From positions 62,001 to 126,000 of the forward strand of contig JAIUML010000007.1 in the NCBI GenBank assembly GCA_022565595.1: a DNA stretch of 64,000 nt, read 5' to 3'. The notes below the pieces were generated by a model. That model had not been told where the DNA came from. It searched no databases and saw only the letters and a program-made list of their open reading frames with translations. Every line of letters begins with the position of its first letter. Position 1 is the first letter of the stretch. This DNA is from Saccharospirillum sp. Its GTDB lineage: Bacteria > Pseudomonadota > Gammaproteobacteria > Pseudomonadales > Natronospirillaceae. Both the position numbers and the translations under genes were made by a program. Below, in pieces: positions 1-64,000 of this stretch.

Positions 1-281
1 GGGCAGGCATCCAGGATGACGCAATTCACGTTGAAGAAACAGTTTTTCCCGAGTCGAATATTGGCACCATAGTCGCAGTAAAACGGCGCTTCGATCTGTG
101 CCGTTTTTGCTCCAGCCCCCAACAGCTCGCGCAACAGTTTCTGGCGCGTAATGCGCTCATGGGGTTCTGTCTGGTTGTAGCGCTGACAGAGACGCTGAGC
201 TTCACGCCGCAAGCGCACCAATTCCTGATCCCCGGGATCAAAGTGCTCACCGGCGATCATCTTCTCACATTCAGTCGGCAT
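1..281 (-). CDS. maa: Maltose/galactoside-type O-acetyltransferase (partial, C-terminus outside window)
   Basis: The visible 93 residues start MPTECEKMIAGEHFDPGDQE and run through an RLRREAQRLCQRYNQT helix into YCDYGANIRLGKNCFFNVNC. This is the N-terminal Mac domain plus the first left-handed beta-helix turns of the maltose/galactoside acetyltransferases, which acetylate sugars with acetyl-CoA. The ATG lies one base after the maiA stop, so it is the last visible gene of the fahA-maiA operon. There is no obvious metabolic link to tyrosine breakdown. The catalytic histidine and hexapeptide coil lie beyond the window edge, so exact substrate class is not decidable. Confidence 0.8.
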   Translation of the reverse strand, partial: MPTECEKMIAGEHFDPGDQELVRLRREAQRLCQRYNQTEPHERITRQKLLRELLGAGAKTAQIEAPFYCDYGANIRLGKNCFFNVNCVILDAC

Positions 282-282
282 C

Positions 283-912
283 TCAGGGAGCACACTGCTC
301 CGGCGCAGCGCTCCAGAAAGCGTCGAGGTGATTGGCCGCATCGTAGATATGCATCAACCGAGGGTAAGGCGCCATATCAAAATTGAAGCGCAATGCATTG
401 TAGATTTGTGGTATCAGCACAACATCGACCAGGCTCAATTGATTCGCCACAAACCAGTCACCGCTGTTGCATTGGCCCGCCTCCAGTTCGAGCGCATCAA
501 AGCCCTGTTTCAACCAGTGGTGGTACCAGTCGTTCACCGCCTGCTCATCGGCACTGAACTGCGACTTGAGTCGATTCAGCACACGCAGGTTGTTCAGCGG
601 ATGCATGTCACAGGCAATGTCCATCGCCAGTGCTCGCACCTGTGCACGCGCCAATGGCGCTGTGGGAAGCAAAGGTGGCTCCGGCCAGGTTTCATCGAGA
701 TACTCGATGATCGCCATGGACTGGCGCAATACGCCCGGCTCGAGGTCCAAAGAAGGCACCAGGCCAGCCGCATTGACAGAGCGGTAGTCGTCGCCGCGTT
801 GAACGCCACCGCGCAGGTCGACCTCAAGTTTTTCGACGTTGAGCTGCTTCAGGTTGAGCGCAATGCGCACCCGATAGGCGGCCGAAGACCGCCAGTAATC
901 ATAAAGTTTCAT
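283..912 (-). CDS. maiA: Maleylacetoacetate isomerase (zeta-class GST)
   Basis: 209 residues, the normal family length. It isomerises maleylacetoacetate to fumarylacetoacetate with glutathione, the penultimate step of tyrosine degradation, in the cytosol. The N-terminal thioredoxin-like domain carries the zeta-class glutathione motif SSAAYRVRIALN (residues 9-20), followed by the cis-Pro segment GLVPSLDL and the Q-S-M-A-I-I-E-YL helix. The all-alpha C-terminal domain follows. Its ATG overlaps the fahA stop by the ATGA arrangement, indicating translational coupling. Confidence 0.95.
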   Translation of the reverse strand: MKLYDYWRSSAAYRVRIALNLKQLNVEKLEVDLRGGVQRGDDYRSVNAAGLVPSLDLEPGVLRQSMAIIEYLDETWPEPPLLPTAPLARAQVRALAMDIACDMHPLNNLRVLNRLKSQFSADEQAVNDWYHHWLKQGFDALELEAGQCNSGDWFVANQLSLVDVVLIPQIYNALRFNFDMAPYPRLMHIYDAANHLDAFWSAAPEQCAP

Positions 913-1901
913 TCGGTTCCATCGTATGGTTGCACCTGCTGGTCTATGGCGCCAAACAGGCTCTGACCCTCTGCATCGGTCATCTCAATTCGGACACGGT
1001 CACCAAAGCGCAAAAACGCAGTGCTGGGTTGACCTGCTTCGATGGTTTCCAGCATGCGTTTTTCGGCCAGGCAGCTGGACCCTCTGGAACGATCATAGTT
1101 GGAAACGGTGCCGGAGCCAATAACGGTACCAGCAATCAGATGCCGGGTTTTGGCGGCGTGTGCGACAAGTTGTGCAAAGTCGAACGTCATGTCCACACCG
1201 GCCTCTGGCTCACCAAAGAGGTCGCCGTTCAACCAGGTGCGTAATGGCAGGTGCACCTTGTTGCCCTGCCAGGCACTTCCCAATTCATCGGGTGTGATGG
1301 CAACGGGAGAAAAAGCACTGGAAGGTTTGCTTTGATAGAAACCAAAACCCTTGGCCAATTCTGCGGGTATCAGATTCCGCAACGACACATCGTTGACGAG
1401 CATCAGTAACTGAATGTGCGACCCGGCTTGCTCGGCCGATACCCCCATGGGTACATCATCGGTGATGACCGCTATCTCGCTTTCGAAATCGATGCCCCAG
1501 TCTTCGCTGCCCATCACAATGGGGGCATGAGGTGCCAGGAAGGTATCCGAACCGCCCTGATACATCAAAGGGTCGGACCAAAAACTCTCGGGCATTTCGG
1601 CTCCACGAGCCTTGCGCACCAGTTCAACATGGTTAACGTAGGCACTGCCATCAGCCCAGTGGTAGGCACGCGGCAAAGGCGAGTGCGCCTGCGTCTGATC
1701 AAAGGGCAGAGCCTCTGCATGCAAGCCATCGTTCAAACCACGATAGACTCCTTCCAGGTCCGTCTTGACCTGTTCCCAGCGGTCCAGTGCGTCCTGGAGG
1801 GTATCGGCAATGTCCGGCACCGGTAGACAGCGGCTGAGGTCACGGCTGACCACAACCAGTTGTCCATCGCGGCTGCCGTTGTTCAAAGTCGCCAGTTTCA
1901 T
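909..1901 (-). CDS. fahA: Fumarylacetoacetate hydrolase
   Basis: 330 residues. It hydrolyses fumarylacetoacetate to fumarate and acetoacetate, the last step of tyrosine catabolism. The FAH fold is recognised from the acidic metal-binding motif in FESEIAVITDDVP, the segment LLMLVNDVSLRNLIP, the substrate loop KGFGFYQSKPSSAFSPVAIT and the C-terminal GTVIGSGTVSNYD. It is the shorter bacterial two-domain type rather than the about 420-residue eukaryotic type. First gene of the fahA-maiA-maa unit. The region upstream contains a long palindromic repeat, and hpd lies beyond it on the same strand. Confidence 0.95.
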   Translation of the reverse strand: MKLATLNNGSRDGQLVVVSRDLSRCLPVPDIADTLQDALDRWEQVKTDLEGVYRGLNDGLHAEALPFDQTQAHSPLPRAYHWADGSAYVNHVELVRKARGAEMPESFWSDPLMYQGGSDTFLAPHAPIVMGSEDWGIDFESEIAVITDDVPMGVSAEQAGSHIQLLMLVNDVSLRNLIPAELAKGFGFYQSKPSSAFSPVAITPDELGSAWQGNKVHLPLRTWLNGDLFGEPEAGVDMTFDFAQLVAHAAKTRHLIAGTVIGSGTVSNYDRSRGSSCLAEKRMLETIEAGQPSTAFLRFGDRVRIEMTDAEGQSLFGAIDQQVQPYDGTE

Positions 1902-1948
1902 GGAATTTCTCCTTATATTTACTCAAGGTCGGTAAAAGTTATGCAGCA

Positions 1949-2117
1949 ATGGCCCGCGACGGCTACCGGGTAGGCTTATTCGGGGTCGCCGTGTACCCAT
2001 CCATGGGGGCTTGACGGCAGCATCCGACCGCCATGGATGGCGGAAGTGCAGCTTTTGCAGGAGCAAAAAGCTGCCAGGCTGCCGACACCCCCGAATAAGC
2101 CTACCCGGCATCCGTCG
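1949..2117. repeat. Nested intergenic palindrome, copy 1 (hpd-fahA gap)
   Basis: The 355-base gap between fahA and hpd is mostly this element. Outer arms CCGGGTAGGCTTATTCGGGG (1966-1985) and its exact reverse complement (2089-2108) are flanked by GACGG/CCGTC (1958-1962, 2112-2116). Inside are the CCATCCATG / CCATGGATGG pair, GGCAGC/GCTGCC, and a central hairpin AGCTTTTGC-AGGA-GCAAAAAGCT. It is a member of a repeat family found in other gaps of this window. No open reading frame of note lies inside. The remaining bases (2118-2256) hold the probable hpd 3' end and nothing else recognisable. Confidence 0.9.
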
Positions 2118-2256
2118 CTTGAATTGCACCAATTCCAAAACTTGAGCAATTAAGTGATGGATATAGCAGAGTAGTTCATTTGTCCTGCCATGTGCCCTGT
2201 TGAAGTCTAATCAGATTGCTGTAGCCCAACTCATTCAAACAGCAAACCTCGAGTCA

Positions 2257-3345
2257 TCAATCTCCACTGATCACACCACGGCGAATCTGGTCTTCTTCGA
2301 TTGATTCAAACAGGGCCTTGAAGTTGCCTTCGCCAAAACCTTCATTGCCTTTGCGTTGAATGATTTCAAAAAAGACCGGGCCAATGACCGTCTTGGTGAA
2401 AATTTGCAGCAAGATACCCGAGTCTTCGGGGGCGCCGTCAATCAGGATGCGCAGGTCCTTGAGGGCCTCTACATCTTCGCTGTGCCCCGGCACTCGATCC
2501 TTGATTTTCTCGTAATAGGTATCGGGTGTTGGCATGAACGACATGCCGCGTTCACGCATGGTGCGCACGGTCTCGTAGATGTTCGAAGTCGACATGGCAA
2601 TGTGCTGAATGCCCTCGCCCTTGTACTCGCGCAGGTATTCTTCGATCTGCGATTTGTCGTCACTGGATTCGTTGATGGGAATGCGGATTTTACCGCAGGG
2701 CGAGGTCATGGCCTTGCTGACCAGGCCGGTCAGTTTGCCTTCGATATCGAAGTAGCGAATTTCGCGGAAGTTACCAATTTTTTCATAGAAGCTGGCCCAT
2801 ACGCCCATGTTGCCACGCTGGACGTTGTGGGTCAGGTGGTCGACGTATTCGAGGCCGACGCTGGCTTCCTTCACGGCTTCTTGCCAGCCGTCGTAGAATT
2901 CGAAGTCGATGTCATAGATTGAGCTGTTGCCATAGCGGTCGACAAAGTAGAGCGTGCTTTCACCAATGCCAAAGACGCCAGGAATGTTCAGTTCCATGGG
3001 GCCGATTTTGCCCTGAAAGGGCTTGGCGCCATTGGCCATGGCGTGTTCCATGGCTTTGGCGGCATTACCGACGCGCCACGCCATGCCATTAACGCTGGCG
3101 CCATGCTGGTGCGCAAACTGTTCGGCATGTGAGTTGGGTTCGGCGTTGACGACGAAGTTGATGTCACCCTGCCGATACAACCAAACAGCCTTGTTCCGGT
3201 GTTTGGCAACTTCAGCAAAGCCCAGCCCTTTGAACAGTTCTTTAAGGTCTTCAATGCCTTTGGCATCGGGTGCGGTGTATTCAACAAACTCGAAGCCATC
3301 GGTAGCAAGCGGGTTCTCTACGCCCTGCATTTGCAGATCGGTCAT
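2257..3345 (-). CDS. hpd: 4-hydroxyphenylpyruvate dioxygenase
   Basis: 362 residues, normal for the bacterial enzyme. It converts 4-hydroxyphenylpyruvate to homogentisate with non-haem iron and O2. Two vicinal-oxygen-chelate domains are visible. The C-terminal one carries the iron ligands: His in GLEYVDHLTHNV, His in GEGIQHIAMST and Glu in GPVFFEIIQRKG near the C-terminus, with GFGEGNFKALFESIE after it. The gene stands alone between two palindromic repeats, in the same direction as fahA and tyrR. Homogentisate dioxygenase, the next enzyme, is not in the window. Confidence 0.97.
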   Translation of the reverse strand: MTDLQMQGVENPLATDGFEFVEYTAPDAKGIEDLKELFKGLGFAEVAKHRNKAVWLYRQGDINFVVNAEPNSHAEQFAHQHGASVNGMAWRVGNAAKAMEHAMANGAKPFQGKIGPMELNIPGVFGIGESTLYFVDRYGNSSIYDIDFEFYDGWQEAVKEASVGLEYVDHLTHNVQRGNMGVWASFYEKIGNFREIRYFDIEGKLTGLVSKAMTSPCGKIRIPINESSDDKSQIEEYLREYKGEGIQHIAMSTSNIYETVRTMRERGMSFMPTPDTYYEKIKDRVPGHSEDVEALKDLRILIDGAPEDSGILLQIFTKTVIGPVFFEIIQRKGNEGFGEGNFKALFESIEEDQIRRGVISGD

Positions 3346-3492
3346 AATGCTGTCTCCACTGTCGATTGTTATAACGGCGCCACCCCATTCAGGCTGGTCG
3401 CTCTTCTATCCAATGGATAACACTTTGAACCGAATCACTGCGCTGCGCCAGAGCCCACCCTAAAGCTCTTTATGTCGCGCAGACCCCGTTTT

Positions 3493-3518
3493 CGTAAACC
3501 CCTCGGGACAAGTTTACA
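3493..3518. promoter_or_regulatory. Inverted repeat upstream of hpd, possible TyrR/PhhR-type operator
   Basis: CGTAAA at 3493-3498 and TTTACA at 3513-3518 form an inverted pair about 150 bases upstream of the hpd start. The half-sites match the known TyrR box arms (TGTAAA/TTTACA), but the spacer is 14 bases rather than the canonical 6. A tyrR/phhR gene lies about 470 bases away. Assignment as an operator is an inference only. Confidence 0.3.
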
Positions 3519-3636
3519 CTTGGCTTTTTCTTCATATTAATCAACAGGTTACAACCATAAATCAATGATAATTCGGCTTATTGGTATCGAAAAGATGACA
3601 GCCTGTAGCTTGGCTTTGTTTTATAGCATATACCCG

Positions 3637-3957
3637 TGAGGGGTGCCGGTAAGGCCCTAGAAGGGACGCCGTAAATAGATATCAGCCCCATCCATGGGGC
3701 TGCCCCTTCGGGCTCGCTACGCTCATGCCAAAACGCTCCCGGCGTTTTGGTCCCTGTAGGCTCGACTGTCCACATCCGACCGCCATGGATGGCAGAAGTG
3801 CCGTTTTTGCAGGAGCAAAAAACGGCCATGTGGACAGACGCCCTTCCAGGAGCTGACCACACCCCTTGCTAGTCAAATGAGTCATCTGCTGATGGTAACT
3901 GATCCAGGCACCCCGCCCGACCCTGCAGAGGCACCACCGGTAGCCGACGCGGGCCAT
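3637..3957. repeat. Composite intergenic palindrome, copy 2 (tyrR-hpd gap)
   Basis: This fills much of the 640-base gap between tyrR and hpd. It contains both core modules of the family: GCCCCATCCATGGGGC then TTCGGGCTCGCTACGCTCATG and the hairpin CCAAAACGC-TCCCG-GCGTTTTGG (about 3686-3757), followed by CCATGGATGGC and the hairpin CCGTTTTTGC-AGGA-GCAAAAAACGG (about 3781-3835), bracketed by TGTCCAC/GTGGACA. A separate right-end fragment with CTGCAGAGGCACCACCGG and TAGCCGACGCGGGCC lies at about 3905-3957. The bases nearer hpd (3346-3636) hold the promoter region and the TGTAAA-type inverted repeat. Confidence 0.85.
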
Positions 3958-3988
3958 AGACCGCTATATGCGGACCAAGGAACGCCGT

Positions 3989-5545
3989 TTACCTTGAGTG
4001 CTTGCCAATGTTGTATTCACGAAGCTTGTTGGCCACCGCTGTGTGGGAGACGCCGAGTTTTTTGCCGAGTTGGCGGCTGCTTGGGTAAGCCGGATAGAGC
4101 CGACGAAGCAGCTCTGACTCGAAGCGTTTCATGGCTTCTTCCAGGGTGCCTTCGAAGTTTTCGTCGACATAGCCCCAGCCACTGCTGAAGCTTGGCAATT
4201 GCAGGTGCTCTGGTTCGAGTTCGTCGCCTTCGGCCAGGGAGACCGCTCGTAACAGGGAGTTTTCCATTTGCCGGACGTTGCCCGGCCAGGGGTATTGCTG
4301 TAGGGCGTTCTGACAGGCTTTGGAGAGGCGAATGCGACGTCGCTGTGGCTCGGCGAAACGGGCGATAAAACGTTCCGCCATCGGTAGCACATCGGATTTG
4401 CGTTCCCGCAAGGGGGGAATGTGTAGGGTGAGAACATTCAAGCGGTAGAAGAGGTCCTCTCTGAAGGTGCCGTCCTGGCAGAGATTGAGCAAATCTTTTT
4501 GGGTAGAGCAGATGATGCGTACATCGGACTTGTACTCTTTCTCGTCACCTACTCTTCGATAGGTTCCGTCCTGCAGCAAGCGTAGAAACTTCGATTGCAG
4601 TATTTTCGACATATCGCCAATTTCGTCAAGGAAAACTGTGCCACCTTCGGCCAGCTCCAGTATGCCTTTCTTGGCCTGGGTGGCGCCTTCGAAAGCGCCT
4701 GCCGCGTAACCGAAAAGTTCGCTTTCGGCGACGTTATCGGGCAAGGCAGCGCAGTTCAGAACCAGGAAGGGTTTGTCCTTGCGCAGACTGTGTTGGTGGC
4801 AGGATTTTGCCAGCAACTCTTTGCCTGTGCCGGTTTCGCCGGTAATCAACAATGGAGCGTCGAGGCCTGACATGCGTTTGGCCTGGCGAATGACTTTCTT
4901 CATGGCCTGGCTCTCGGCAATCAGCATGTCGAATTCGCCGGTTTGCTGATGGTAAGCGGTCATCTGGCGGCCAAGTCGCTCAGGCGACTTGAACGTAATA
5001 ACAGCGCCAGCGAAGAGGTCTTCAACGCCGTTTTCACTTTCGTCCGGCACCTGTATCGGGTAGACGTCGGCAAGAAAGGTGCGGCCTTTCAACTGCATAT
5101 GAGATGACTGAGTCCTTGGGTGGTCGTCACTGAGCCATTTATTGAAATTGAATCCCTTTACCCAGTTTTTTAGCAGTTTGTTTTTCACCTCGTCTTCCGG
5201 CAACTGCAGGATATCGAGTGCTGCTTCATTGGCGATGACCACATAACCTTTGCTGTCGATGGAAACGACCGGCTCGGGCAAGGTTTTCAGCAAGGTATGC
5301 AATTCCTGCTGTTCGCGCTCAATGGGCATGTAAGGGATAAGGGAGACATCGTGAATACCCGGTATCAAACGAATTTCCGGCATCAAATGCTGGAACTCAT
5401 CGAATTCGACGGTGGGGAAGTTCAGGAATATCTGCCCATTGGGGTCTATCTCTATGCCTCTGAGGTCAATCTTGTGGTTGACCAGTATGTCCAATACCTC
5501 GGCGCAAATACCGAGTCTCTCTTCACAGAGTATTTTTAAGCGCAT
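3989..5545 (-). CDS. tyrR: TyrR/PhhR-family aromatic amino acid regulator
   Basis: 518 residues with the family order: ACT domain (about 1-75), PAS domain (about 78-150), AAA+ sigma-54-type ATPase domain (about 205-430, Walker A GETGTGKE at 236-243) and a short C-terminal helix-turn-helix (SSRQLGKKLGVSHTAVANKL). The loop where true sigma-54 activators have GAFTGA reads GAFEGA (283-288), as I recall for Pseudomonas PhhR-type proteins, so it could act at sigma-70 promoters. In Pseudomonas, PhhR activates phhAB and hpd, and its position between phhB and hpd supports that role. It would bind aromatic amino acids in the cytosol. Confidence 0.93.
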   Translation of the reverse strand: MRLKILCEERLGICAEVLDILVNHKIDLRGIEIDPNGQIFLNFPTVEFDEFQHLMPEIRLIPGIHDVSLIPYMPIEREQQELHTLLKTLPEPVVSIDSKGYVVIANEAALDILQLPEDEVKNKLLKNWVKGFNFNKWLSDDHPRTQSSHMQLKGRTFLADVYPIQVPDESENGVEDLFAGAVITFKSPERLGRQMTAYHQQTGEFDMLIAESQAMKKVIRQAKRMSGLDAPLLITGETGTGKELLAKSCHQHSLRKDKPFLVLNCAALPDNVAESELFGYAAGAFEGATQAKKGILELAEGGTVFLDEIGDMSKILQSKFLRLLQDGTYRRVGDEKEYKSDVRIICSTQKDLLNLCQDGTFREDLFYRLNVLTLHIPPLRERKSDVLPMAERFIARFAEPQRRRIRLSKACQNALQQYPWPGNVRQMENSLLRAVSLAEGDELEPEHLQLPSFSSGWGYVDENFEGTLEEAMKRFESELLRRLYPAYPSSRQLGKKLGVSHTAVANKLREYNIGKHSR

Positions 5546-5645
5546 TCTTCTCTCCGTTGCCGTCTCTCTGTACGGATACCTTGCCGGAGAGGTAAGCTGC
5601 CGCAGAATGGGCAGCTTGTCAACTGTTCTTTACAGCTTGTTTCGA

Positions 5646-5984
5646 TCAGCCCTCAAACAGACGATCTGTTTTGGCCGCGCAGATAAAGTCGTTGCGATGT
5701 AACCCGCCGATCTTGTGCGTCCACCAGCGAACCGTTGTCTTGCCCCACTCGGTTTTTATTTCCGGGTGATGGCCTTCTGACTCTGCCAGTTCACCGACCT
5801 TGTTGGTAAAGGCCAGTGCCTGACGGAAGGTCTTGAAGGTAAAAACGCGCTCGAGCTGCATCACGCTGCCTTCGCTGATGGGCGTCCAGTCCGGTATTTC
5901 CCGGATCAACTGGGCCAGTTCATCGTCACTGACCTGGGGTGCGCCGGCTCGGCAGGCTTCACAGCCTTCTGTTGCCAATGTCAT
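5646..5984 (-). CDS. phhB: Pterin-4a-carbinolamine dehydratase
   Basis: 112 residues. It dehydrates the 4a-hydroxy-pterin formed by phenylalanine hydroxylase so the cofactor can be recycled. The family signature [19 protein letters not shown] is present, with the active-site His pair and a later His in WTHKIGG. The start ATG at 5984 has a GAGGAG ribosome site and lies 14 bases after the phhA stop, giving a phhA-phhB operon. The N-terminal CEACRAGAP segment is typical of Pseudomonas-type PhhB. Confidence 0.95.
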
Positions 5985-5998
5985 GGTGGTGTCGCTCC

Positions 5999-6799
5999 TC
6001 AGCCGTTCGCGGCTTTTTTCTGTTCAAATTTTGGCGGAAACAGGCCCAGTTTTTTGGCTTCCTGTACAGCGCCCATGATGTCCAGCTTGGCAATGTCAAA
6101 GAGTTGGTCAACGCTGTCCAGGCAATAGTAAATGGGCTGCATGATGTCGATTCGGTAAGGCGTGCGCAGCACACTCACCAAATCAAAAGGCTGACGCTCG
6201 GGGATATCGCTGTTGAAGGCATAGTCCGTCTCGCCAGGGGAAGACAAAATACCGCCACCGTAAATGCCTCTTTCTGAACCCTTCTGGAGCAAACCAAACT
6301 CAACGGTAAACCAGTAAAGGCGCGCCAGATAGACTCTGTCTTCTTTTGAGGCGTTCAAGCCGAGTTCACCATAAAGCTGAGTAAAATCAGCAAAGGCCTG
6401 GTGAGTCAGCATAGGGCAATGGCCAAAAATCTCGTGAAAGATGTCCGGCTCCTGCAAATAGTCCAGCTCTTCGCGGCTGCGAATGAAGGTGGCCACCGGG
6501 AATTGGCGGTTGGCCAACAAACGGAAGAATTCCGAGAAGTCAATCAAGGCAGGCACAGCGGCAGTTTGCCACCCGGTGCTTTGCAACAACACCTTGTCGA
6601 CTTCCGCCAGTTGCGGAATGCGTTCCCTGGGCAAATCGAGATGCGCCAGTCCCTCGATGTAATTGTCGCAGGCTTTACCCTGCAGAGCCGGTAATTGACG
6701 TTCGATCAGTGTTTGCCAGATCGCGTTCTCGTCATCAGACCAGCACACAAAACCCTCTTTATCAGGCTGGTGCGCAACGTACTTGCTGCTCTTGGCCAT
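5999..6799 (-). CDS. phhA: Phenylalanine 4-hydroxylase
   Basis: 266 residues from the ATG at 6799 ([16 protein letters not shown]). An upstream in-frame extension to 6859 is possible but unlike the family. It hydroxylates phenylalanine to tyrosine using a reduced pterin, Fe(II) and O2. The iron ligands are visible: two His in [11 protein letters not shown] and the Glu in [10 protein letters not shown]. There is no N-terminal regulatory domain, as expected for the bacterial enzyme. It is first in the phhA-phhB operon, with tyrR next downstream. Confidence 0.96.
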
Positions 6800-6874
6800 G
6801 TTGATCACCCTATGTCGTTGTATTTGTTGATGGGCTATTTCTACCCTCAGACCAAACAAAACAACAGGGCGAGT

Positions 6875-6889
6875 GCTGCGAAAAGCAGC
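6875..6889 (-). terminator. Weak hairpin downstream of the glycosyltransferase gene
   Basis: GCTGC-GAAAA-GCAGC forms a 5-bp stem between the glycosyltransferase stop (6938) and phhA. The U-rich stretch that would follow on the minus strand is displaced by about 10 bases, so termination is only possible, not shown. Confidence 0.22.
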
Positions 6890-6937
6890 CCTTGATATGT
6901 CAACACAGACGGACGCTTCTGTAAAAGAGGCCGACCG

Positions 6938-8014
6938 TCAAATGGAGAGGGTATGGTAATTGCTTGTAGGAACAGTAGAGGGTGAGTGTTGATAGTCCAC
7001 CGAGCTCCAGAGGCGCTGCACCAGGCGCTCGATGGGCTCCTCACGACCGGAAGTCAGCCAGTAGGCCAGGTTTTGCGCCACATTCGGATAGGTCACTTGC
7101 ACTGGCGTCGAAGCATGCAGGAAGGCTTCGACTTTGGCACGATCGAGATCCATCATGCTTGCGCCCAGCCCCAACTCGGTCAACGCCAGAGCATTGGAAA
7201 CCTGCTCCATTTGACCCAGAACGGGCTTGACCAACAACCCTTTGCCCAATGCGAGGGCTTCCGAGGCCAGTTCGAAGCCGGCATTGCAGATGACGCGGCT
7301 GGATCGAGCCAAAGAGGCCTTGAAACCATCGCGGCTGAACCCCTTGACCTCGACATTGGCGTGGTGCCCCTGTGCTACCTGGTCACTGTGTACGATAAAT
7401 CGCCAGTCCTTGATGGATTGAAGCAGGGTCATCACAGCCTGAGCGTCTTCGAAGGGAAGGTAAACCAGTATTGTCTGCGGCTCACCGCTCGAGAGCACCT
7501 CAACCGGCTCAATAATGGGAGGTAAAATAGTGGCGTCGTAATGATGCCAATGCACTCCCAGACCAAGCGACACCGGCGCAAACCAGCGCATCAACGCTTC
7601 CGACACAGGGTTGTGGCCCGCCTTGTGAACATCATGAGCGAAGGCATACTGATGGCCAATGCCGATGCATTCCCTACCCACTCGACGTGCCGCCCAAGCC
7701 ACTACGGGCTCATAATCGGAAAGAATCAAATCGTAAGACTCGAGGTCCAGTTGCCGAATATCGCGCCACAACTGCAACAGTGACGCTTGCTTGAGGGTAC
7801 TGAATGCATCAATACGGCCTTTGCGAACAGTAAAGGTCAACCCTTTCAAAACACGAAAATCACCAAAGCCATTCATATCAAAGAGTTTGTCGGCTGGTCG
7901 CCCTGAAAACACCCAGTCCACTTCAGCTCCGGTTTGGCGCAACGCTTCGGCCATGACCCTTGCTCGGGTTATATGGCCGTTACCTGTCCCCTGCACTCCG
8001 TAGAGTATTCTCAA
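6938..8014 (-). CDS. MJ1255-type glycosyltransferase, GT-B fold
   Basis: 358 residues. It begins MRILYGVQGTGNGHITRAR, the N-terminal glycine-rich signature of the MJ1255/MurG-like GT-B glycosyltransferase family (GTGNGHITRA loop). A C-terminal nucleotide-sugar region has RSSRVICNAGFELASEALALGKG, the usual donor-binding NAGxxxxxE pattern. Substrate is unknown. It is coupled by ATGA to the PAP2 phosphatase gene upstream. A lipid-linked acceptor handled by both proteins is a plausible inference. Confidence 0.8.
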   Translation of the reverse strand: MRILYGVQGTGNGHITRARVMAEALRQTGAEVDWVFSGRPADKLFDMNGFGDFRVLKGLTFTVRKGRIDAFSTLKQASLLQLWRDIRQLDLESYDLILSDYEPVVAWAARRVGRECIGIGHQYAFAHDVHKAGHNPVSEALMRWFAPVSLGLGVHWHHYDATILPPIIEPVEVLSSGEPQTILVYLPFEDAQAVMTLLQSIKDWRFIVHSDQVAQGHHANVEVKGFSRDGFKASLARSSRVICNAGFELASEALALGKGLLVKPVLGQMEQVSNALALTELGLGASMMDLDRAKVEAFLHASTPVQVTYPNVAQNLAYWLTSGREEPIERLVQRLWSSVDYQHSPSTVPTSNYHTLSI

Positions 8015-8538
8015 AGCGCCAACCCTCCCAGTGCCCAGAAAGCAACCAGACTGCCCAGAGAGGCCCCCACCAGTGTATCGGTCGGAAAATGAACACCAAG
8101 AAAGATCCTGGACAGAGCCACTCCGCAGGACCAGATCAGAAGAAAGGGAAACAAGGCAGGAAACTGACTGGATACCAGCACCATGAACAGGAAGGCAGCC
8201 GAGGTATGACCGGAAGGAAAGCTGAACTTGTCTGATGGCACAATAAAGCTGGTAAAGGCTTCAAGCGCATCCTGAGGCCGATTGCGCCGGCAGGTGTTCT
8301 TCATGATCAGATAGAGAGCACGCTCTACAAAAAACGCCATAAAAGCGAGCTTTGCAAAGGCGACACCCGTTTGCCCGCCGGTCAAAGCGAAGGCAACAAA
8401 GAAGATCAAGTAAAGCCAACCATCGGCTGAGCGGGACACCGCTCGGCTCAGTGCTGTAAGTTGTTCACGCCGACGCCGTGCCATGCACCAGTTGAATATC
8501 TGAACATCAAATTCCTGGATGGGTGCCAGCCATTTCAT
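8011..8538 (-). CDS. PAP2-family membrane phosphatase
   Basis: 175 residues from the ATG at 8538 (MKWLAPIQEF), chosen because GGAGA lies just upstream. A longer in-frame start at 8595 lacks a clear site. All three PAP2 motifs are present: KNTCRRNRP, PSGHTSA and SRIFLGVHFPTD, with the catalytic His residues in the second and third. Several hydrophobic segments make it an inner-membrane protein. The family dephosphorylates undecaprenyl pyrophosphate, phosphatidate or phosphatidylglycerophosphate; which one cannot be told. Its stop overlaps the start of the glycosyltransferase gene. Confidence 0.85.
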   Translation of the reverse strand: MKWLAPIQEFDVQIFNWCMARRRREQLTALSRAVSRSADGWLYLIFFVAFALTGGQTGVAFAKLAFMAFFVERALYLIMKNTCRRNRPQDALEAFTSFIVPSDKFSFPSGHTSAAFLFMVLVSSQFPALFPFLLIWSCGVALSRIFLGVHFPTDTLVGASLGSLVAFWALGGLAL

Positions 8539-8660
8539 CGCCTGTCTCCTCTGCCTGAATTGCCTGTGTCGAGTGTTCGACCCTTCAGGCTTCATTATTC
8601 AGGCAGGGATGTCAGTTAGCTGACAGTTCCATTAACTTTTGATGACAACATCGTTCTGGG

Positions 8661-9110
8661 TCAGTGGTTCTCGAGCGCTTTTCTGGGGTCCGAAGGCTTG
8701 AACAAGGAGGTTTCAAAGGCGCGTTGCAGTTGATCGAGCCGAGCCGCCAATGCTTGTCGGGTATAGGCTTTGGGCGGCACTGCACCCCACACCGGGTTTG
8801 GCCAGGCGGCGTCGGTCTTCTTGCGCAATACATGGTGAATGTGCAGTTGCGGCACCACATTGCCGAGTGCAGCAATGTTCATTTTATCGCCATCATAGGT
8901 TTTCATTAAGCGTTCGGCGACAAAGCTGCTCTCCCAGATCAATTGTTCCTGGTCGTCTTCATCCAGTTGAAAGACTTCACTGATGCCCTCTCGCTGCGGC
9001 ACCAGGATCAACCAGGGGTAATTGGCGTCTTTCATCAACAGTATCCGACTCAGCATCAGGCAGCCGATGTCTACACAATCGTTCTTCAATCGATAATCTA
9101 GCTCAAACAT
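8661..9110 (-). CDS. HIT-family hydrolase
   Basis: 149 residues. The histidine triad appears as PQLHIHHVLRK, the variant (H-x-H-H) that I recall for the Pseudomonas-type HIT subfamily. It is preceded by LNIAALGNV-like sequence (MNIAALGNVV) and followed by DAAWPNPVWG, also subfamily hallmarks. HIT proteins hydrolyse or transfer nucleotides (AMP-lysine, ADP-sugar and similar). The substrate of this branch is not known. Single gene, divergent from the GNAT-like gene at 9195. Confidence 0.85.
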   Translation of the reverse strand: MFELDYRLKNDCVDIGCLMLSRILLMKDANYPWLILVPQREGISEVFQLDEDDQEQLIWESSFVAERLMKTYDGDKMNIAALGNVVPQLHIHHVLRKKTDAAWPNPVWGAVPPKAYTRQALAARLDQLQRAFETSLFKPSDPRKALENH

Positions 9111-9194
9111 GGTTACTCTCCTTTCACATATGATTGTACCCTATCCTCATCTCCATCGTATAACCCTGACCTGCTCTCTGGATGTTAAATAATC

Positions 9195-10307
9195 ATGATC
9201 GAATGGCAGTCCCATTGGCCCGAACGTATCACAGCCCAAGCGGTTGCCGGCAACCCTTTCTGCCGCGATACCTTTTTGCGCAGCCTGGAACAGACGGGCG
9301 TGTGCACAGCGGACTCAGGCTGGCAACCTCACCACCTCTACTGGCGCGATGCTGATCAACGCATTCAAGTGCCCTGCTACATCAAGGGGCATTCCTGGGG
9401 CGAGTACGTATTCGACTGGGCATGGGCCAACGCTTACGAACAGCACGGCTTGCAGTACTACCCGAAACTGCTGTGCGCTATCCCCTACACCCCGTCAACA
9501 GGCCCTCGTTTTCTCGGCAATGCGACAGACAACCAGGCGGGCTACCTGGCTCAGGCACTCCAGGACGAAGTAGTCCGACTGAAGCTGAGCGGTTGCCATC
9601 TGTTGTTTCCGGACGCTCTCACCGCTCGCCAATGGCGGCCTTTGAACTGGGTGGAGCGAACCGATGTACAGTTTCACTGGTACAACCCGGGCTATAGAGA
9701 TTTCTCCGACTTCATGGATAGATTTGCTTCGCGGAAACGGAAGAATGTGCGCAAGGAGCGACAATCCGTTGCCGACCAGGGGCTAGAACTGCGTTGTTTT
9801 GAAAACCAGTCGATTACCTCAGAACTGCTCCGCCAATTCTACGTTTTTTACCACGCCACCTACCTCAAGCGCGGTCGCAAGGGCTACCTGAACCTGATGT
9901 TTTTTGAACAATTATTGGCGCAACAGCCCGAAAGTCTGGTCCTGTTCATGGCCTACCAGGGAAGCGAAGCCGTCGCAGGAGCACTCTGTCTGCGCGATAA
10001 CACCACCCTCTACGGCCGCTACTGGGGCAGTGTCGAGACCTTCGACAACCTCCATTTCGAAACCTGTTACTACCAGGGCATCGACTACTGCATCCGCAAC
10101 GGCCTGAAACGTTTCGACCCCGGCACCCAGGGCGAACACAAGGTCGCCCGTGGCTTCGAACCCACCTTCACCCACTCCTTCCACTGGCTCGCCCAGCCCG
10201 ACTTCCAGCAAGCCATACGGCGCTATTGCCACGAGGAGGCCGAAATGGTCACCCAATACCACCAACAGATGACCGAGGCCTTGCCGTTCAGGAAGACAGA
10301 GGTTTAG
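9195..10307 (+). CDS. GNAT-like acyltransferase, DUF482 (peptidogalycan biosynthesis/FemAB-like)
   Basis: 370 residues. Recognised by overall layout: an N-terminal segment with WGEYVFDWAWANAYEQHGLQYYPKLLCAIPYTP, a middle FASRKRKNVRKER basic stretch, and a C-terminal DPGTQGEHKVARGFEP motif. These features are characteristic of the DUF482 family, two tandem GNAT-type lobes related to FemAB. A function in aminoacyl transfer to a cell-wall or lipid acceptor has been suggested for the family but is not established. No Shine-Dalgarno is evident at the ATG. A palindromic repeat lies immediately downstream. Confidence 0.8.
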   Translation: MIEWQSHWPERITAQAVAGNPFCRDTFLRSLEQTGVCTADSGWQPHHLYWRDADQRIQVPCYIKGHSWGEYVFDWAWANAYEQHGLQYYPKLLCAIPYTPSTGPRFLGNATDNQAGYLAQALQDEVVRLKLSGCHLLFPDALTARQWRPLNWVERTDVQFHWYNPGYRDFSDFMDRFASRKRKNVRKERQSVADQGLELRCFENQSITSELLRQFYVFYHATYLKRGRKGYLNLMFFEQLLAQQPESLVLFMAYQGSEAVAGALCLRDNTTLYGRYWGSVETFDNLHFETCYYQGIDYCIRNGLKRFDPGTQGEHKVARGFEPTFTHSFHWLAQPDFQQAIRRYCHEEAEMVTQYHQQMTEALPFRKTEV

Positions 10308-10377
10308 GGTAGACTTATATCCAAAGATCAATATTTAAACCAAAAAGCTCAAACCCAAGGTCTGGTTTCTGAGCGGA

Positions 10378-10546
10378 GGCCCGCGGCGGCTACCGGAGGT
10401 GCCTCTGCAGGGTCGGCGTGGATCCATCCATGGAGCCTAGACCGCAGCATCCGACGGCCATGGATGGCCTAGTGCCGCTTTTGCAGGAGCAAAAAAGCGG
10501 CCATGCTGCGGACTCCCCTGCAGAGGCACCTCCGGCATCCGCCGCT
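10378..10546. repeat. Nested intergenic palindrome, copy 3 (GNAT-gloA gap)
   Basis: The 300-base gap is dominated by this element. Outer arms CCGGAGGTGCCTCTGCAGGG (10393-10412) and its exact reverse complement (10516-10535) are flanked by GGCGG/CCGCC. Inside are CCATCCATGG / CCATGGATGG, CCGCAGC/GCTGCGG and the hairpin CCGCTTTTGC-AGGA-GCAAAAAAGCGG. The organisation is the same as in copy 1, but the arm sequence is entirely different. Confidence 0.92.
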
Positions 10547-10607
10547 CAACGCTTACCTGACTCGAGAATTGAGTTCCAAACCCTATTGAAATCACTGGAG
10601 AGCACCA

Positions 10608-11048
10608 ATGAAATACCTACACACCATGGTCCGAGTAGCGGACCTCGACGCCTCTTTGCATTTTTATTGTGACCTGCTGGGTCTGGTCGAAGTCAACCGC
10701 AAGGAGAGTGAAAAAGGCCGTTTTACCCTGGTCTTTCTGGCGGCACCCGGCGATGAAGACAGAGCGCGAGAGCATGGGGCACCCATGGTCGAATTGACCT
10801 ACAACTGGGACCCTGAAAACTACAGTGGCGGTCGCAATTTTGGCCATCTGGCTTATCAGGTTGACGACATCTACGCGCTCTGCCAACACCTCCAGGACAA
10901 TGGCGTCGTCATCAATCGCCCTCCGCGCGATGGCCATATGGCCTTTGTGCGCAGCCCGGACAACATTTCGATCGAGCTGTTGCAAAAGGGCCCTGCCCTG
11001 CCTGCCCAGGAGCCATGGGCGTCGATGGAGAACAGTGGGGAGTGGTAA
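10608..11048 (+). CDS. gloA: Glyoxalase I / lactoylglutathione lyase
   Basis: 146 residues, VOC fold. It isomerises the methylglyoxal-glutathione hemithioacetal to S-lactoylglutathione. The four metal ligands are visible: His in YLHTMVRV, Glu in PMVELTYNW, His in [10 protein letters not shown] and Glu in ISIELLQKG. The Ni-type short form lacks the long eukaryotic insertion. GGAGAG precedes the ATG. It is about 70 bases upstream of proS with no terminator seen between them. Confidence 0.93.
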
Positions 11049-11120
11049 GCCACTACACCTTCAATCGAAATCCCCCTACAATAAGGCCCCTTTGCCTTTT
11101 CCCAACCAACAGGACCCGCT

Positions 11121-12845
11121 ATGCGCGCCAGTAAGTACCTCATTGCTACCGTCAAGGAAACCCCAACCGACGCCGTGGTTGTCAGCCACAAGCTGATGCT
11201 GCGCGCCGGCATGATCCGCAAGCTGGCTTCCGGCCTGTACAGCTGGCTACCGACGGGTTTGCGCGTTTTGAGAAAGGTGGAAACCATTGTTCGTGAAGAG
11301 ATGGACCGTTCAGGCGCCCAGGAAATCAATATGCCTTGCGTCCAGCCCGCCGAGTTGTGGCAGGAAAGCGGCCGCTTTGACGATATGGGCCCGCTGATGA
11401 TGCACATGCAGGATCGGCATCAGCGCGATTTTGTTTTTGGTCCGACTCACGAAGAAGTGGTCACCGACATCGCACGTAACGAGTTGACCAGTTACAAACA
11501 GTTGCCGGTCAATTTCTACCAGATTCAAACCAAGTTCCGTGACGAGTTTCGTCCGCGCTTTGGGGTGATGCGCGCGCGCGAATTCATCATGAAAGATGCC
11601 TACTCCTTTCATGTTGACGCCGAGTCACTACAGGATGAATACGACAATATGTACCGCACCTATTGCCGTATATTCGATCGTCTCGGGCTCGACTACCGCC
11701 CGGTTCTGGCAGACTCGGGCGCCATGGGTGGCGCCGCGTCGCACGAATTCCAGGTACTGGCCGACTCCGGCGAGGACTACATCGCTTTCTCCGACAGCAG
11801 CGACTTCGCCGCCAATATTGAAATGGCCGAAGCCCTTGCACCTGCCATTGCGCGCGCCGAACCAGGGGAGCTGCTAAAACTGGTCGATACACCGGAGACA
11901 AAAACCATCGAACAACTGGTTGAGAAGTTCCAACTGCCGATCGAGAAAACCATCAAGACGCTGATTGTCGAAGCAGAAGATGACATCGAGGGTGGTCTGG
12001 TAGCGCTACTGGTGCGCGGCGACCATACGCTGAATGAAATCAAGGCTGAAAAACTGCCCGAAGTGAAAGCGCCACTGACCATGGCCAGTGAAGAGAAAAT
12101 ACGGGCTGCTATCGGTGCAGGCCCGGGTTCACTGGGCCCGGTCAAGTTGCCCATCCCTATGGTTATCGATCGCGCAGTCAGTGTGATGTCGGATTTTGGC
12201 GCCGGTGCCAACGAGGACGACAAACACTGGTTTGGCATCAACTGGGAGCGCGATGTCGCTCTGCCCAGGGTGGCAGACATTCGCAACGTCGTCGAAGGCG
12301 ACCCCAGCCCTTGCGGTAAGGGCAAGCTGTTGATCAAAAAAGGCATAGAAGTCGGTCATGTTTTTCAACTGGGCAATAAATACGCCAAGGCCTTGAACGC
12401 CACCGTGCTGGACCAGAATGGCAAAGCACAGACCATGGTCATGGGCTGTTATGGCATTGGTGTCAGCCGGATTGTGGCCGCTGCCATTGAGCAGAACCAC
12501 GATGAGAATGGCATTATCTGGCCAGCCGCTCTGGCGCCTTTCCAGGTAGGCATCGTTCCGCTGAACGCTCACAAGGCACCGGAAGTCATGGAAGTCGCTG
12601 AATCGCTTTACGAGCAATTGAGAGACGCTGGTATAGAGGTATTGCTGGACGACCGAGACAAGAAAACCAGCCCGGGTGTGAAGTTTGCCGACATGGAATT
12701 GATTGGCATTCCGCACCGCATTGTCGTCAGCGATCGGGGCCTGGCCGAGGGTCAACTGGAGTACCGACAGCGCGGCCAGGAGGAAAAATCCGAAGTCGCC
12801 GTTACCGAAGTACTCGCCCTGCTGAAAGGCAAGCTCGGTAAGTAA
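11121..12845 (+). CDS. proS: Prolyl-tRNA synthetase
   Basis: 574 residues, the bacterial long form. Class II catalytic domain (about 1-220) with motif 1, motif 2 ([21 protein letters not shown]) and motif 3 in [11 protein letters not shown] (about 442-452). Between them is the YbaK-like editing insertion (about 225-400), which hydrolyses mischarged Ala-tRNA(Pro). The anticodon-binding domain is at the C-terminus. It lies in the cytosol and charges tRNA(Pro). Confidence 0.97.
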
Positions 12846-12900
12846 AGTTTAACCAAAGCGGTTTTACAGCCCGGCCTCTGCAGTCTACGCTAACCATTAA

Positions 12901-12930
12901 CCCATCAGAACAGCGCCGTTCTGCTGGGTT
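12901..12930 (+). terminator. Possible hairpin after proS
   Basis: CAGAAC-AGCGCC-GTTCTG (12906-12923), extended by CCCA/TGGG with small bulges, lies 60 bases after the proS stop and just before the CBS gene. There is no run of T, so it may be a weak terminator or an RNA-stabilising stem. Confidence 0.35.
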
Positions 12931-12961
12931 AACTGTCGTCCCAGAAGGAGGTCGTCTATCC

Positions 12962-13384
12962 ATGAAACAGGAACCGCTTACCGTTGGCGATTGTATGACG
13001 CCGGCCAAAGCCCTTGTCCCCGCTAAAGCCTCGGTTACTGAAGCCGTCCAGATTCTGCTGAAAAATCGCCTCTTCGGCAGCCCTGTGGTTGATGAATACC
13101 ACAACCTGGTTGGCTACATATCAGAGCAGGACTGCATCAAACACCTGCTGTCCGACAGCTACTACCGGCAAAATTCAGTACAGGTCACCGATCTGATGAG
13201 AACAGATGTTCTGACCGTCTCTGCAGACGACAGCATCATCGATCTTGCCGAAAAAATGACCGGTAACAAGCCGAAAAAGTACCCTGTTATAGACGAAAAA
13301 CGCGTCGTCGGTGAAATTACCCGAACTGAAGTGTTGGCAGCTCTGCTGAAATTGCGCTCCTGGCACCAGAAGCGGTCCGCCTGA
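12962..13384 (+). CDS. Tandem CBS-domain protein
   Basis: 140 residues made of a Bateman pair: CBS 1 (about 8-65, with VGDCMTPAKALVPAKASV and LVGYISEQDCI) and CBS 2 (about 73-132, with VTDLMRTDVLTVSADDSI and VVGEITRTEVL). Such stand-alone modules bind adenosyl ligands (AMP, ATP, SAM), but the partner is unknown. A strong AAGGAGG ribosome site sits before the ATG. The spacing and possible hairpin after proS suggest a separate or partly separate transcript. Confidence 0.88.
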   Translation: MKQEPLTVGDCMTPAKALVPAKASVTEAVQILLKNRLFGSPVVDEYHNLVGYISEQDCIKHLLSDSYYRQNSVQVTDLMRTDVLTVSADDSIIDLAEKMTGNKPKKYPVIDEKRVVGEITRTEVLAALLKLRSWHQKRSA

Positions 13385-13435
13385 AACGACCCGGGATCGA
13401 AAAAGAACGGAACTCTGGCCTGGCCGCATAACCGA

Positions 13436-13458
13436 GGTTGGTTGAACTTCGACCAACC
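13436..13458. repeat. Near-perfect 23-base palindrome after the CBS gene
   Basis: GGTTGGT and ACCAACC flank TGAACTTCG, giving an almost complete dyad downstream of the CBS gene and upstream of ydiJ. It lacks a following T run, so it may be a hairpin of the CBS transcript or a protein site. Confidence 0.3.
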
Positions 13459-13576
13459 CCGGCCCTGAATCAGCCTTCCGCACAACGGTGCGTTTTGTTT
13501 TCAAGCGACATTCACCCTCGAATTCCCTGGCACTTTCGTTAGAATACACCCTCCTTGAATCAGACACGCTGAGCCC

Positions 13577-16500
13577 ATGATCCCACGTCTTGCTGAGGTT
13601 AGCCCAGTCCAGAGTCACTATCTGGCTTTTCTAGATGCCCTGAAAGCAGCTGGCTTCACCGGGGAGCTGAACCCCGACTACGCCAACCGAACGGTGCTGG
13701 CGACCGACAACTCCATTTATCAGGTATTGCCTCAGGCGGTCATCTACCCCAGAAACAAGGACGATGTGCAACGTCTGACTCGGCTGGCCAGCCAGAACGA
13801 ATGGCAGGACATCGTTCTCAGCCCGCGCGGTGGCGGCACCGGCACCAACGGTCAATCATTGACCGACGGTCTGGTGGTTGATTTGTCTCGCCATATGAAC
13901 CGCATTCTGGAGATCAACGCCAAAGATGGTTGGGCTCGAGTAGAAGCCGGTGTGGTCAAGGATCAACTCAACGCAGCGCTCAAGGCTCATGGCTACTTTT
14001 TTGCGCCGGAGCTTTCCACCAGCAACCGCGCCACTATCGGAGGTATGATCAATACCGATGCCAGTGGCCAGGGTTCCGTGCTGTATGGCAAAACCCGCGA
14101 TCATGTCCTGTCGCTGAGCACAGTATTGCTCAATGGCGAACTCCTGCACACCGAGTCGCTGACGGAAGCCGAGCTGGTGGAGCGCAAACAACAGCCTGGC
14201 ATGGTTGGCGATGTGCATCGGGTGGTCGACGATGTTTATGCACGTCGACAGGACGACATCAAGGCTCGTTTTCCAACCTTGAACCGCTGCCTGACGGGTT
14301 ACGACCTTGCCCACATTCGTGACGACGAAGGCCGCTTTAACCTGAACAATATTCTCTGCGGTTCCGAAGGTACCCTCGGTTTTATTGTTGAAGCACGATT
14401 GAATGTCCTGCCAATCCCGAAAACCTCGGCCCTGGTCAATGTGCGCTACGATTCCTTTGAAGCATCACTGCGCGATGCCCAGACATTGATGCAAGCCAAC
14501 CCGACTTCCATAGAAACCGTCGATAGCCGGGTGCTGTCTTTGGCCAAAGGCGACATTGTCTGGAACAGCGTTGCCGAGTACTTCCCGGCCGGTGAGAATG
14601 AAAAAGTCGCTGGCGTCAACCTGGTCGAATACACCGCCGACAGTGACGCTGAACTCAGAGCGGGCGTTAAACGCCTGACCGACAGGCTGGACGCCTTGCA
14701 AGGCCAACCCGGTCAATGCAATGGTTATTCAATTGCCTGGGGCACTGTGGCTGTCAATAAGGTCTGGGGCATGCGCAAGCGGGCTGTTGGCCTACTCGGT
14801 AACGCACAAGGCGAAGCCCGCCCAGTGCCCTTTGTCGAAGACACGGCCGTGCCCCCCGAAAACCTGGCGGATTTCATTATGGCTTTCAGAGGGGTCCTCG
14901 ACCGGGAAGGCTTAACCTATGGCATGTTCGGCCATGTCGACTGCGGCGTACTCCATGTAAGACCAGCTCTCGACATGAAAGACCCTGAACAGATTAAAAC
15001 CGTACGGCGCGTGACCGACGAAGTGGTTGAACTGGTCAAACACTATGGCGGCTTGCTGTGGGGTGAACACGGCAAGGGTGTGCGTTCCGAGTTTGCACCG
15101 AAGTTTTTTGGCGATCTCTACCCGGAGCTCCAGGCCATCAAGGCCGCCTTCGATCCACATAACCGATTGAACCCCGGCAAGATCGCGACAGCCAGGGCGG
15201 AACAGCCACTACTGGCCATTGATGCCGTGACCCTGCGTGGCGATTACGATCGAACCATCCCACTGGCGACATGGACGGATCAGTCGTCTGCGGTCTATTG
15301 CAACGGCAATGGTGCCTGCTTCAATTATGACCCCAATGATGCCATGTGCCCATCCTGGAAAGGCACTCGTGAACGCAAGCATTCTCCCAAGGGCCGCGCC
15401 AGTCTGATTCGCGAATGGGTGCGGTTGCTTGCCGACAAGGGGCTGGATACACCCGCCCTGGCGCAGCAGGAACGCCAGGTTTTTCCGCTGCTGCATTGGC
15501 CCATCAGAGCCTGGAACAGCTGGCAGGCAAAGCGTGGTCAATACGACTTCAGCCATGAAGTTCATGACTCCATGAGCGCCTGTCTGGCCTGTAAATCCTG
15601 CACTGGTCAATGCCCCATCAAGGTGGACGTACCCGATTTCAGAGCCAAATTTCTGCACCTCTATTACGGCCGCTATTTACGCCCATTGAAAGACTACTTT
15701 ATTGGCACCCTGGAGTTCGTCATACCCTGGCTGGCCAAGCGGCCGCTCAAATGGGTATACAACGGCATGATGCGGTCCAGCAGAATTTCTGGCCTGCTCG
15801 AACGTTATGCCGGCATGGTCGACAGCCCACACATTCATCCACTGAACCTGCACAGCCTGATGAAGCAAAGGAACATTCATTGGGCCGACGCCAATATGCT
15901 CGGTGGTCTGACACCGGCCGAACGCGAACGCTCAGTCATCATCGTGCAGGATGCCTTTACCAGCTTCTTTGATACTCAAACCGTTGGCGACATCCTGAGT
16001 TGCCTGCAACAACTGGGCTTTCGAGTCTGGGTCATGCCCTACCGCGCCAACGGAAAGCCCTTGCATGTCCATGGCTTCCTGGGCACCTTTCAGTGGGTAG
16101 CCAAACGCCGTCAGCAAGACCTGACCGCACTGGCCGCCAGTGGCATTCCGCTGGTTGGTATAGACCCGTCAATGACTCTGGTCTATCGCTCGGAATATCA
16201 GAAAATACTGCCGCAAAAAATGCCCGACGTCCTGTTGCTCCAGGAATTTCTGGGTAGCCGACTGGAACAACTCAGAGCCCTGAGACCGGACTATCAGCCA
16301 GGCGAAGTACGCTTGCTGGCCCATTGCACCGAAAAAACCAATGCCAGCGCCAGCATGAAAGACTGGACCGCCATCTTCACCGCTCTCGGCCAAACGCTGA
16401 CACAGGAATCGGTGGGTTGCTGTGGCATGGCTGGCACCTACGGCCACGAAACACACAACAGAGCCACATCCGAGGTCATCTACGACCTCTCCTGGCGTGA

Positions 16501-16654
16501 AGTCATCGACCGGACCCCGGCAGCAGCCATGGTAGCCACTGGTTACTCCTGCCGCAGCCAGGTAAAACGCCTACAGAATGTCGAGCTGAAACACCCTCTT
16601 CAATATCTACTGACCCAAGTGAAAAGCTCAACAACATTGCAGCAACAACAATAG
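13577..16654 (+). CDS. ydiJ: YdiJ-type FAD/Fe-S oxidoreductase (D-2-hydroxyglutarate dehydrogenase-like)
   Basis: 1025 residues, matching the length and motif order of E. coli YdiJ. FAD-binding type 4 domain (about 45-270, PRGGGTGTNGQSL, STSNRATIGGMINTDASGQG), FAD-oxidase C-terminal domain (about 270-540, SYGMFGHVD-like YGMFGHVDCGVLHVRP), then a ferredoxin segment at about 670 (CLACKSCTGQCPIKVDVP) and a CCG-type domain ending in SVGCCGMAGTYGHE (about 945-958). The family oxidises D-2-hydroxy acids, D-2-hydroxyglutarate being the activity reported for YdiJ, and passes electrons to the respiratory chain. D-2-hydroxyglutarate arises as a by-product of SerA, which may explain why it is kept. Confidence 0.93.
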   Translation: MIPRLAEVSPVQSHYLAFLDALKAAGFTGELNPDYANRTVLATDNSIYQVLPQAVIYPRNKDDVQRLTRLASQNEWQDIVLSPRGGGTGTNGQSLTDGLVVDLSRHMNRILEINAKDGWARVEAGVVKDQLNAALKAHGYFFAPELSTSNRATIGGMINTDASGQGSVLYGKTRDHVLSLSTVLLNGELLHTESLTEAELVERKQQPGMVGDVHRVVDDVYARRQDDIKARFPTLNRCLTGYDLAHIRDDEGRFNLNNILCGSEGTLGFIVEARLNVLPIPKTSALVNVRYDSFEASLRDAQTLMQANPTSIETVDSRVLSLAKGDIVWNSVAEYFPAGENEKVAGVNLVEYTADSDAELRAGVKRLTDRLDALQGQPGQCNGYSIAWGTVAVNKVWGMRKRAVGLLGNAQGEARPVPFVEDTAVPPENLADFIMAFRGVLDREGLTYGMFGHVDCGVLHVRPALDMKDPEQIKTVRRVTDEVVELVKHYGGLLWGEHGKGVRSEFAPKFFGDLYPELQAIKAAFDPHNRLNPGKIATARAEQPLLAIDAVTLRGDYDRTIPLATWTDQSSAVYCNGNGACFNYDPNDAMCPSWKGTRERKHSPKGRASLIREWVRLLADKGLDTPALAQQERQVFPLLHWPIRAWNSWQAKRGQYDFSHEVHDSMSACLACKSCTGQCPIKVDVPDFRAKFLHLYYGRYLRPLKDYFIGTLEFVIPWLAKRPLKWVYNGMMRSSRISGLLERYAGMVDSPHIHPLNLHSLMKQRNIHWADANMLGGLTPAERERSVIIVQDAFTSFFDTQTVGDILSCLQQLGFRVWVMPYRANGKPLHVHGFLGTFQWVAKRRQQDLTALAASGIPLVGIDPSMTLVYRSEYQKILPQKMPDVLLLQEFLGSRLEQLRALRPDYQPGEVRLLAHCTEKTNASASMKDWTAIFTALGQTLTQESVGCCGMAGTYGHETHNRATSEVIYDLSWREVIDRTPAAAMVATGYSCRSQVKRLQNVELKHPLQYLLTQVKSSTTLQQQQ

Positions 16655-16757
16655 ATAAAATCTATGCGGTGCATTTACTGCATCATCATGGTTTTTCCGG
16701 CATAATTTGAAGTCACTAGTGAGTTTGACGCGCAAGTTTCGGAGTAGTCAGGGGCTA

Positions 16758-16943
16758 TGGCCCGCGCCGGCTACCGGCGGTGCCTCTGCAGGGTCGGGCG
16801 GAATGCCGCCCACTTAATCCATCCATGGAGCCTAGACCGCAGCATCCGACGGCCATGGATGGCCTAGTGCCGCCTTTACAGGAGCAAAAAAGGTGGCCAT
16901 GCTGCTGACTCCCCTGCTGAGGCACCACCGGCATCCGCCGCTC
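16758..16943. repeat. Nested intergenic palindrome, copy 4 (ydiJ-DAHP synthase gap)
   Basis: This fills the centre of the 359-base gap. Arms CCGGCGGTGCCTCTGCAGGG (16774-16793) and CCCTGCTGAGGCACCACCGG (16912-16931) pair with two mismatches. The central parts CCATCCATGG / CCATGGATGG are kept, and the hairpin CCGCCTTTAC-AGGA-GCAAAAAAGGTGG is slightly decayed. An extra 22-base stretch with GGGCGG-AAT-GCCGCCC is inserted in the left half. The rest of the gap holds the presumed promoter of the next gene. Confidence 0.9.
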
Positions 16944-17013
16944 TAATTGCAACACATCCGAAATTCAAGCCAATACACTCTGTATTCACCGATCGCTCAG
17001 GTAGCATTTATTT

Positions 17014-18366
17014 ATGAACGCATGGACACCCGATTCGTGGCGCACCAAAACACTGCGCCAGATGCCCACCTATCCGGAAGCAGATGCCCTTCAGTCTGTG
17101 GAAGCTGAATTAAGCAAGCAGCCGCCTCTGGTATTTGCCGGGGAAGTCAGGGAACTGAAACATCAATTGGCCAAAGTGGCCTCTGGTAATGCTTTTTTGT
17201 TGCAGGGCGGCGATTGTGCTGAAAGCTTCAAGGAGTTCAATACCAACCAGATTCGCGACACCTTTATGGTTCTATTGCAAATGGCGGTTGTGCTTACCTT
17301 TGGTGGACAAAGCCCCGTTGTGAAAATTGGTCGGATGGCTGGCCAATTTGCCAAGCCCCGTTCGGACGACAACGAGACGCGTGATGGCATTAGTTTGCCT
17401 TCCTACCGTGGCGATATTATTAACGGCATTGAGTTCAGTGAAGAGTCTCGTACTCCTGACCCGGAACGGATGCTGAAAGCCTATCATCAGTCGACGTCCA
17501 CGCTGAATCTGCTGCGTGCCTTTGCTCAGGGCGGCCTGGCCGATCTGCATAAGGTGCATCAGTGGAATCAGAGCTTTGTTGAAAAAAGCCCCCAGGGTGA
17601 GCGCTACCAACATCTGGCGGACCTGATCGACGAAACACTCGCCTTCATGAGCGCCTGCGGAATATCGCCCGAGAACACGCCGCAGATTCGCGAAACTCAG
17701 TTCTATACTTCCCACGAAGCACTATTACTGCCCTACGAGCAGGCTTTGACTCGTCAGGACAGCTTGACCGGTGATTGGTATGACTGCTCGGCGCACATGC
17801 TGTGGATCGGCGATCGCACCCGCCAACTCGATAGCGCTCATATTGAATTTTGCCGTGGCATTCACAACCCTATCGGCCTGAAAGCAGGGCCAACAACGGA
17901 TGCTGAAGAATTGATTCGCCTGATCGATATCCTGAACCCGAACAACGAGCCAGGGCGTTTGAACCTGATCGTGAGAATGGGCGCCGACAAAATCGCAGGT
18001 CATTTTCCGGCCCTGCTTCGTCGCGTACAACAGGAAGGCCGATCTGTCGTCTGGAGTTCAGACCCGATGCACGGTAACACCATTAAAACCGGCAACGGCT
18101 ACAAGACGCGCGCAGTCGATTCAATACTGTCGGAAGTTACGCAGTTCTTTCAGATTCATGCGGCGGAGGGAACTCATGCGGGGGGTGTGCATTTCGAGAT
18201 GACCGGCCGTAACGTCACAGAGTGCATTGGTGGCGCTTTTGAAATCACCGAACACGATCTGGCTGAACGGTACCACAGCCATTGCGACCCTCGCCTCAAT
18301 GCTGACCAGGCTTTGGAGTTGTCCTTTTTAATTGCCGATGCCGTAAAACAAGCACGGAAAGGCTAA
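17014..18366 (+). CDS. Class II 3-deoxy-7-phosphoheptulonate (DAHP) synthase
   Basis: 450 residues, the usual class II (plant/Pseudomonas-like) length. It condenses PEP and erythrose-4-phosphate, the first step to aromatic amino acids. Conserved segments: [11 protein letters not shown] (metal-binding Cys at about 69), [23 protein letters not shown], the [16 protein letters not shown] stretch and [18 protein letters not shown] with metal His, then [19 protein letters not shown]. It is not related in sequence to E. coli AroF/G/H. Its stop overlaps the stop of the convergent M15 gene by 4 bases. Confidence 0.95.
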
Positions 18367-19631
18367 ACGACTCGGATATGCCAGGGTTCGAAGCGGACAC
18401 CGAAGCGATTGTCTTCGGTGTAACGAATATCGACGAAGCCAAGGTCCAGTAATTTCTTGTATTCGTCGGTTTCAGCAAATTCTGCGGTGAAATTACTCAG
18501 ACCCCCGCCAACCACGCCAACGTCGAAATCGCCCAGAGCATGGTATGAATGCCCGGGAGGCGCTAGCGAGCGGGATGCCCTGGAAAGGTTACCCTCGGCA
18601 CGGACAACACGAGCCATAAACAGATGGTATTGCTTGACAATGCCCCGTACGCCACTGGTTAGTATGAGGGTATCGCCTACTTCGCCGGTGACCTTGTTGT
18701 AAAAGTCTTCCGCAAAGCCTCTGAACAGGAAGTGACCAGAGTAAGGAATCTTGCTGATGTCTTTTGCGGCGATTCGATGTTGCAGATCGTCGATCACACG
18801 CTCACCAAAAAACCCCAACCGGCGCACGTCGTCGTAAAAGAGTTTTTCCATATACTCGAGCTCAACGGGTGTGAAGGCGCCTATTCTGGCCTGGAAACGG
18901 CCATAACGGAGCATTTCTTCGAACGAGAGCACGTTAAAGTTACCATGCCCCACATAGGCCTCTACCCGGTTCAAACGCTCCAGTATCGAGACCAAAGTGG
19001 TGTATTCGGTTTCAGAAATAAAAATATCGTCAGAGAAGTCATAGTCAAAATGCTCGATGCGTTGACGCATCTTCTCTTCGTCATCCTCCGCCTCGGCCAG
19101 GTGTTCGGGAACATCAACTACGGCGTCGCTTTCTTGCACTCCGGCCAGGGGTGGCTCGCTGATGACTTCTACCCTTGGCATTTCTCTGGCTGTTGCGCTT
19201 TCAGGTGCCTCTACCTCGACAGGCTTTCCGGGCGTTGCTTCTGCAACAGAAAGATCGCTTTCTGCTATGGCAGGAGCGTCTGTTTCTGGAGTAACTTCTG
19301 GCGAAATTGCCGGTTCGGCTTCGACTTCAGGTTCAGCAGGCAGCCTGGGCGAGGCTTCACGCACGGCTGCGTCGGCCTCTCTGGTATCGAGTTTGGGTCT
19401 GGGTTCTTCGGGTTTCTGCAACTCACGGGGATCAACCCGTCCATAGACCAGCCCTTCGTCAGCCTCTGGGGAGCCACGCAAGGCTTGAGCAGCCGCCTTG
19501 CGGGCTTTCTCTGCTTGCGTCTCCGTCCACTGAGGTGTGGCGCGCCGCACCATATCCAGAGTGGCATAGCCCGCCCCAAGCGCGACGGAGGACACGGATA
19601 GAGCCTGATACAGAAATTGCCTACGATTCAC
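18363..19631 (-). CDS. Exported M15 (VanY/DacB-like) D,D-carboxypeptidase with long acidic linker
   Basis: 422 residues. The N-terminus [21 protein letters not shown] looks like a Tat-type signal or membrane anchor. Residues about 45-195 are a low-complexity Pro/Glu/Ala-rich linker. The C-terminal about 200 residues hold an M15 zinc peptidase: the SxHxxGxxxD pattern in [13 protein letters not shown] and the terminal EPWHIRVV with catalytic Glu and third zinc His. Family members trim peptidoglycan stem peptides. Single gene, convergent with the DAHP synthase gene. Catalytic residues look intact. Confidence 0.75.
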
Positions 19632-20141
19632 TCACCTACTCCAGGAAATACTACTTTCAGGCTGACGCAAGTGATATGAGTGTTGTGACTCATTCTCGTC
19701 TTGCCACACCCTGTTTTACCCTTGTAAAAGGGTTTCCGTTCGCACCATTATCGAACGTTTCACGCTTGAACCCAATACTCTAACTGCAAAGATTCCCCTG
19801 AAAAACGCTATTGTTCCAGGTTACTTCTGCCAGCTGTAAACAGACTGCACCTGGAGCAACCTCAACGACCAAAAATACTCTCGGGCGAGAACAGCACCAC
19901 GAAACCAACATATGAACGTCTTGAAGGCGGCAAAACAGCACGAAGCGTCGGCCATATGCAGAGATCAGCTCGATTCGGCTCAATATTCGAACCAATATGA
20001 TATATTGTAACGTCTATATTCAACAGGATGCAATGTTGACCGCGGCGTAGGTCATGAAATTTCAAGTACACATCAGTTCATGGCCAACTTCCGGACCCTT
20101 GTCAGAAAACCGACGCCCGGAACCCGACTTCGCAATGAGTT
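19632..20141. other. 510-base intergenic region without a convincing gene
   Basis: No open frame here has a ribosome site or recognisable protein. A small dyad ACCCTT-GTAA-AAGGGT lies near 19717-19732. AT-rich sequence around 19985-20030 could hold promoters, but no confident -35/-10 pair stands out. It separates the M15 gene from the terB/OM-barrel genes, all on the minus strand. Confidence 0.5.
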
Positions 20142-20612
20142 TCAGGGGTGGCTGTGCCATTTAATCGACAGTCCACCAAGCACCACACCGCCATTTTTTG
20201 TCCAGATATAGAGAAAGTCCTTACTGACCGACCATTGCGGCGAATAACGCCATTCGAGACTGGCCGACGGAATCAGCCCTGGCGTAAAGCCGGCAAAACC
20301 GGCAGTCAGCCGGTCACCATAACCATAGGCAACACCAGGGCTGAGTCCAAAATTGAGCCGGCTTCGCTCGCTCAATGGCACTGGCCACTCCTTCCAGCGA
20401 TAACCAAGGCTGTATGACGTCTCATCAAAGGAGTTGGTAAAGCGGGCAACCAACCAGCGATTGTACTGCCAGCCCAGTAGCTGGTTGCGTTCATTTACTG
20501 GTCTGTCGCGACTAATGTGATAGGTATAGAGCCCCAACCAGGGGCCTGTATCGAATGCTTGTACCGGGTATGAAAAAAACAACAGCAACAACGCCGGTAA
20601 AAGCGACTTCAT
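20142..20612 (-). CDS. Small outer-membrane beta-barrel protein, unknown function
   Basis: 156 residues starting with a clear Sec signal peptide (MKSLLPALLLLFFSYPVQA, cleavage before FDTG). The mature part alternates polar and aromatic/hydrophobic residues typical of short antiparallel strands (GPWLGLYTYHISR, WLVARFTNSF, SYSLGYRWKEW, ASLEWRYSPQWSVSKDFLYIW). The WLGLYTYHI and RNQLLGWQYNRW pieces suggest an 8-strand PagP-like lipid A/OM barrel, but the catalytic pattern cannot be verified. It directly follows terB: the terB stop (20613) abuts its start. Confidence 0.6.
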   Translation of the reverse strand: MKSLLPALLLLFFSYPVQAFDTGPWLGLYTYHISRDRPVNERNQLLGWQYNRWLVARFTNSFDETSYSLGYRWKEWPVPLSERSRLNFGLSPGVAYGYGDRLTAGFAGFTPGLIPSASLEWRYSPQWSVSKDFLYIWTKNGGVVLGGLSIKWHSHP

Positions 20613-21050
20613 TCAAGCCTCTTGCGCCTGATGTTTGGCTTTAATGAAATGACTGTGGTGTAAATGCAATAAGCCGTTAATTCGGCGAATCATGTGATCT
20701 TCGTGTTTGTCGATGACTCCGTCCGCAAATGCCGTGCGCCACAAATCAACCATCAACTCATATTTTTCCTGCTCACCCCAATGCTGATTGATCACCCGTG
20801 TGAATTCAAATAGGTCATGACTTTCATCGTGATGTAAGCGGGCAGATTCCAGCAGTGCACGCACATCGGCCAGGGGTTCGCCAGTGCGCTCAACCAGACG
20901 CTTTAAAATCAAGGCTTCCTCGGCTTCGTCTGGCTGGTAATCCGACATCATGACTTCCACCATTAAAGCGGTGGCGGCCTCGTCGGCACTCAACTCGGGC
21001 TCCTGCTCAGGTGTCGCTGCGTCGAACCATTCCAGTATCTTTGATAACAT
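20613..21050 (-). CDS. TerB-family (tellurite resistance-like) protein
   Basis: 145 residues, all-alpha. Conserved TerB core: ALMVEVMMSDYQPDEAEEALILKRL and the second acidic helix AFADGVIDKHEDHMIRRINGLLHL. TerB proteins bind metal through conserved acidic residues and associate with membranes. Their role outside tellurite operons is unclear. It sits between dapE and the OM-barrel gene on the same strand, with about 27 bases to dapE. Confidence 0.85.
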   Translation of the reverse strand: MLSKILEWFDAATPEQEPELSADEAATALMVEVMMSDYQPDEAEEALILKRLVERTGEPLADVRALLESARLHHDESHDLFEFTRVINQHWGEQEKYELMVDLWRTAFADGVIDKHEDHMIRRINGLLHLHHSHFIKAKHQAQEA

Positions 21051-21077
21051 CTAATGCCTCACTCTGCCAACCGGGCC

Positions 21078-22217
21078 TCAACGCTGAGGCGCCAGCAGAT
21101 TTACCATAATGTTGTAGTACATGTCGGTCAGTTTTTCGAGGTCATCCACTCGTACGCATTCGTTCACTTTGTGGATGGTCGCATTGATTGGGCCCAACTC
21201 CACAACCTGAGCACCGGTTGGCGCAATAAAGCGCCCGTCGGAAGTACCACCGGCCGTCGACAGGACCGTTTCAAAGCCTCTAACGTCTTTCACTGCTTGA
21301 GTTGCGGCCTGAACCAGAGCCCCTCTTTCGGTCAGGAAAGGCTGACCTTTCACTTCAAACTCCAGGTCGTAGTCGAGGTCATGCGCATCCAGAATGGCGC
21401 GCGTTCGAGCCTGTAACTGCTCAACCGTCACTTCCGTACTGAAGCGGAAACTGCACTTGATGTTCGCCGTTCCTGGTATCACATTGGTTGCACCGGTCCC
21501 GGACTGGATATTGGATATCTGGAAGCTGGTGGCTGGAAAAAAGTCGTTGCCTTCATCCCAGACCTCAGTACTCAGTGCCGCTATGGCTGGCGCCACCAGA
21601 TGCACCGGGTTTTTTGCCAGATGCGGATAGGCAACATGCCCCTGAACGCCCTTGATGGTCAGATAGCCGAGCATGGATCCACGACGACCATTCTTGATGA
21701 CGTCACCCACTTCATCGGTACTGGAAGGCTCACCAACAACGGCCCACTGAATCTGCTCTCCTTTGTCCGTTAACCATTGAACGACCTTCTCGGTACCATG
21801 ATAGGCATCGCCCTCTTCGTCCGAAGTAATCAGAAATGCCAGACGACCCTGGTGCTCCGGTACATCACGAATGAAGCGCTCAGCGGCAACCACCATGGCA
21901 GCAAGGCTGCCTTTCATGTCTGCTGCGCCCCTGCCAAAGAGGAAGCCTTCGTGAACGGTTGGCTCAAAGGGAGGAAAGGTCCAGTGAGAGTCGTCCCCGG
22001 TTGGAACAACATCGGTATGGCCTGCAAAGACCAGCAAAGGCCCCGAGTCACCATGGACTGACCAGAGGTTGTCTACGTCCTCAAACCGGAGCGGCTGATT
22101 GGTAAAGCCAAGCTCGCCAAGACGTTCAGCCATCAGTTGCTGACAGCCCTGGTCATCCGGGGTCACCGAGGGACGTGCAATCAGTTGTTCAGCCAGAGCC
22201 AGAGTCGGGGACGTCAT
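21078..22217 (-). CDS. dapE: Succinyl-diaminopimelate desuccinylase
   Basis: 379 residues from the ATG at 22217 ([22 protein letters not shown]). The 36-residue upstream extension to 22325 is not family-like. A zinc aminopeptidase-type M20 enzyme that makes L,L-diaminopimelate for lysine and peptidoglycan. Zinc ligands: His in [10 protein letters not shown], Asp in [10 protein letters not shown], Glu pair in TSDEEGDAY, Glu in VVGEPSSTD, and the C-terminal His in NATIHKVNE. Divergent from the hypothetical gene at 22355. A wall-linked context: M15 peptidase and TerB follow on the same strand. Confidence 0.96.
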
Positions 22218-22354
22218 AAAGAACCTTTTTTGCCGAAAGTGAGAGAACAGGTATGATACGTGCAACCGCGGTCGGTGCAAACAGGCACCGGCTTCGCATG
22301 AGCCGCGAAGCAGTGGCTGGTTCATAGACAGATCAATGGTTTTGGAATCCCGAA

Positions 22355-22750
22355 ATGACAGAAGCTTCTGATGTAGAAATCTATATTACCGGTGTAAAAG
22401 GGCCTGCATTGGTCGAATGGCTCTCCAGCGAGCTGGATCTGCTCGAGCCGATGCCTCGGCAACCTGGCATGATGAAGAACGCCAGTTGCTATAAAGGGAC
22501 CTACAAGGGAGAAAGCTTTACGGTCATGGTTCTGGAAAAAGTCATCGGATCTTTTACGAGCCTCTGGATCGACAGCAATCAATCCCCCTGGCCAGATGAT
22601 CGATCCTGCGCCAGGGCGGCCTCGGCCTATTTTCAAAAAGAAGTTCGTATTGCCGCTGGTGCCTGGCAGGAAAAAGACGACCCGGATGCCTGGATAAGCG
22701 TTGCTCCAGACGGTTCGGAAAATGCCATTCAATGGCAAACGTCTTCTTGA
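22355..22750 (+). CDS. Conserved hypothetical protein
   Basis: 131 residues, not a family I can name. It is soluble, with no signal or membrane segment. Features: a pattern [23 protein letters not shown] at the N-terminus, [19 protein letters not shown] in the middle and a Trp-rich end ([20 protein letters not shown]). Codon use resembles neighbours and it faces away from dapE, so a real gene is likely. Confidence 0.65.
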
Positions 22751-22801
22751 ACAGGGGTGCGGCCGCCCAGATACCCTTCAGCGGCCGAACCTGTACCGAC
22801 T

Positions 22802-23263
22802 TTAACGCAGCCGAACCACAGTAACGTCTTCCGCCTGCAAACCCTTGGTACTCTCGACAACGCCAAAACGAACCCGTTGACCTTCCTGTAGTGAGCGATG
22901 ACCGCGCCCTCGAATGGAGCGAAAATGCACGAATACATCCTCACCACTGTCGCGGGTGATAAAGCCAAAACCCTTGCTGACATTGAACCACTTGACGATG
23001 CCCTCTTCACGATCATCCACATCGACTTCAGCAAGAATGGGCTGTGCAATGTACTGTGCCAGAGTCGCCAATATCATCACCGCCAAAGCGACAAATACAT
23101 AGGCTCCCCAGGCGATACCGCCGCCCTGAGTACTGGTCAATTCGCTGACCGTCATCTGGCCCGGAATTGATGATATGTTGATTGCAGCAGCGACGACGAC
23201 CGGCCCCGGAATGGCAACCAATAATGAAACACCTACACGAATGAAAAAAGATTTTAACGTCAT
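22802..23263 (-). CDS. Membrane-anchored cold-shock-domain protein
   Basis: 153 residues. Two hydrophobic segments (about 8-30 and 48-72) precede a complete cold-shock domain (about 85-153): EEGIVKWFNVSKGFGFITR contains RNP1 (KGFGFI) and DVFVHFRSI contains RNP2. The domain binds single-stranded nucleic acid. Here it would face the cytoplasm from the inner membrane. Ordinary Csp proteins are about 70 residues and soluble, so the N-terminal membrane part is the unusual feature. Convergent with 22355 and divergent from slyX. Confidence 0.88.
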   Translation of the reverse strand: MTLKSFFIRVGVSLLVAIPGPVVVAAAINISSIPGQMTVSELTSTQGGGIAWGAYVFVALAVMILATLAQYIAQPILAEVDVDDREEGIVKWFNVSKGFGFITRDSGEDVFVHFRSIRGRGHRSLQEGQRVRFGVVESTKGLQAEDVTVVRLR

Positions 23264-23436
23264 AATACCTACTCGGATGTTGTAATTGTCTTTAACTCAG
23301 TAATGAATACGCTATGCTAACCAGCATATGAACCATGGGTTATGCCCAACAACAAGGCTTGTCAGGCTCACAGTAGCGCGCAGCAATCGGACATAATGCC
23401 AAAAAATGCTCCAAAAACCAGCCCCGAGACCCTAAT

Positions 23437-23640
23437 ATGAGCTCAACTGATACCATTACTGAACTGGAAATACGCATCACCCACATGGACGACAGTCTCG
23501 AGCAGCTGAATCAGGTCATTGTGGGTCAACAAAAGCAAATTGACAGGCTGGAACGTCTATTGAAAGCAATGGCCCAGGACCAGGAAGCACTCAAAGAGGC
23601 CTTACCCGAAATCCCGAACCAACCCCCACCTCACTACTGA
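23437..23640 (+). CDS. slyX: SlyX family protein
   Basis: 67 residues, a short coiled-coil (LEIRITHMDDSLEQLNQVIVGQQKQIDRLERLL) ending in a proline-rich PNQPPPHY tail, the exact SlyX layout. Function is unknown beyond the name. A weak ribosome site lies upstream, and plsB starts 75 bases downstream. Confidence 0.93.
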   Translation: MSSTDTITELEIRITHMDDSLEQLNQVIVGQQKQIDRLERLLKAMAQDQEALKEALPEIPNQPPPHY

Positions 23641-23715
23641 GGTCACTCGGTAGAGTCTACTGGAAATCGACAGACAGAAAAGCGACAAGACGCTCCATTA
23701 AAAGCAGGTAGTTCC

Positions 23716-26184
23716 ATGACACCCTTGTTTGACGCCATGTTCCGACTATTTCAACGCATCCTGTTCTGGTGGGTTAGAGTCGAACAGCCTCCGAAGTCTC
23801 TTGATTTGAAGGCCATCAGTGAGAATCATCCCCTTGTCTACGTTCTGGAACAGCAGTCGACTGCTGATGCCATGGTACTCGACCAACAATGTCGCAGTCT
23901 GGGGTTACCCGGGCTGAACCCAAGACTGATACTCCCTGGGCTGGAGAAAAAGCGTCCAGTACTCAGCATTCACCCGCGGCCGTCAGTCTTGCAAAGACGA
24001 AAAACCACCATTACCCCCATGATCCAGACCTTGCTGGAATACCTGCAGAGTCGACCAGAAGAAGACATTCTACTGGTACCGGTTGCGTTGTATTGGGGCC
24101 GAGCCGCCAGCCGAACCCAACCACAAAGCCTGCTGAAAGCCCTGTTGAGCTCGAACTGGCGTCTGGTTGGCCGTTTCAAGAAGCTGCTGACCATCGTATT
24201 CAATGGGCGCAATACCTACTTCGAGTTCAATGAACCCATTTCGCTCAGACAGTTGATTGAAAATGAACCCAACCCCAGCATGGCCGCTCGTAAGGTTGCC
24301 AGAGTTCTACGGGTCCACTTTCAGCGAGCCCGCACAGCAGTCATAGGCCCAGACCTCTCACATCGGCGTATACTGATCGGTCAACTATTACATTCCGAGC
24401 CGGTTCGCAAGGCGATCGATCACCATATTCGCAGCAAGGGAGTCTCACCAGAAAAAGCGTTAAAACTGGCAGAGAAACATGCCAATGAAATCGCGGCGGA
24501 TGTTTCCTACAACGTCATACGAGCACTGGACGTGCTGCTCACGCGACTATGGAACAAAATCTACAACGGAGTGGTAATCTCTGGCATCGATCGTGTGAAG
24601 AAGCTCGCAGGTGACCACGAAATTGTTTACGTACCCTGCCACCGAAGTCATATCGATTATCTATTGCTCAGTTACTCCCTTTACCATGAGGGCTTGAATG
24701 TCCCTCACATCGCTGCGGGCGATAACCTGAACATGCCCATAGTGGGTGGCATATTACGGCGCGGTGGTGCTTTTTTCATTCGGCGGCGCTTCGGTGGTGA
24801 CAAACTCTACACCGCCATTTTCAACGAATACATGCACACCGTCTTCTCTCGTGGCTACCCGGTGGAATATTTTATTGAAGGCGGCCGCTCAAGAACAGGC
24901 CGTATGCGCACGCCGGCAACTGGCACCCTGGCCATGACACTGCGCAGCCACCTGCGTGACGCAACGCGCCCTATCGTCTTTATACCGGTCTATATCGGCT
25001 ATGAAAAAGTCTTCGAGGGACGCTCATACCTTTCGGAGCTACAGGGAAAGGAAAAGAAAAAAGAAAACCTCTTTGATCTGGTTAAAACAGTCAGAAGACT
25101 GAAGAACTATGGTCGGGTTTACCTGAACTTTGGTGAGCCCTTACCCATAGCAACACTGCTTGATCAATACGAACCGCAATGGCGAGAGCTGCCTTACAGC
25201 GCCGACGAGCGCCCAACCTGGCTGGTACCGGCTGTCGATGACCTGGCGCACCAGATCGTCACTCGCATCAATGCAGCGGCTGCCCTGAACCCGATCAATC
25301 TCGTTGCCTTGACGCTGCTGGCAACTCAACACCAGGCCATTGAAGGCAGCCTGCTCAAGGCACAATTAACCTTGCTGCACCGACTTCGCTCACAATGCCC
25401 CTATGATCATCATGCGACCCTGCCAGATGGCAATGCAGATGACTGGATCGACTACGCTCTGCGCATGGGCGTGCTGCATCATATCCCGCAAAAGCTCGGC
25501 GACATCTATGGCCTCGACAGTCAACACGCGGTACTGATGTCCTGGTATCGGAACAACATTCAACACCTCTATGCCCTGCCCGCCTTGATCGCTGCCTTGC
25601 TCGGCCAGGGACGCGGCATAGATCAGGCGACACTGCAGGAAAGAGTCAGATTGATCTACCCTTATTTGAAGAGTGAGCTGTTCCTCAATTTGACCATAGA
25701 CGAAGCTGAACAACAGGCAGAGCAGTGGCTCAACATTCTGGAGTCTGAGCAACTGATTTCGCTACAGGGCAATATCTGGGTCGCTGCCGCCAAGGGTAGC
25801 GCCAGACGGCTGCAATTGGAGCTATTGGCCGCCATCATGCTGCCCACCCTGGAGCGCTACCTGATCACACTTTCAGTACTGACCCGACTGGGGTCTGGCC
25901 GAGCTACAGCAACAGAACTCGAAAACCAGTCGCAACAAATGGCCCAACGATTGTCACTGCTGAATGGCCTGAATGCCCCCGAGTTTTTTGATCGTGCGCT
26001 CTTTAAAAACTTCATTCAGACACTGAAAAGCCGAGGTGCTATTACTGTCAATACCAACCACTGCATCGAGTACGATGAACGCATTCCCAACATAGTAAGA
26101 GTGTCAGATACCGTTGTACCCTCTGGTGTGCTCTACCACATCATCCAGGTCACCGGACTGGGAGATCAACGACAGGAAAACTAA
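23716..26184 (+). CDS. plsB: Glycerol-3-phosphate 1-O-acyltransferase
   Basis: 822 residues, normal for gammaproteobacterial PlsB. It transfers acyl-ACP or acyl-CoA to sn-1 of glycerol-3-phosphate at the inner membrane. The four acyltransferase blocks are present: HRSHIDYLLL at about 311 (catalytic H-x4-D), GGAFFIRRRFGG, FIEGGRSRTGRM at about 386, and PIVFIPVYIGYE. The stop overlaps the rsmJ stop (convergent), by 4 bases. Confidence 0.97.
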   Translation: MTPLFDAMFRLFQRILFWWVRVEQPPKSLDLKAISENHPLVYVLEQQSTADAMVLDQQCRSLGLPGLNPRLILPGLEKKRPVLSIHPRPSVLQRRKTTITPMIQTLLEYLQSRPEEDILLVPVALYWGRAASRTQPQSLLKALLSSNWRLVGRFKKLLTIVFNGRNTYFEFNEPISLRQLIENEPNPSMAARKVARVLRVHFQRARTAVIGPDLSHRRILIGQLLHSEPVRKAIDHHIRSKGVSPEKALKLAEKHANEIAADVSYNVIRALDVLLTRLWNKIYNGVVISGIDRVKKLAGDHEIVYVPCHRSHIDYLLLSYSLYHEGLNVPHIAAGDNLNMPIVGGILRRGGAFFIRRRFGGDKLYTAIFNEYMHTVFSRGYPVEYFIEGGRSRTGRMRTPATGTLAMTLRSHLRDATRPIVFIPVYIGYEKVFEGRSYLSELQGKEKKKENLFDLVKTVRRLKNYGRVYLNFGEPLPIATLLDQYEPQWRELPYSADERPTWLVPAVDDLAHQIVTRINAAAALNPINLVALTLLATQHQAIEGSLLKAQLTLLHRLRSQCPYDHHATLPDGNADDWIDYALRMGVLHHIPQKLGDIYGLDSQHAVLMSWYRNNIQHLYALPALIAALLGQGRGIDQATLQERVRLIYPYLKSELFLNLTIDEAEQQAEQWLNILESEQLISLQGNIWVAAAKGSARRLQLELLAAIMLPTLERYLITLSVLTRLGSGRATATELENQSQQMAQRLSLLNGLNAPEFFDRALFKNFIQTLKSRGAITVNTNHCIEYDERIPNIVRVSDTVVPSGVLYHIIQVTGLGDQRQEN

Positions 26185-26954
26185 AGGGATTTAATGGGGT
26201 ATATATCGAACCGACTGCTTTTGCCGCTCAACACCAGACCGGGCTTTTGGCCACCCAGATCAGGAGCATGTCGGGGTCGCTTGACCACAACCCTATACCT
26301 GGCCAAAGCGAGGGCAGGCTCCAACAATGCATCAGCATCGGCATCAGGCCCAACCAGATCGTGAAAAACTGTCATTTCTTTTTTAACCGCAGCACTGGAA
26401 CGTCGCTCGGGGAACATCGGATCCAGATACACAACATCGGGTTGATTCACGCCTTGTATGCCCTCAATCAGATTCCCCTCCAGTAGCCGCATAGTCTCTG
26501 GTTCAAGGCCGGCCTTAAATGCTCTATTCAAGCCATCGAGAAGCAAGAGGCGCACTATGGGGTGCCTTTCCAGCATCCACACGCGGGCACCCAGTGAGGC
26601 CAATACCCAGGCATCACGGCCGAGCCCGGCGGTGGCGTCCAGCACGCTAATATCAGCCCGCTTGGGCAAACCAATGGCCTTTGCAATCGCCTGGGAGCGC
26701 CCGCCGCCATAACGTTGACGATGCACTGCAGCCGACGAAAAAAAATCCACGGCGACCGGTTTCTGTTTGGGCGCGGCTCCATCGGCAATGGCAAGGGCCT
26801 CTTCGTGGCTAGTGATGTAGAGACCAATCGGGCAGGCATTCAGGGGGTAGGTCCAACGCAATATCTCCTCTTGAATACCAGCAGACAAAGCCACCCATAC
26901 GGTATCAGTCAGATTGAATCGCGGCACCTTGCCTATAAAGGGGTTCGAACTCAT
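26181..26954 (-). CDS. rsmJ: 16S rRNA (guanine-1516-N2)-methyltransferase
   Basis: 257 residues. AdoMet-binding motif I is VLDATAGLGRDAWVLASLGARV, followed by MLERHPIVRLLLLDGL. The catalytic/post motif is VVYLDPMFPERRSSAAVKKEM, diagnostic of RsmJ/YhiQ. It methylates the small-subunit rRNA. Its ATG overlaps the tsaB stop (ATGA), so the two are co-transcribed. Confidence 0.95.
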   Translation of the reverse strand: MSSNPFIGKVPRFNLTDTVWVALSAGIQEEILRWTYPLNACPIGLYITSHEEALAIADGAAPKQKPVAVDFFSSAAVHRQRYGGGRSQAIAKAIGLPKRADISVLDATAGLGRDAWVLASLGARVWMLERHPIVRLLLLDGLNRAFKAGLEPETMRLLEGNLIEGIQGVNQPDVVYLDPMFPERRSSAAVKKEMTVFHDLVGPDADADALLEPALALARYRVVVKRPRHAPDLGGQKPGLVLSGKSSRFDIYPIKSL

Positions 26955-27649
26955 GGTTTGGCTGGCTTGTCCCAGGTCACGTTGTCTCGCAGATAGGTTG
27001 GTAACGCCATTTCTGGCGGCAAAAGGATTTCGTCATCCCGCTCTACCTGGAGAACCGCCAGCCTTGCAGCATAGAGCGCCCTGGGCAAATTGCCGCTGAC
27101 ACCGCTACGGGCAATACAACTCTGCCAGGCGGCGCTGAAGCCATAGTTCGTCAACCACCCGTTACCAGCTAGTTGCACCGCTTCAGGCGGCTCTGATAGA
27201 GACTCCGGCTTGAGGAGACGCTCAGTGCCTTCAATTTCAGGCAAGCCATCTTCATCAACGGTATAAACACCCAGGTACAACTCCTGCATGCGTGCATCCA
27301 GCGTAACCCACAAGTCTCTGCTGACGCTTTCATCAACGCCAACCTCAAAAGCCAGAGTTTCGAGCGTGCTTATCGGCACGACACCGCAATCAATGCCAAG
27401 AGCGATGCCCTGAGCCACACCAGCGGCTATACGAATACCAGTGAAAGAGCCTGGTCCTCGACCATAGACGACAAAATCGAGATCTCGTGGACGCCAACCC
27501 GCTTGATCAAAGAGTTTTTGAATTTCTGGCAGAATCAATTTGGAATGCTGACGTGGCAATGATTGATGAAAATCCAGCTCCATATCAGGGCCAGTCAAAG
27601 CCAAGGAGCAAATATCACCCGTTGTATCGATCGCTAATATCCGAGGCAT
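26951..27649 (-). CDS. tsaB: tRNA threonylcarbamoyladenosine biosynthesis protein TsaB
   Basis: 232 residues, ASKHA-fold. ILAIDTTGDICSLAL at the N-terminus, the QHSKLILPEIQKLFDQAG helix and VVYGRGPGSFTGIRIAAGVAQGIAL are the TsaB (YeaZ) signatures. It partners TsaD and TsaE to make t6A37 in tRNAs reading ANN codons, and has no catalytic activity alone. First gene of a tsaB-rsmJ unit, with a bidirectional terminator just upstream. Confidence 0.95.
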   Translation of the reverse strand: MPRILAIDTTGDICSLALTGPDMELDFHQSLPRQHSKLILPEIQKLFDQAGWRPRDLDFVVYGRGPGSFTGIRIAAGVAQGIALGIDCGVVPISTLETLAFEVGVDESVSRDLWVTLDARMQELYLGVYTVDEDGLPEIEGTERLLKPESLSEPPEAVQLAGNGWLTNYGFSAAWQSCIARSGVSGNLPRALYAARLAVLQVERDDEILLPPEMALPTYLRDNVTWDKPAKP

Positions 27650-27740
27650 AAAGGTCTCATACAGGAAATTGCCTCAATTTTAACATCCAATCCCTGGAAA
27701 TTGCTCCTGCATTTTCAGGATACCGCCCATCCCTGGGCAT

Positions 27741-27771
27741 AAAAAAAGCCACTCAGAGGAGTGGCTTTTTT
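27741..27771. terminator. Bidirectional intrinsic terminator
   Basis: AAAAAAAGCCACTC-AGAG-GAGTGGCTTTTTT: a 9-bp stem with A/T runs on both sides, so it can work on either strand. On the minus strand it ends the histone-like gene transcript (28544 to 27798) and insulates tsaB. Confidence 0.9.
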
Positions 27772-27797
27772 ACTATCGCAGTGGCTGATTGCTGATC

Positions 27798-28544
27798 TCA
27801 GCTAACCGCTTTCTTGGGCGGGCGACCTGGTCCACGACGTCCCTTCTTGGGCCCTGGCTTCTTCTTCGCAGCGCCTTTCTTCTCAAGCGCTTTTACCTTG
27901 GCCTTGATCTTTTTGGCTGCCGCTTTGGCTTTTAATGCCTCTTTGGCACGGAAGGCTTTCAGGGCCTTGGCATCTTTGCGCTTGCGGGCTGCACGCCACT
28001 TGCTTTCAAATTTGGCAATTTCTTTCGCCAGGTCGTCCTCTTGCTTGGCAGCCAATTGCAATTCAAACTCGGCAACATTCAGATTTACCTTGGCTTTGGC
28101 TTCGTCTTCCTGGGCCAGAATCTCTGCCTTTTTAAGATCGAATTTGGCAACCTTTACTGCTTGTTTTGCAACATTGGCGGCATCGCGAGCTTCTTTTTCA
28201 CGCGCATTCGCCGTGTCGAGTTGGCGTTTGGAAGCTGCTGATTTGACAGTGGCCGCTTTCGCCTTCGCAGCAGTTTTCTTGGCTGAAGCAGCATCCAGCT
28301 TGGCTTGAGCCTTGACGACGTCCGTTTCTGCCTTGTCGAGCTTTTTAGCGGCGGCAACCACACCCGGATTAACCGCGGCATCGATCGTCAGTACAGGCGC
28401 TGCTTTGGCTTTGCGCTTGGTCGCTGCTTTTTTGGCTGGAGCCTTGCGTGCTGTCGTATTCCTGGTGGCAGTTTTCTTGACTGCGCGTTTAGTTCCAGGC
28501 TTGGGGCCACGTTTAGCGGCGGTTTTCTTCTTGGCTGCTGCCAT
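27798..28544 (-). CDS. Histone H1-like, Lys/Ala-rich DNA-binding protein
   Basis: 248 residues, overwhelmingly Ala and Lys. The N-terminal 50 residues are a Lys/Arg/Ala tail (AAAKKKTAAKRGPKPGTKR), the middle is a long charged helix or coiled coil (about 60-200), and the C-terminus ends in an AT-hook-like GRRGPGRPPKK. This resembles the AlgP/H1-like nucleoid proteins of Pseudomonas, but the coiled-coil middle differs from the KPAA repeats of AlgP. It probably compacts DNA, and is followed by a strong terminator. AlgP-like function is inference. Confidence 0.75.
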   Translation of the reverse strand: MAAAKKKTAAKRGPKPGTKRAVKKTATRNTTARKAPAKKAATKRKAKAAPVLTIDAAVNPGVVAAAKKLDKAETDVVKAQAKLDAASAKKTAAKAKAATVKSAASKRQLDTANAREKEARDAANVAKQAVKVAKFDLKKAEILAQEDEAKAKVNLNVAEFELQLAAKQEDDLAKEIAKFESKWRAARKRKDAKALKAFRAKEALKAKAAAKKIKAKVKALEKKGAAKKKPGPKKGRRGPGRPPKKAVS

Positions 28545-29289
28545 AACTTTCTCCTAGTTTCATTACCAAATTCAGTCAAACTGTATCGCTGTGGACAAAG
28601 TTGACCAAGCCGCAATGGATTATCGAAGCTCAGATCAAATAGAAGCTCCGACCTCCTGATAGCAAATCATTGTGTACTCGAATACACCACAATGACAGGC
28701 TGACCTGCTCATAATGTATTTGTCCGGATACAGAATACCCTGTCGCATGTAATTTAGTCAGTTGCGATTAAAGATGCAAACATTAACCGCATTTTTTAAT
28801 ATAAAAAGTGGTATTAATTTTAAAATCATCCCATATTTTTAAAAAAACAAAGAACTGACTAACACTTTAATGCAATTCGCATTACGCATCCAATTAGCTT
28901 TAAATAATTCCAGTTGATGTTATTTAACTTGGTGCCGTAATGATCCGCTTAATGCATCTGCATTGGATTGACTTCATAGTGGACTCGATAGGTCCCACTC
29001 CTTTGAATAGAAATACCGACAATACTCTGCTCAATACTACTGCGGTCCAGGGTCAATTGGGATTTTCTGGATCACTGAAGTCAACCGGCCAAGAAGCTCC
29101 CGAATTATAATGATCTGTAGCGCGTCAACTTTCATTTCGTCCACATGCAGCTTACCAGTCCGGGCACCCATCAAAGCGTTTTGACTCAGAATCGATACAA
29201 CCCTCACTTCTTTAGTTCGGAATGACGACATGATTGTCCCAGCGGTCTCTAGCCTTTCGGCATATAAACACAAGACGTTATACAATATT
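28545..29289. other. AT-rich intergenic region, no convincing gene
   Basis: About 740 bases, clearly AT-richer than the flanks (notably 28760-28925). It contains long A/T tracts. A frame for about 64 residues on the minus strand (29231 to 29037, MSSFRTKEVRVV...) has no recognised family and no good ribosome site, so it is not called. The base composition unlike the surroundings may mark recent insertion or a regulatory/nucleoid-bound zone. Confidence 0.5.
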
Positions 29290-29431
29290 GATTCAAGGAT
29301 AAACTCACCCTTTTACTTAGGGCTGCTATATTCCAATGACCGTTATAGCAGCAACGGCGGTATGGTGACGACTCTCCTGGAGCCAGGGGCTCCAACTTGC
29401 AGGGCTGCCCTCCCCAGGGTGGCCTTTTTTT
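29290..29431 (+). ncRNA. Candidate small RNA with three hairpins and intrinsic terminator
   Basis: Hairpin 1: GCTGCTATA (29322-29330) and TATAGCAGC (29344-29352), a perfect 9-bp stem with a 13-base loop. Hairpin 2: TGGAGCC-AGG-GGCTCCA (29378-29394), a perfect 7-bp stem. Hairpin 3 with T run is a textbook terminator (29403-29431). No protein-coding frame on this strand explains the terminator. The 5' end is a guess: AT-rich TACAAT at 29281-29286 could be a -10 box, with no clear -35. It is not recognisable as a named RNA. Confidence 0.45.
29402..29431 (+). terminator. Intrinsic terminator upstream of rsmC
   Basis: GGCTGCCCT (29403-29411), loop CCCC, AGGGTGGCC (29416-29424) with two G-T pairs, then seven T. 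It lies about 95 bases before the rsmC start and after no called plus-strand gene, so it ends the proposed small RNA. Confidence 0.75.
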
Positions 29432-29526
29432 AATAGTCCTCTCTCAGCGATACAAGCATCTCAACTGGTTCACATCACTCCCTTTGGTTACACTAGCAGC
29501 CTCTTGTAACCACCATGGCCTGATTA

Positions 29527-30498
29527 ATGCACCCTTGTTGGCAACTTCTGGAGCGTCACGCTTCAGAGCTGAACTCTGGACCCGTCCTTTGGTTGGACCC
29601 ACCTGAAATCCATGAACTGATGAAGTCTGGAGACCAGGTAGTCTGTCTTGACCAGGGCGTTGACGCCGAATCTCCCATTCCTGCCTTGAGCCTGGATCAG
29701 AAACCATCAGAAGAAATTCGACTGATCGTCCTGTTCTACCCAAAGGCAAAACGTCGACTCGAATGGTGGCTACAGCGAATCGAAGAGATGTCGATCGATT
29801 GCCCGGTCTGGGTGCTGGGTGAGAACAACGGCGGCATAAAAAGTTTGCCCAGGCGTACTGCACCTTTTTTGGCGTGTGAGAAGGTCGATAGCGCCAGGCA
29901 TTGTGCGCTTTTCCAATGCCGCTTTATTGGCCCCATGCCTCGGCAGGAAGTCTGGCACTATTACCAGGTTGAAGAGCATAGCATCGGCGCTTTACCGGGC
30001 GTGTTCAGTCAGGAGAAGCTGGATGTAGGCACTCGGTTGCTGTTGCAGCACCTGCCAGCCCTGAAAGGCTCCCTGTTTGAATTGGGCTGCGGTGCTGGTG
30101 CCATCACTCTGTCACTGCTGAGCAGGCACAAGGAATGCAAGGTTGTAACCAGCGATATCGACCTTCTGGCAGTTCAATCCACGCAGCACAATATTGAGCA
30201 AGCTGGCTTTGAAAGTCGATGCAGTGTTATCTGGTCAGACGGTATGAGCCAGGTGCCCAGACAACGATTCGATGCATTGATCACCAACCCACCCTTCCAT
30301 ACGGGCATCAAGACGCACTATGCAGCCACTGAGCAGTTTTTTGCTCAGGCTGAACAGTGGTTGAAAAGAGGCGCTGTACTTTGGTGGGTAGCCAATGACT
30401 TTCTCGATTACCAACCCCTGCTGGGCAAATCATTCAGCAAGGTCGAAGAGATTGCTCATCACTCTGGTTTTCGAGTATTCAAGGCGACCAGAATTTGA
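29527..30498 (+). CDS. rsmC: 16S rRNA (guanine-1207-N2)-methyltransferase
   Basis: 323 residues with a degenerate N-terminal methyltransferase domain (about 1-160) and a functional C-terminal one. Motif I is FELGCGAGAITLSLL (about 180-194) and the catalytic motif is ALITNPPFHTGIKTHY (N-P-P-F). The duplicated-domain layout is that of RsmC rather than RlmG. Modifies G1207 of 16S rRNA. Convergent with the response regulator gene (16 bases between). Confidence 0.93.
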   Translation: MHPCWQLLERHASELNSGPVLWLDPPEIHELMKSGDQVVCLDQGVDAESPIPALSLDQKPSEEIRLIVLFYPKAKRRLEWWLQRIEEMSIDCPVWVLGENNGGIKSLPRRTAPFLACEKVDSARHCALFQCRFIGPMPRQEVWHYYQVEEHSIGALPGVFSQEKLDVGTRLLLQHLPALKGSLFELGCGAGAITLSLLSRHKECKVVTSDIDLLAVQSTQHNIEQAGFESRCSVIWSDGMSQVPRQRFDALITNPPFHTGIKTHYAATEQFFAQAEQWLKRGAVLWWVANDFLDYQPLLGKSFSKVEEIAHHSGFRVFKATRI

Positions 30499-30514
30499 AG
30501 GGAAAGGCCCTGAG

Positions 30515-31228
30515 TCAGTGCTTCAGGTCACCAACGAAGAGGTAGCCTTTGCTGCGCACTGTCTTGATCCGCCGAGGGTGGTCCGGGTCATCCCCGACCT
30601 TAGGGCGAATCCTGGAAACTCGCACATCCACGGAACGATCCTGACCGTCGTATTCAATACCCCGGAGCCGGCTGAAGATCTCTTCTCTGGTCAGGATCTG
30701 CCCGGCATGACTGGATAACAGCCAGAGCAAATCGAACTCTGCACTGGTCAAATCGATCGGGTTCTTACCCAGCCAGGCTTCGCGCATGGTGTTGTCGATG
30801 ACCAGTTCACCGAAGACCAGCCGATCGTCTCTATTAATGGGCTCTTTTGGCAGACTCCAGCGATCCACTCGACGTAACAGGGCCTGGCAACGCGCCAGAA
30901 TAAGCCGAGGAGCGCTGCTTTTTAACAGGTAATCGTCAGCCCCCATATCGAGGCCCAACACCTGATCCAGCTCATCAGTACGGTTACTCATTAGAATGAC
31001 ACCGCCCCGGTAGTCTTTCCGGCACAGTTTGCAGATGGTCAGCCCATTCTCACCCTTGAGTTCCAGTTCCAACAGGACGAGGTCCGGCTGCAGTTCCTTG
31101 ATACGGTTCAAGGCCTGGGTAGATTCCAGTTCCAGTTCGACATCATACTGGTTGCTGGCCAGATAATCGCGAAGCATGCGCGCTTCTTCGAGATTATCAT
31201 CAACAATCAGGATTCGCTTTTTAATCAT
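30515..31228 (-). CDS. OmpR/PhoB-type response regulator with Glu at the phospho-acceptor site
   Basis: 237 residues from the ATG at 31228. A GTG seven codons further upstream is also possible. The receiver (about 1-120) keeps the acidic pair D10-D11 (LIVDDN), S81 and K103, but the usual phosphorylated Asp reads Glu at 54 (DLVLLELELKGENG). The C-terminal winged helix is intact (DLTSAEFDLLWLLSS, VDVRVSRIRPKV, IKTVRSKGYLF). No histidine kinase gene is adjacent. The Glu may mimic constant phosphorylation, which is inference. Confidence 0.85.
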   Translation of the reverse strand: MIKKRILIVDDNLEEARMLRDYLASNQYDVELELESTQALNRIKELQPDLVLLELELKGENGLTICKLCRKDYRGGVILMSNRTDELDQVLGLDMGADDYLLKSSAPRLILARCQALLRRVDRWSLPKEPINRDDRLVFGELVIDNTMREAWLGKNPIDLTSAEFDLLWLLSSHAGQILTREEIFSRLRGIEYDGQDRSVDVRVSRIRPKVGDDPDHPRRIKTVRSKGYLFVGDLKH

Positions 31229-31407
31229 AATGTCTGTTCGATAACCCACACTTTGGCGTTTCCATTATACCATTAGAGGCAGGATACAGAGGCCCTGTCT
31301 CAGGTGGTTTCATTTCTACTACTGTAGACCCTATCCCGGGAAATGCAGCATTTTTTACGCTTATTAGTCTTCAACCTGAAACAACAAACGGTCGCTCCAC
31401 AGAGATG

Positions 31408-31435
31408 ATCAGGAAAAATCGTTGTTTTTCCTGAT
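31408..31435. repeat. Perfect 11-bp inverted repeat after upp
   Basis: ATCAGGAAAAA (31408-31418), loop TCGTTG, TTTTTCCTGAT (31425-31435). It lies in the 320-base gap between upp and the response regulator gene. It could end the upp transcript or serve as a regulator site; the stem is AT-rich, so termination strength is doubtful. Nothing else was recognised in the gap. Confidence 0.4.
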
Positions 31436-31548
31436 TCGCAAAAGTCATGCAGTTGGGCACTGCGATTGTCATCCCTTCGCAGCCGACTATAGCGCATCGG
31501 TTGAAACGCCTTGATCCAGGGCTTTTTAACCCGGATATTATTTCGTCG

Positions 31549-32178
31549 TTATCGAGTTCCAAATATCTTGTCACCCGCATCGCCGAGACCGGGAATGATG
31601 TAACCCTGATCGTTCAGACGCTCATCCACGGCCGCCACATACAAATCCACGTCGGAGTGTTTTTCGGTAACGGCGGCTATGCCTTCTGGTGCTGCAACCA
31701 GAAAAAGCCCCTTGATATGTTGGCAGCCTTTCTCTTTAAGCAACTCAATGGTCGCAATCAAGGTACCACCCGTTGCCAACATGGGATCAATGATCAGGGC
31801 TGTTCTGTCGCCGATATCTTCGATGACTTTGTCAAAATAGGGCACAGGCTCGAGCGTCTCTTCATCCCGGTATAGGCCAACCACGCTGACTTTGGCATTA
31901 GGTATCAACTGCATGACGCCATCCAGCATGCCGAGACCAGCGCGCAATATGGGCACAACGGTAATCTTCTTGCCTTTAATACGTTCGGTGATCAGCTTGC
32001 TGCCGGTCCAACCGTCAATCTCGACCTTTTCCGTCGCTATGTCTCTTGACGCTTCATAGGTGAGGAGGTTGCCGACCTCGCCCGCCAATTCACGAAAGTG
32101 CTTGGTACTGATTCCGGCTTCACGCATCAAACCCAGCTTGTGCTGAATCAGAGGGTGTTTGATTTCATAGACTGCCAT
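31549..32178 (-). CDS. upp: Uracil phosphoribosyltransferase
   Basis: 209 residues from the ATG at 32178 ([19 protein letters not shown]), with GAGG upstream. A 24-codon upstream extension is unlikely. Converts uracil and PRPP to UMP (salvage). PRPP-binding loop DPMLATGGT at about 130-138, and the uracil-binding [10 protein letters not shown] near the C-terminus. Single gene; a decayed fragment of the palindromic repeat lies just upstream. Confidence 0.96.
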
Positions 32179-32216
32179 GATAATAAGTCCTCGCGTCGAA
32201 TTAGCCCTGCGTAATT

Positions 32217-32245
32217 TTGGCTCGCGTCGGCTACCAGTGGTACAG
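32217..32245. repeat. Fragment of the intergenic palindrome family (upp promoter side)
   Basis: GGCTCGCGTCGGCTACCAGTGGTAC resembles the outer left end of the family (GGCCCGCG.CGGCTACCGG). No partner arm remains. It lies in the 99 bases between mksB and upp. Confidence 0.5.
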
Positions 32246-32277
32246 CTCAATAGGTACCAACGCCATTACATCTGTTG

Positions 32278-35200
32278 TTAACCTTCCACGTCCGCCAGAA
32301 AATCCAGTTCAGCCTGCTGCCTTATGACCTTGCGGTGATTGGCCCAGAGCGTTTTTATCCGTTCCTGGTTGCACTGCTGCCGGTCGACCAGCACCCTTGT
32401 TGCCAGTTGGCCAATGCGTTGTCCGTTCGCCAGCGGCACCTTGGAGAATACGAACTGATTGGAAATCATGTCCATAAAAGGGCCTGATTTACTGGTCGGC
32501 ATAATGAACAATAGTTGTAATCCCAGTGCTTCAGTCAGGTATCGGATGACTTCCTTCGAGCGCGTTTCATCCATTTTCGAGAAGGCCTCGTCCACCAGCA
32601 CCATGCGCAAATGGCTGTCACCTTCGCTGAAGCGGAACGCCGAGGTAATGGCCGCCGAGCGAATGATGTAAGCTGGTGTCTCCAATTGCCCGCCCGAGCC
32701 TGTACCGTATTGGCTCAAGGCGATGGGCTGTTTGCCTTCGGGTTGTTTGTATATCTCGTAGTTCCGGTAGTTCCGGTAGTCCGAGACGCGCTCCAGTTCA
32801 CGCAACGCCTTTTGTTCATCTTCATCCAGCAACATGGCCATCAACTGGTCGCGAATGGCGGCTGAGCGCTGGCTCAAGGGGGTATCGAAAAGCGTTTGCC
32901 CTTCGCCCAATGAGGGGCTCTTGATCACTTCGTCAAAGAAGTGCCAGTATTCCCGGTATTCAGGTACCCAGTCCCAATCGAACCAGTAGCGCTCCTGATC
33001 GGCACCGAAGCGGTGCTGCTCCAACTCCTTGTTCAGGTTTTCGAGCACACGCTTGCCATCGTTAATGGATTGATAAATGGCGTGGCAAAGGTTGGTGACA
33101 AAGGCATTGTTAAAACTGTCTTTCAGGTTGGCCAGATTGTCCACCTTGTCGACCAGTATGTTGTTCTTCAACCGGTTATGAATCTGGTCTACCTGTTTGC
33201 GCAGTCCAACGATGCCCTGGAAAAAGCCACTGCTGTGCAGTTGACTGTAGTTCAAATCCAGGACAATGGCATCCTGAGGCTGGCAGTCCTGATTGTGATC
33301 CTTGAGCAGCATTTCCAGCTCATGTGCACGGGTATTCAGATCGGCCGCTAGAGATTGTCGCAAATTGGCCTGACGCTCAGGGTCGGTAGTTTCCGCTTCC
33401 TGGTCGGCTCGCTCCAGTTGCTGATCCGCATCAAAGTCGGGCCAGACGTTGGTGATTTCGCGCAGCGCCTGCTCTTTCTGTTCGCTGTGCAAGGCCGTCT
33501 CTTCCTGTTGATCGCTGAGCAACTGGCATTGTTTGGCCAGTGTTTCCAGGCGCTCACCAAGAATGCCTTTGCGTTCCGTCAGCTCTCGAATGCGCTTTTC
33601 CTGGCTTTGCAATTGCTCGAAAACGGACTGGTATTCCTGCTCGAGTGGCTGGCCTTCACCCAAATCCAATGCTGCAAGGCCCTGCTCTGCCTGAGCCAGA
33701 CCCCGCTGCGTCTCCAGCATGGCGCGCACCAGATCGCCATGACGCAGATGCGCCAATCGATTAACGGAAAGATACAGGGCGCGCACTTCATCAACCTGAG
33801 CCTGAAGTTCGTTGGCCTGAGCGGCTTGAGCCAGCAGTTCTTCTTTTTTCGCCTGTACTGCTCGCTCACGAGCACCCTGACCGAACACCAGTTCCGCTAC
33901 CGGCAAGTCGCAGCGGTACATGGCATAGGCGCCGCTGCCGAGTCCATTGGGTGTGACCCCTCTGCGGGTCTTTTTCAGTGCCTGCTCGTCATCACACTGC
34001 TCTACCAGACCGTAACTGGCGGTGAGGTAGTCGCGGGCTATGGCATGGTCAAATTGCATCAGGTGAACGATTGAACGGCTCGGCAATTTGATGCGCTCGG
34101 CGTCCTGGCGAGCCTTACTGCCCTGTACTACACGCGCCCGATTTTCGCGAGGCAATGCACGCACAGCGCGTATGGCATCGGCTTCAAACTCGGGCTCTAC
34201 CAGAATGGCAAAGCGTGTTCCACCCAGATAGCCTTCAATGGAAGCCTGCCAGGCCGGATCGGATACATCGACATGATCGCAGAGCACTCTGGGGTCGGCG
34301 GCTGGCACATCGCGTCGAATGGCTTCGAGAGCCAAACGGACATGGATGGGGTAATTCAGTTGCTGACCTTCGAGGCTGTCGATGTCCTGCTGTTTGCGCG
34401 ACAGAGTTTGACGCACCTGCGCCAGTTTCTGTTCACGTCGATCCTGCAATCGTTGCAGCTGGTCACGCAAGCTGATGCCTGACCGGACACTTGACTCACC
34501 AAACCAGAGCTCTCGCCAACGGTTCAACAAGCTCTGCTGAGCCAATACTTCATCCAGTTGGTGTTCAAGGGTTGCGCTGTCAACCCAGTCCTGATTAAGC
34601 AGATTACGAAAATCAATCGGGCTGCCTTGCTGTTGAACGACGGCTCTGGACAACTTGCTCAACTCGGCTGATGCCAGGTCGGGAATTTCTGTCGTCAAAC
34701 TGGTCTTGAGCAGGCATTGTTGAATGTGGTTGCTGGCTTCGAGCGAAAGCCGCAAGCGCTCATCTTCCTGCAACAGTGGCTGAGCCTGGGAAATCAGTTG
34801 GCGTTTGGCGTCTTCTATTTGCTTCTCGAACTGGTCCTTGTCTTGAAGCGCGCTAACACCACGACGTTGCGCTTCGATCGACACCAGTTGCTGGTGAACC
34901 TGCTCTCTTCGTTGTTCGGTAACATCCAGTTCGGTTTGCACGCCATCGCGTTCAGTCAGCAGTGATTGCTGTTCCTGTTTGGCGTTCAGATAACGCTTTT
35001 GATCTTTGATAAAGCGTGACTTGGCCGCGATGTAGTCGGCAAGATTGTATTCGAGCCATTGGTGGATGTAGGCATCCGCCTGGCCCCGCCCCTTGACCAG
35101 CCGGTCAATGGTTTGCTTCAGCCGATTGGCTTCCGCCTCCATACCGCTGATGGTTTTCATCAAGTCGGAAACCGTGCGAATGGCTTCGCCGAGGTCTTTC

Positions 35201-35910
35201 TGTTCCAGAATTTCCTGAGCAACAAAGGCATTGATGCCCTTGACCGGTTTGTAGGCCATAAAGCGAGAAAAAGCTCGGGCCGCATTCATGGCTTCGCGTT
35301 CGCTAATGGCGTCGGAACGGCCCCTGATGGCTGCGTAAAAGCGCCTGAGATACTGTTTTTTGGTGTCGTACTTTTCGACCGTTAAACCGCGCGCCTTCAA
35401 ACGTTTAGCGATTTTTTCCAGGGTGACCACCTGACGACCAACTTCGGCTTCCTGTACAAAATCGGCCTGACCCAGTTGCTCACCGGGGGCAATCATATAG
35501 AGGACGTCTGCGAGTCGGGCAATCGGCTGACTGCCCGCCTTGTCCAGATAAGCGCTGATACCGATAACGGCAGTAAAGGGTTCGGCCGGCTCACCCTGGG
35601 TAGGATGAAACACCGCGGCCAGATAACCAACGGTGCCATCCGGACGGGCGTAGGAGCCATCATCGCAACCCAGTACATAAGAGGCCAGGGTGCGCACCTG
35701 TTTGCCACGTCCGCGCTGGCTGGCTTCATCCTGCCCGGGGTTGAAATGAAACAGCGTATCGTGAGCGGCGGTCATGATGGTTTGTATGGCATCGGCTGCC
35801 GTGGTTTTACCGGAGCCGTTTCCGCCGCTGAGCAGATTGATGGGGCCAAAGTCACATTCCAGCACAGGAATATTGCCCCAGTTCACAAAGACGAATTTTT
35901 TCAGAAACAT
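32278..35910 (-). CDS. mksB: MksB/JetC SMC-like condensin ATPase
   Basis: 1210 residues. The N-terminal ATPase half has Walker A GGNGSGKTTAADA (about 30-42). A very long coiled coil (about 250-1000) is broken by a hinge-like region near 550-680. The C-terminal half has the signature GTGSGGQLETP (about 1070) and Walker B LRMVLVDEAFSKMDE. This matches MksB/JetC of the MksBEF/Wadjet condensins. Third gene of the mksF-E-B operon, 2 bases after mksE. No JetD/MksG nuclease gene follows: upp is next. Confidence 0.9.
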   Translation of the reverse strand: MFLKKFVFVNWGNIPVLECDFGPINLLSGGNGSGKTTAADAIQTIMTAAHDTLFHFNPGQDEASQRGRGKQVRTLASYVLGCDDGSYARPDGTVGYLAAVFHPTQGEPAEPFTAVIGISAYLDKAGSQPIARLADVLYMIAPGEQLGQADFVQEAEVGRQVVTLEKIAKRLKARGLTVEKYDTKKQYLRRFYAAIRGRSDAISEREAMNAARAFSRFMAYKPVKGINAFVAQEILEQKDLGEAIRTVSDLMKTISGMEAEANRLKQTIDRLVKGRGQADAYIHQWLEYNLADYIAAKSRFIKDQKRYLNAKQEQQSLLTERDGVQTELDVTEQRREQVHQQLVSIEAQRRGVSALQDKDQFEKQIEDAKRQLISQAQPLLQEDERLRLSLEASNHIQQCLLKTSLTTEIPDLASAELSKLSRAVVQQQGSPIDFRNLLNQDWVDSATLEHQLDEVLAQQSLLNRWRELWFGESSVRSGISLRDQLQRLQDRREQKLAQVRQTLSRKQQDIDSLEGQQLNYPIHVRLALEAIRRDVPAADPRVLCDHVDVSDPAWQASIEGYLGGTRFAILVEPEFEADAIRAVRALPRENRARVVQGSKARQDAERIKLPSRSIVHLMQFDHAIARDYLTASYGLVEQCDDEQALKKTRRGVTPNGLGSGAYAMYRCDLPVAELVFGQGARERAVQAKKEELLAQAAQANELQAQVDEVRALYLSVNRLAHLRHGDLVRAMLETQRGLAQAEQGLAALDLGEGQPLEQEYQSVFEQLQSQEKRIRELTERKGILGERLETLAKQCQLLSDQQEETALHSEQKEQALREITNVWPDFDADQQLERADQEAETTDPERQANLRQSLAADLNTRAHELEMLLKDHNQDCQPQDAIVLDLNYSQLHSSGFFQGIVGLRKQVDQIHNRLKNNILVDKVDNLANLKDSFNNAFVTNLCHAIYQSINDGKRVLENLNKELEQHRFGADQERYWFDWDWVPEYREYWHFFDEVIKSPSLGEGQTLFDTPLSQRSAAIRDQLMAMLLDEDEQKALRELERVSDYRNYRNYEIYKQPEGKQPIALSQYGTGSGGQLETPAYIIRSAAITSAFRFSEGDSHLRMVLVDEAFSKMDETRSKEVIRYLTEALGLQLLFIMPTSKSGPFMDMISNQFVFSKVPLANGQRIGQLATRVLVDRQQCNQERIKTLWANHRKVIRQQAELDFLADVEG

Positions 35911-35912
35911 GT

Positions 35913-36647
35913 TTAATCCTTTGCAAATACCGAGGCAGTATCATCCAGCACAGTCACCCGAGGACGAACATCCTCTGCGGGCGCTTCCGCTTCGGTTGTA
36001 GCCGGGCTTTCCGCAGGGGCCGTGACGATCAATGCCGACAACACGTCGTCCGAAACATAGCTCATGATCATGGGCCGAATACGAACCCAGAAGTCACCGC
36101 TTTCCAGCGCTTCCTCCTGGTTCAGTTGAATCAGACGCAACTGACGCAGACGACGAAACAGTTGTTTGCGCTCGGTTACCCCTTCGGGCAAGGAGCGCTT
36201 GAGCAGGTTGCGCAAGGCGATGCTGATGTTTTCCAGCGATGCCAGCACACAGCCATGGTCATCGACCTTGCCCTCACGCAAGGCTCGGTCGTAAAGGCTT
36301 CTTAATACCAACACCAAAGCCACTTCCTGCTGATTCAGCCGCACGCGAAACCCTCCGTTAAAGGGTCCTTCATTACTGCCGTCCAGGCCGGGTACTTCGG
36401 CTCCGGGTGGGAAGAGGCGGACAAAGTGAAAGCGCCGATCGTGTTGCACCTGAATGCCGATCATTTCCAGGTAATCTTTCACCGGGCTTTCGAGGCGCAT
36501 GAATCGATCGTAAAGCTGCTGCTCGATCTGGCTTTCGTCACGGCAGATGACGCCATAATCCAGCAGTCGAATCAGCAACTCGCTGTAATCGCTGCGACTG
36601 AACCCTTCTTTCTCAAGAAGCTGTTCGAGATCTGCAAACATGGTCAA
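35913..36647 (-). CDS. mksE: MksE/JetB (DUF4194) condensin accessory subunit
   Basis: 244 residues. KITE-like winged-helix pair: the central [23 protein letters not shown] and [25 protein letters not shown] are typical of the DUF4194/JetB family. A disordered acidic tail (about 210-244, [18 protein letters not shown]) is extra. It links MksF and MksB. Its ATG overlaps the mksF stop (ATGA). Confidence 0.88.
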
Positions 36648-38104
36648 AGCTCCTCTTCGGCCGCTGAGTTGGCCGGAATCAGTCGGATACTGAAATTGTC
36701 GCGCTGTGTAAAAAATTCGGATGCGCCGTTATCGTTTTCCCAGGCCACGAGAAACCGATGCTCGTTACTGACCGACTGTGCAGCCCCCACTTCAATGGCA
36801 TGCGCAAGAGCGAGTAAATCATGGGCTGATTGTACGGGCAGCTCCGATGTGTAAACGGCTTCACCTCGGCTCAACTGTCGAACCAGATAATCACGCACCC
36901 TGTTGTCATTGATCAAAAACGCCTGATCGAGCATCTGCTGGACATACAGCTCGGTGCGAGCGTCGGTGTCGAAGTCGTCGTGATTGTCTTCGGTGACGTC
37001 CATCGAGAAAGCGCGCCGGCTGCGCTCAGCGTGAATGCGCACGCCTCCAGGATCAATAAAACCAACCCGGGGCACCGCCATCAATTGGCCCGCCTTGTCG
37101 AGCAGTGCGTCTACCCTTTCTGCATCCTGTTGAACCAGTTGCTGACAGACTTTGACGACATCGTTATGTTGCTGGCTGGCCAGGTAGCTGATCTGGCGAA
37201 TAATGATGTCTGCTCTTTTGGTAAAGCCCTGTAGCGCCCGTCGCAACGCTGGTAGCATGATGTCGCTGGCCGCTCGAAAGCGGTTTTCGATATGGTCTAA
37301 CAGGTCCCAGAGCACGCTCTGGCCCGGTCGAACCTGCTCCGGCAGGAGCTCTCGCAGCCGTTTCTCGGCCTTCGTTTTGAAGGCTTTGTCCTGGCGACGA
37401 ATCTTGACTATGGTTTCGGCGATGTCGTCTCGATACTTTTCCACATTGTCGGCACTGAGACGAATGGCCAGATCGGGTTGAAAGCGCTTTTCCATAAAGT
37501 CGAAGAAGTCTTCACTGGCTTTTTGCACCAGCATTGAGCTTTCCATTTCCTGCACGAGCGCCCGTTTGCGCTCATCGAGCTCGGCAATTACGTCGGTAAA
37601 GTCACTGATGATGCGTTCCGAGCTTTCCCAGGCGTCGAGCAGATCGTAAACCTCACCACGCTCCAGAAAGGACCTGAGCGCATTGCGCACAGTGCGAGTA
37701 TTTCGGTGTCGGGTGCGAACATTGGCCAGATCCGAGCCCACAAAGGGCTCGGTAAAGTGCCGGCCTGGGCGACTGAAGTGGTAGCTGCTGAGCAAAGTCG
37801 CTTCGTCCACCTGCTTTTCCAGCCAGCCATGCTCGACCAGGGTATTCAAGGCCCAGACGGCCTGATCACGGCGAGTGCGGAACCGCCCCTCGCTGCCCTG
37901 GTCGTCGACACTGAGCTCGGGTGCACGGGCGAGAGCGCCCTGAAAGGTGTCGACCAGGTCGTCACGGGACAGGGCCTGGCCGTAGTCAGCACTGGAGCTG
38001 GTGTAAAAGCGCTGATAGAGTTCCTTCAGGCATTCAACGAGTTGTTCCCGGTACTTGCCGGTCAGGGGCCTGAAAAACTGGTGCCGTTCGTGTTCAAAAA
38101 ACAT
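36644..38104 (-). CDS. mksF: MksF/JetA kleisin-like subunit
   Basis: 486 residues from the ATG at 38104 ([20 protein letters not shown]). The extra 21 codons up to 38167 are unlikely. The N-terminal winged-helix region, long helical middle ([42 protein letters not shown]) and C-terminal domain match the MksF/JetA family. It should bridge the MksB heads. First gene of the operon; promoter region is shared with the bcp side (38105-38339), where a repeat fragment lies. Confidence 0.88.
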
Positions 38105-38231
38105 AGAGAAATCAAGACGTTGAGGGTGGCGTCGCCGGGGCTCAGAGGATACCCTAAAATGCACCATTCTGACAGTTCTGACGTATATTGGGGTTTGGTA
38201 GATAACTCGAGGCCCAGGGTACGCTTGATAG

Positions 38232-38275
38232 CCGTGGCCCGCACCGGCTACCGGGGCTCGAATCTTGCGAGCCCT
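38232..38275. repeat. Fragment of the intergenic palindrome family (mksF-bcp gap)
   Basis: GTGGCCCGCACCGGCTACCG at the left matches the family outer end, followed by GGGCTCG-AATCTT-GCGAGCCC, a small new hairpin in place of the core. It may be a deletion remnant. Confidence 0.6.
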
Positions 38276-38339
38276 AAATTCTGGGTATCAGAGAAGCATT
38301 GATCGCTTAAACTGATCCCTCTCAATAAAGGAAAACTAC

Positions 38340-38822
38340 ATGACTTCACTGAATCTCCCCAAACCAGGCGCTCCAGCCCCAGACTTCACCACGTTGAACC
38401 AGCTTGAAAAGCAGGTCTCTCTCTCCGACTTCCGTGGCAAGAAGGTCATCCTGTACTTCTACCCCAAAGCCATGACGCCAGGCTGCACCACCCAGGCCTG
38501 TGGACTGCGTGACAGCAAGGCGGAACTCGACAAACGCAATACCGTGGTTCTGGGCATCAGCCCGGATGCCCCCAAGCGCCTGCAGAAGTTCATTGACAAG
38601 GAAGGTCTGAACTTTGACCTGCTCAGCGATGAAGACCATGCCATTGCCGACAAGTACGGGGTCTGGGCGTTGAAAAAGTTCATGGGCAAGGAGTACGAGG
38701 GCATTCATCGCATTACCTTTGTTATTGATGAGCAAGGCCAGTTGGCCGCTATCATGGACAAAGTGAAAACCAAATCTCACCACGACGATGTAATAGCGAT
38801 GATTGATTCGCTCCAGGAGTAA
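38340..38822 (+). CDS. bcp: Thiol peroxidase, BCP/PrxQ type
   Basis: 160 residues, peroxiredoxin fold. Reduces H2O2 and organic hydroperoxides with thioredoxin. Active site: [17 protein letters not shown] with peroxidatic Cys in TPGC and resolving Cys five residues later (the alpha2 type). First of a bcp-folE-folX cluster, with folE starting 7 bases after its stop. Confidence 0.94.
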
Positions 38823-38829
38823 CGACATT

Positions 38830-39390
38830 ATGCCTGCCAATTTCAGTCAACAGTTCCGCGACATCATCAGCGGCATCGGTGAAGACCCGCAACGCGACGG
38901 CCTGCTGAAAACACCGGAACGAGCCGCCAACGCCTTTGCGTTCTTGACTGAAGGCTACCAGATGAATCTGGGAGACCTGGTCAACGGTGCGGTTTTTGAG
39001 GCCGACACCGATGAAATGGTCATTGTGCAGAACATCGAGTTCTACTCCCTCTGTGAGCACCATATGCTGCCCTTTTTCGGCCATGCACATATTGCTTACA
39101 TCCCCAACGGCAAGGTTCTGGGCCTGAGCAAATTTGCCCGCATCACCGACATGTTTGCTCGACGCCTGCAAATTCAGGAACAATTGACCCGACAGGTCGC
39201 TCTGGCCGTAGAAGAAGTGACCGGAGCGCAGGGTGTAGGCGTGGTCATGCGGGCACAGCACCTGTGCATGATGATGCGTGGTGTCGAGAAACAGAACTCG
39301 GTCACCACGACCTCGGTCATGCTGGGCAACCTGCGCAACTCCCCTACCAGCCGCGCTGAATTTTTGAATTTGATAGGAAACCGTACATGA
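38830..39390 (+). CDS. folE: GTP cyclohydrolase I
   Basis: 186 residues from the ATG at 38830, chosen for its AGGAG site. A nine-codon upstream TTG would overlap bcp. Converts GTP to dihydroneopterin triphosphate, the first pterin step. Zinc and catalytic residues: [18 protein letters not shown] and the second Cys in [15 protein letters not shown]. Its stop overlaps folX (ATGA). Confidence 0.97.
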
Positions 39391-39761
39391 TCCAGGAAAA
39401 CACCGAAGCCTGTATTCGCATCAAGGATTTGCGTCTGCGCACCCATGTGGGCATCAAGGAAGAAGAGATCAAGAACAAGCAGGATGTTCTGCTGAACATT
39501 ACCATCCGCTTCGACGCCAGTGACGCCATTCACTCCACTGAAATCGAGGACACCCTGAACTACCGCAGCATCTGCAAGCAGATCATCAACTTCGTTGAAG
39601 ACAACCAGTTCCTGCTGCTAGAGCGCATGACCCATGAGGTACTGGCCCTGATCATGGAGCACAAGGAAGTCCGTTTCGCCGAAGTCGAGATCGACAAACC
39701 GCACGCCCTGCGATTTGCGGAATCCGTCTCCATTGCGCTGTCTGCTACACGAAGAGCTTGA
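39387..39761 (+). CDS. folX: Dihydroneopterin triphosphate 2'-epimerase
   Basis: 124 residues. It closely resembles E. coli FolX ([49 protein letters not shown]), more than FolB aldolase. Epimerises dihydroneopterin triphosphate to the monapterin series. Monapterin has been shown to be the phenylalanine hydroxylase cofactor in Pseudomonas, so a link to phhA here is plausible. Last gene of the cluster. Confidence 0.9.
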
Positions 39762-39792
39762 AACTCAAGGTTCGAAGTTGGCACACACTCAA

Positions 39793-39910
39793 GCGTCGGA
39801 TGCCGGTGGTACCTCAGCAGGGGAGTCCGCAGCATGGATGCTGCGGTCTAGGCTCCAAGGACGGATCCACGCCGACCCTGCAGAGGGACCACCGGTAGCC
39901 GACGCGGACC
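39793..39910. repeat. Intergenic palindrome, copy 5, core-deleted (folX-ansA gap)
   Basis: Arms CCGGTGGTACCTCAGCAGGG (39803-39822) and CCCTGCAGAGGGACCACCGG (39876-39895), imperfectly complementary. The CCATGGATGG/TTTTGC core is missing; instead CCGCAGC-ATG-GATGCTGCGG makes a short hairpin. Reads in the opposite orientation to copies 1, 3 and 4. It takes up nearly half of the 267-base gap. Confidence 0.85.
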
Positions 39911-40028
39911 ATTGCCACTGTATGACCCTCTACAAGTGTTTACTATGACTCGGCATTGGCAATTGCATAGCGTCTGCAAGAATGCTTTTATACCGCCCTT
40001 CGAGTGAACCTCTTGCACAGGCGGGTAG

Positions 40029-41003
40029 ATGGCAAAATATCTGATCATCAATACAGGCGGCACCATTGGTATGGCTGAAGGCCCACAGGGCCTGACCCCT
40101 CAGCCCGGGTTGCTGCAACAGACTCTGGCTGAACACCCCAATCTGGCGCTCTGGCGCGAACATGACCTTCAATGGCATGAGTGGCAGCCATTGATCGATT
40201 CATCAGATATCTATCCCAGTCACTGGTATGAGTTGGCCAGCCTTATTCGGCACTGCGATGCCGAGGGTGTATTGGTCGTTCATGGCACGGACACTCTGGC
40301 CTACAGCGCGGCCGCCCTCAGTTTTTTGCTGTCGGACTGCACGATGCCTGTTGTGATTACAGGTTCCATGCGGCCATTGTCAGCGGCAGACAATGACGGC
40401 CTGAACAACCTGATGACCGCACTTGATGCGCTCGAGGCGGGTCGTCCCGAAGTCGTCGTCGCCTTCAGCGGGGAACAGTTACCCGCCAGCAGAGTCACCA
40501 AGATCGACACGGCTGCCGACCACGCCTTTGCGACACCCAATTGGCCTGAAGCATTGTGGTCCAACCCAACTCCAACGCGGGCCTATGCACTGGACAAAGC
40601 CTGGCGCCCCTCCGCCATCGGTGTACAAATGCTGTTTCCCGGCATGCCGATGGACGGGTTGATGAGCATGATCGAACGCAATTACCGAGCATTGGTATTG
40701 AATGTCTACGGCAGTGGCAATGTCATGGCCGATTCCGCCTTTCGACGCATACTGCATAGAGCAGCCGACCAACAGAGGCCGATTTTCGTGCGCAGCCAGT
40801 GCCTCTATGGCTCTGTGCAACTGGGACAGTACGCGACCAGTGCCCTGTTGACTGAAATCGACGCCACACCCTGTGGTGGTATGCCGTTGGAAGCGGTCAT
40901 CACCAAGTTACAGATTCTCTGTGCCGAGTTCGATCATGGCGAAGCAGTCACCCGAGGTTTTCTGGAACCCTGGGCGCGTGAGTGGCAAAGGCTTGAAACC
41001 TGA
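40029..41003 (+). CDS. ansA: L-asparaginase, type I cytoplasmic-like
   Basis: 324 residues with no signal peptide. Hydrolyses asparagine to aspartate and ammonia. Catalytic motifs: LIINTGGTIGMAEG near the N-terminus (first Thr) and VLVVHGTDTLAYSAAALSF at about 82-100 (second Thr with Asp), plus ITGSMRPLSAADNDG. Length and lack of signal fit AnsA, not periplasmic AnsB. Confidence 0.93.
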   Translation: MAKYLIINTGGTIGMAEGPQGLTPQPGLLQQTLAEHPNLALWREHDLQWHEWQPLIDSSDIYPSHWYELASLIRHCDAEGVLVVHGTDTLAYSAAALSFLLSDCTMPVVITGSMRPLSAADNDGLNNLMTALDALEAGRPEVVVAFSGEQLPASRVTKIDTAADHAFATPNWPEALWSNPTPTRAYALDKAWRPSAIGVQMLFPGMPMDGLMSMIERNYRALVLNVYGSGNVMADSAFRRILHRAADQQRPIFVRSQCLYGSVQLGQYATSALLTEIDATPCGGMPLEAVITKLQILCAEFDHGEAVTRGFLEPWAREWQRLET

Positions 41004-41060
41004 GCCTCCTCCCCCATCCTGTTGAAGGTAGAAGCCACCGATTAACCACGAGGAACACCG

Positions 41061-41453
41061 ATGACACTGGGCACCTGGACACCAGACGCCAGCAAACCTG
41101 AGTTGCCAGATGAACTCAGCCTTGGCGCAGCATTGAAACTGGGACTTGAGCAAAGCTTTCCTGCAGAGCCTGTGGCTGGCGTCGACGCCTTGCAAGCCTG
41201 GATGAAACAGCCACAAAATGCCTGGCAGGATACCTGGAGCCACTACAGTAACGAGCAGTTGCAGGCTCTGGTTCGCTTTTTCACCCAGGCAGAACAGCAT
41301 TGGCCTGGCTGGCAGGGTGACGACAAGAACCCCGTTATCTGGATCTGCAAGGAACTCAAACACCGTGGCGCCTTCCCGGATGCCGAACTGACCCACTGGA
41401 TCAAGGCTCACACTGATAACCGATACCTCCCCTATGGCAACCCCTTGGCCTGA
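41061..41453 (+). CDS. Conserved hypothetical protein
   Basis: 130 residues. I cannot name the family. Trp-rich, soluble, predicted helical (LQAWMKQPQNAWQDTWSHYSNEQLQALVRFF). Good AGGA ribosome site; its end overlaps the hrpB start by 20 bases, so it is translated with hrpB. Such genes are often found near hrpB in gammaproteobacteria, from memory. Confidence 0.7.
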   Translation: MTLGTWTPDASKPELPDELSLGAALKLGLEQSFPAEPVAGVDALQAWMKQPQNAWQDTWSHYSNEQLQALVRFFTQAEQHWPGWQGDDKNPVIWICKELKHRGAFPDAELTHWIKAHTDNRYLPYGNPLA

Positions 41454-43827
41454 ACGGCCAGTCGATGCACTCAAAGACGAGGTTCTGCACCATTGGCAAG
41501 CCCAGGGTTGCCTGGTGCAGTCCCCACCGGGTTCGGGAAAGACCACCCGCCTGCCACTCTGGCTACTCAATGCCAGCTCCCAGGGCATTGTACTGGTATT
41601 ACCACGGAGGCTACCGGTGCAACTGGCGGCTCAGTATATGGCCGATCAGTGGCAGGAACCCCTTGGTCAAACCATTGGTTATCGACTGCGACGGGATACG
41701 CGCGTCAGCGCCAACACCCGCCTGACCATTACCACCTATGGCTCCTTTTTACGCTGGTTGCAAAATGACCCGGAACTGACCGGTATCGGCACGGTCATTC
41801 TGGATGAGTTTCATGAACGGCAGCTCGATCAGGACCTGAGTCTGACGTTATTGCAGAGTTGTCGGGCCATGTTCCGGCCCGATCTCAAACTGCTGGTCAT
41901 GTCGGCCACCCTGACGCTGGATGCCTTGCAGACTTCCCTCGGTTTACCCCAAGTCATCTCCGATGGTATCCGCCACGAGCTTACAGTGCACTATCGGCCC
42001 AGCGACGCTAACCGCTGGCAGCCCCACCTCAAAACGACCCTGGTCGAAGCAAAGGCGGCTCACAAGGGGCATATACTGGTATTTCTGCCCGGATTGCGCG
42101 AAATAGAGCAGGCCGCTGAACTGATCGATGATGGCACGCCCTGCTTCAAGCTGCACAGCCAGATGCCCCAGAATGATCTGCACCGTCAACTCGAACAGAG
42201 TGACGATGCCATAATTCTCAGCACCAATCTGGCCGAGAGCAGTGTGACCTTGCCGGGCGTTCGGGTAGTAGTAGACCTTGGCCTTGAGCGCTACCCGGTA
42301 ACCCATCCTGTAACCGGTCTGGTTGAATTACGCACCCGCCGTATCAGCAAATCCAGTGCTGTGCAGCGCGCCGGACGTGCAGCTCGATTGGGGCCAGGGC
42401 AGTGTTATCGGCTCTGGTCGGAGGATCAACAGAATGCGCTGGCCCCAGATCAACCGCCGGCCATCACTCAATCTGACCTGACTTCTATGGTTCTGGCGCT
42501 GGCCGATTGGGGCATTCCCTGTGCCGACGCCTTCTGGCTGACACCACCCAACCCCGGCCGCTGGCAGTCGGCCAGGCAGCAACTGATTGATTGGCAGGCG
42601 TTGACACCAGAGGGTCATCTTACTGAGCATGGCAAGCGCATCCTTGCTTTGGGCCAGGAGACAGTCCTGGCCCACCTCGTTGCGCTCGCAAGTCAGCACC
42701 AGCAGGGCTCGGATGCCATCTGGCTTGCAACAGCACTCAGCCTCGATGAAGCATGGGCGGAACACTTGCTGACTCAACCTGGGTTGTCACTAAAATCAGC
42801 ACCGCAACCCCTGCGCCAGGAAGCCAAACAGCTGGCTCGCAACCTGGGTATCGAGCTGAACGATACCGCAAACCCCTTGAAAGCCACCCTCTTGATCAAG
42901 GCCTGGCCAAATCGATTGGTGTTTCAACATCGCTCGGGGGTGTTGAATCTGGCGAACGGTACTCAGGTAGAGGTTCGACAGACGCCATCGGGGACCAGGT
43001 GGGCTTTGCTACTGAAAGGGCAGGGCAAGGGCAAAACGGTGCTGGGGCAATGGCTTCTGCCACTGGCGGAAGCTGAAGTAGAGGCCACCGTGAAAGCCCG
43101 CACGGCCCTTCGCTTCGAAATGACCGACGGTCACCGCGATCGATACCTGCAAGAAAGCTGGCTCGGGCCCTTCAAACTGAGTGAGCAAGCAGTAGGCGTC
43201 AAAGCCGAGCAACGCCGTGAGGCATGGCTGGCGTGGCTGAAAGCGACACCAGTGAATGATTGGCCGGGTTATTCAACTGCCACAGGCTGGCTGAATCGAC
43301 TGGCTATTGCACGCCACTTTCAGTCCGACTGGCCTGAAGTACCCGGATCAGGGCAACTCGCTGAGATGGCTGAGCCCTATCTGCAGGGCTTGAACACCCT
43401 TCGTTCGCTCCCCCTGCTGGCTATTTTTCAAGCCTGGTTGGGATACACCACCAGCCAACAACTGGATCAACTCTGCCCAACCCATTGGCTTGCCCCCTCA
43501 GGCCGGCGATGTGAACTAGCTTACGACCCGGAACACTTCAACATCAGCGCTGAGCTTAAACTTCAGGAAGCCTTCGGATTGTCGCAATCACCCACCCTGG
43601 TCGGCGGCCAAAAGCCCTTGACACTGCAGTTGTTGGCACCAAACGGCCGAGTACTGGCACAGGTAACAGACTTGTCACACTTCTGGTCCAACATCTATCC
43701 TCAGGTGCGTACAGAGATGCGCGGCCGCTATAACAAGCACCCCTGGCCAGAAGACCCGATAAAGGCCAGGGCCACAGCCGCCACCAACCGACAGATGGCT
43801 CGACACATTCAGGACACCAAGCAATGA
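41434..43827 (+). CDS. hrpB: ATP-dependent helicase HrpB (DEAH family)
   Basis: 797 residues. Walker A PPGSGKTTRLP (about 30), motif II DEFHERQ (about 123; DEFH instead of DEAH, as usual in HrpB), motif III SATL, and motif VI QRAGRAARLGPG. HrpB-specific C-terminal domain after about 600. Function in RNA or ribosome metabolism is not well defined. Starts inside the upstream gene; its stop overlaps dgkA. Confidence 0.95.
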   Translation: MATPWPERPVDALKDEVLHHWQAQGCLVQSPPGSGKTTRLPLWLLNASSQGIVLVLPRRLPVQLAAQYMADQWQEPLGQTIGYRLRRDTRVSANTRLTITTYGSFLRWLQNDPELTGIGTVILDEFHERQLDQDLSLTLLQSCRAMFRPDLKLLVMSATLTLDALQTSLGLPQVISDGIRHELTVHYRPSDANRWQPHLKTTLVEAKAAHKGHILVFLPGLREIEQAAELIDDGTPCFKLHSQMPQNDLHRQLEQSDDAIILSTNLAESSVTLPGVRVVVDLGLERYPVTHPVTGLVELRTRRISKSSAVQRAGRAARLGPGQCYRLWSEDQQNALAPDQPPAITQSDLTSMVLALADWGIPCADAFWLTPPNPGRWQSARQQLIDWQALTPEGHLTEHGKRILALGQETVLAHLVALASQHQQGSDAIWLATALSLDEAWAEHLLTQPGLSLKSAPQPLRQEAKQLARNLGIELNDTANPLKATLLIKAWPNRLVFQHRSGVLNLANGTQVEVRQTPSGTRWALLLKGQGKGKTVLGQWLLPLAEAEVEATVKARTALRFEMTDGHRDRYLQESWLGPFKLSEQAVGVKAEQRREAWLAWLKATPVNDWPGYSTATGWLNRLAIARHFQSDWPEVPGSGQLAEMAEPYLQGLNTLRSLPLLAIFQAWLGYTTSQQLDQLCPTHWLAPSGRRCELAYDPEHFNISAELKLQEAFGLSQSPTLVGGQKPLTLQLLAPNGRVLAQVTDLSHFWSNIYPQVRTEMRGRYNKHPWPEDPIKARATAATNRQMARHIQDTKQ

Positions 43828-44210
43828 CTGCCAGCAATAAACCCAAGGCGACAGGATTCAGGAGAATCATCAACGCCAGTCGTTACAGCAAACAGGGGTT
43901 GGTCAGCGCCCTGACTCATGAGGCCGCTTTTCGGCAAGAGCTGGCCCTGTTTCTGGTTAGTCTGCCACTGGCTTTCTGGCTGTCAGATAGCCTCTGGCAA
44001 GGCAGCTTGCTGGTTGCCAGCCTGATATTGGTGTTGATTGTGGAACTGTTGAACAGCGCGATAGAGGCTCTGGTCGACCGAGTCAGCACTCAGAATCATG
44101 AGCTGTCTGGACGAGCAAAGGATATGGGATCAGCAGCAGTGTTGTTGAGTCTATTGCTGGCCGGCACTCTTTGGGGGGCCGCATTGTGGCAAAAATTGAT
44201 GGTTGCTTAG
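43824..44210 (+). CDS. dgkA: Diacylglycerol kinase
   Basis: 128 residues, three membrane segments. Phosphorylates diacylglycerol to phosphatidate. Signature HEAAFRQELALF and the VELLNSAIEALVDRVS helix with the catalytic Glu residues, followed by SGRAKDMGSAAV. ATGA overlap with hrpB. Confidence 0.96.
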   Translation: MTASNKPKATGFRRIINASRYSKQGLVSALTHEAAFRQELALFLVSLPLAFWLSDSLWQGSLLVASLILVLIVELLNSAIEALVDRVSTQNHELSGRAKDMGSAAVLLSLLLAGTLWGAALWQKLMVA

Positions 44211-44228
44211 ACGCTGAACCGGGGAGGC

Positions 44229-44624
44229 TCAGCTTCGAGCGAACTCTCTATAGGGCCAGACAGTCGCAGGACGATCTTCTACCCTTTCGATGACACCGAA
44301 ATCTCGTTCAATGTGCGCCATGATCATCATGGCCAGCTCGAACTCTGACTGGTCATCAAGGTTTTGAGTCGTAATGGCAAAACTGAGGCGGCGGCGAGTG
44401 CGCAGGCCTGCTCGTACCGTTACGGTGTCGCTGCAGAATCGTTTGATGAAGGTGGAAAGAAGATGAGCCTGCTGTGGGGCCTGACTGAGGGTTACGCACC
44501 AGGTGCGCTCCCAGCAATGAGCCGCCAGACGAATGCGAGGAGGCATGGGTGGGTACGCATCCTCACTGTATTCCGGTATGTGGAGCCGACTGATATTGGT
44601 TTCTTTGGGCTGCGCTTCGGACAT
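44229..44624 (-). CDS. Hypothetical protein
   Basis: 131 residues with an unrecognised sequence. Two Trp-rich stretches (RLAAHCWERTWCVTLSQ and PATVWPYREFAR) and DDQSEFELAMMIMAHIERDFG. No signal peptide. It lies convergent with dgkA, is isolated, and has no clear ribosome site (about 220 bases to the next gene). Confidence 0.5.
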   Translation of the reverse strand: MSEAQPKETNISRLHIPEYSEDAYPPMPPRIRLAAHCWERTWCVTLSQAPQQAHLLSTFIKRFCSDTVTVRAGLRTRRRLSFAITTQNLDDQSEFELAMMIMAHIERDFGVIERVEDRPATVWPYREFARS

Positions 44625-44843
44625 TCTAAACCTATAGGTTGCGAACGGATGAACTGTGGTTAAACAGGCTTCCCTTTAGACCTCTCCTGACTAAAATGTA
44701 ACCTATACACTTTGACAACAAAGTCAAATACTATCTCAACATTCACCCGGTTGAATGTCAAAAACGTGATGCAGTGAGGTTTGGCAATGAGATCCATTAC
44801 TTGTAGCCTCGCCTCATTAGATCGCTGACAAAGCCAACACCAC

Positions 44844-45158
44844 CTAGCTGCAGTAAAGATCGTACATCAGAGAAACCACCTTGCGGGCATCATCGCTGGC
44901 AATACAGTAGTAAACCGCCTGGGCCTCTTTACGGCCTGTCACCAGACCGTCTTTACGCAAACGAGCCAGATGTTGAGACAGGGCTGACTGGCTAAGATCA
45001 ATGCGTTCATTCAATTGACTAACGGTTTTCTCGCCATCGACCAGGTTACAGAGTATTAACAGTCGACATTCATGGCTCAAGGCCTTGAGCATGGCTGCCG
45101 CCTTCCCTGCCTGCGCCTCCATTTCTGGCAAAGAGGGTTTTTTCTTGGGTCGTGCCAT
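44844..45158 (-). CDS. ArsR/SmtB-family transcriptional regulator
   Basis: 104 residues from ATG at 45158 (MARPKKKPSLPEM). A longer 148-codon frame is unlikely. The winged helix is clear: MLKALSHECRLLILCNLVDGEKTVSQLNERIDLSQSALSQHLARLRKDGLV. A metal-binding ELCVCDL motif is not present; Cys occur at CRLLILCN, but their role is unclear. Divergent from the nitrate transport genes, with 423 bases between. It could control either. Confidence 0.85.
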   Translation of the reverse strand: MARPKKKPSLPEMEAQAGKAAAMLKALSHECRLLILCNLVDGEKTVSQLNERIDLSQSALSQHLARLRKDGLVTGRKEAQAVYYCIASDDARKVVSLMYDLYCS

Positions 45159-45366
45159 TGAACGAACTCCGTTTGAACATTTCGTTAATAATGATAACCC
45201 AGCATTGCCGATGGCGGCGAGTACCCCATTAGGGTTAGCCTTACAACTTGACTGTCGTTCAATAATCACACAGATTCTGTAGCGGATCACCCACTAAATC
45301 AGCCTATTCTGGTGCACTTTCCGTAATCAACGAACGTTCATAGTGCATGGAGCCCATTCAGACTAT

Positions 45367-45381
45367 GCAGTGCCATACTGC
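45367..45381. promoter_or_regulatory. Inverted repeat upstream of the nrtA promoter, possible enhancer site
   Basis: GCAGT-GCCAT-ACTGC lies 57 bases before the sigma-54 promoter, a position fitting an activator. NtrC sites have the form GCAC-N7-GTGC; this one is only loosely like that. Assignment to NtrC is a guess. Confidence 0.3.
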
Positions 45382-45435
45382 CGCCACTGCCTGATTTTCG
45401 CTATAAATCAGCGAGTTAGATTATTAATTGCAAGA

Positions 45436-45452
45436 TTGGCACGATACTAGCA
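45436..45452 (+). promoter_or_regulatory. Sigma-54 (-24/-12) promoter of nrtABD
   Basis: TTGGCACGATACTAGCA matches the consensus TTGGCACG-N4-TTGCA with GG (45438-45439) and GC (45450-45451) exactly 10 bases apart. The start point would fall at about 45463, giving a leader of about 120 bases. Nitrogen control by NtrC is expected from Klebsiella nasF. This sits in the 423-base gap between arsR and nrtA. Confidence 0.85.
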
Positions 45453-45513
45453 GTTCTTTCTGTGTAATCGCCATTCAAAATGTCTGGCACCCAAAATTCG
45501 AGATCCCCTGGCA

Positions 45514-45553
45514 AAGGCGCCCTTACTGAGTGATCAGTATCGGCGCTTTTTTT
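45514..45553 (+). terminator. Leader terminator/attenuator upstream of nrtA
   Basis: GCGCC (45517-45521) pairs with GGCGC (45542-45546), an inner ACTGA-GTGA-TCAGT stem lies inside, and seven T follow. It sits between the sigma-54 promoter and the nrtA ATG (45582), so it can stop transcription before the coding region. Known parallel: the nasF leader of Klebsiella, released by the nitrate-responsive NasR. No such regulator gene is in the window. Confidence 0.75.
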
Positions 45554-45581
45554 ATGGAACAGCGAAAACCGGAGAGACTCT

Positions 45582-46970
45582 ATGACAGGCTTCAAACAAG
45601 CTTACAGCCGAAACGTATTGACCAGGACATTAACAGGCGTCGTTGCTGGTAGTGCTCTAACACTGACCGCGGCTGCGGACATTGGCTGGCCCGAAAAGGA
45701 AGACCTCACTTTCGGTTTTATCAAACTGACTGACATGGCGCCTTTAGCCATCGCCTATGAGCGCGGCTACTTCGAAGACGAGGGGCTCTTTGTTCAACTC
45801 GAAGCTCAGGCCAACTGGAAAGTCTTGATCGATCGCGTCATTGATGGCCAATTGGACGGTGCGCACATGTTGGCAGGTCAACCCCTGGGCGAAACCATCG
45901 GCTTTGGTACCGAGGCTCACATCATCACCGCTTTCACCATGGACTTGAATGGGAATGCCTGTACCGTTTCCCCCGATGTCTGGGAAGGCATGAAAGCCAG
46001 CCTGCCCATGGACAATGGCAAGCCAGTACACCCTATCGGTGCTGAGCACTTGCTGCCGGTTATTGAGTCCTACAATGATCGTGGCGAGTCGTTCAATTTT
46101 GGCATGGTATTCCCGGTCTCCACTCACAATTTCGAACTGCGTTATTGGCTGGCTGCGGCAGGTATACACCCTGGTTACTATGCCCCACAACGTGGCGATA
46201 CCAGTGGTCAACGGGATGCAGATGTCCTGATCTCGGTAACCCCTCCGCCACAGATGCCAGCCACGCTGGAAGCTGGCACCATCAACGGCTATTGCGTCGG
46301 TGAGCCCTGGAATCAGCAGGCTGTATTCCGCGATATCGGTGTACCCGTGGTGACCGATTACGATATTCGAAATAACGTGGCCGAAAAAGTTTTTGGTGTC
46401 AGCAACGATTGGGCTGAGCAGTATCCGAATACCCACATTCGCATAGTGAAAGCCCTGATCCGTGCCGGCCATTGGCTCGATGCCGACAACAACGCCAACC
46501 GTGAAGAAGCGGCGCGCATCATCTCGAACTCCTACTATGTGGGTGCCGACTACGACGTGATCGCCAATTCCATGACGGGTATTTTTGAATTCGAGAAAGG
46601 CGATGTGCGACCAGCACCGGATTTCAACGTCTTCTTCCGCTATCACGCCACCTACCCCTACTACTCGGACGCCATCTGGTACCTGACGCAAATGCGTCGC
46701 TGGGGTCAGATTCCCGAGTACAAACCAGACGACTGGTATATGGAAACGGCGCAAAAAGTCTTTCGCCCCGACATCTACCAGCAGGCAGCAGAGGCTCTGA
46801 TCGCCGAAGGCTTGATGCAACCAGAAGACTTCCCGAACTTCACTCAGGAGAGCGGCATTCGACCCAATGACCACACCACCTTTATTGATGGCCACGTTTT
46901 TGATGCCACAGCGCCCAATGAGTACCTGGAGCAGTTCAGCATCGGCCTGAAAGGCTCTGAAACACCCTGA
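45582..46970 (+). CDS. nrtA: Nitrate/nitrite ABC transporter substrate-binding protein
   Basis: 462 residues, NrtA/NasF family. The signal-like N-terminus ([18 protein letters not shown]) suggests export to the periplasm. Typical segments: [62 protein letters not shown] and the C-terminal [19 protein letters not shown]. It delivers nitrate to NrtB. GGAGAG precedes the ATG. A strong hairpin separates it from nrtB, which may raise its level over the membrane parts. Confidence 0.92.
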
Positions 46971-46977
46971 TCAAGAC

Positions 46978-47008
46978 AGAGGGCCTGGTCCAGGCGACCA
47001 GGCCCTCT
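46978..47008 (+). promoter_or_regulatory. Strong hairpin between nrtA and nrtB
   Basis: AGAGGGCCTGGTC (46978-46990) and its complement GACCAGGCCCTCT (46996-47008) form a perfect 13-bp stem with a 5-base loop. There is no T run after it. It probably protects nrtA mRNA from 3' decay or partly reduces nrtBD expression. Confidence 0.6.
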
Positions 47009-47044
47009 GATCAGGAAAAAAATCCGCTAAAGATAGTAAAGACA

Positions 47045-48031
47045 ATGAGTGCAGCCCTGGCCACCCTCAACCGCATCAACCCCGCGCGCTGGACAGTCAC
47101 CGTCTGGCGCGACCTGGCACTGAAACTGACCTTCCCTGCCCTTGGCCTGGCACTGTTCCTCGGCTTCTGGCACCTGGGGGCGCAACAGATCAATACCTCA
47201 CTGGGTACCTTTCCGGGCCCGGCTGAAGTCTACTCCCAATGGACGAATCTGGTGGATGAACATCGCCAGGAGAAAGCGCGCGAAGCAGAATTCTACCAGC
47301 GCCAGCAAGAGCGAAACGCCCAAAGACTGGCTGCCGACCCGAACGCCGAGGTTCGGTGGCGCGATTTCAATGGCCGCCCGACCTTCTTCAGCCAGATACG
47401 AACCAGCCTCTGGACAGTAATGGCAGGCTTCGGGCTCGCAACGGTAATCGCCATACCGGCAGGCATCATCATAGGGCTGAACCAGAACGTTTACCGAGCG
47501 GTCAATCCGATCATCCAGGTATTCAAGCCAGTTTCACCCCTTGCCTGGCTGCCGCTGGTCACGCTCGTTGTCAGCGCTGTCTATGTCTCGGACGATCCGA
47601 TGTTCTCGCGCTCCTTCCTGGTGTCGATGATTACAGTGACCCTATGCTCGCTTTGGCCAACCTTGATCAACACCACCGTAGGGGTTAACAGTGTCAGCAA
47701 AGACCTGCTCAACGTCAGCCAGGTTTTGCGCCTGAACTGGTTTACTCATGTCCGACGCATCATCATCCCTTCGGCCATTCCGATGATGTTCACCGGCCTG
47801 CGTCTGTCCCTTGGCATTGCCTGGATGGTGCTGATCGCGGCCGAAATGCTGGCCCAGAACCCGGGCCTGGGCAAGTTCGTCTGGGACGAATTCCAGAACG
47901 GCTCTTCCGACTCACTCGGCCGTATCTGTGTCGCCGTCCTGGTCATAGGTTTCATCGGCTACCTGCTCGACCGAGCCATGCTGGCGCTGCAAGGTTGGGT
48001 GAATTGGGATAAAACGGCGGTGATGCGGTGA
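47045..48031 (+). CDS. nrtB: Nitrate/nitrite ABC transporter permease
   Basis: 328 residues. NrtB/BPD inner-membrane permease with about six membrane segments; an N-terminal cytoplasmic extension with VDEHRQEKAREAEFYQRQQERNAQR (about 75-100) is extra. Contains the EAA loop-type sequence VSKDLLNVSQVLRLNWFTHVRRIIIPSAIP and ends LDRAMLALQGWVNWDKT. Partner of NrtA and NrtD. Confidence 0.92.
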   Translation: MSAALATLNRINPARWTVTVWRDLALKLTFPALGLALFLGFWHLGAQQINTSLGTFPGPAEVYSQWTNLVDEHRQEKAREAEFYQRQQERNAQRLAADPNAEVRWRDFNGRPTFFSQIRTSLWTVMAGFGLATVIAIPAGIIIGLNQNVYRAVNPIIQVFKPVSPLAWLPLVTLVVSAVYVSDDPMFSRSFLVSMITVTLCSLWPTLINTTVGVNSVSKDLLNVSQVLRLNWFTHVRRIIIPSAIPMMFTGLRLSLGIAWMVLIAAEMLAQNPGLGKFVWDEFQNGSSDSLGRICVAVLVIGFIGYLLDRAMLALQGWVNWDKTAVMR

Positions 48032-48096
48032 GTTTTTTTACAAAACCGACACTGGCTATCAGATAAAGGCACCGAATTAATTCAGGAGACAACATC

Positions 48097-48939
48097 ATGA
48101 GTAACACACACCTGGAACTTTCGCAGGTCAGTATCGACTTCCCGACTCCGAGTGGGCCCTTTCGTGCCCTCAACAAGGTCAACTTGAAAATCGATCAGGG
48201 GGAATTTGTTTCCCTGATTGGTCACTCCGGCTGTGGCAAGAGTACTGTCTTGAACATCGTCGCCGGCCTGCATCAGGCCACCGAAGGCGGCATATTATTG
48301 GATGGGCGTGAAGTCAACGAACCCGGCCCGGAACGGGCTGTGGTGTTTCAGAACCACAGCTTGCTGCCCTGGTTGACCACCTACCAGAATGTAGAACTTG
48401 CCGTTAAACAGGTCTTTCGTGGCCAGAAATCGCGTCGTGAAATGCGCGAATGGATTGAGTACAACCTCGATCTGGTTCACATGACCCACGCCCTGGACAA
48501 ACGGCCAGACGAAATTTCTGGTGGCATGAAGCAACGCGTAGGCATCGCTCGCGCTCTGGCCATGCAACCCAAGGTATTATTGATGGACGAACCTTTTGGC
48601 GCCCTGGATGCCTTGACCCGTGCGCACCTTCAGGATTCGCTGATGGAGATTCAGGCACAGTTGGGCAACACCGTCATCATGATCACTCATGATGTTGACG
48701 AAGCCGTGCTACTCTCTGATCGCATCGTCATGATGACCAACGGCCCTGCGGCTACCATAGGCGAAGTGCTGGATGTCAACCTGTCTCGACCGCGCAATCG
48801 TATCGCCCTGGCCGATGACACCGATTACAACCACTTGCGCTCTCAAGTGCTGACCTTCCTGTACGAAAAGCAACGCAAGGTTGAACCGATCAACCCGAAA
48901 AAAGCCAACGAGCAACAGAAAAAAGCCGAGGTCGCTTGA
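48097..48939 (+). CDS. nrtD: Nitrate/nitrite ABC transporter ATP-binding protein
   Basis: 280 residues. Walker A GHSGCGKST (about 48), Q-loop FQNHSLLPWLT, signature EISGGMKQRVGIARALA, Walker B VLLMDEPFGALDALTR and H-loop ITHDVDEAVLL. It energises NrtA-NrtB uptake. Called NrtD because it is a single-domain ATPase; the larger NrtC fusion is absent. AGGAG ribosome site. Confidence 0.94.
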   Translation: MSNTHLELSQVSIDFPTPSGPFRALNKVNLKIDQGEFVSLIGHSGCGKSTVLNIVAGLHQATEGGILLDGREVNEPGPERAVVFQNHSLLPWLTTYQNVELAVKQVFRGQKSRREMREWIEYNLDLVHMTHALDKRPDEISGGMKQRVGIARALAMQPKVLLMDEPFGALDALTRAHLQDSLMEIQAQLGNTVIMITHDVDEAVLLSDRIVMMTNGPAATIGEVLDVNLSRPRNRIALADDTDYNHLRSQVLTFLYEKQRKVEPINPKKANEQQKKAEVA

Positions 48940-48950
48940 AGAGCAAGAAA

Positions 48951-48989
48951 ACATCGGTATCAAGACAACAGTGGATGCCGATGTTTTTT
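48951..48989 (+). terminator. Terminator of nrtABD
   Basis: ACATCGGTAT (48951-48960) and ATGCCGATGT (48975-48984) make a 10-bp stem with one G-T pair; six T follow. It starts 12 bases after the nrtD stop. Confidence 0.85.
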
Positions 48990-49097
48990 CACAACTGCTT
49001 CGACAACATGGTCGGTAATAGCCCCCATTCTTCGTGTAGTAAAGTAATCTAATTACAGCACATACAGTTAACCCCAAAGATACCTGCATCATCTGGT

Positions 49098-49310
49098 GTG
49101 GTTACACAGACCGAGCGGACCATCAATCGCTTCATATCAGCGATTTTGATGGCTGTTTCAGTCGAAGCTCTGCTGCTGAAGTTCAAATCTCTGCTGGGTG
49201 ATGCCGACCAGTTGACCCATGCCGACTTCATGAGGTTTTCTGCCGTTGCCCTCTTGATTGGGCTGGCGATATACCTCAAGCTTACTCGACCTGTTGCAGC
49301 GACAGAGTAA
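49098..49310 (+). CDS. Small membrane protein
   Basis: 70 residues from a GTG start; weak ribosome site. Two hydrophobic helices (FISAILMAVSVEALLLKF and FSAVALLIGLAIYLKL) separated by a loop (SLLGDADQLTHADFM). Not recognised as a family. It is followed 21 bases later by the DUF1289 gene on the same strand. Confidence 0.5.
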   Translation: MVTQTERTINRFISAILMAVSVEALLLKFKSLLGDADQLTHADFMRFSAVALLIGLAIYLKLTRPVAATE

Positions 49311-49331
49311 ACCGAAGGCGGCGAATCCGCG

Positions 49332-49604
49332 ATGGAACAACTGGAGTTTTTCGAAATACCCAGCCCCTGTAGAGGGGTCTGCATTTCAGGGCCCCGCGGC
49401 TACTGTCAGGGTTGTTATCGTTCGCGCGAAGAGCGCCAATACTGGCATCAACTCGAAGATCCGGTCAAACGCCAGATCATCCGCGCCTGCCAGATTCGTG
49501 AATACCGCCACCAGTTGGCGTTGCGCCGCAACCAGGTAGATGAGATTCCGGACGATGTTCAAGTCCCCCTGTTCGATTTCGACGAACCGGAGACCAACTC
49601 ATGA
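49332..49604 (+). CDS. DUF1289 cysteine-rich protein
   Basis: 90 residues. Four Cys in PSPCRGVCISGPRGYCQGCYR (about 12-30) match DUF1289, a small domain of unknown role that probably binds a metal. Ends acidic. Overlaps the next gene by 4 bases (ATGA), so they are co-translated. Confidence 0.88.
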   Translation: MEQLEFFEIPSPCRGVCISGPRGYCQGCYRSREERQYWHQLEDPVKRQIIRACQIREYRHQLALRRNQVDEIPDDVQVPLFDFDEPETNS

Positions 49605-49792
49605 GCGAAGACCACCTTTTCACAGAACTTGCCCACCCCACCTGCCCTTACTGTGGCTCCAGCATTCACTTGATCATCGACCCCTTTGAAGAGCGTCAGA
49701 CTTACATCGAAGACTGCGAAGTCTGTTGCCGTCCGATGGAGGTCACCACCGAGGCCGGGCTGTTACTGGAACTGAAGCGAGAGGATGATTAG
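49601..49792 (+). CDS. CPXCG-motif cysteine-rich protein
   Basis: 63 residues. Zinc-ribbon-like pair CPYCGSSI and CEVCCRPMEV, typical of the CPXCG-motif small proteins. Function unknown. Coupled to the DUF1289 gene. Confidence 0.9.
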   Translation: MSEDHLFTELAHPTCPYCGSSIHLIIDPFEERQTYIEDCEVCCRPMEVTTEAGLLLELKREDD

Positions 49793-49808
49793 GCTTCTCG
49801 TTGTTTTT

Positions 49809-49835
49809 GGCACCACCGGTAGCCGTCACGGACCG
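49809..49835. repeat. Fragment of the intergenic palindrome family
   Basis: GGCACCACCGGTAGCCGTCACGG is like the right end of copies 2 and 5 (CCACCGGTAGCCGACGCGG). No left arm is seen nearby. It lies in the 340-base gap before the nas operon, whose rest holds the sigma-54 promoter and leader. Confidence 0.6.
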
Positions 49836-49971
49836 TAGCCACAAAGATTACACCAAGCACTGCTCTCAAGTAGTTCACACACCCGACTTCCTGCCCACCC
49901 ATGGTGCACACTCAAACCTCTTAATCCGCCCAGGAAGGCTGAAACCCTCAAGATAGAGCCATTTCCAAAAG

Positions 49972-49990
49972 TTGGCACAGCCTTCGCTTT
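49972..49990 (+). promoter_or_regulatory. Sigma-54 (-24/-12) promoter of the nas operon
   Basis: TTGGCACAGCCTTCGCTTT has GG (49974-49975) and GC (49986-49987) 10 bases apart, matching the -24/-12 consensus and closely resembling the nrtA promoter. The start point would be near 49999, giving a leader of about 130 bases. Confidence 0.82.
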
Positions 49991-50002
49991 ATAGAACTCA
50001 GT

Positions 50003-50036
50003 CATCGCCAACAGACCTCCGGGCTGGAACGCGATG
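50003..50036 (+). promoter_or_regulatory. Leader hairpin upstream of the nas attenuator
   Basis: CATCGC (50003-50008) and GCGATG (50031-50036) pair, with a small inner CAG/CTG stem. It is the upstream partner position where a nitrate-sensing antiterminator would bind in the Klebsiella model; the canonical paired hexaloops were not recognised. Confidence 0.35.
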
Positions 50037-50068
50037 GCCTTACACTGTGATTTGCGTATCGAGCATTG

Positions 50069-50103
50069 GCGCTCTTGGGGAAACCCAAGGGCGTCTTTTT
50101 TTT
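50069..50103 (+). terminator. Leader terminator/attenuator of the nas operon
   Basis: GCGCTCTTGGG (50069-50079), loop GAAA, CCCAAGGGCGT (50084-50094), then eight T (50096-50103). It lies 30 bases before the first start codon, so it can block the operon unless antiterminated. Confidence 0.88.
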
Positions 50104-50132
50104 GCCTGCAGGAAAGTGGAGACAAGCGTCAG

Positions 50133-51335
50133 ATGGCATCGTTGAACGCCCAAAACAGACTCCTGGTCATCGGCAATGGCATGGCCGCCACCGAGTTGCT
50201 CAAGCAACTGGTTGTCCGGGGTTATGCCGGCCGGATTACTGTTGTCGGAGACGAGCCCGGGCCGGGCTATAACCGTATTCAACTCACACCCTGGTTGGCG
50301 GATGAGATCGAAGACGGTGGTCTTGATCTGGTCACCTCTGATTGGTACGCCCGCCAGGGTATCGAGTTGGTCAGTGCCGATGCCATTGTGCACCTCGATC
50401 CTGCGGGCGAGGCGCGTACGGCCAGTGGTCGTTTGTTGGCCTTTGATCAATGCGTACTGGCCACCGGCGCTCTGCCCCGCCTCCCTGGCCAGGGCTACAA
50501 GCCCCAAGCTTCCATAAGGGCGTTTCGCAGCAAGGCGGATGGATACTGGTTAAAACAATGCAGCGCTGATCAGTCTGCTGTGGTGATCGGGGGTGGTTTG
50601 CTGGGTATTGAGGCTGCCTGGGGGCTGCGCAAGCGTGGCCTGGAGGTGACACTGGTGCATCGCAACAGCCATTTGCTCAATCGCCAATTGAGCGAGACCT
50701 GCGCTCAGCCACTGCATCAGGCCTTGGCCGATGCCGGTATTCGGTTGGCGTTGAACACCGAATTGAATGGTCTTGATTCCGACCCGACCTTGACCTCCAT
50801 CTCCCTCGGCAACGGCGAAGTGCTGCGTGCCGATGCCCTGATACTGGCAGCGGGTATTCTGCCCAACACCGATCTGGCTCGCGATGCCGGGCTTACCGTT
50901 GAGCGCGGGGTGGTGGTCGATCACCAGTTGCGTACCAGTGCGGCCAACTGCTTTGCCATTGGCGAGTGTGCCGAATTTGCGGGTCAGACCTTTGGCATGG
51001 TTAACCCGGCCTGGCAGCAGGCCCGTGTTGTCGCAGCAAACCTGTGCGGTGACGCCACTTTCTATGCGATATCCGATGAATTGACTCGGCTGAAAATCTC
51101 CGGTCTGGATGTGATTTCTCTCGGTTGTATTGATCATCCCAACGCGCGCCAATTGACCTTGAACAGCCCACAGACGCGTCAGTGCCGTCGACTGCACCTG
51201 CTGAACGACCGTCTGATCGGAGCCGAAATGGTCGGCACCACAGCCCACCTGGAACTCTTTAAAACCCTTATACATTCCCGGCAGACAGTGCGTGATGCAC
51301 GCCTGCTGTTACTGGGCGATGCCAAGGCTGCCTGA
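50133..51335 (+). CDS. FAD-dependent NAD(P)H oxidoreductase, nitrate reductase electron-transfer subunit-like
   Basis: 400 residues from the ATG at 50133 (MASLNAQNRLLVIGNGMAA). Two Rossmann folds: VIGNGMAATELLKQLVVRGY for FAD and AVVIGGGLLGIEAAWGLRKRG (about 150) for NAD(P)H, then CFAIGECAEF. It fits the NasC-like NADH-side partner of assimilatory nitrate reductase in the Klebsiella operon, but lacks the [2Fe-2S] BFD domain; that domain is found at the C-terminus of NasA here. First gene of the nas operon, 9 bases before nirB. Confidence 0.8.
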   Translation: MASLNAQNRLLVIGNGMAATELLKQLVVRGYAGRITVVGDEPGPGYNRIQLTPWLADEIEDGGLDLVTSDWYARQGIELVSADAIVHLDPAGEARTASGRLLAFDQCVLATGALPRLPGQGYKPQASIRAFRSKADGYWLKQCSADQSAVVIGGGLLGIEAAWGLRKRGLEVTLVHRNSHLLNRQLSETCAQPLHQALADAGIRLALNTELNGLDSDPTLTSISLGNGEVLRADALILAAGILPNTDLARDAGLTVERGVVVDHQLRTSAANCFAIGECAEFAGQTFGMVNPAWQQARVVAANLCGDATFYAISDELTRLKISGLDVISLGCIDHPNARQLTLNSPQTRQCRRLHLLNDRLIGAEMVGTTAHLELFKTLIHSRQTVRDARLLLLGDAKAA

Positions 51336-51344
51336 GGAGCGATT

Positions 51345-53873
51345 ATGACGACTGCAAAACACCTGGTAATCATCGGCAACGGCATGGTTGGCCATCACTG
51401 CGTTGAAAACTTTCTGACTGAATCGGAGTCCGCTTCCTGGCGGGTTACTGTTGTCGGTGAGGAAGGCTATGCCGCCTACGACCGGGTTCATTTATCGGAG
51501 TATTTTCAGGGTAAAACGCATCAGGACCTGGCTCTGGGCAAAGCGGGTTTTGAAGATGCACGCCTGACCACCCTGCTCGGTACTCGGGTAACAGAGATCA
51601 ACCGAGAAGAACATCAGGTGGTGCTCAGCAATGGCGAAAGGCTGCACTACGACAAGCTGATATTGGCTACCGGCTCCTACCCCTTTGTGCCGCCTATACC
51701 TGGCCATGACAACAAGCGTTGCTTTGTGTACCGGACCCTGGACGACCTGGACGCCATCGCCTCAGCCGCCAGCGCTGGCAGAACGGGCGTGGTAATCGGC
51801 GGTGGCTTGCTGGGCCTGGAAGCCGCCAATGCGTTGCGCTCCCTGGGACTGGAAACTCACGTCATCGAGTTCGCTCCTCGTTTAATGCCCGTGCAACTGG
51901 ACGACGAGGCCGGCGCCATATTACGCCAGAAAATTTCTGACCTGGGTGTACAAGTCCATGTGAATACAGCCACCAGCCGCATAGAAACCAGTGGAGATGA
52001 CCGACTGACATTGCACTTTGCCGAAGGCGAGCCCCTGACGACCGATGTCCTGGTATTCTCCGCTGGTATTCGTCCTCAGGACGCTCTGGGCAGGCAAAGT
52101 GGTCTGGAACTCGGTGAACGCGGCGGTATCCGAATCAACAACCATTGCCAGACATCCGACCCAGACATCTATGCCATTGGCGAAGTCGCGCTCTGGCAGG
52201 AAACAATCTTTGGCCTGGTGGCCCCGGGCTACCGCATGGCAGAAACAGCGGCAAGCCACCTCTGTGGTCAGTCGGAACCCACCTTCCTCGGTGCCGACAT
52301 GAGCACCAAATTGAAGCTACTGGGGGTGGATGTCGGCTCCATTGGGGATGCCCATGCCAGCACGGCAGGTGCCCTCAGCTTTCGCTACATTAACGAAGCC
52401 AAAGGCCAGTACAAGAAACTGGTGACCAGTGCCGATGGTAAGCATTTGCTCGGCGCTATTCTGGTGGGCGACAACAGCAGCTACGATACCCTGCTGCAAT
52501 ACTATCTGAATGACATCGCCCTGCCGGAAGAGCCCGATAGCCTGATCCTGCCCACAGGCAATGCGGCCCCGCAATTGGGCGTAGACGCCCTGCCCGATAC
52601 CGCCACCATCTGCTCCTGCCTGAACGTAACCAAGGGCGGCATCGTTAGCGCCATCGAACAGGGGTGCTGCTCACTGGCCGAGGTTAAATCCAGCACCGAT
52701 GCCAGCAGTGGCTGTGGTGGCTGCGCAGCCATGCTCAAGAACGTGGTCGACACCACTCTGGAAGCCCGTGGCTTTGAGGTAGACCACTCCCTGTGCGAAC
52801 ACTTCCAATACACACGCCAGGAACTCTATCACCTGGTACAGGTGAACCAGATCAAGACATTCGATGCCTTGATCGAGCAGTTCGGTCAGGGCAATGGCTG
52901 CGATATCTGCAAACCTGCGGTGGCTTCCATTCTCGCCATTTGCTGGAATGAAGGCGTGCTCGATGCACAGCACGTCAAGTTGCAGGATACCAACGACACC
53001 TTTCTGGCCAACATGCAAAAAGACGGCACCTACTCGGTGGTGCCCCGCATCGCCGGTGGTGAAATCACCGCCGAAAAACTCCTGGTTATCGGTCAGATCG
53101 CCAAGGATTACAACCTCTACACCAAGATCACCGGCGGTCAACGCATCGATCTGTTCGGTGCCCAGTTGCACCAACTGCCTCCCATCTGGAAACGCCTGGT
53201 GGATGCCGGCTTTGAAACCGGCCAGGCCTATGGCAAGTCGGTGCGTACGGTCAAATCCTGCGTCGGCAGCACCTGGTGTCGCTATGGTGTTCAGGATTCC
53301 GTCGGCATGGCAATACTGTTGGAGAACCGCTACAAGGGGCTGCGAGCGCCGCACAAACTCAAGTTTGCGGTGTCAGGCTGTACTCGCGAATGTGCCGAAG
53401 CGCAAAGCAAGGACATTGGCGTTATCGCCACCGAAAAAGGCTGGAACCTCTTTGTATGCGGCAACGGCGGCATGAAACCACGCCATGCGGATTTGTTTGC
53501 CACCGACCTGGACGACGTTACGCTGATTCAGACCATCGACCGCCTGTTGATGTTTTACATCCGCACCGCAGACCGCTTACAACGTACCGCACGCTGGATG
53601 GAAAACCTGGAAGGTGGCCTCGACTACCTCAAGGCCGTAATACTGGACGACAGCCTGGGCCTGGCCTCGGAACTGGAACAACAGATGGAACATCAGCTCG
53701 AGAGCTACGCCTGCGAATGGAAAACCACCCTGGAAGACGAACAGAAACTCAAGCGCTTCCGCACCTTTGTCAACAGCCCGGACGCCGATGACAACATCGT
53801 TTTTGTGCAGGAGCGCGATCAGATTCGCCCGGCAACAAACGAAGAAAAACACAACCTGATTGCCACTGCCTGA
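51345..53873 (+). CDS. nirB: Assimilatory nitrite reductase, large subunit
   Basis: 842 residues. N-terminal FAD/NAD(P)H part (about 1-400), BFD [2Fe-2S] domain TICSCLNVTKGGIV with C-G-G-C (about 420-470), a second small Cys-rich helix (about 480-530), and siroheme domain with SCVGSTWCRYG (about 637) and SGCTRECAEAQSKD (about 678), giving the four Fe-S/siroheme Cys. Reduces nitrite to ammonium with NADH. GAGGAG precedes the ATG; nirD follows in 11 bases. Confidence 0.95.
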   Translation: MTTAKHLVIIGNGMVGHHCVENFLTESESASWRVTVVGEEGYAAYDRVHLSEYFQGKTHQDLALGKAGFEDARLTTLLGTRVTEINREEHQVVLSNGERLHYDKLILATGSYPFVPPIPGHDNKRCFVYRTLDDLDAIASAASAGRTGVVIGGGLLGLEAANALRSLGLETHVIEFAPRLMPVQLDDEAGAILRQKISDLGVQVHVNTATSRIETSGDDRLTLHFAEGEPLTTDVLVFSAGIRPQDALGRQSGLELGERGGIRINNHCQTSDPDIYAIGEVALWQETIFGLVAPGYRMAETAASHLCGQSEPTFLGADMSTKLKLLGVDVGSIGDAHASTAGALSFRYINEAKGQYKKLVTSADGKHLLGAILVGDNSSYDTLLQYYLNDIALPEEPDSLILPTGNAAPQLGVDALPDTATICSCLNVTKGGIVSAIEQGCCSLAEVKSSTDASSGCGGCAAMLKNVVDTTLEARGFEVDHSLCEHFQYTRQELYHLVQVNQIKTFDALIEQFGQGNGCDICKPAVASILAICWNEGVLDAQHVKLQDTNDTFLANMQKDGTYSVVPRIAGGEITAEKLLVIGQIAKDYNLYTKITGGQRIDLFGAQLHQLPPIWKRLVDAGFETGQAYGKSVRTVKSCVGSTWCRYGVQDSVGMAILLENRYKGLRAPHKLKFAVSGCTRECAEAQSKDIGVIATEKGWNLFVCGNGGMKPRHADLFATDLDDVTLIQTIDRLLMFYIRTADRLQRTARWMENLEGGLDYLKAVILDDSLGLASELEQQMEHQLESYACEWKTTLEDEQKLKRFRTFVNSPDADDNIVFVQERDQIRPATNEEKHNLIATA

Positions 53874-53884
53874 GGAGACCACCG

Positions 53885-54232
53885 ATGACCGCACAACTGA
53901 AAAAAGACACCTGGACAGATGTCTGCCAACTGGATGATCTGGTTCCCGAATCAGGCGTTGCCGTTCGTCTCGGAAAAACCCAGATCGCCCTCTTCTATTG
54001 GCCAAAGACGGGTGAAGTATTCGCTCTGGGTAACACCGACCCTTTCAGTTCGGCCAATGTCATCGCCCGCGGCATAGTGGGTGACGTTCAGGGCAAGCGG
54101 GTGGTCGCCAGCCCCCTGTACAAGCAACACTTTTGTCTGGAAACCGGTCAGTGCCTGGAAGATGACGCCGTCTCGTTGATGACCTGGCCGGCGCGCCTGG
54201 AGGAAGGGCAGGTTCTAATCCATCAACCTTGA
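53885..54232 (+). CDS. nirD: Nitrite reductase small subunit
   Basis: 115 residues, Rieske-like fold. As usual for NirD, the CxH...CxxH cluster ligands are missing, so it is structural. Segments: WTDVCQLDDLVPESGVAVRLGKTQ, YWPKTGEVFALGNTDPFSSANVI, ASPLYKQHFCLETGQCLED. AGGAG site. 7 bases before nasA. Confidence 0.95.
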   Translation: MTAQLKKDTWTDVCQLDDLVPESGVAVRLGKTQIALFYWPKTGEVFALGNTDPFSSANVIARGIVGDVQGKRVVASPLYKQHFCLETGQCLEDDAVSLMTWPARLEEGQVLIHQP

Positions 54233-54239
54233 GGCAACC

Positions 54240-56867
54240 ATGACAGCATTAAAGACTACCTGCCCTTACTGCGGTGTCGGTTGCGGTGTCAGCATTCCGG
54301 AATACGGCAACCGATCCATTCGTGTCAGCGGTGACGACCATCACACCGCCAACCAGGGTCGGTTGTGCGTCAAGGGAACACATCTGGGTGACACCCTGCC
54401 TCTGAAGCAACGATTGCTGCGCCCGAAAGTAAAGGGCGAAACGGTCGCCTGGTCTACGGCACTGGATCGCATCAGTTCTGCGCTCGATTCCGCCATCACT
54501 CAACATGGCTCGGACAGCGTCGCCTTTTATCTCTCGGGGCAGATGCTGACCGAGGACTATTACGTCGCCAACAAGCTGGCCAAAGGCTTTCTGGGTACGG
54601 CCAACGTCGACACCAATTCCCGCCTGTGCATGTCGTCGGCTGTGGCGGCCTATACCCGAGCCTTCGGTGAAGACGCCGTTCCCGGCTGTTACGAAGACCT
54701 GGAACTGGCCGATCTGGTGGTACTCATAGGCTCCAACCTGGCCTGGGCACACCCGGTACTGTTCCAACGCCTGCAGGCCGCACGCCAGGCAGACCCCAAC
54801 AAGAAGCTGGTTGTCATTGACCCTAGAGTGACCGAGACCACCGAAGTAGCAGACCTGCACCTGGCGCTTAACCCGGGCAGCGATGGGCTCTTGCTGAACG
54901 GCCTGCTGTGCTGGCTGGCCGACCATGGGCACCTGGATCAGAACTTTATAGAAGCCCACACCGAGGGCTTTACCGACAGTCTGGCGTCGGCTCAAGCCCA
55001 GTCCGGGCAGCCAATAGCCGAATTGGCTCAGGCCTGCGGTCTGGATGAAGCGGACCTGCGGCAATTCTATTGCTGGTTCAGCGCTACCCCACGCACCGTC
55101 ACCGCCTGGTCGATGGGCATCAACCAGAGTCGCTCCGGCGTCGACAAGAGCCAGGCCATCATCAATCTCCACCTGGCTACCGGTCGCATCGGCAAAGCCG
55201 GTGCCACGCCCTTTTCCATTACCGGTCAGCCCAATGCCATGGGAGGCCGGGAAGTCGGCGGCCTTGCCAACCAGTTGGCCAGCCATATGGATTTTTCGCC
55301 GAACCATGTCGAGCGGGTGGGCCGTTTCTGGAAGGCTCAGACGATGGCGACCGCGCCTGGCCTTAAGGCAGTAGAGCTGTTCGAGGCAGCGGCCCAGGGC
55401 AAGATCAAAGTGCTGTGGATCATGGCGACCAATCCGCTTGCCAGCCTGCCCGATGCCAAAAAGGTTCGTGAGGCACTGGAAAAAGTCGAGACGGTAATTG
55501 TTTCGGATGTGGTGACCGACAACGACACCCTGGCCTTTGCCGATATCCGGCTCCCGGCTCTGGCCTGGGGCGAAAAAGACGGCACCATGACCAACTCGGA
55601 GCGCACCCTTTCGCGCCAACGCAGTTTTCTGTTGCCCCCCGGTGAAGCCCAGCCCGACTGGTGGGCGATGGCCGAAGTCGCCAAACGAATGGGCTTTGGT
55701 GATGCCTTCACCTATCAAAATTCATCGGATGTGTTCAGGGAACACGCCGGGCTCAGCACCTTCGAAGCCGACTCCTGGCGCCAGTTCAACCTGGCTGGCC
55801 TGGATCAACTCAGCGCTCGCCAGTACGACGAACTCAAGCCTCTGCAATGGCCCATTCGTGATGGCCAGGGCAGCGCCAGGTTGTTCACTGATCATCGCTT
55901 TGCCACCCCCAGTGGTAGGGCACGTTTTGTGGCCGTGCAACCGGCCTTGCCTGATGAAACCGGCCAATCCCTGAGGTTGAATACCGGCCGCTTGCGCGAT
56001 CAATGGCACAGCATGACCCGCACCGGCCTGGTTCCAGGCCTGACGGAACACCGACAGGAATTTTGCATCAGCCTGCACCCGGACGACGCTCGACGATTGT
56101 CCATTGAAGCGGGTCAATTGTGTCGCATCCACAATGATCAAGGCTTCTTTGCGGCCCTGGCCGATGTGACCGACCGCCAACAGCCAGGTCAATGCTTTGC
56201 CGCCATGCACTGGAATCGGCATCACGCCTCGGACGGTGGTGTTGGTCGCTGCATTCCGGTCATCACCGACCCCATTTCCGGCCAGCCGGAATCCAAGCAC
56301 GCTTCTGTTCGGGTTAACCCCATCGCCGTAAAGACCTATGGGCTGTTAATCGCCGACCAGGTGCCACCCACCCTGCTGGAAGGGGCCATCTGGTTCAGAA
56401 CAAAACTGAATCAACTGAGCCTCTGGCAGCTCTATTTCCCTGAGCACTCTGTTGCCCAACTCACCGAGGATTGGCCCGAAGCGGCAGACCTCACTCTGGC
56501 CGATACCGAAGGTCATTGGTATTACCGTATCCAACCCAAAGCAGAGGAGCCGCTGTGGCTGGCGCTGTCCAGCCAACCATTGGCCCGACCGGATGCCCTC
56601 TGGCTGGAAAACAATCTGCAGGAAGCCAGACCACGGCTGGACGACTGGATTCGAGGCTCGGAAAGTGGCCAGCCCAGCAACGGCCAGTTGATCTGCACTT
56701 GCACTGGCGTGCGCGATACCGACATCGAAGCCTTTCTGCAACGGCAACCTGGCAGTTCGGTAGCCCAGGTTCAGGCAACCCTTGGCTGCAGTACTGTCTG
56801 CGGGAGCTGTCACAGCGAAGTCTGTCAACTGGTGGGCAAAGCCGAATCCGCTATGGAACTCGGTTGA
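54240..56867 (+). CDS. nasA: Assimilatory nitrate reductase, molybdopterin catalytic subunit
   Basis: 875 residues. N-terminal [4Fe-4S] motif TCPYCGVGCGV with the distant Cys in RLCVKGTHLG; molybdopterin domains with FLGTANVDTNSRLCMSSAVAAY and SMGINQSRSGVDK; and a C-terminal [2Fe-2S] BFD domain from about 818 (LICTCTGVRDTDIEAF, STVCGSCHSEVC). Reduces nitrate to nitrite in the cytosol. It receives electrons from the FAD protein at 50133, the BFD domain acting as an entry point. Last gene of the operon. Confidence 0.95.
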   Translation: MTALKTTCPYCGVGCGVSIPEYGNRSIRVSGDDHHTANQGRLCVKGTHLGDTLPLKQRLLRPKVKGETVAWSTALDRISSALDSAITQHGSDSVAFYLSGQMLTEDYYVANKLAKGFLGTANVDTNSRLCMSSAVAAYTRAFGEDAVPGCYEDLELADLVVLIGSNLAWAHPVLFQRLQAARQADPNKKLVVIDPRVTETTEVADLHLALNPGSDGLLLNGLLCWLADHGHLDQNFIEAHTEGFTDSLASAQAQSGQPIAELAQACGLDEADLRQFYCWFSATPRTVTAWSMGINQSRSGVDKSQAIINLHLATGRIGKAGATPFSITGQPNAMGGREVGGLANQLASHMDFSPNHVERVGRFWKAQTMATAPGLKAVELFEAAAQGKIKVLWIMATNPLASLPDAKKVREALEKVETVIVSDVVTDNDTLAFADIRLPALAWGEKDGTMTNSERTLSRQRSFLLPPGEAQPDWWAMAEVAKRMGFGDAFTYQNSSDVFREHAGLSTFEADSWRQFNLAGLDQLSARQYDELKPLQWPIRDGQGSARLFTDHRFATPSGRARFVAVQPALPDETGQSLRLNTGRLRDQWHSMTRTGLVPGLTEHRQEFCISLHPDDARRLSIEAGQLCRIHNDQGFFAALADVTDRQQPGQCFAAMHWNRHHASDGGVGRCIPVITDPISGQPESKHASVRVNPIAVKTYGLLIADQVPPTLLEGAIWFRTKLNQLSLWQLYFPEHSVAQLTEDWPEAADLTLADTEGHWYYRIQPKAEEPLWLALSSQPLARPDALWLENNLQEARPRLDDWIRGSESGQPSNGQLICTCTGVRDTDIEAFLQRQPGSSVAQVQATLGCSTVCGSCHSEVCQLVGKAESAMELG

Positions 56868-56958
56868 TGCCGAGAGAGTCGTGGGTGTCGCTTGCTGACA
56901 ATACCATGCCTGCCTTGATGCTACACTGAGGCTCTCCATTGCAGAATATCTGGTACCC

Positions 56959-57639
56959 ATGAGTAGCCATCCAATCGACAGCGCCTCTCCACCCTGCTTC
57001 GCTCACGAGTTGGAAGACAACCTGAATGAGGGCAAGGTTGATGATTCGCTTTGGCGCACGCAACAGCGCCAACGCCTTTGGTCTGCACGCAAGGCATTGA
57101 GTGCCAATCAGCGGAAAACCTTTTCCCGTCAGATCGGTCAACACCTGTTGGCACTGGCCAGGCAAGAAATCAAAGCATGCCGCCTGGCGGCCTATTGGCC
57201 GATTCGTGGGGAACCCGATCTTGTTGACTGCCTGCATGAATTACATGACCTGGGATTCGAGGTGCTACTGCCTGTAGTCGTTGAGCCAGATCAGCCATTG
57301 ATCTTTCGTTGTTGGACACCGAGCATAAAACTGAAGGCGGGCATTTGGAATATTCCTGTGCCAGGCGAAGAGCAGCCTGAAGCTATCCCGGACGTTGTGC
57401 TGATGCCACTGGTGGGGTGGGATAAAAAAGGCTACCGGCTGGGCAATGGTGGTGGCTTTTATGACCGGACTCTGGCAACACTCGCACCACGCCCGAAGGT
57501 TCTGGGGGTGGGCTATCAATCAGCGGAATTACCATCGATCCGGCCACAGGCTCACGACATCCCTTGCGATCTGATCGTGACCGAGAACGGCCCGGTTGCT
57601 CAAGATCTCGGCCGCTTGAACAAGCGGGTCCGTTCATAA
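56959..57639 (+). CDS. fau: 5-formyltetrahydrofolate cyclo-ligase
   Basis: 226 residues; about 30 more at the N-terminus than usual, so the start may be further in. Core: QQRQRLWSARKALSANQR, the VVLMPLVGWDKKGYRLGNGGGFYDR ATP/substrate loop and the C-terminal VGVGYQ-like VLGVGYQSAELP. Converts 5-formyl-THF to 5,10-methenyl-THF. In many gammaproteobacteria 6S RNA lies just upstream of this gene; here only 91 bases separate it from nasA and no 6S-like fold is seen. Its end overlaps the convergent rpiR gene by 40 bases. Confidence 0.9.
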   Translation: MSSHPIDSASPPCFAHELEDNLNEGKVDDSLWRTQQRQRLWSARKALSANQRKTFSRQIGQHLLALARQEIKACRLAAYWPIRGEPDLVDCLHELHDLGFEVLLPVVVEPDQPLIFRCWTPSIKLKAGIWNIPVPGEEQPEAIPDVVLMPLVGWDKKGYRLGNGGGFYDRTLATLAPRPKVLGVGYQSAELPSIRPQAHDIPCDLIVTENGPVAQDLGRLNKRVRS

Positions 57640-58475
57640 AGCGCCTCCATACGACCTAAGCGCTCGCGGGTTTCATCCCAGCGCCGTTCCTGCACTCCGG
57701 CCAGCAAGGCTTCGACCAGAGCCACCAGTGGGGTGATCGAATCCCAGGCAGAAGGGGCCTCGATGTAACAGGGCATGGTAAAGCGGGCATGGGCCGCCGC
57801 CGGGGAGACCCAGCGGTCGGTAATCAGCACAATATCCACACCCTGCTCACTCGCCAGCTCGACCAGTTGCACCACCGCTGGCTCGTAGCGGCGAACATCA
57901 AAGGCCACCAGTACATCCCCTTCACGCATGTCCAGCAAGGCCGGAGGCCAGGTATTGGGCATCGAGGACAAGACCACCACTTCCCCACGCATGACCTTTA
58001 GCGCCGTAGCAAAGTAGTCCGCGACCGAATGCGTTAAACGTCCACCCAGGGTGTAGATACGATGTTCGGAATCCGACAACAACCGTGTTGTCTCGTCAAA
58101 ACTCGCCTGGTCGATCTGGCCCAGGGTGCTGTTCAGGTTTTCAACCAGTTTGTCCGCAAAGCTGTGCAGAATATGCTCACTGGGAAAGGAGCCAGCCCAT
58201 TTGTCGTGCTTGGCAATGGGTGAAGCCAGCTTTTCACTCAACTCATCGTGCAGGCCACTCTGGAACTCCGGGTAGCCGCTATAGCCCAGTTTTTGCACCA
58301 GGCGCACCACGGTCGGGTTGGATACCCCGGCAGCGCGTGCGACCGAAGCGACGGTGCCCAGAACCGTCACAGGAAAGTTACTGAGCATGTGGCCCGCCAG
58401 TTGACGCTCGGCTCTTGTCAACTCTGGTAAGGCTTCACGTAACTGCATTTCGATCGTGTGTTGTTTTTGGCTCAT
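57600..58475 (-). CDS. MurR/RpiR-family transcriptional regulator
   Basis: 291 residues. N-terminal HTH_6 domain (about 1-77, LTRAERQLAGHMLSNFPVTVLGTVASVARAAGVSNPTVVRLVQKLGY) and C-terminal SIS sugar-isomerase-like ligand domain (about 120-260, HRIYTLGGRLTHSVADYFA, VVLSSMPNTW, VLVAFDVRRYEPAV). Divergent from the FGase-TRAP-GS operon, which it probably controls. Ligand unknown. Confidence 0.9.
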   Translation of the reverse strand: MSQKQHTIEMQLREALPELTRAERQLAGHMLSNFPVTVLGTVASVARAAGVSNPTVVRLVQKLGYSGYPEFQSGLHDELSEKLASPIAKHDKWAGSFPSEHILHSFADKLVENLNSTLGQIDQASFDETTRLLSDSEHRIYTLGGRLTHSVADYFATALKVMRGEVVVLSSMPNTWPPALLDMREGDVLVAFDVRRYEPAVVQLVELASEQGVDIVLITDRWVSPAAAHARFTMPCYIEAPSAWDSITPLVALVEALLAGVQERRWDETRERLGRMEALYERTRLFKRPRS

Positions 58476-58601
58476 ACGACCTCAGTGGTTATTGCTGCTC
58501 GCAGTTTAGTCACTTTGTTCTTTTTGTAACAGAAAAATATATACTGAAAAAATATTGACATTTTATCGGGTGCATCAGAGACTGAATCCGACCTCAAAAA
58601 A

Positions 58602-58670
58602 CAGGGACCAGAACGCCGTGAGCGTTCTGGCTTGAGCGAAGCGAACCCAAAGGGTCAGCGCCATGAATGG
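58602..58670. repeat. Half-element of the palindrome family (module B, inverted)
   Basis: CCAGAACGC-CGTGA-GCGTTCTGG, then TGAGCGAAGCGAACC and CCATGAATGG, is the reverse complement of the second core module in copies 2 and 6. It lies between the rpiR gene and the FGase gene, and the FGase start codon falls at its edge. Confidence 0.85.
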
Positions 58671-59553
58671 TGCTGATATGGTTTTGTCGATGCGAACGGC
58701 GAATAACAAAGAACCAATAAACTGCCGAGAACAGTCAACTAAGTCGCTGTGGCGAGGCATCGTCAGCTTCTGGGGCCAGGAAGGTCAGCGGCTGAAAGCA
58801 CCTGTGGAGCATCAACCCTGTGGCCTTGTGCTGGTCTGTGAACACGCCTCCAACCGCTTTGTAACGCCCTGGGGTACACTCGGGCTTGATACTGAAACCA
58901 CCACCAGCCACATCGCCTGGGATCTCGGTGCCTTAAGGCTGGCCAAAAAACTGGCGGCCAATCTCGCACCGATAACAGGCGGAACCGTGCTGATTCATGC
59001 ACCACTATCTAGGCTGATTTACGATCTGAATCGCTCACCTGATCAGCAGGATGCCATGCCTGATCAATCGGAAGCCTATGCCATACCGGGCAACAAATCG
59101 CTCGGCTTGACTCAACGCCTGGAAAGAACCCGGTCGCTGTACCTGCCTTTTCACACCAGTGTCCACGAAGAAATCTGTAGAATCCTGGCGCAAGGCAAAA
59201 GACCACTCCTGCTAACCATTCATTCTTTTACACCGGTATACAACGGCAAACAACGCGACGTCGAGTTCGGGGTGATTCACGATACAGACGACACCCTGGC
59301 CAAAGCTATCGTAACCGCCGCCAGTCGTTCAAACCTGGATACTCGACTGAACGAACCCTACTCCGCCAGGGATGGCGTCACCCATACTCTGAAGCTGCAT
59401 GCCACTCCTTACAACCTGGCACACGCCATGCTAGAGATTCGCAACGATCTGCTGACCAACTCACAGACAGAGGCAAAGGTAACCAGGCAACTGACCGAGA
59501 TTCTAACCACTGCCTTTCAATCCCCGGGGGTTCCGTCATGCCTCGCTTCCTGA
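58663..59553 (+). CDS. N-formylglutamate amidohydrolase-like protein
   Basis: 296 residues as called. The FGase core starts near residue 48 (CGLVLVCEHASNRF with the zinc His) and continues with LIHAPLSRLIYDLNRSPDQ, HTSVHEEI and LLTIHSFTPVYNGKQRDVEFGVI. The first about 45 residues are not family-like and begin inside a repeat, so the real start may be further in (58678, 58690 or later). The family hydrolyses N-formylglutamate in histidine degradation, but no hut genes are here. Overlaps dctQ by 16 bases. Confidence 0.82.
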   Translation: MNGADMVLSMRTANNKEPINCREQSTKSLWRGIVSFWGQEGQRLKAPVEHQPCGLVLVCEHASNRFVTPWGTLGLDTETTTSHIAWDLGALRLAKKLAANLAPITGGTVLIHAPLSRLIYDLNRSPDQQDAMPDQSEAYAIPGNKSLGLTQRLERTRSLYLPFHTSVHEEICRILAQGKRPLLLTIHSFTPVYNGKQRDVEFGVIHDTDDTLAKAIVTAASRSNLDTRLNEPYSARDGVTHTLKLHATPYNLAHAMLEIRNDLLTNSQTEAKVTRQLTEILTTAFQSPGVPSCLAS

Positions 59554-60044
59554 TTACCTATGTACGCTGGGTAGAGCGCTTGAATTACGGCGTCGGTCGG
59601 CTGGCCATGTTCTCGTTATTTGCCTTGATGGGGGTGCTGCTTTGGGGCGCCATTGCTCGCGCTGGCTGGCAACCGCAAATCTGGACCGATGAAGTGGCGC
59701 AGTTTCTGTTGCTCGGATACTTCATGCTCGGTGGCGCCTATGCATTGCAGATGGGCTCTGCTGTGCGCATGGATTTACTTTACAGCCGCTGGTCCGATCG
59801 CACCAAAGCAGCCGTGGATGCCGTCACCATTTTGATGCTGCTGGTCTACCTGGGTGTGCTGCTTTGGGGCGGTATAGAAAGTACTCAATACGCGCTGGAG
59901 TACGGTGAACGTCGGCGCGGCCTATGGCGACCCTATATGGCACCAATCAAGATCATCATGTGCATAGGCATTGTGCTGATGATCCTGCAGTGCACTGCTT
60001 TCTTTATCCGTGACATTGCCAAATTGAGAAGGGTTGAGATCTGA
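59538..60044 (+). CDS. TRAP transporter small permease (DctQ type)
   Basis: 168 residues, four membrane helices with the conserved QIWTDEVAQFLLLGYFMLGGAYALQ segment. Partner of the large permease, starting inside the FGase gene. The stop overlaps the next ATG (TGATG). Confidence 0.9.
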   Translation: MPRFLITYVRWVERLNYGVGRLAMFSLFALMGVLLWGAIARAGWQPQIWTDEVAQFLLLGYFMLGGAYALQMGSAVRMDLLYSRWSDRTKAAVDAVTILMLLVYLGVLLWGGIESTQYALEYGERRRGLWRPYMAPIKIIMCIGIVLMILQCTAFFIRDIAKLRRVEI

Positions 60045-61372
60045 TGTCCTATGAAATGATCGCCGCTTTGATGTTCGGCTCCATGCTGGCCATGATGCTA
60101 ACTGGCCAGAGAATGTTCGGTGTCATAGGTTTTGTTGCAGTGGTTTCGGCAGTATTTCTCTGGGGTGATCGTGGCGGCTACGACCTGGCCTTTTCACAAA
60201 CCATCAAGTTGATGAACTGGTACCCTTTACTGACCCTGCCCATGTTTATTTTTATGGGCTATGTGATGTCCGAATCGCGCCTGGCGGACGATCTTTACCG
60301 CATGTTTCATGTCTGGTTCGGGCCGGTTCCGGGCGGGCTGGCAATTGGCACCATACTGTTGATGGTGTTGATCTCCGCCATGAATGGCCTCTCGGTTGCA
60401 GGCATGGCCATTGGTGCCACCATTGCGCTACCTGAATTGCTGCGACGTTCATACGATAAACGCATGGTTACCGGTGTTATTCAAGCCGGTGCCAGCCTGG
60501 GCATTCTCGTTCCGCCCTCGGTGGTGATGGTGCTTTACGCCATGATCGCACGCCAACCGGTTGGCAAACTCTGGCTCGCCGGTGTGCTGCCAGGCCTGTT
60601 ACTCGCCACCCTGTTCATTATTTACATCTGGTTGCGTTGCAAGTTCAACCCCTCGCTCGGCCCGCCCATTGCCGAAGACGAACGACTGAAAATCACCAAG
60701 GGGGAAAAGTACAAGCTGCTGCTGGCTGGCTTGATGCCCGTGGGGATTTTTCTGGTGATGATGGTGCCCTTTGTTACAGGCTATACCCGTTTGGTAGAAA
60801 GCTCCGTTATCGGTGCCCTGGCGGCAACAGCGGTGTCGCTGTTTAAAGGCCGCATGACCTGGACCATTTTTGAAACCTGCACGCGCAAAACCCTGGCCAT
60901 CAGTTGCATGTTTTTGTGGATCATCCTGGCGGCTCTGGCCTTCGGCGCCGTCTTTGATGGATTGCGCGCAGTCGATTTTGTTCGAGGTCTGTTCATGGAC
61001 AACCTGGGGCTAGGTCGCTGGGAAATCCTTATTCTGATGCAACTGAGTTTTATCCTGATGGGCACCTTCCTGGACGACACCGCCATGCTGGTCATCGTCG
61101 CACCACTCTATGTACCCATTGTTCGTATGCTGGAATTTGATCTGATCTGGTATGGCGTTCTATACACCATAACCTGTCAGATCGCTTACATGACGCCTCC
61201 TTTTGGTTACAACCTGTTCTTGATGCGCGCCATGGCCCCGAATGAAGTAACGCTGAACGACATCTACCGTTCAATTGTTCCTTTTGTGGGTGTAATGATC
61301 ATTGGGCTCGCCATCGTGATGGCATTTCCGCAAATCGCGCTCTGGCTACCCGATAAACTTTACAACCCTTGA
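60044..61372 (+). CDS. TRAP transporter large permease (DctM type)
   Basis: 442 residues, about 12 membrane segments. Typical: FVAVVSAVFLWGD, NWYPLLTLPMFIFMGYVMS, AMNGLSVAGMAIGATIALPELL, QAGASLGILVPPSVVMVLYAMI and TPPFGYNLFLMRAM. Na+- or H+-driven import with DctQ and the binding protein. Confidence 0.94.
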   Translation: MSYEMIAALMFGSMLAMMLTGQRMFGVIGFVAVVSAVFLWGDRGGYDLAFSQTIKLMNWYPLLTLPMFIFMGYVMSESRLADDLYRMFHVWFGPVPGGLAIGTILLMVLISAMNGLSVAGMAIGATIALPELLRRSYDKRMVTGVIQAGASLGILVPPSVVMVLYAMIARQPVGKLWLAGVLPGLLLATLFIIYIWLRCKFNPSLGPPIAEDERLKITKGEKYKLLLAGLMPVGIFLVMMVPFVTGYTRLVESSVIGALAATAVSLFKGRMTWTIFETCTRKTLAISCMFLWIILAALAFGAVFDGLRAVDFVRGLFMDNLGLGRWEILILMQLSFILMGTFLDDTAMLVIVAPLYVPIVRMLEFDLIWYGVLYTITCQIAYMTPPFGYNLFLMRAMAPNEVTLNDIYRSIVPFVGVMIIGLAIVMAFPQIALWLPDKLYNP

Positions 61373-61423
61373 CTGGGGCTGCATTGGTGCAGCCTCTACC
61401 TCAACTGGAAGGAGGGAAATACC

Positions 61424-62458
61424 ATGACATCTAGACGCAAGTTTTTAGCCTCAAGTGCTCTGGTTGGCGCCGCCGCAATGACGGCACCAAAAACTCTGGC
61501 GCAGTCGACCATCCGCTGGCGACTGCAGACCTACGCGGGCTCTGCGCTCGGCGCTCAGGTGGTCAAGCCAGCGGTGGATATGTTTAATGCCATCGCCGGT
61601 GAGGAGATGCAGATCGACCTCTATTACGCCGATCAGTTGGTCCCCACTGAAGAACTGTTCCAGGCCATGCAACGTGGCACCATCGATGCCGTGCAGTCGG
61701 ACGACGATTCGATGATGTCGCCAACGGATGTAACGGTTTTTGGTGGCTATTTCCCCTTCGCCAGCCGTTACTCACTCGATGTACCGGCGTTGTTCAACGA
61801 TTGGGGGCTTAATGAAATATGGGCTGAGCAGTATGCCGCTGTTGGTGTAAAACACATCTCCGCCGGTGCCTGGGATCCCTGCCATTTCATCACCACGTCA
61901 CCCATTACCAGTCTGGAGCAGCTGCGCGGCAAGCGGGTATTTACTTTCCCGACGGCCGGTCGCTTCCTGAATCAGTTTGGTGTTGTACCGGTGACGGTTC
62001 CCTGGGAAGATGTGGAGATCGCGTTGCAGACCCGCGAAATAGACGGCGTGGCCTGGTGTGGTATTACTGAGGCGTACGAAGTAGGCTGGGCAGACATTTG
62101 CTCGCATTTCCTGACCAACAACATTTCAGGCGCCTGGATTGGCCATTTCTTTGCCAATATGGAACGCTGGAATGAGGTGCCTCCCCACTTGCAAACGCTG
62201 ATGGCAGCCTGTTTCGAGCAATCCCATTACTATCGTCAACACTGGTATTGGGCAGGCGAAGCTCGACTGCGTACCGAGGGTACCAAGCTCGAACTGACGT
62301 CCATTCCGGATGCCGAATGGGCCCGTGTCGAAAACGCTGCTCGAGATTTCTGGGACGACATCGCTGAGGAATCCGACACCGCCGCAAGAGTGGTGCAAAT
62401 ATTCAAGGACTACAATGCAGCCATGGATAGAGCTGGGCGTCCTTACCGTTATAGCTAA
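61424..62458 (+). CDS. TRAP transporter substrate-binding protein (DctP type), Tat-exported
   Basis: 344 residues. Twin-Arg signal SRRKFLASSALVGAAAM with AQS cleavage region. The mature part is TRAP-T SBP: GSALGAQVVKPAVDMFNAIAG, LVPTEELFQAMQRGTIDAVQS, LRGKRVFTFPTAGRFLNQFG, VEIALQTREIDGVAWCGITEAYEVG. Arg in FTFPTAGR fits a carboxylate ligand. AAGGAGG site. The ligand is probably a carboxylate handled by FGase and the GS-like enzyme. Confidence 0.93.
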   Translation: MTSRRKFLASSALVGAAAMTAPKTLAQSTIRWRLQTYAGSALGAQVVKPAVDMFNAIAGEEMQIDLYYADQLVPTEELFQAMQRGTIDAVQSDDDSMMSPTDVTVFGGYFPFASRYSLDVPALFNDWGLNEIWAEQYAAVGVKHISAGAWDPCHFITTSPITSLEQLRGKRVFTFPTAGRFLNQFGVVPVTVPWEDVEIALQTREIDGVAWCGITEAYEVGWADICSHFLTNNISGAWIGHFFANMERWNEVPPHLQTLMAACFEQSHYYRQHWYWAGEARLRTEGTKLELTSIPDAEWARVENAARDFWDDIAEESDTAARVVQIFKDYNAAMDRAGRPYRYS

Positions 62459-62490
62459 AGACCCAAGAAAGCTGGGTAAAGCACGAAATT

Positions 62491-62683
62491 GTGGCCCGCG
62501 AAGGCTACCATGGACGCCTCTGAGGGGTCGGCGTTAACCCGTCCCTGGGGCCTAGGCCGCAGGGTATGAATCCCATCCATGGGATTCACCCTTCGGGCTC
62601 GCTCCGCTCATGCTAAAACGCTCCTGGCGTTTTAGTCCAGGCTGCGGACTCCCCCTCAGAGGCGTCCATGGCATCCGTCGCTC
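62491..62683. repeat. Intergenic palindrome, copy 6 (dctP-GS gap)
   Basis: Arms CCATGGACGCCTCTGAGGGG (62508-62527) and its exact reverse complement (62652-62671). The inner part has the second core module: CCCATCCATGGG, TTCGGGCTCGCTCCGCTCATG and the hairpin CTAAAACGC-TCCTG-GCGTTTTAG. The TTTTGC-AGGA-GCAAAA core is absent. Fills most of the 280-base gap. Confidence 0.92.
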
Positions 62684-62738
62684 GCTTTCCCAGCTAATTG
62701 CCACTTAACAACCAAAACCAACGAAAAGAGAAGCTGAA

Positions 62739-64000
62739 ATGCCCGGAAACCTGACCCTGGAAACCTTGTCAAAAGCCGTAGAAACAGGCGAAATCGATAC
62801 CGTCATTGTCGCTGCCGTTGACATGCAAGGGCGGTTGGTCGGCAAACGCTTTCATGCGGCGCACTTTATCAGCGAGGGGTGGCACGAAACCCATTGCTGT
62901 AATTATCTGCTGACCGTAGATATGGAAATGTTCACCGTTCCCGGCTATGAAACAGCCAGTTGGGAAAAGGGCTACGGTGATTACATCATGAAGCCGGACC
63001 TGGATACGCTGCGTCGAGTGCCCTGGCTGGAAGGCACGGCTCTGGTGTTGTGTGATCTACTGGATCACGACACCCATGAAGAGGTGCCACAATCGCCGCG
63101 TGCCATTCTGAAAAAGCAGGTTGCGCGTGCTCGTGCCATGGGCTTTGAACCGATGATGGCGACGGAGCTGGAGTTCTATGTGTTCGAGAACAGCTATGAG
63201 GCCATTCGCGACAAGGGCACCAGCAATCTGGCACCGATCTCGGCTTACAATGAGGATTACCACATCTTCCAGACGACCAAGGAGGAGCCGCTGATGCGCG
63301 CCTTGCGCAATGGGCTTTATGGTGCTGGCATTCCGGTGGAAAACACCAAGGGTGAGGCGGATGCTGGCCAGGCGGAAATCAATGTGCGCTATCTGGACGC
63401 AATGAGTACGGCGGATAATCATGTCATCGTGAAGAATGCCACCAAGGAAATCGCTCACGCCATGGGTAAATCGGTAACCTTTATGGCCAAGTACGATACG
63501 GCCAAGGGGGGTTCTTCTTCTCATGTGCATCAGTCCTTGTGGACCATGGATGGCAAGCCTGCGTTTCGTGATGAAAAGGACGAACGCGGTATGTCGGATT
63601 TGATGAAACACTACCTTGCTGGCCAACTCGCTTATGCTCGCGAGACGACGTTGTTTCTGGCACCCTATGTGAACAGTTACAAACGGTTTTGCGTGGGCAT
63701 GTTTGCACCGACCAAGGCGGTTTGGTCGTGCGATAACCGCACCGCTGGCTATCGCATTTGTGGTGATAACACCAAAGCTGTTCGCATTGAATGCCGCATC
63801 GGCGGTGCCGACCTGAACCCTTACCTGGCTCAGGCGGCTTTGCTGGCGGCAGGTCTGGATGGTATAGAAAACAAATTGGAACTTGAGCCCGAGTTAAGAG
63901 GCGATATGTACCAGCTCGATGGCATTCGGGAGATTCCAAAGACGCTGCGTGAAGCGGCGGATTTAACCGAATCATCCGAAGCCATGAGAGCTGCTTTAGG
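62739..64000 (+). CDS. Glutamine-synthetase-family protein (partial, cut by window edge)
   Basis: 420 residues visible, from MPGNLTLETLSKAV; the end is outside the window. GS catalytic motifs: ATELEFYVFE, GEADAGQAEIN, KGGSSSHVHQSLW, NSYKRF, DNRTAGYR and ECRIGGADLNPYLA. The N-terminal part (DMQGRLVGKRFHAAHF) resembles gamma-glutamyl-amine synthetases (PuuA/GlnT-like) rather than housekeeping GlnA. A carbon-nitrogen ligase acting on an imported or deformylated substrate is likely, from operon context. Confidence 0.85.
   Translation, partial: MPGNLTLETLSKAVETGEIDTVIVAAVDMQGRLVGKRFHAAHFISEGWHETHCCNYLLTVDMEMFTVPGYETASWEKGYGDYIMKPDLDTLRRVPWLEGTALVLCDLLDHDTHEEVPQSPRAILKKQVARARAMGFEPMMATELEFYVFENSYEAIRDKGTSNLAPISAYNEDYHIFQTTKEEPLMRALRNGLYGAGIPVENTKGEADAGQAEINVRYLDAMSTADNHVIVKNATKEIAHAMGKSVTFMAKYDTAKGGSSSHVHQSLWTMDGKPAFRDEKDERGMSDLMKHYLAGQLAYARETTLFLAPYVNSYKRFCVGMFAPTKAVWSCDNRTAGYRICGDNTKAVRIECRIGGADLNPYLAQAALLAAGLDGIENKLELEPELRGDMYQLDGIREIPKTLREAADLTESSEAMRAAL

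Follow-up and report, generated by a model that had tools for sequence, protein, structure and literature searches.

Palindromic elements in the window

The window, by which we mean the whole 64,000-nucleotide stretch of DNA analysed from the marine bacterium Saccharospirillum, contains six substantial copies of a long palindromic repeat, each found where a first-pass annotation of the sequence had placed it. The element is about 119 to 200 bp in length and its fold is a three-way junction made up of P1, a long outer stem, and the hairpins P2 and P3, the first of which has a conserved GTRAA-type bulge. Throughout, '+' denotes a copy with the TCC-loop strand on top and the GGA-loop strand below. 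A covariance model (R1) scored five of the six copies with E-values between 1e-22 and 1e-37; one of these (39785, as L018) is part of the training set, the other four being outside it. The sixth copy (3637-3957) is compound and obtained a weak R1 score (E 0.015-0.05).

The end motif GGNYCGCRNCGGCTACC, allowing one mismatch or fewer, has nine occurrences in the window, whereas shuffled sequence would be expected to give 0.01, and the sites correspond to the six copies and to half-arms at 32219, 38236 and 49818. Four fragments had been assigned to the family: those at 32217, 38232 and 49809 are indeed half-arms of the element, whereas that at 58602 is a separate module. It has no GGNYCGCRNCGGCTACC-type end and by eye represents a lone, diverged copy of the inner module that is nested within copies 2 and 6 (3680-3753 and 62565-62638). 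The ends originally drawn proved too short for one subfamily, where weak conservation extends ~36 bp further outward on each side. The copies occur in both orientations, as had been reported, and their intergenic placement holds genome-wide, with 0 of 135 model matches located within genes called by a simple codon-usage caller.

Table 1 Copies, remnants and internal features of the element in the window.
Feature	Coordinates	Strand	Evidence
Copy 1, long form, YPAL superfamily; module A in third-helix loop	1948..2126	+	R1 121.1 bits, E 2.1e-30
Copy 2, compound	3637..3957	.	by eye; repeats D5/D6/I2; R1 weak
Copy 2 layout: '+' copy, module B in P2, module A in P3	3680-3753 (module B)		by eye
Copy 2 tail, inverted left half-arm	about 3907-3957	-	by eye
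Copy 3, long form, reference copy	10375..10553	+	R1 130.6 bits, E 5.8e-33
Copy 3, outer stem P1, left arm (partner 10516-10545)	10383..10412	+	inverted repeat I10, 93% complementary
Copy 3, hairpin P2 with conserved bulge	10415..10437	+	coordinates checked; covariation; loop counts
Copy 3, P2 loop	10425-10432		CATCCATG on top; CATGGATG on other strand, fitting CANGGANG
Copy 3, hairpin P3, TCC loop split by module A	10442..10511	+	
Copy 3, module A in P3 loop: two small hairpins, GGA loops on +	10453..10502	+	
Copy 3, outer stem P1, right arm	10516..10545	+	inverted repeat I10
Copy 4, long form; module A and extra hairpin (GGGCGG..CCGCCC) before P2	16756..16949	+	R1 91.4 bits, E 2.3e-22
Left half-arm remnant	32219..32235	+	end motif, 0 mismatches; without R1 match
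Left half-arm remnant	38236..38252	+	end motif, 0 mismatches; without R1 match
Copy 5, short form (119-bp type), without inner modules	39785..39913	-	R1 145.1 bits, E 6.8e-37 (training-set copy)
Left half-arm remnant	49809..49842	-	85% identity to 39885-39918 (D7); end motif, 1 mismatch
Lone diverged module B, limits approximate	58602..58690	-	by eye against 3680-3753
Copy 6, long form; module B in P3 loop	62490..62689	+	R1 111.3 bits, E 9.6e-28; repeat D6

Kinship with the Yersinia repeat YPAL

The description of the family as unrecognised is incomplete, since a named repeat, YPAL/RU-2, shares the three-way-junction head; the correspondence to this repeat is partial, with a homologous core but different arms. 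The Yersinia palindromic sequence YPAL was reportedly described by De Gregorio in 2006. The ~168-bp YPAL/RU-2 sequence (Rfam Ysr224; Delihas 2007, PMC2759123; review PMC2229807) is homologous to the element through this head, and the published RU-2 aligns there with 43 other heads. Shared features are P2 with its GTRAA-type bulge and TCC/GGA loop, P3 with a TCC/GGA loop and the long stem. Length (~167-168 bp) and intergenic placement are also similar, while the outer arms are unrelated in sequence.

R1, which was trained without Yersinia, matched copies in Y. similis (E 3e-10) and Y. proxima (E 9e-9), and a second model trained on both (R2) gave E-values of 8e-20 and 3e-18, respectively. When 276 Gammaproteobacteria genomes were sampled, the head model matched 52. 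On the strength of these comparisons the element is a member of a wider, gammaproteobacteria-wide family that includes YPAL, and which we name the YPAL superfamily. This joins the Yersinia repeat to a common family for which our searches gave no name, and provides it with a fold and a probable folding strand. The Rfam model RF02770 (Ysr224) matched two Yersinia copies at 126.5 and 94 bits (cut-off 70), whereas neither the window nor five loci outside Yersinia reached the gathering level; it is annotated on the TCC strand and matches the Yersinia copies there, not on the GGA strand, which speaks against the GGA strand as the functional one. Six test strings of the element were without match in the literature, and the literature search gave YPAL, RU-2 and Ysr224 but nothing joining these to other genera or to CsrA. 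The strand asymmetry and the CsrA-like loops described below seem new. ERIC/IRU (RU-1, 127 bp) is likewise a long intergenic gammaproteobacterial palindrome; however, the RU-1-type sequence printed in PMC2759123 is different and by eye has no such head.

Yersinia genomes have between 2 and 144 copies of YPAL each (PMC2847712), and the repeat is mobile according to published empty and filled sites; the texts consulted on YPAL/RU-2 name no transposase. In contrast to YPAL, Saccharospirillum members form pairs of a single orientation and contain nested modules, and the target duplications of 3-26 bp published for YPAL were not detected in Saccharospirillum flanks. A search of plasmid and phage collections with one Saccharospirillum copy gave no match. 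A Y. similis copy was matched in 27 plasmid records as well as in 5 of 5426 E. coli genomes; in the three records examined it adjoins the same alcohol dehydrogenase gene and there looks like a passenger.

Copy number and mobility

The host genome contains at least 135 copies by the covariance model. Three of five congeners contain at least 144, 150 and 150 copies, and the other two 16 and 6; up to 150 candidates were scored per genome, making the large counts lower bounds. The gap occupied by copy 3 measures 300 bp in the host compared with 8, 8, 8, 32 and 40 bp in the five relatives, and is thus too short for the element in all five. The orthologous gap of copy 4 is without the copy in four of the five, the fifth having a different pair. 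Across the 20 kb compared, copies of the relatives are absent from the host and the reverse is also seen. Filled versus empty orthologous gaps in six Saccharospirillum genomes indicate mobility, at species-level divergence and with no base-exact empty site.

All 31 close pairs show a single orientation, '+ then -'. Nesting was observed by eye in Stenotrophomonas and in the P2 and P3 loops. Neither strand is favoured with respect to neighbouring genes (co-directional 45 versus 43 among the 135 matches), so mRNAs do not receive the GGA loops in any systematic way, which counts against the mechanism proposed below.

These data bear on the possibility that the repeat stays in place, as a structured RNA or UTR element maintained by host selection (for mRNA stability, termination or as an sRNA). 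The Yersinia member is an annotated sRNA that PMC9029176 calls temperature-responsive. Six Stenotrophomonas genomes share one copy at a common locus, one of the six having a different stem that still pairs, and two species of another genus have a copy close to purH- and purD-like genes. We nevertheless consider this explanation unlikely, given the reciprocal absences within the 20 kb compared, the lack of a preferred gene orientation and a copy number that ranges from 6 to at least 150 within a single genus.

Search for an autonomous partner

No autonomous element was found among the Y1 loci and ORFs covered. None of 27 Y1-transposase loci, taken from 36 Y1 (PF01797) matches in 17 genomes with about 1.5 kb of flank each, contained an R1 match at E <=0.1, and the inverted repeats that belong to the sole Y1 gene of the host are of an unrelated type (GGGTCAGAGTC). 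ORFs between outward-facing copies 1.2-3.5 kb apart were read in the host, Methylotuvimicrobium and others, including 11 of 33 loci in low-copy genomes; by eye these are ordinary-looking genes, with no transposase in the cases read. The flanks (40 or 70 bp) of 90 copies, whose exact ends are uncertain, showed no excess of direct repeats or shared substrings, and inverted repeats indicative of dyad targets were not above chance in the same flanks. The 90 'single' copies were drawn from the 135-match list and some have weaker partners that were found later. The label 'non-autonomous palindromic element' agrees with the lack of copies at Y1 loci and with presence or absence at orthologous gaps, and the first-pass failure to see a transposase or target-site duplication extends to the wider sample of Y1 loci and flanks.

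Another possibility is that a RAYT/TIRYT (Y1 HUH) transposase moves the element, as a REP/BIME-like palindrome, in the form of single-stranded DNA hairpins. The element is reminiscent of REP doublets (GTAG REPs, PMC3733652), which likewise lie between genes, are numerous and pair as inverted copies, and self-complementary TIRs surround a Stenotrophomonas TIRYT gene (Di Nocera 2013). REPs are, however, 20-40 bp hairpins, the GTAG kind being tied to Y1 transposases, whereas the element is a three-way junction of ~120-200 bp (119-200 bp by copy) unlinked to such genes; neither the short GTAG hairpin nor a linked Y1 was found. No replication-strand bias was apparent along one 2.8-Mb contig among the 42 matches listed (p 0.68). 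Together with the Y1 survey and the distinct repeats of the host Y1 gene, this makes movement by a RAYT-type enzyme improbable.

A classical MITE, derived by internal deletion from a DDE insertion sequence and having terminal inverted repeats and a fixed target duplication, would also be non-autonomous, intergenic and palindromic, and weak ACTCAAG..CTTGAGT ends do occur in one subfamily. The ends are not fixed across subfamilies, and it is the interior that is conserved, the reverse of a MITE. With ends that vary, no direct-repeat excess in the flanks of the 90 copies and no parent recognised by eye among the ORFs read, a MITE origin is very unlikely.

Covariation and strand asymmetry

The sequence of P1 varies among copies while pairing is maintained. 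Across 29 sequences, 27 of 41 pairs have changed on both sides and 94.5% of cells are paired, levels matched by 0 of 500 shuffles; the 29 training rows of R1, which was built on the TCC strand, comprise 28 Saccharospirillum copies and one from a sister genus. For the cross-genus head (44 sequences), paired cells, double-change cells and covariation score were each reached by 0 of 500 shuffles, although two of the five measures were not above shuffles (both-side-change pairs, 103/500; pair types, 340/500). The recognised form is a folded single strand, most likely RNA.

Mismatches in P1 are asymmetric between the strands. In 143 host copies (150 minus 6 antisense rows and 1 duplicate), mismatches forming G·U on the GGA strand outnumber those forming it on the TCC strand by 119:26 (17 versus 4 pairs). 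The corresponding ratio is 69:23 (28 versus 4 copies) in 56 copies from outside Saccharospirillum, and 96:23 when 11 Saccharospirillum copies are added. The 56 copies derive from 89 pattern matches: 67 were left once matches had been filtered by end distance and by stem and duplicates removed, and the 56 are those from outside the genus. A set of 25 model-selected loci gave 33:16, including one locus (L382) that was misplaced by the script and kept in the counts. All wobble counts come from related copies and are not independent events. As a model built on the TCC strand, R1 favours G·T over A·C there, and the wobble result thus runs against the model bias. The GGA strand is also the more stable fold in 128 of 135 copies; in copy 5, where it is the + strand of the window, the folding z is -7.58 on + and -4.30 on -.

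Because the mismatches are mostly G·U on one strand, the GGA-loop strand is probably the strand that folds. The asymmetry taken alone fits a folded DNA strand equally well, and to that extent is compatible with REP/RAYT-type movement, but we think it quite probable that the GGA strand acts as RNA. A DNA-level process in which one arm templates repair of the other could keep the arms perfect and would account for arm changes in the 29 copies being nearly all double and rarely one-sided, yet it is hardly likely in view of the G·U preference for one strand (4.6:1 in the host, 3:1 outside the genus) and of conserved internal mismatches (CTA/CAT) that persist uncorrected.

CsrA-like loops and a proposed mechanism

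A(N)GGA loops cap several hairpins in CsrB/RsmZ-type sRNAs, whose genes have their own promoter and terminator. The element is similar in its GGA hairpin loops, both of which fit CANGGANG on the GGA strand, the CsrA/RsmA hairpin consensus being (A/U)CANGGANG(U/A) as given in PMC6692469; it differs in being a dispersed repeat with putative CsrA sites as opposed to an sRNA gene. In the 143 host copies the P2 loop is exactly CNTCCNTG in 113 and contains TCC in 141, while the P3 loop has the exact 8-mer in 72 (half) and TCC in 138. P3 lies outside the search pattern used across genera, and in the 44-row cross-genus set TCC is present in 44 and the exact loop in 35. The same pattern fixed the P2 loop, so that its cross-genus conservation (L196-L275) is not independent evidence. 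The host set and P3 escape this constraint, as more loosely does the model-selected set, in which the P2 loop is retained in 22 of 25. The P2 and P3 GGAs start about 23 nt apart on the GGA strand, and each of the six Saccharospirillum genomes has one CsrA gene. Judged by these loops, binding of the GGA strand by CsrA is a plausible but tentative prediction.

Taken together, the element is likely to be a non-autonomous, mobile, structured member of the YPAL superfamily of which the GGA strand is functional. In the simplest reading, a transcribed copy would bind a CsrA dimer through its two GGA loops, and trans-acting machinery would copy the element into intergenic gaps, beside or within other palindromes. 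Insertion of this kind, which presumes a preference for palindromic targets, would explain why copies look nested and why pairs have a single orientation. The variable ends, the lack of a transposase in our searches and the strand-specific folding mean that SINE-like movement by way of an RNA intermediate is conceivable, though we regard this as improbable. More speculatively, the superfamily may consist of selfish, transcribed three-way-junction RNAs that bind CsrA throughout the gammaproteobacteria, and whose effect may be to titrate CsrA or to bring new genes under its control. If so, more than 100 dispersed copies per genome would supply CsrA sites, and CsrA binding by the loops would connect a global post-transcriptional regulator with the transposon-like dispersal of the element.

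Module A, present in 13 of the 143 genome copies, has its own GGA loops on the opposite strand from those of the element.

Structure of the element

The element is a three-way junction of an outer stem (P1) and two hairpins (P2 and P3). P1 is about 30 bp long with a conserved internal mismatch (CTA/CAT), P2 bears a GTRAA-type bulge, and P3 forms the second hairpin. Alignment of the copies separates a short form of ~119 bp from longer forms with additional hairpins. Across 29 short copies, 94.5% of cells are paired, and in 27 of 41 pairs both partners vary. None of 500 shuffles attained the observed pairing and double-change values, and sliding the partners against each other reduced pairing to 32-48%. 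In some relatives (loci L035, L039 and L045) the outer stem is unrelated in sequence, with pairing retained.

Copy number and placement

The first-pass annotation had described six substantial copies and four fragments in the window. All six copies (starting at 1949, 3637, 10378, 16758, 39793 and 62491) were recovered at the coordinates claimed; three of the fragments are half-arms sharing the outer end of the element, while that at 58602 was recognised by eye as a different module, B. The window contains the end motif 9 times, where 0.01 would be expected, and BLAST found 67 pieces of the host genome that match copy 10378-10546. A covariance model (R1), trained on 28 Saccharospirillum copies and one from a sister genus, scored 150 of 1943 host candidates and identified at least 135 copies (E ≤ 0.001), none of them inside a gene called by our own gene caller. 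Among five congeners, R1 found 144 copies in G001, at least 150 each in G003 and G004, 16 in G002 and 6 in G005. In Y1-gene coordinates and scores, G001, G003 and G004 agree with the genomes behind named loci of Saccharospirillum impatiens, S. salsuginis and Saccharospirillum sp. M30B14, which points to Saccharospirillum as the host genus. Genes flanking the 135 host hits are in tandem in 43 and 45 cases and facing in 20 and 16, with one neighbour unknown in 11; neighbour-gene direction is equal for either element strand.

Close pairs (<400 bp) number 31 among 143 distinct host copies, spaced 25-171 bp apart. All 31 follow the order '+ then -', where '+' denotes a copy with its TCC strand on top, and on the GGA strand the pair members face outward, away from one another. 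This order is also common in other genera (for example L225, L206 and L240), with exceptions ('--' at L262 and L199, '++' at L203).

Module B stands by itself at one site and elsewhere lies within P2 or P3 (in P3 in 5 and in P2 in 2 of the 143 host copies); it may be an independent palindromic repeat. The left outer arm of the window copies contains, read on the other strand, GTAG (CCGGTAGCCG), the same tag as in GTAG REPs, which may be a coincidence.

Positions and settings of modules and individual loci
Feature	Position	Description
Module B (window)	3680-3753, 62565-62638, 58602-58690	TCCA-loop hairpin, TTCGGG stretch, TCC-loop hairpin
L099 (host)	1393-2198	Y1 transposase gene
L270 (Methylotuvimicrobium)	3166-3544	Translated FALSLSKGEW / FDRLRANGK
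L402-L404 (YPAL-like copy)		E. coli plasmid, Citrobacter plasmid, E. coli chromosome near IS elements

Gain and loss of copies

Much of the gene order in window positions 1-20000 is conserved in the five congeners. The gap of copy 10378 spans 300 bp in the host versus 8, 8, 8, 32 and 40 bp in the congeners. That of copy 16758 lacks a copy in four of the five, the fifth carrying its own pair. For copy 3637, comparable in three congeners, the gap is empty in two and holds another copy in G004; for copy 1949, measurable in G003 only, R1 had no match there. Conversely, coordinate comparison revealed at least four gaps filled in G003 or G004 and not in the host (g4-g5, g5-g6, g11-g12 and g12-g13). 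The flanks of 90 copies treated as single yielded neither a target duplication nor a dyad signal.

At a Stenotrophomonas locus aligned from six genomes, every genome has the right-hand copy, although its stem is different yet paired in one case and its head is missing in one. The left-hand copy is mostly deleted in two, and one genome is unaligned on that side. At L353 and L355, the left-hand deletions of two strains end on the right at similar points near GCCCC, and of one right-hand copy just the stem is left, as if slippage had removed heads and copies. By eye, the pair in gap g11-g12 of S. impatiens (L348) seems reduced to two fused outer ends, apparently inverted relative to the arrangement in Saccharospirillum sp. 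M30B14.

Relatives and classification

A junction-pattern scan of named Gammaproteobacteria genomes yielded at least 117 matching stretches. The matches listed comprise 80 loci and include Stenotrophomonas, Idiomarina, Yersinia, Arenimonas, Methylotuvimicrobium, Ectothiorhodospira, Marinobacter and Pantoea; R1 matched 82 of 83 loci when three viral loci were added to these. YPAL/RU-2 of Yersinia, in its published sequence, has the same head as the Saccharospirillum element. Within the class, a head model (R2; 44 sequences, 24 pairs) matched 52 of 276 genomes, or 47 of 216 genera, with the host counted. Across the phylum, class members among them, it matched 25 of 299 genomes, 24 within the class and one a marginal outsider (E 3.8e-5). 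Covariation in the R2 alignment exceeded all 500 shuffles by three of five measures and did not by the other two. Rfam matched the Yersinia version alone, as the sRNA Ysr224 (RF02770; two Yersinia loci positive, none of five other loci), and the window had no Rfam match at gathering level.

None of the 27 Y1-transposase loci examined (36 Y1 matches overall) contained a copy of the element, and the genes at the loci read in low-copy genomes look ordinary by eye. The element is therefore grouped with YPAL among non-autonomous mobile elements. The host's sole Y1 transposase gene (L099) has its own flanking 28-bp inverted repeats, of the AATCAATAGGGTCAGAGTCATTGATTTT type, and S. impatiens L320 closely resembles this arrangement.

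Two species of one genus (L394, L395) each have a single high-scoring copy near genes judged by eye to be purH-/purD-like. At L402, L403 and L404 the same YPAL-like copy adjoins an iron-containing alcohol dehydrogenase. The translation of L270 suggests another repeat family in Methylotuvimicrobium.

Probable strand-specific folding

A folded RNA tolerates G·U but not A·C. P1 mismatches in the 143 host copies read as G·U 119 times on the GGA strand versus 26 times on the TCC strand (informative pairs 17 versus 4; p 2e-15 assuming independent cells), p-values here being only a guide because the copies are related. The 56 copies outside Saccharospirillum gave 69 versus 23 (p 2e-6; copies 28 versus 4), the 44 left once Stenotrophomonas was also removed 55 versus 20, and 25 model-selected loci 33 versus 16. 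In 128 of 135 copies the GGA strand has the more favourable predicted folding energy. Strand-specific folding is thus supported, although one annotated transcript, Ysr224, is on the TCC strand and is evidence against folding of the GGA strand in Yersinia.

Hairpin loops

On the GGA strand both hairpin loops read C-A-N-G-G-A-N-G, each N being variable. Of 143 host copies, 113 have an exact P2 loop and 141 retain GGA there; for P3 the figures are 72 and 138. The GGA starts of the two loops lie 23 nt apart in copy 39785. Judged by sequence, both loops fit the CsrA/RsmA consensus (A/U)CANGGANG(U/A), as given in PMC6692469. All six Saccharospirillum genomes encode CsrA, by one gene each. We infer that CsrA may bind the element, a proposal open to direct test. 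Inspection by eye indicated GGA or AGGA loops in the inner modules A and B too, those of module A on the opposite strand.
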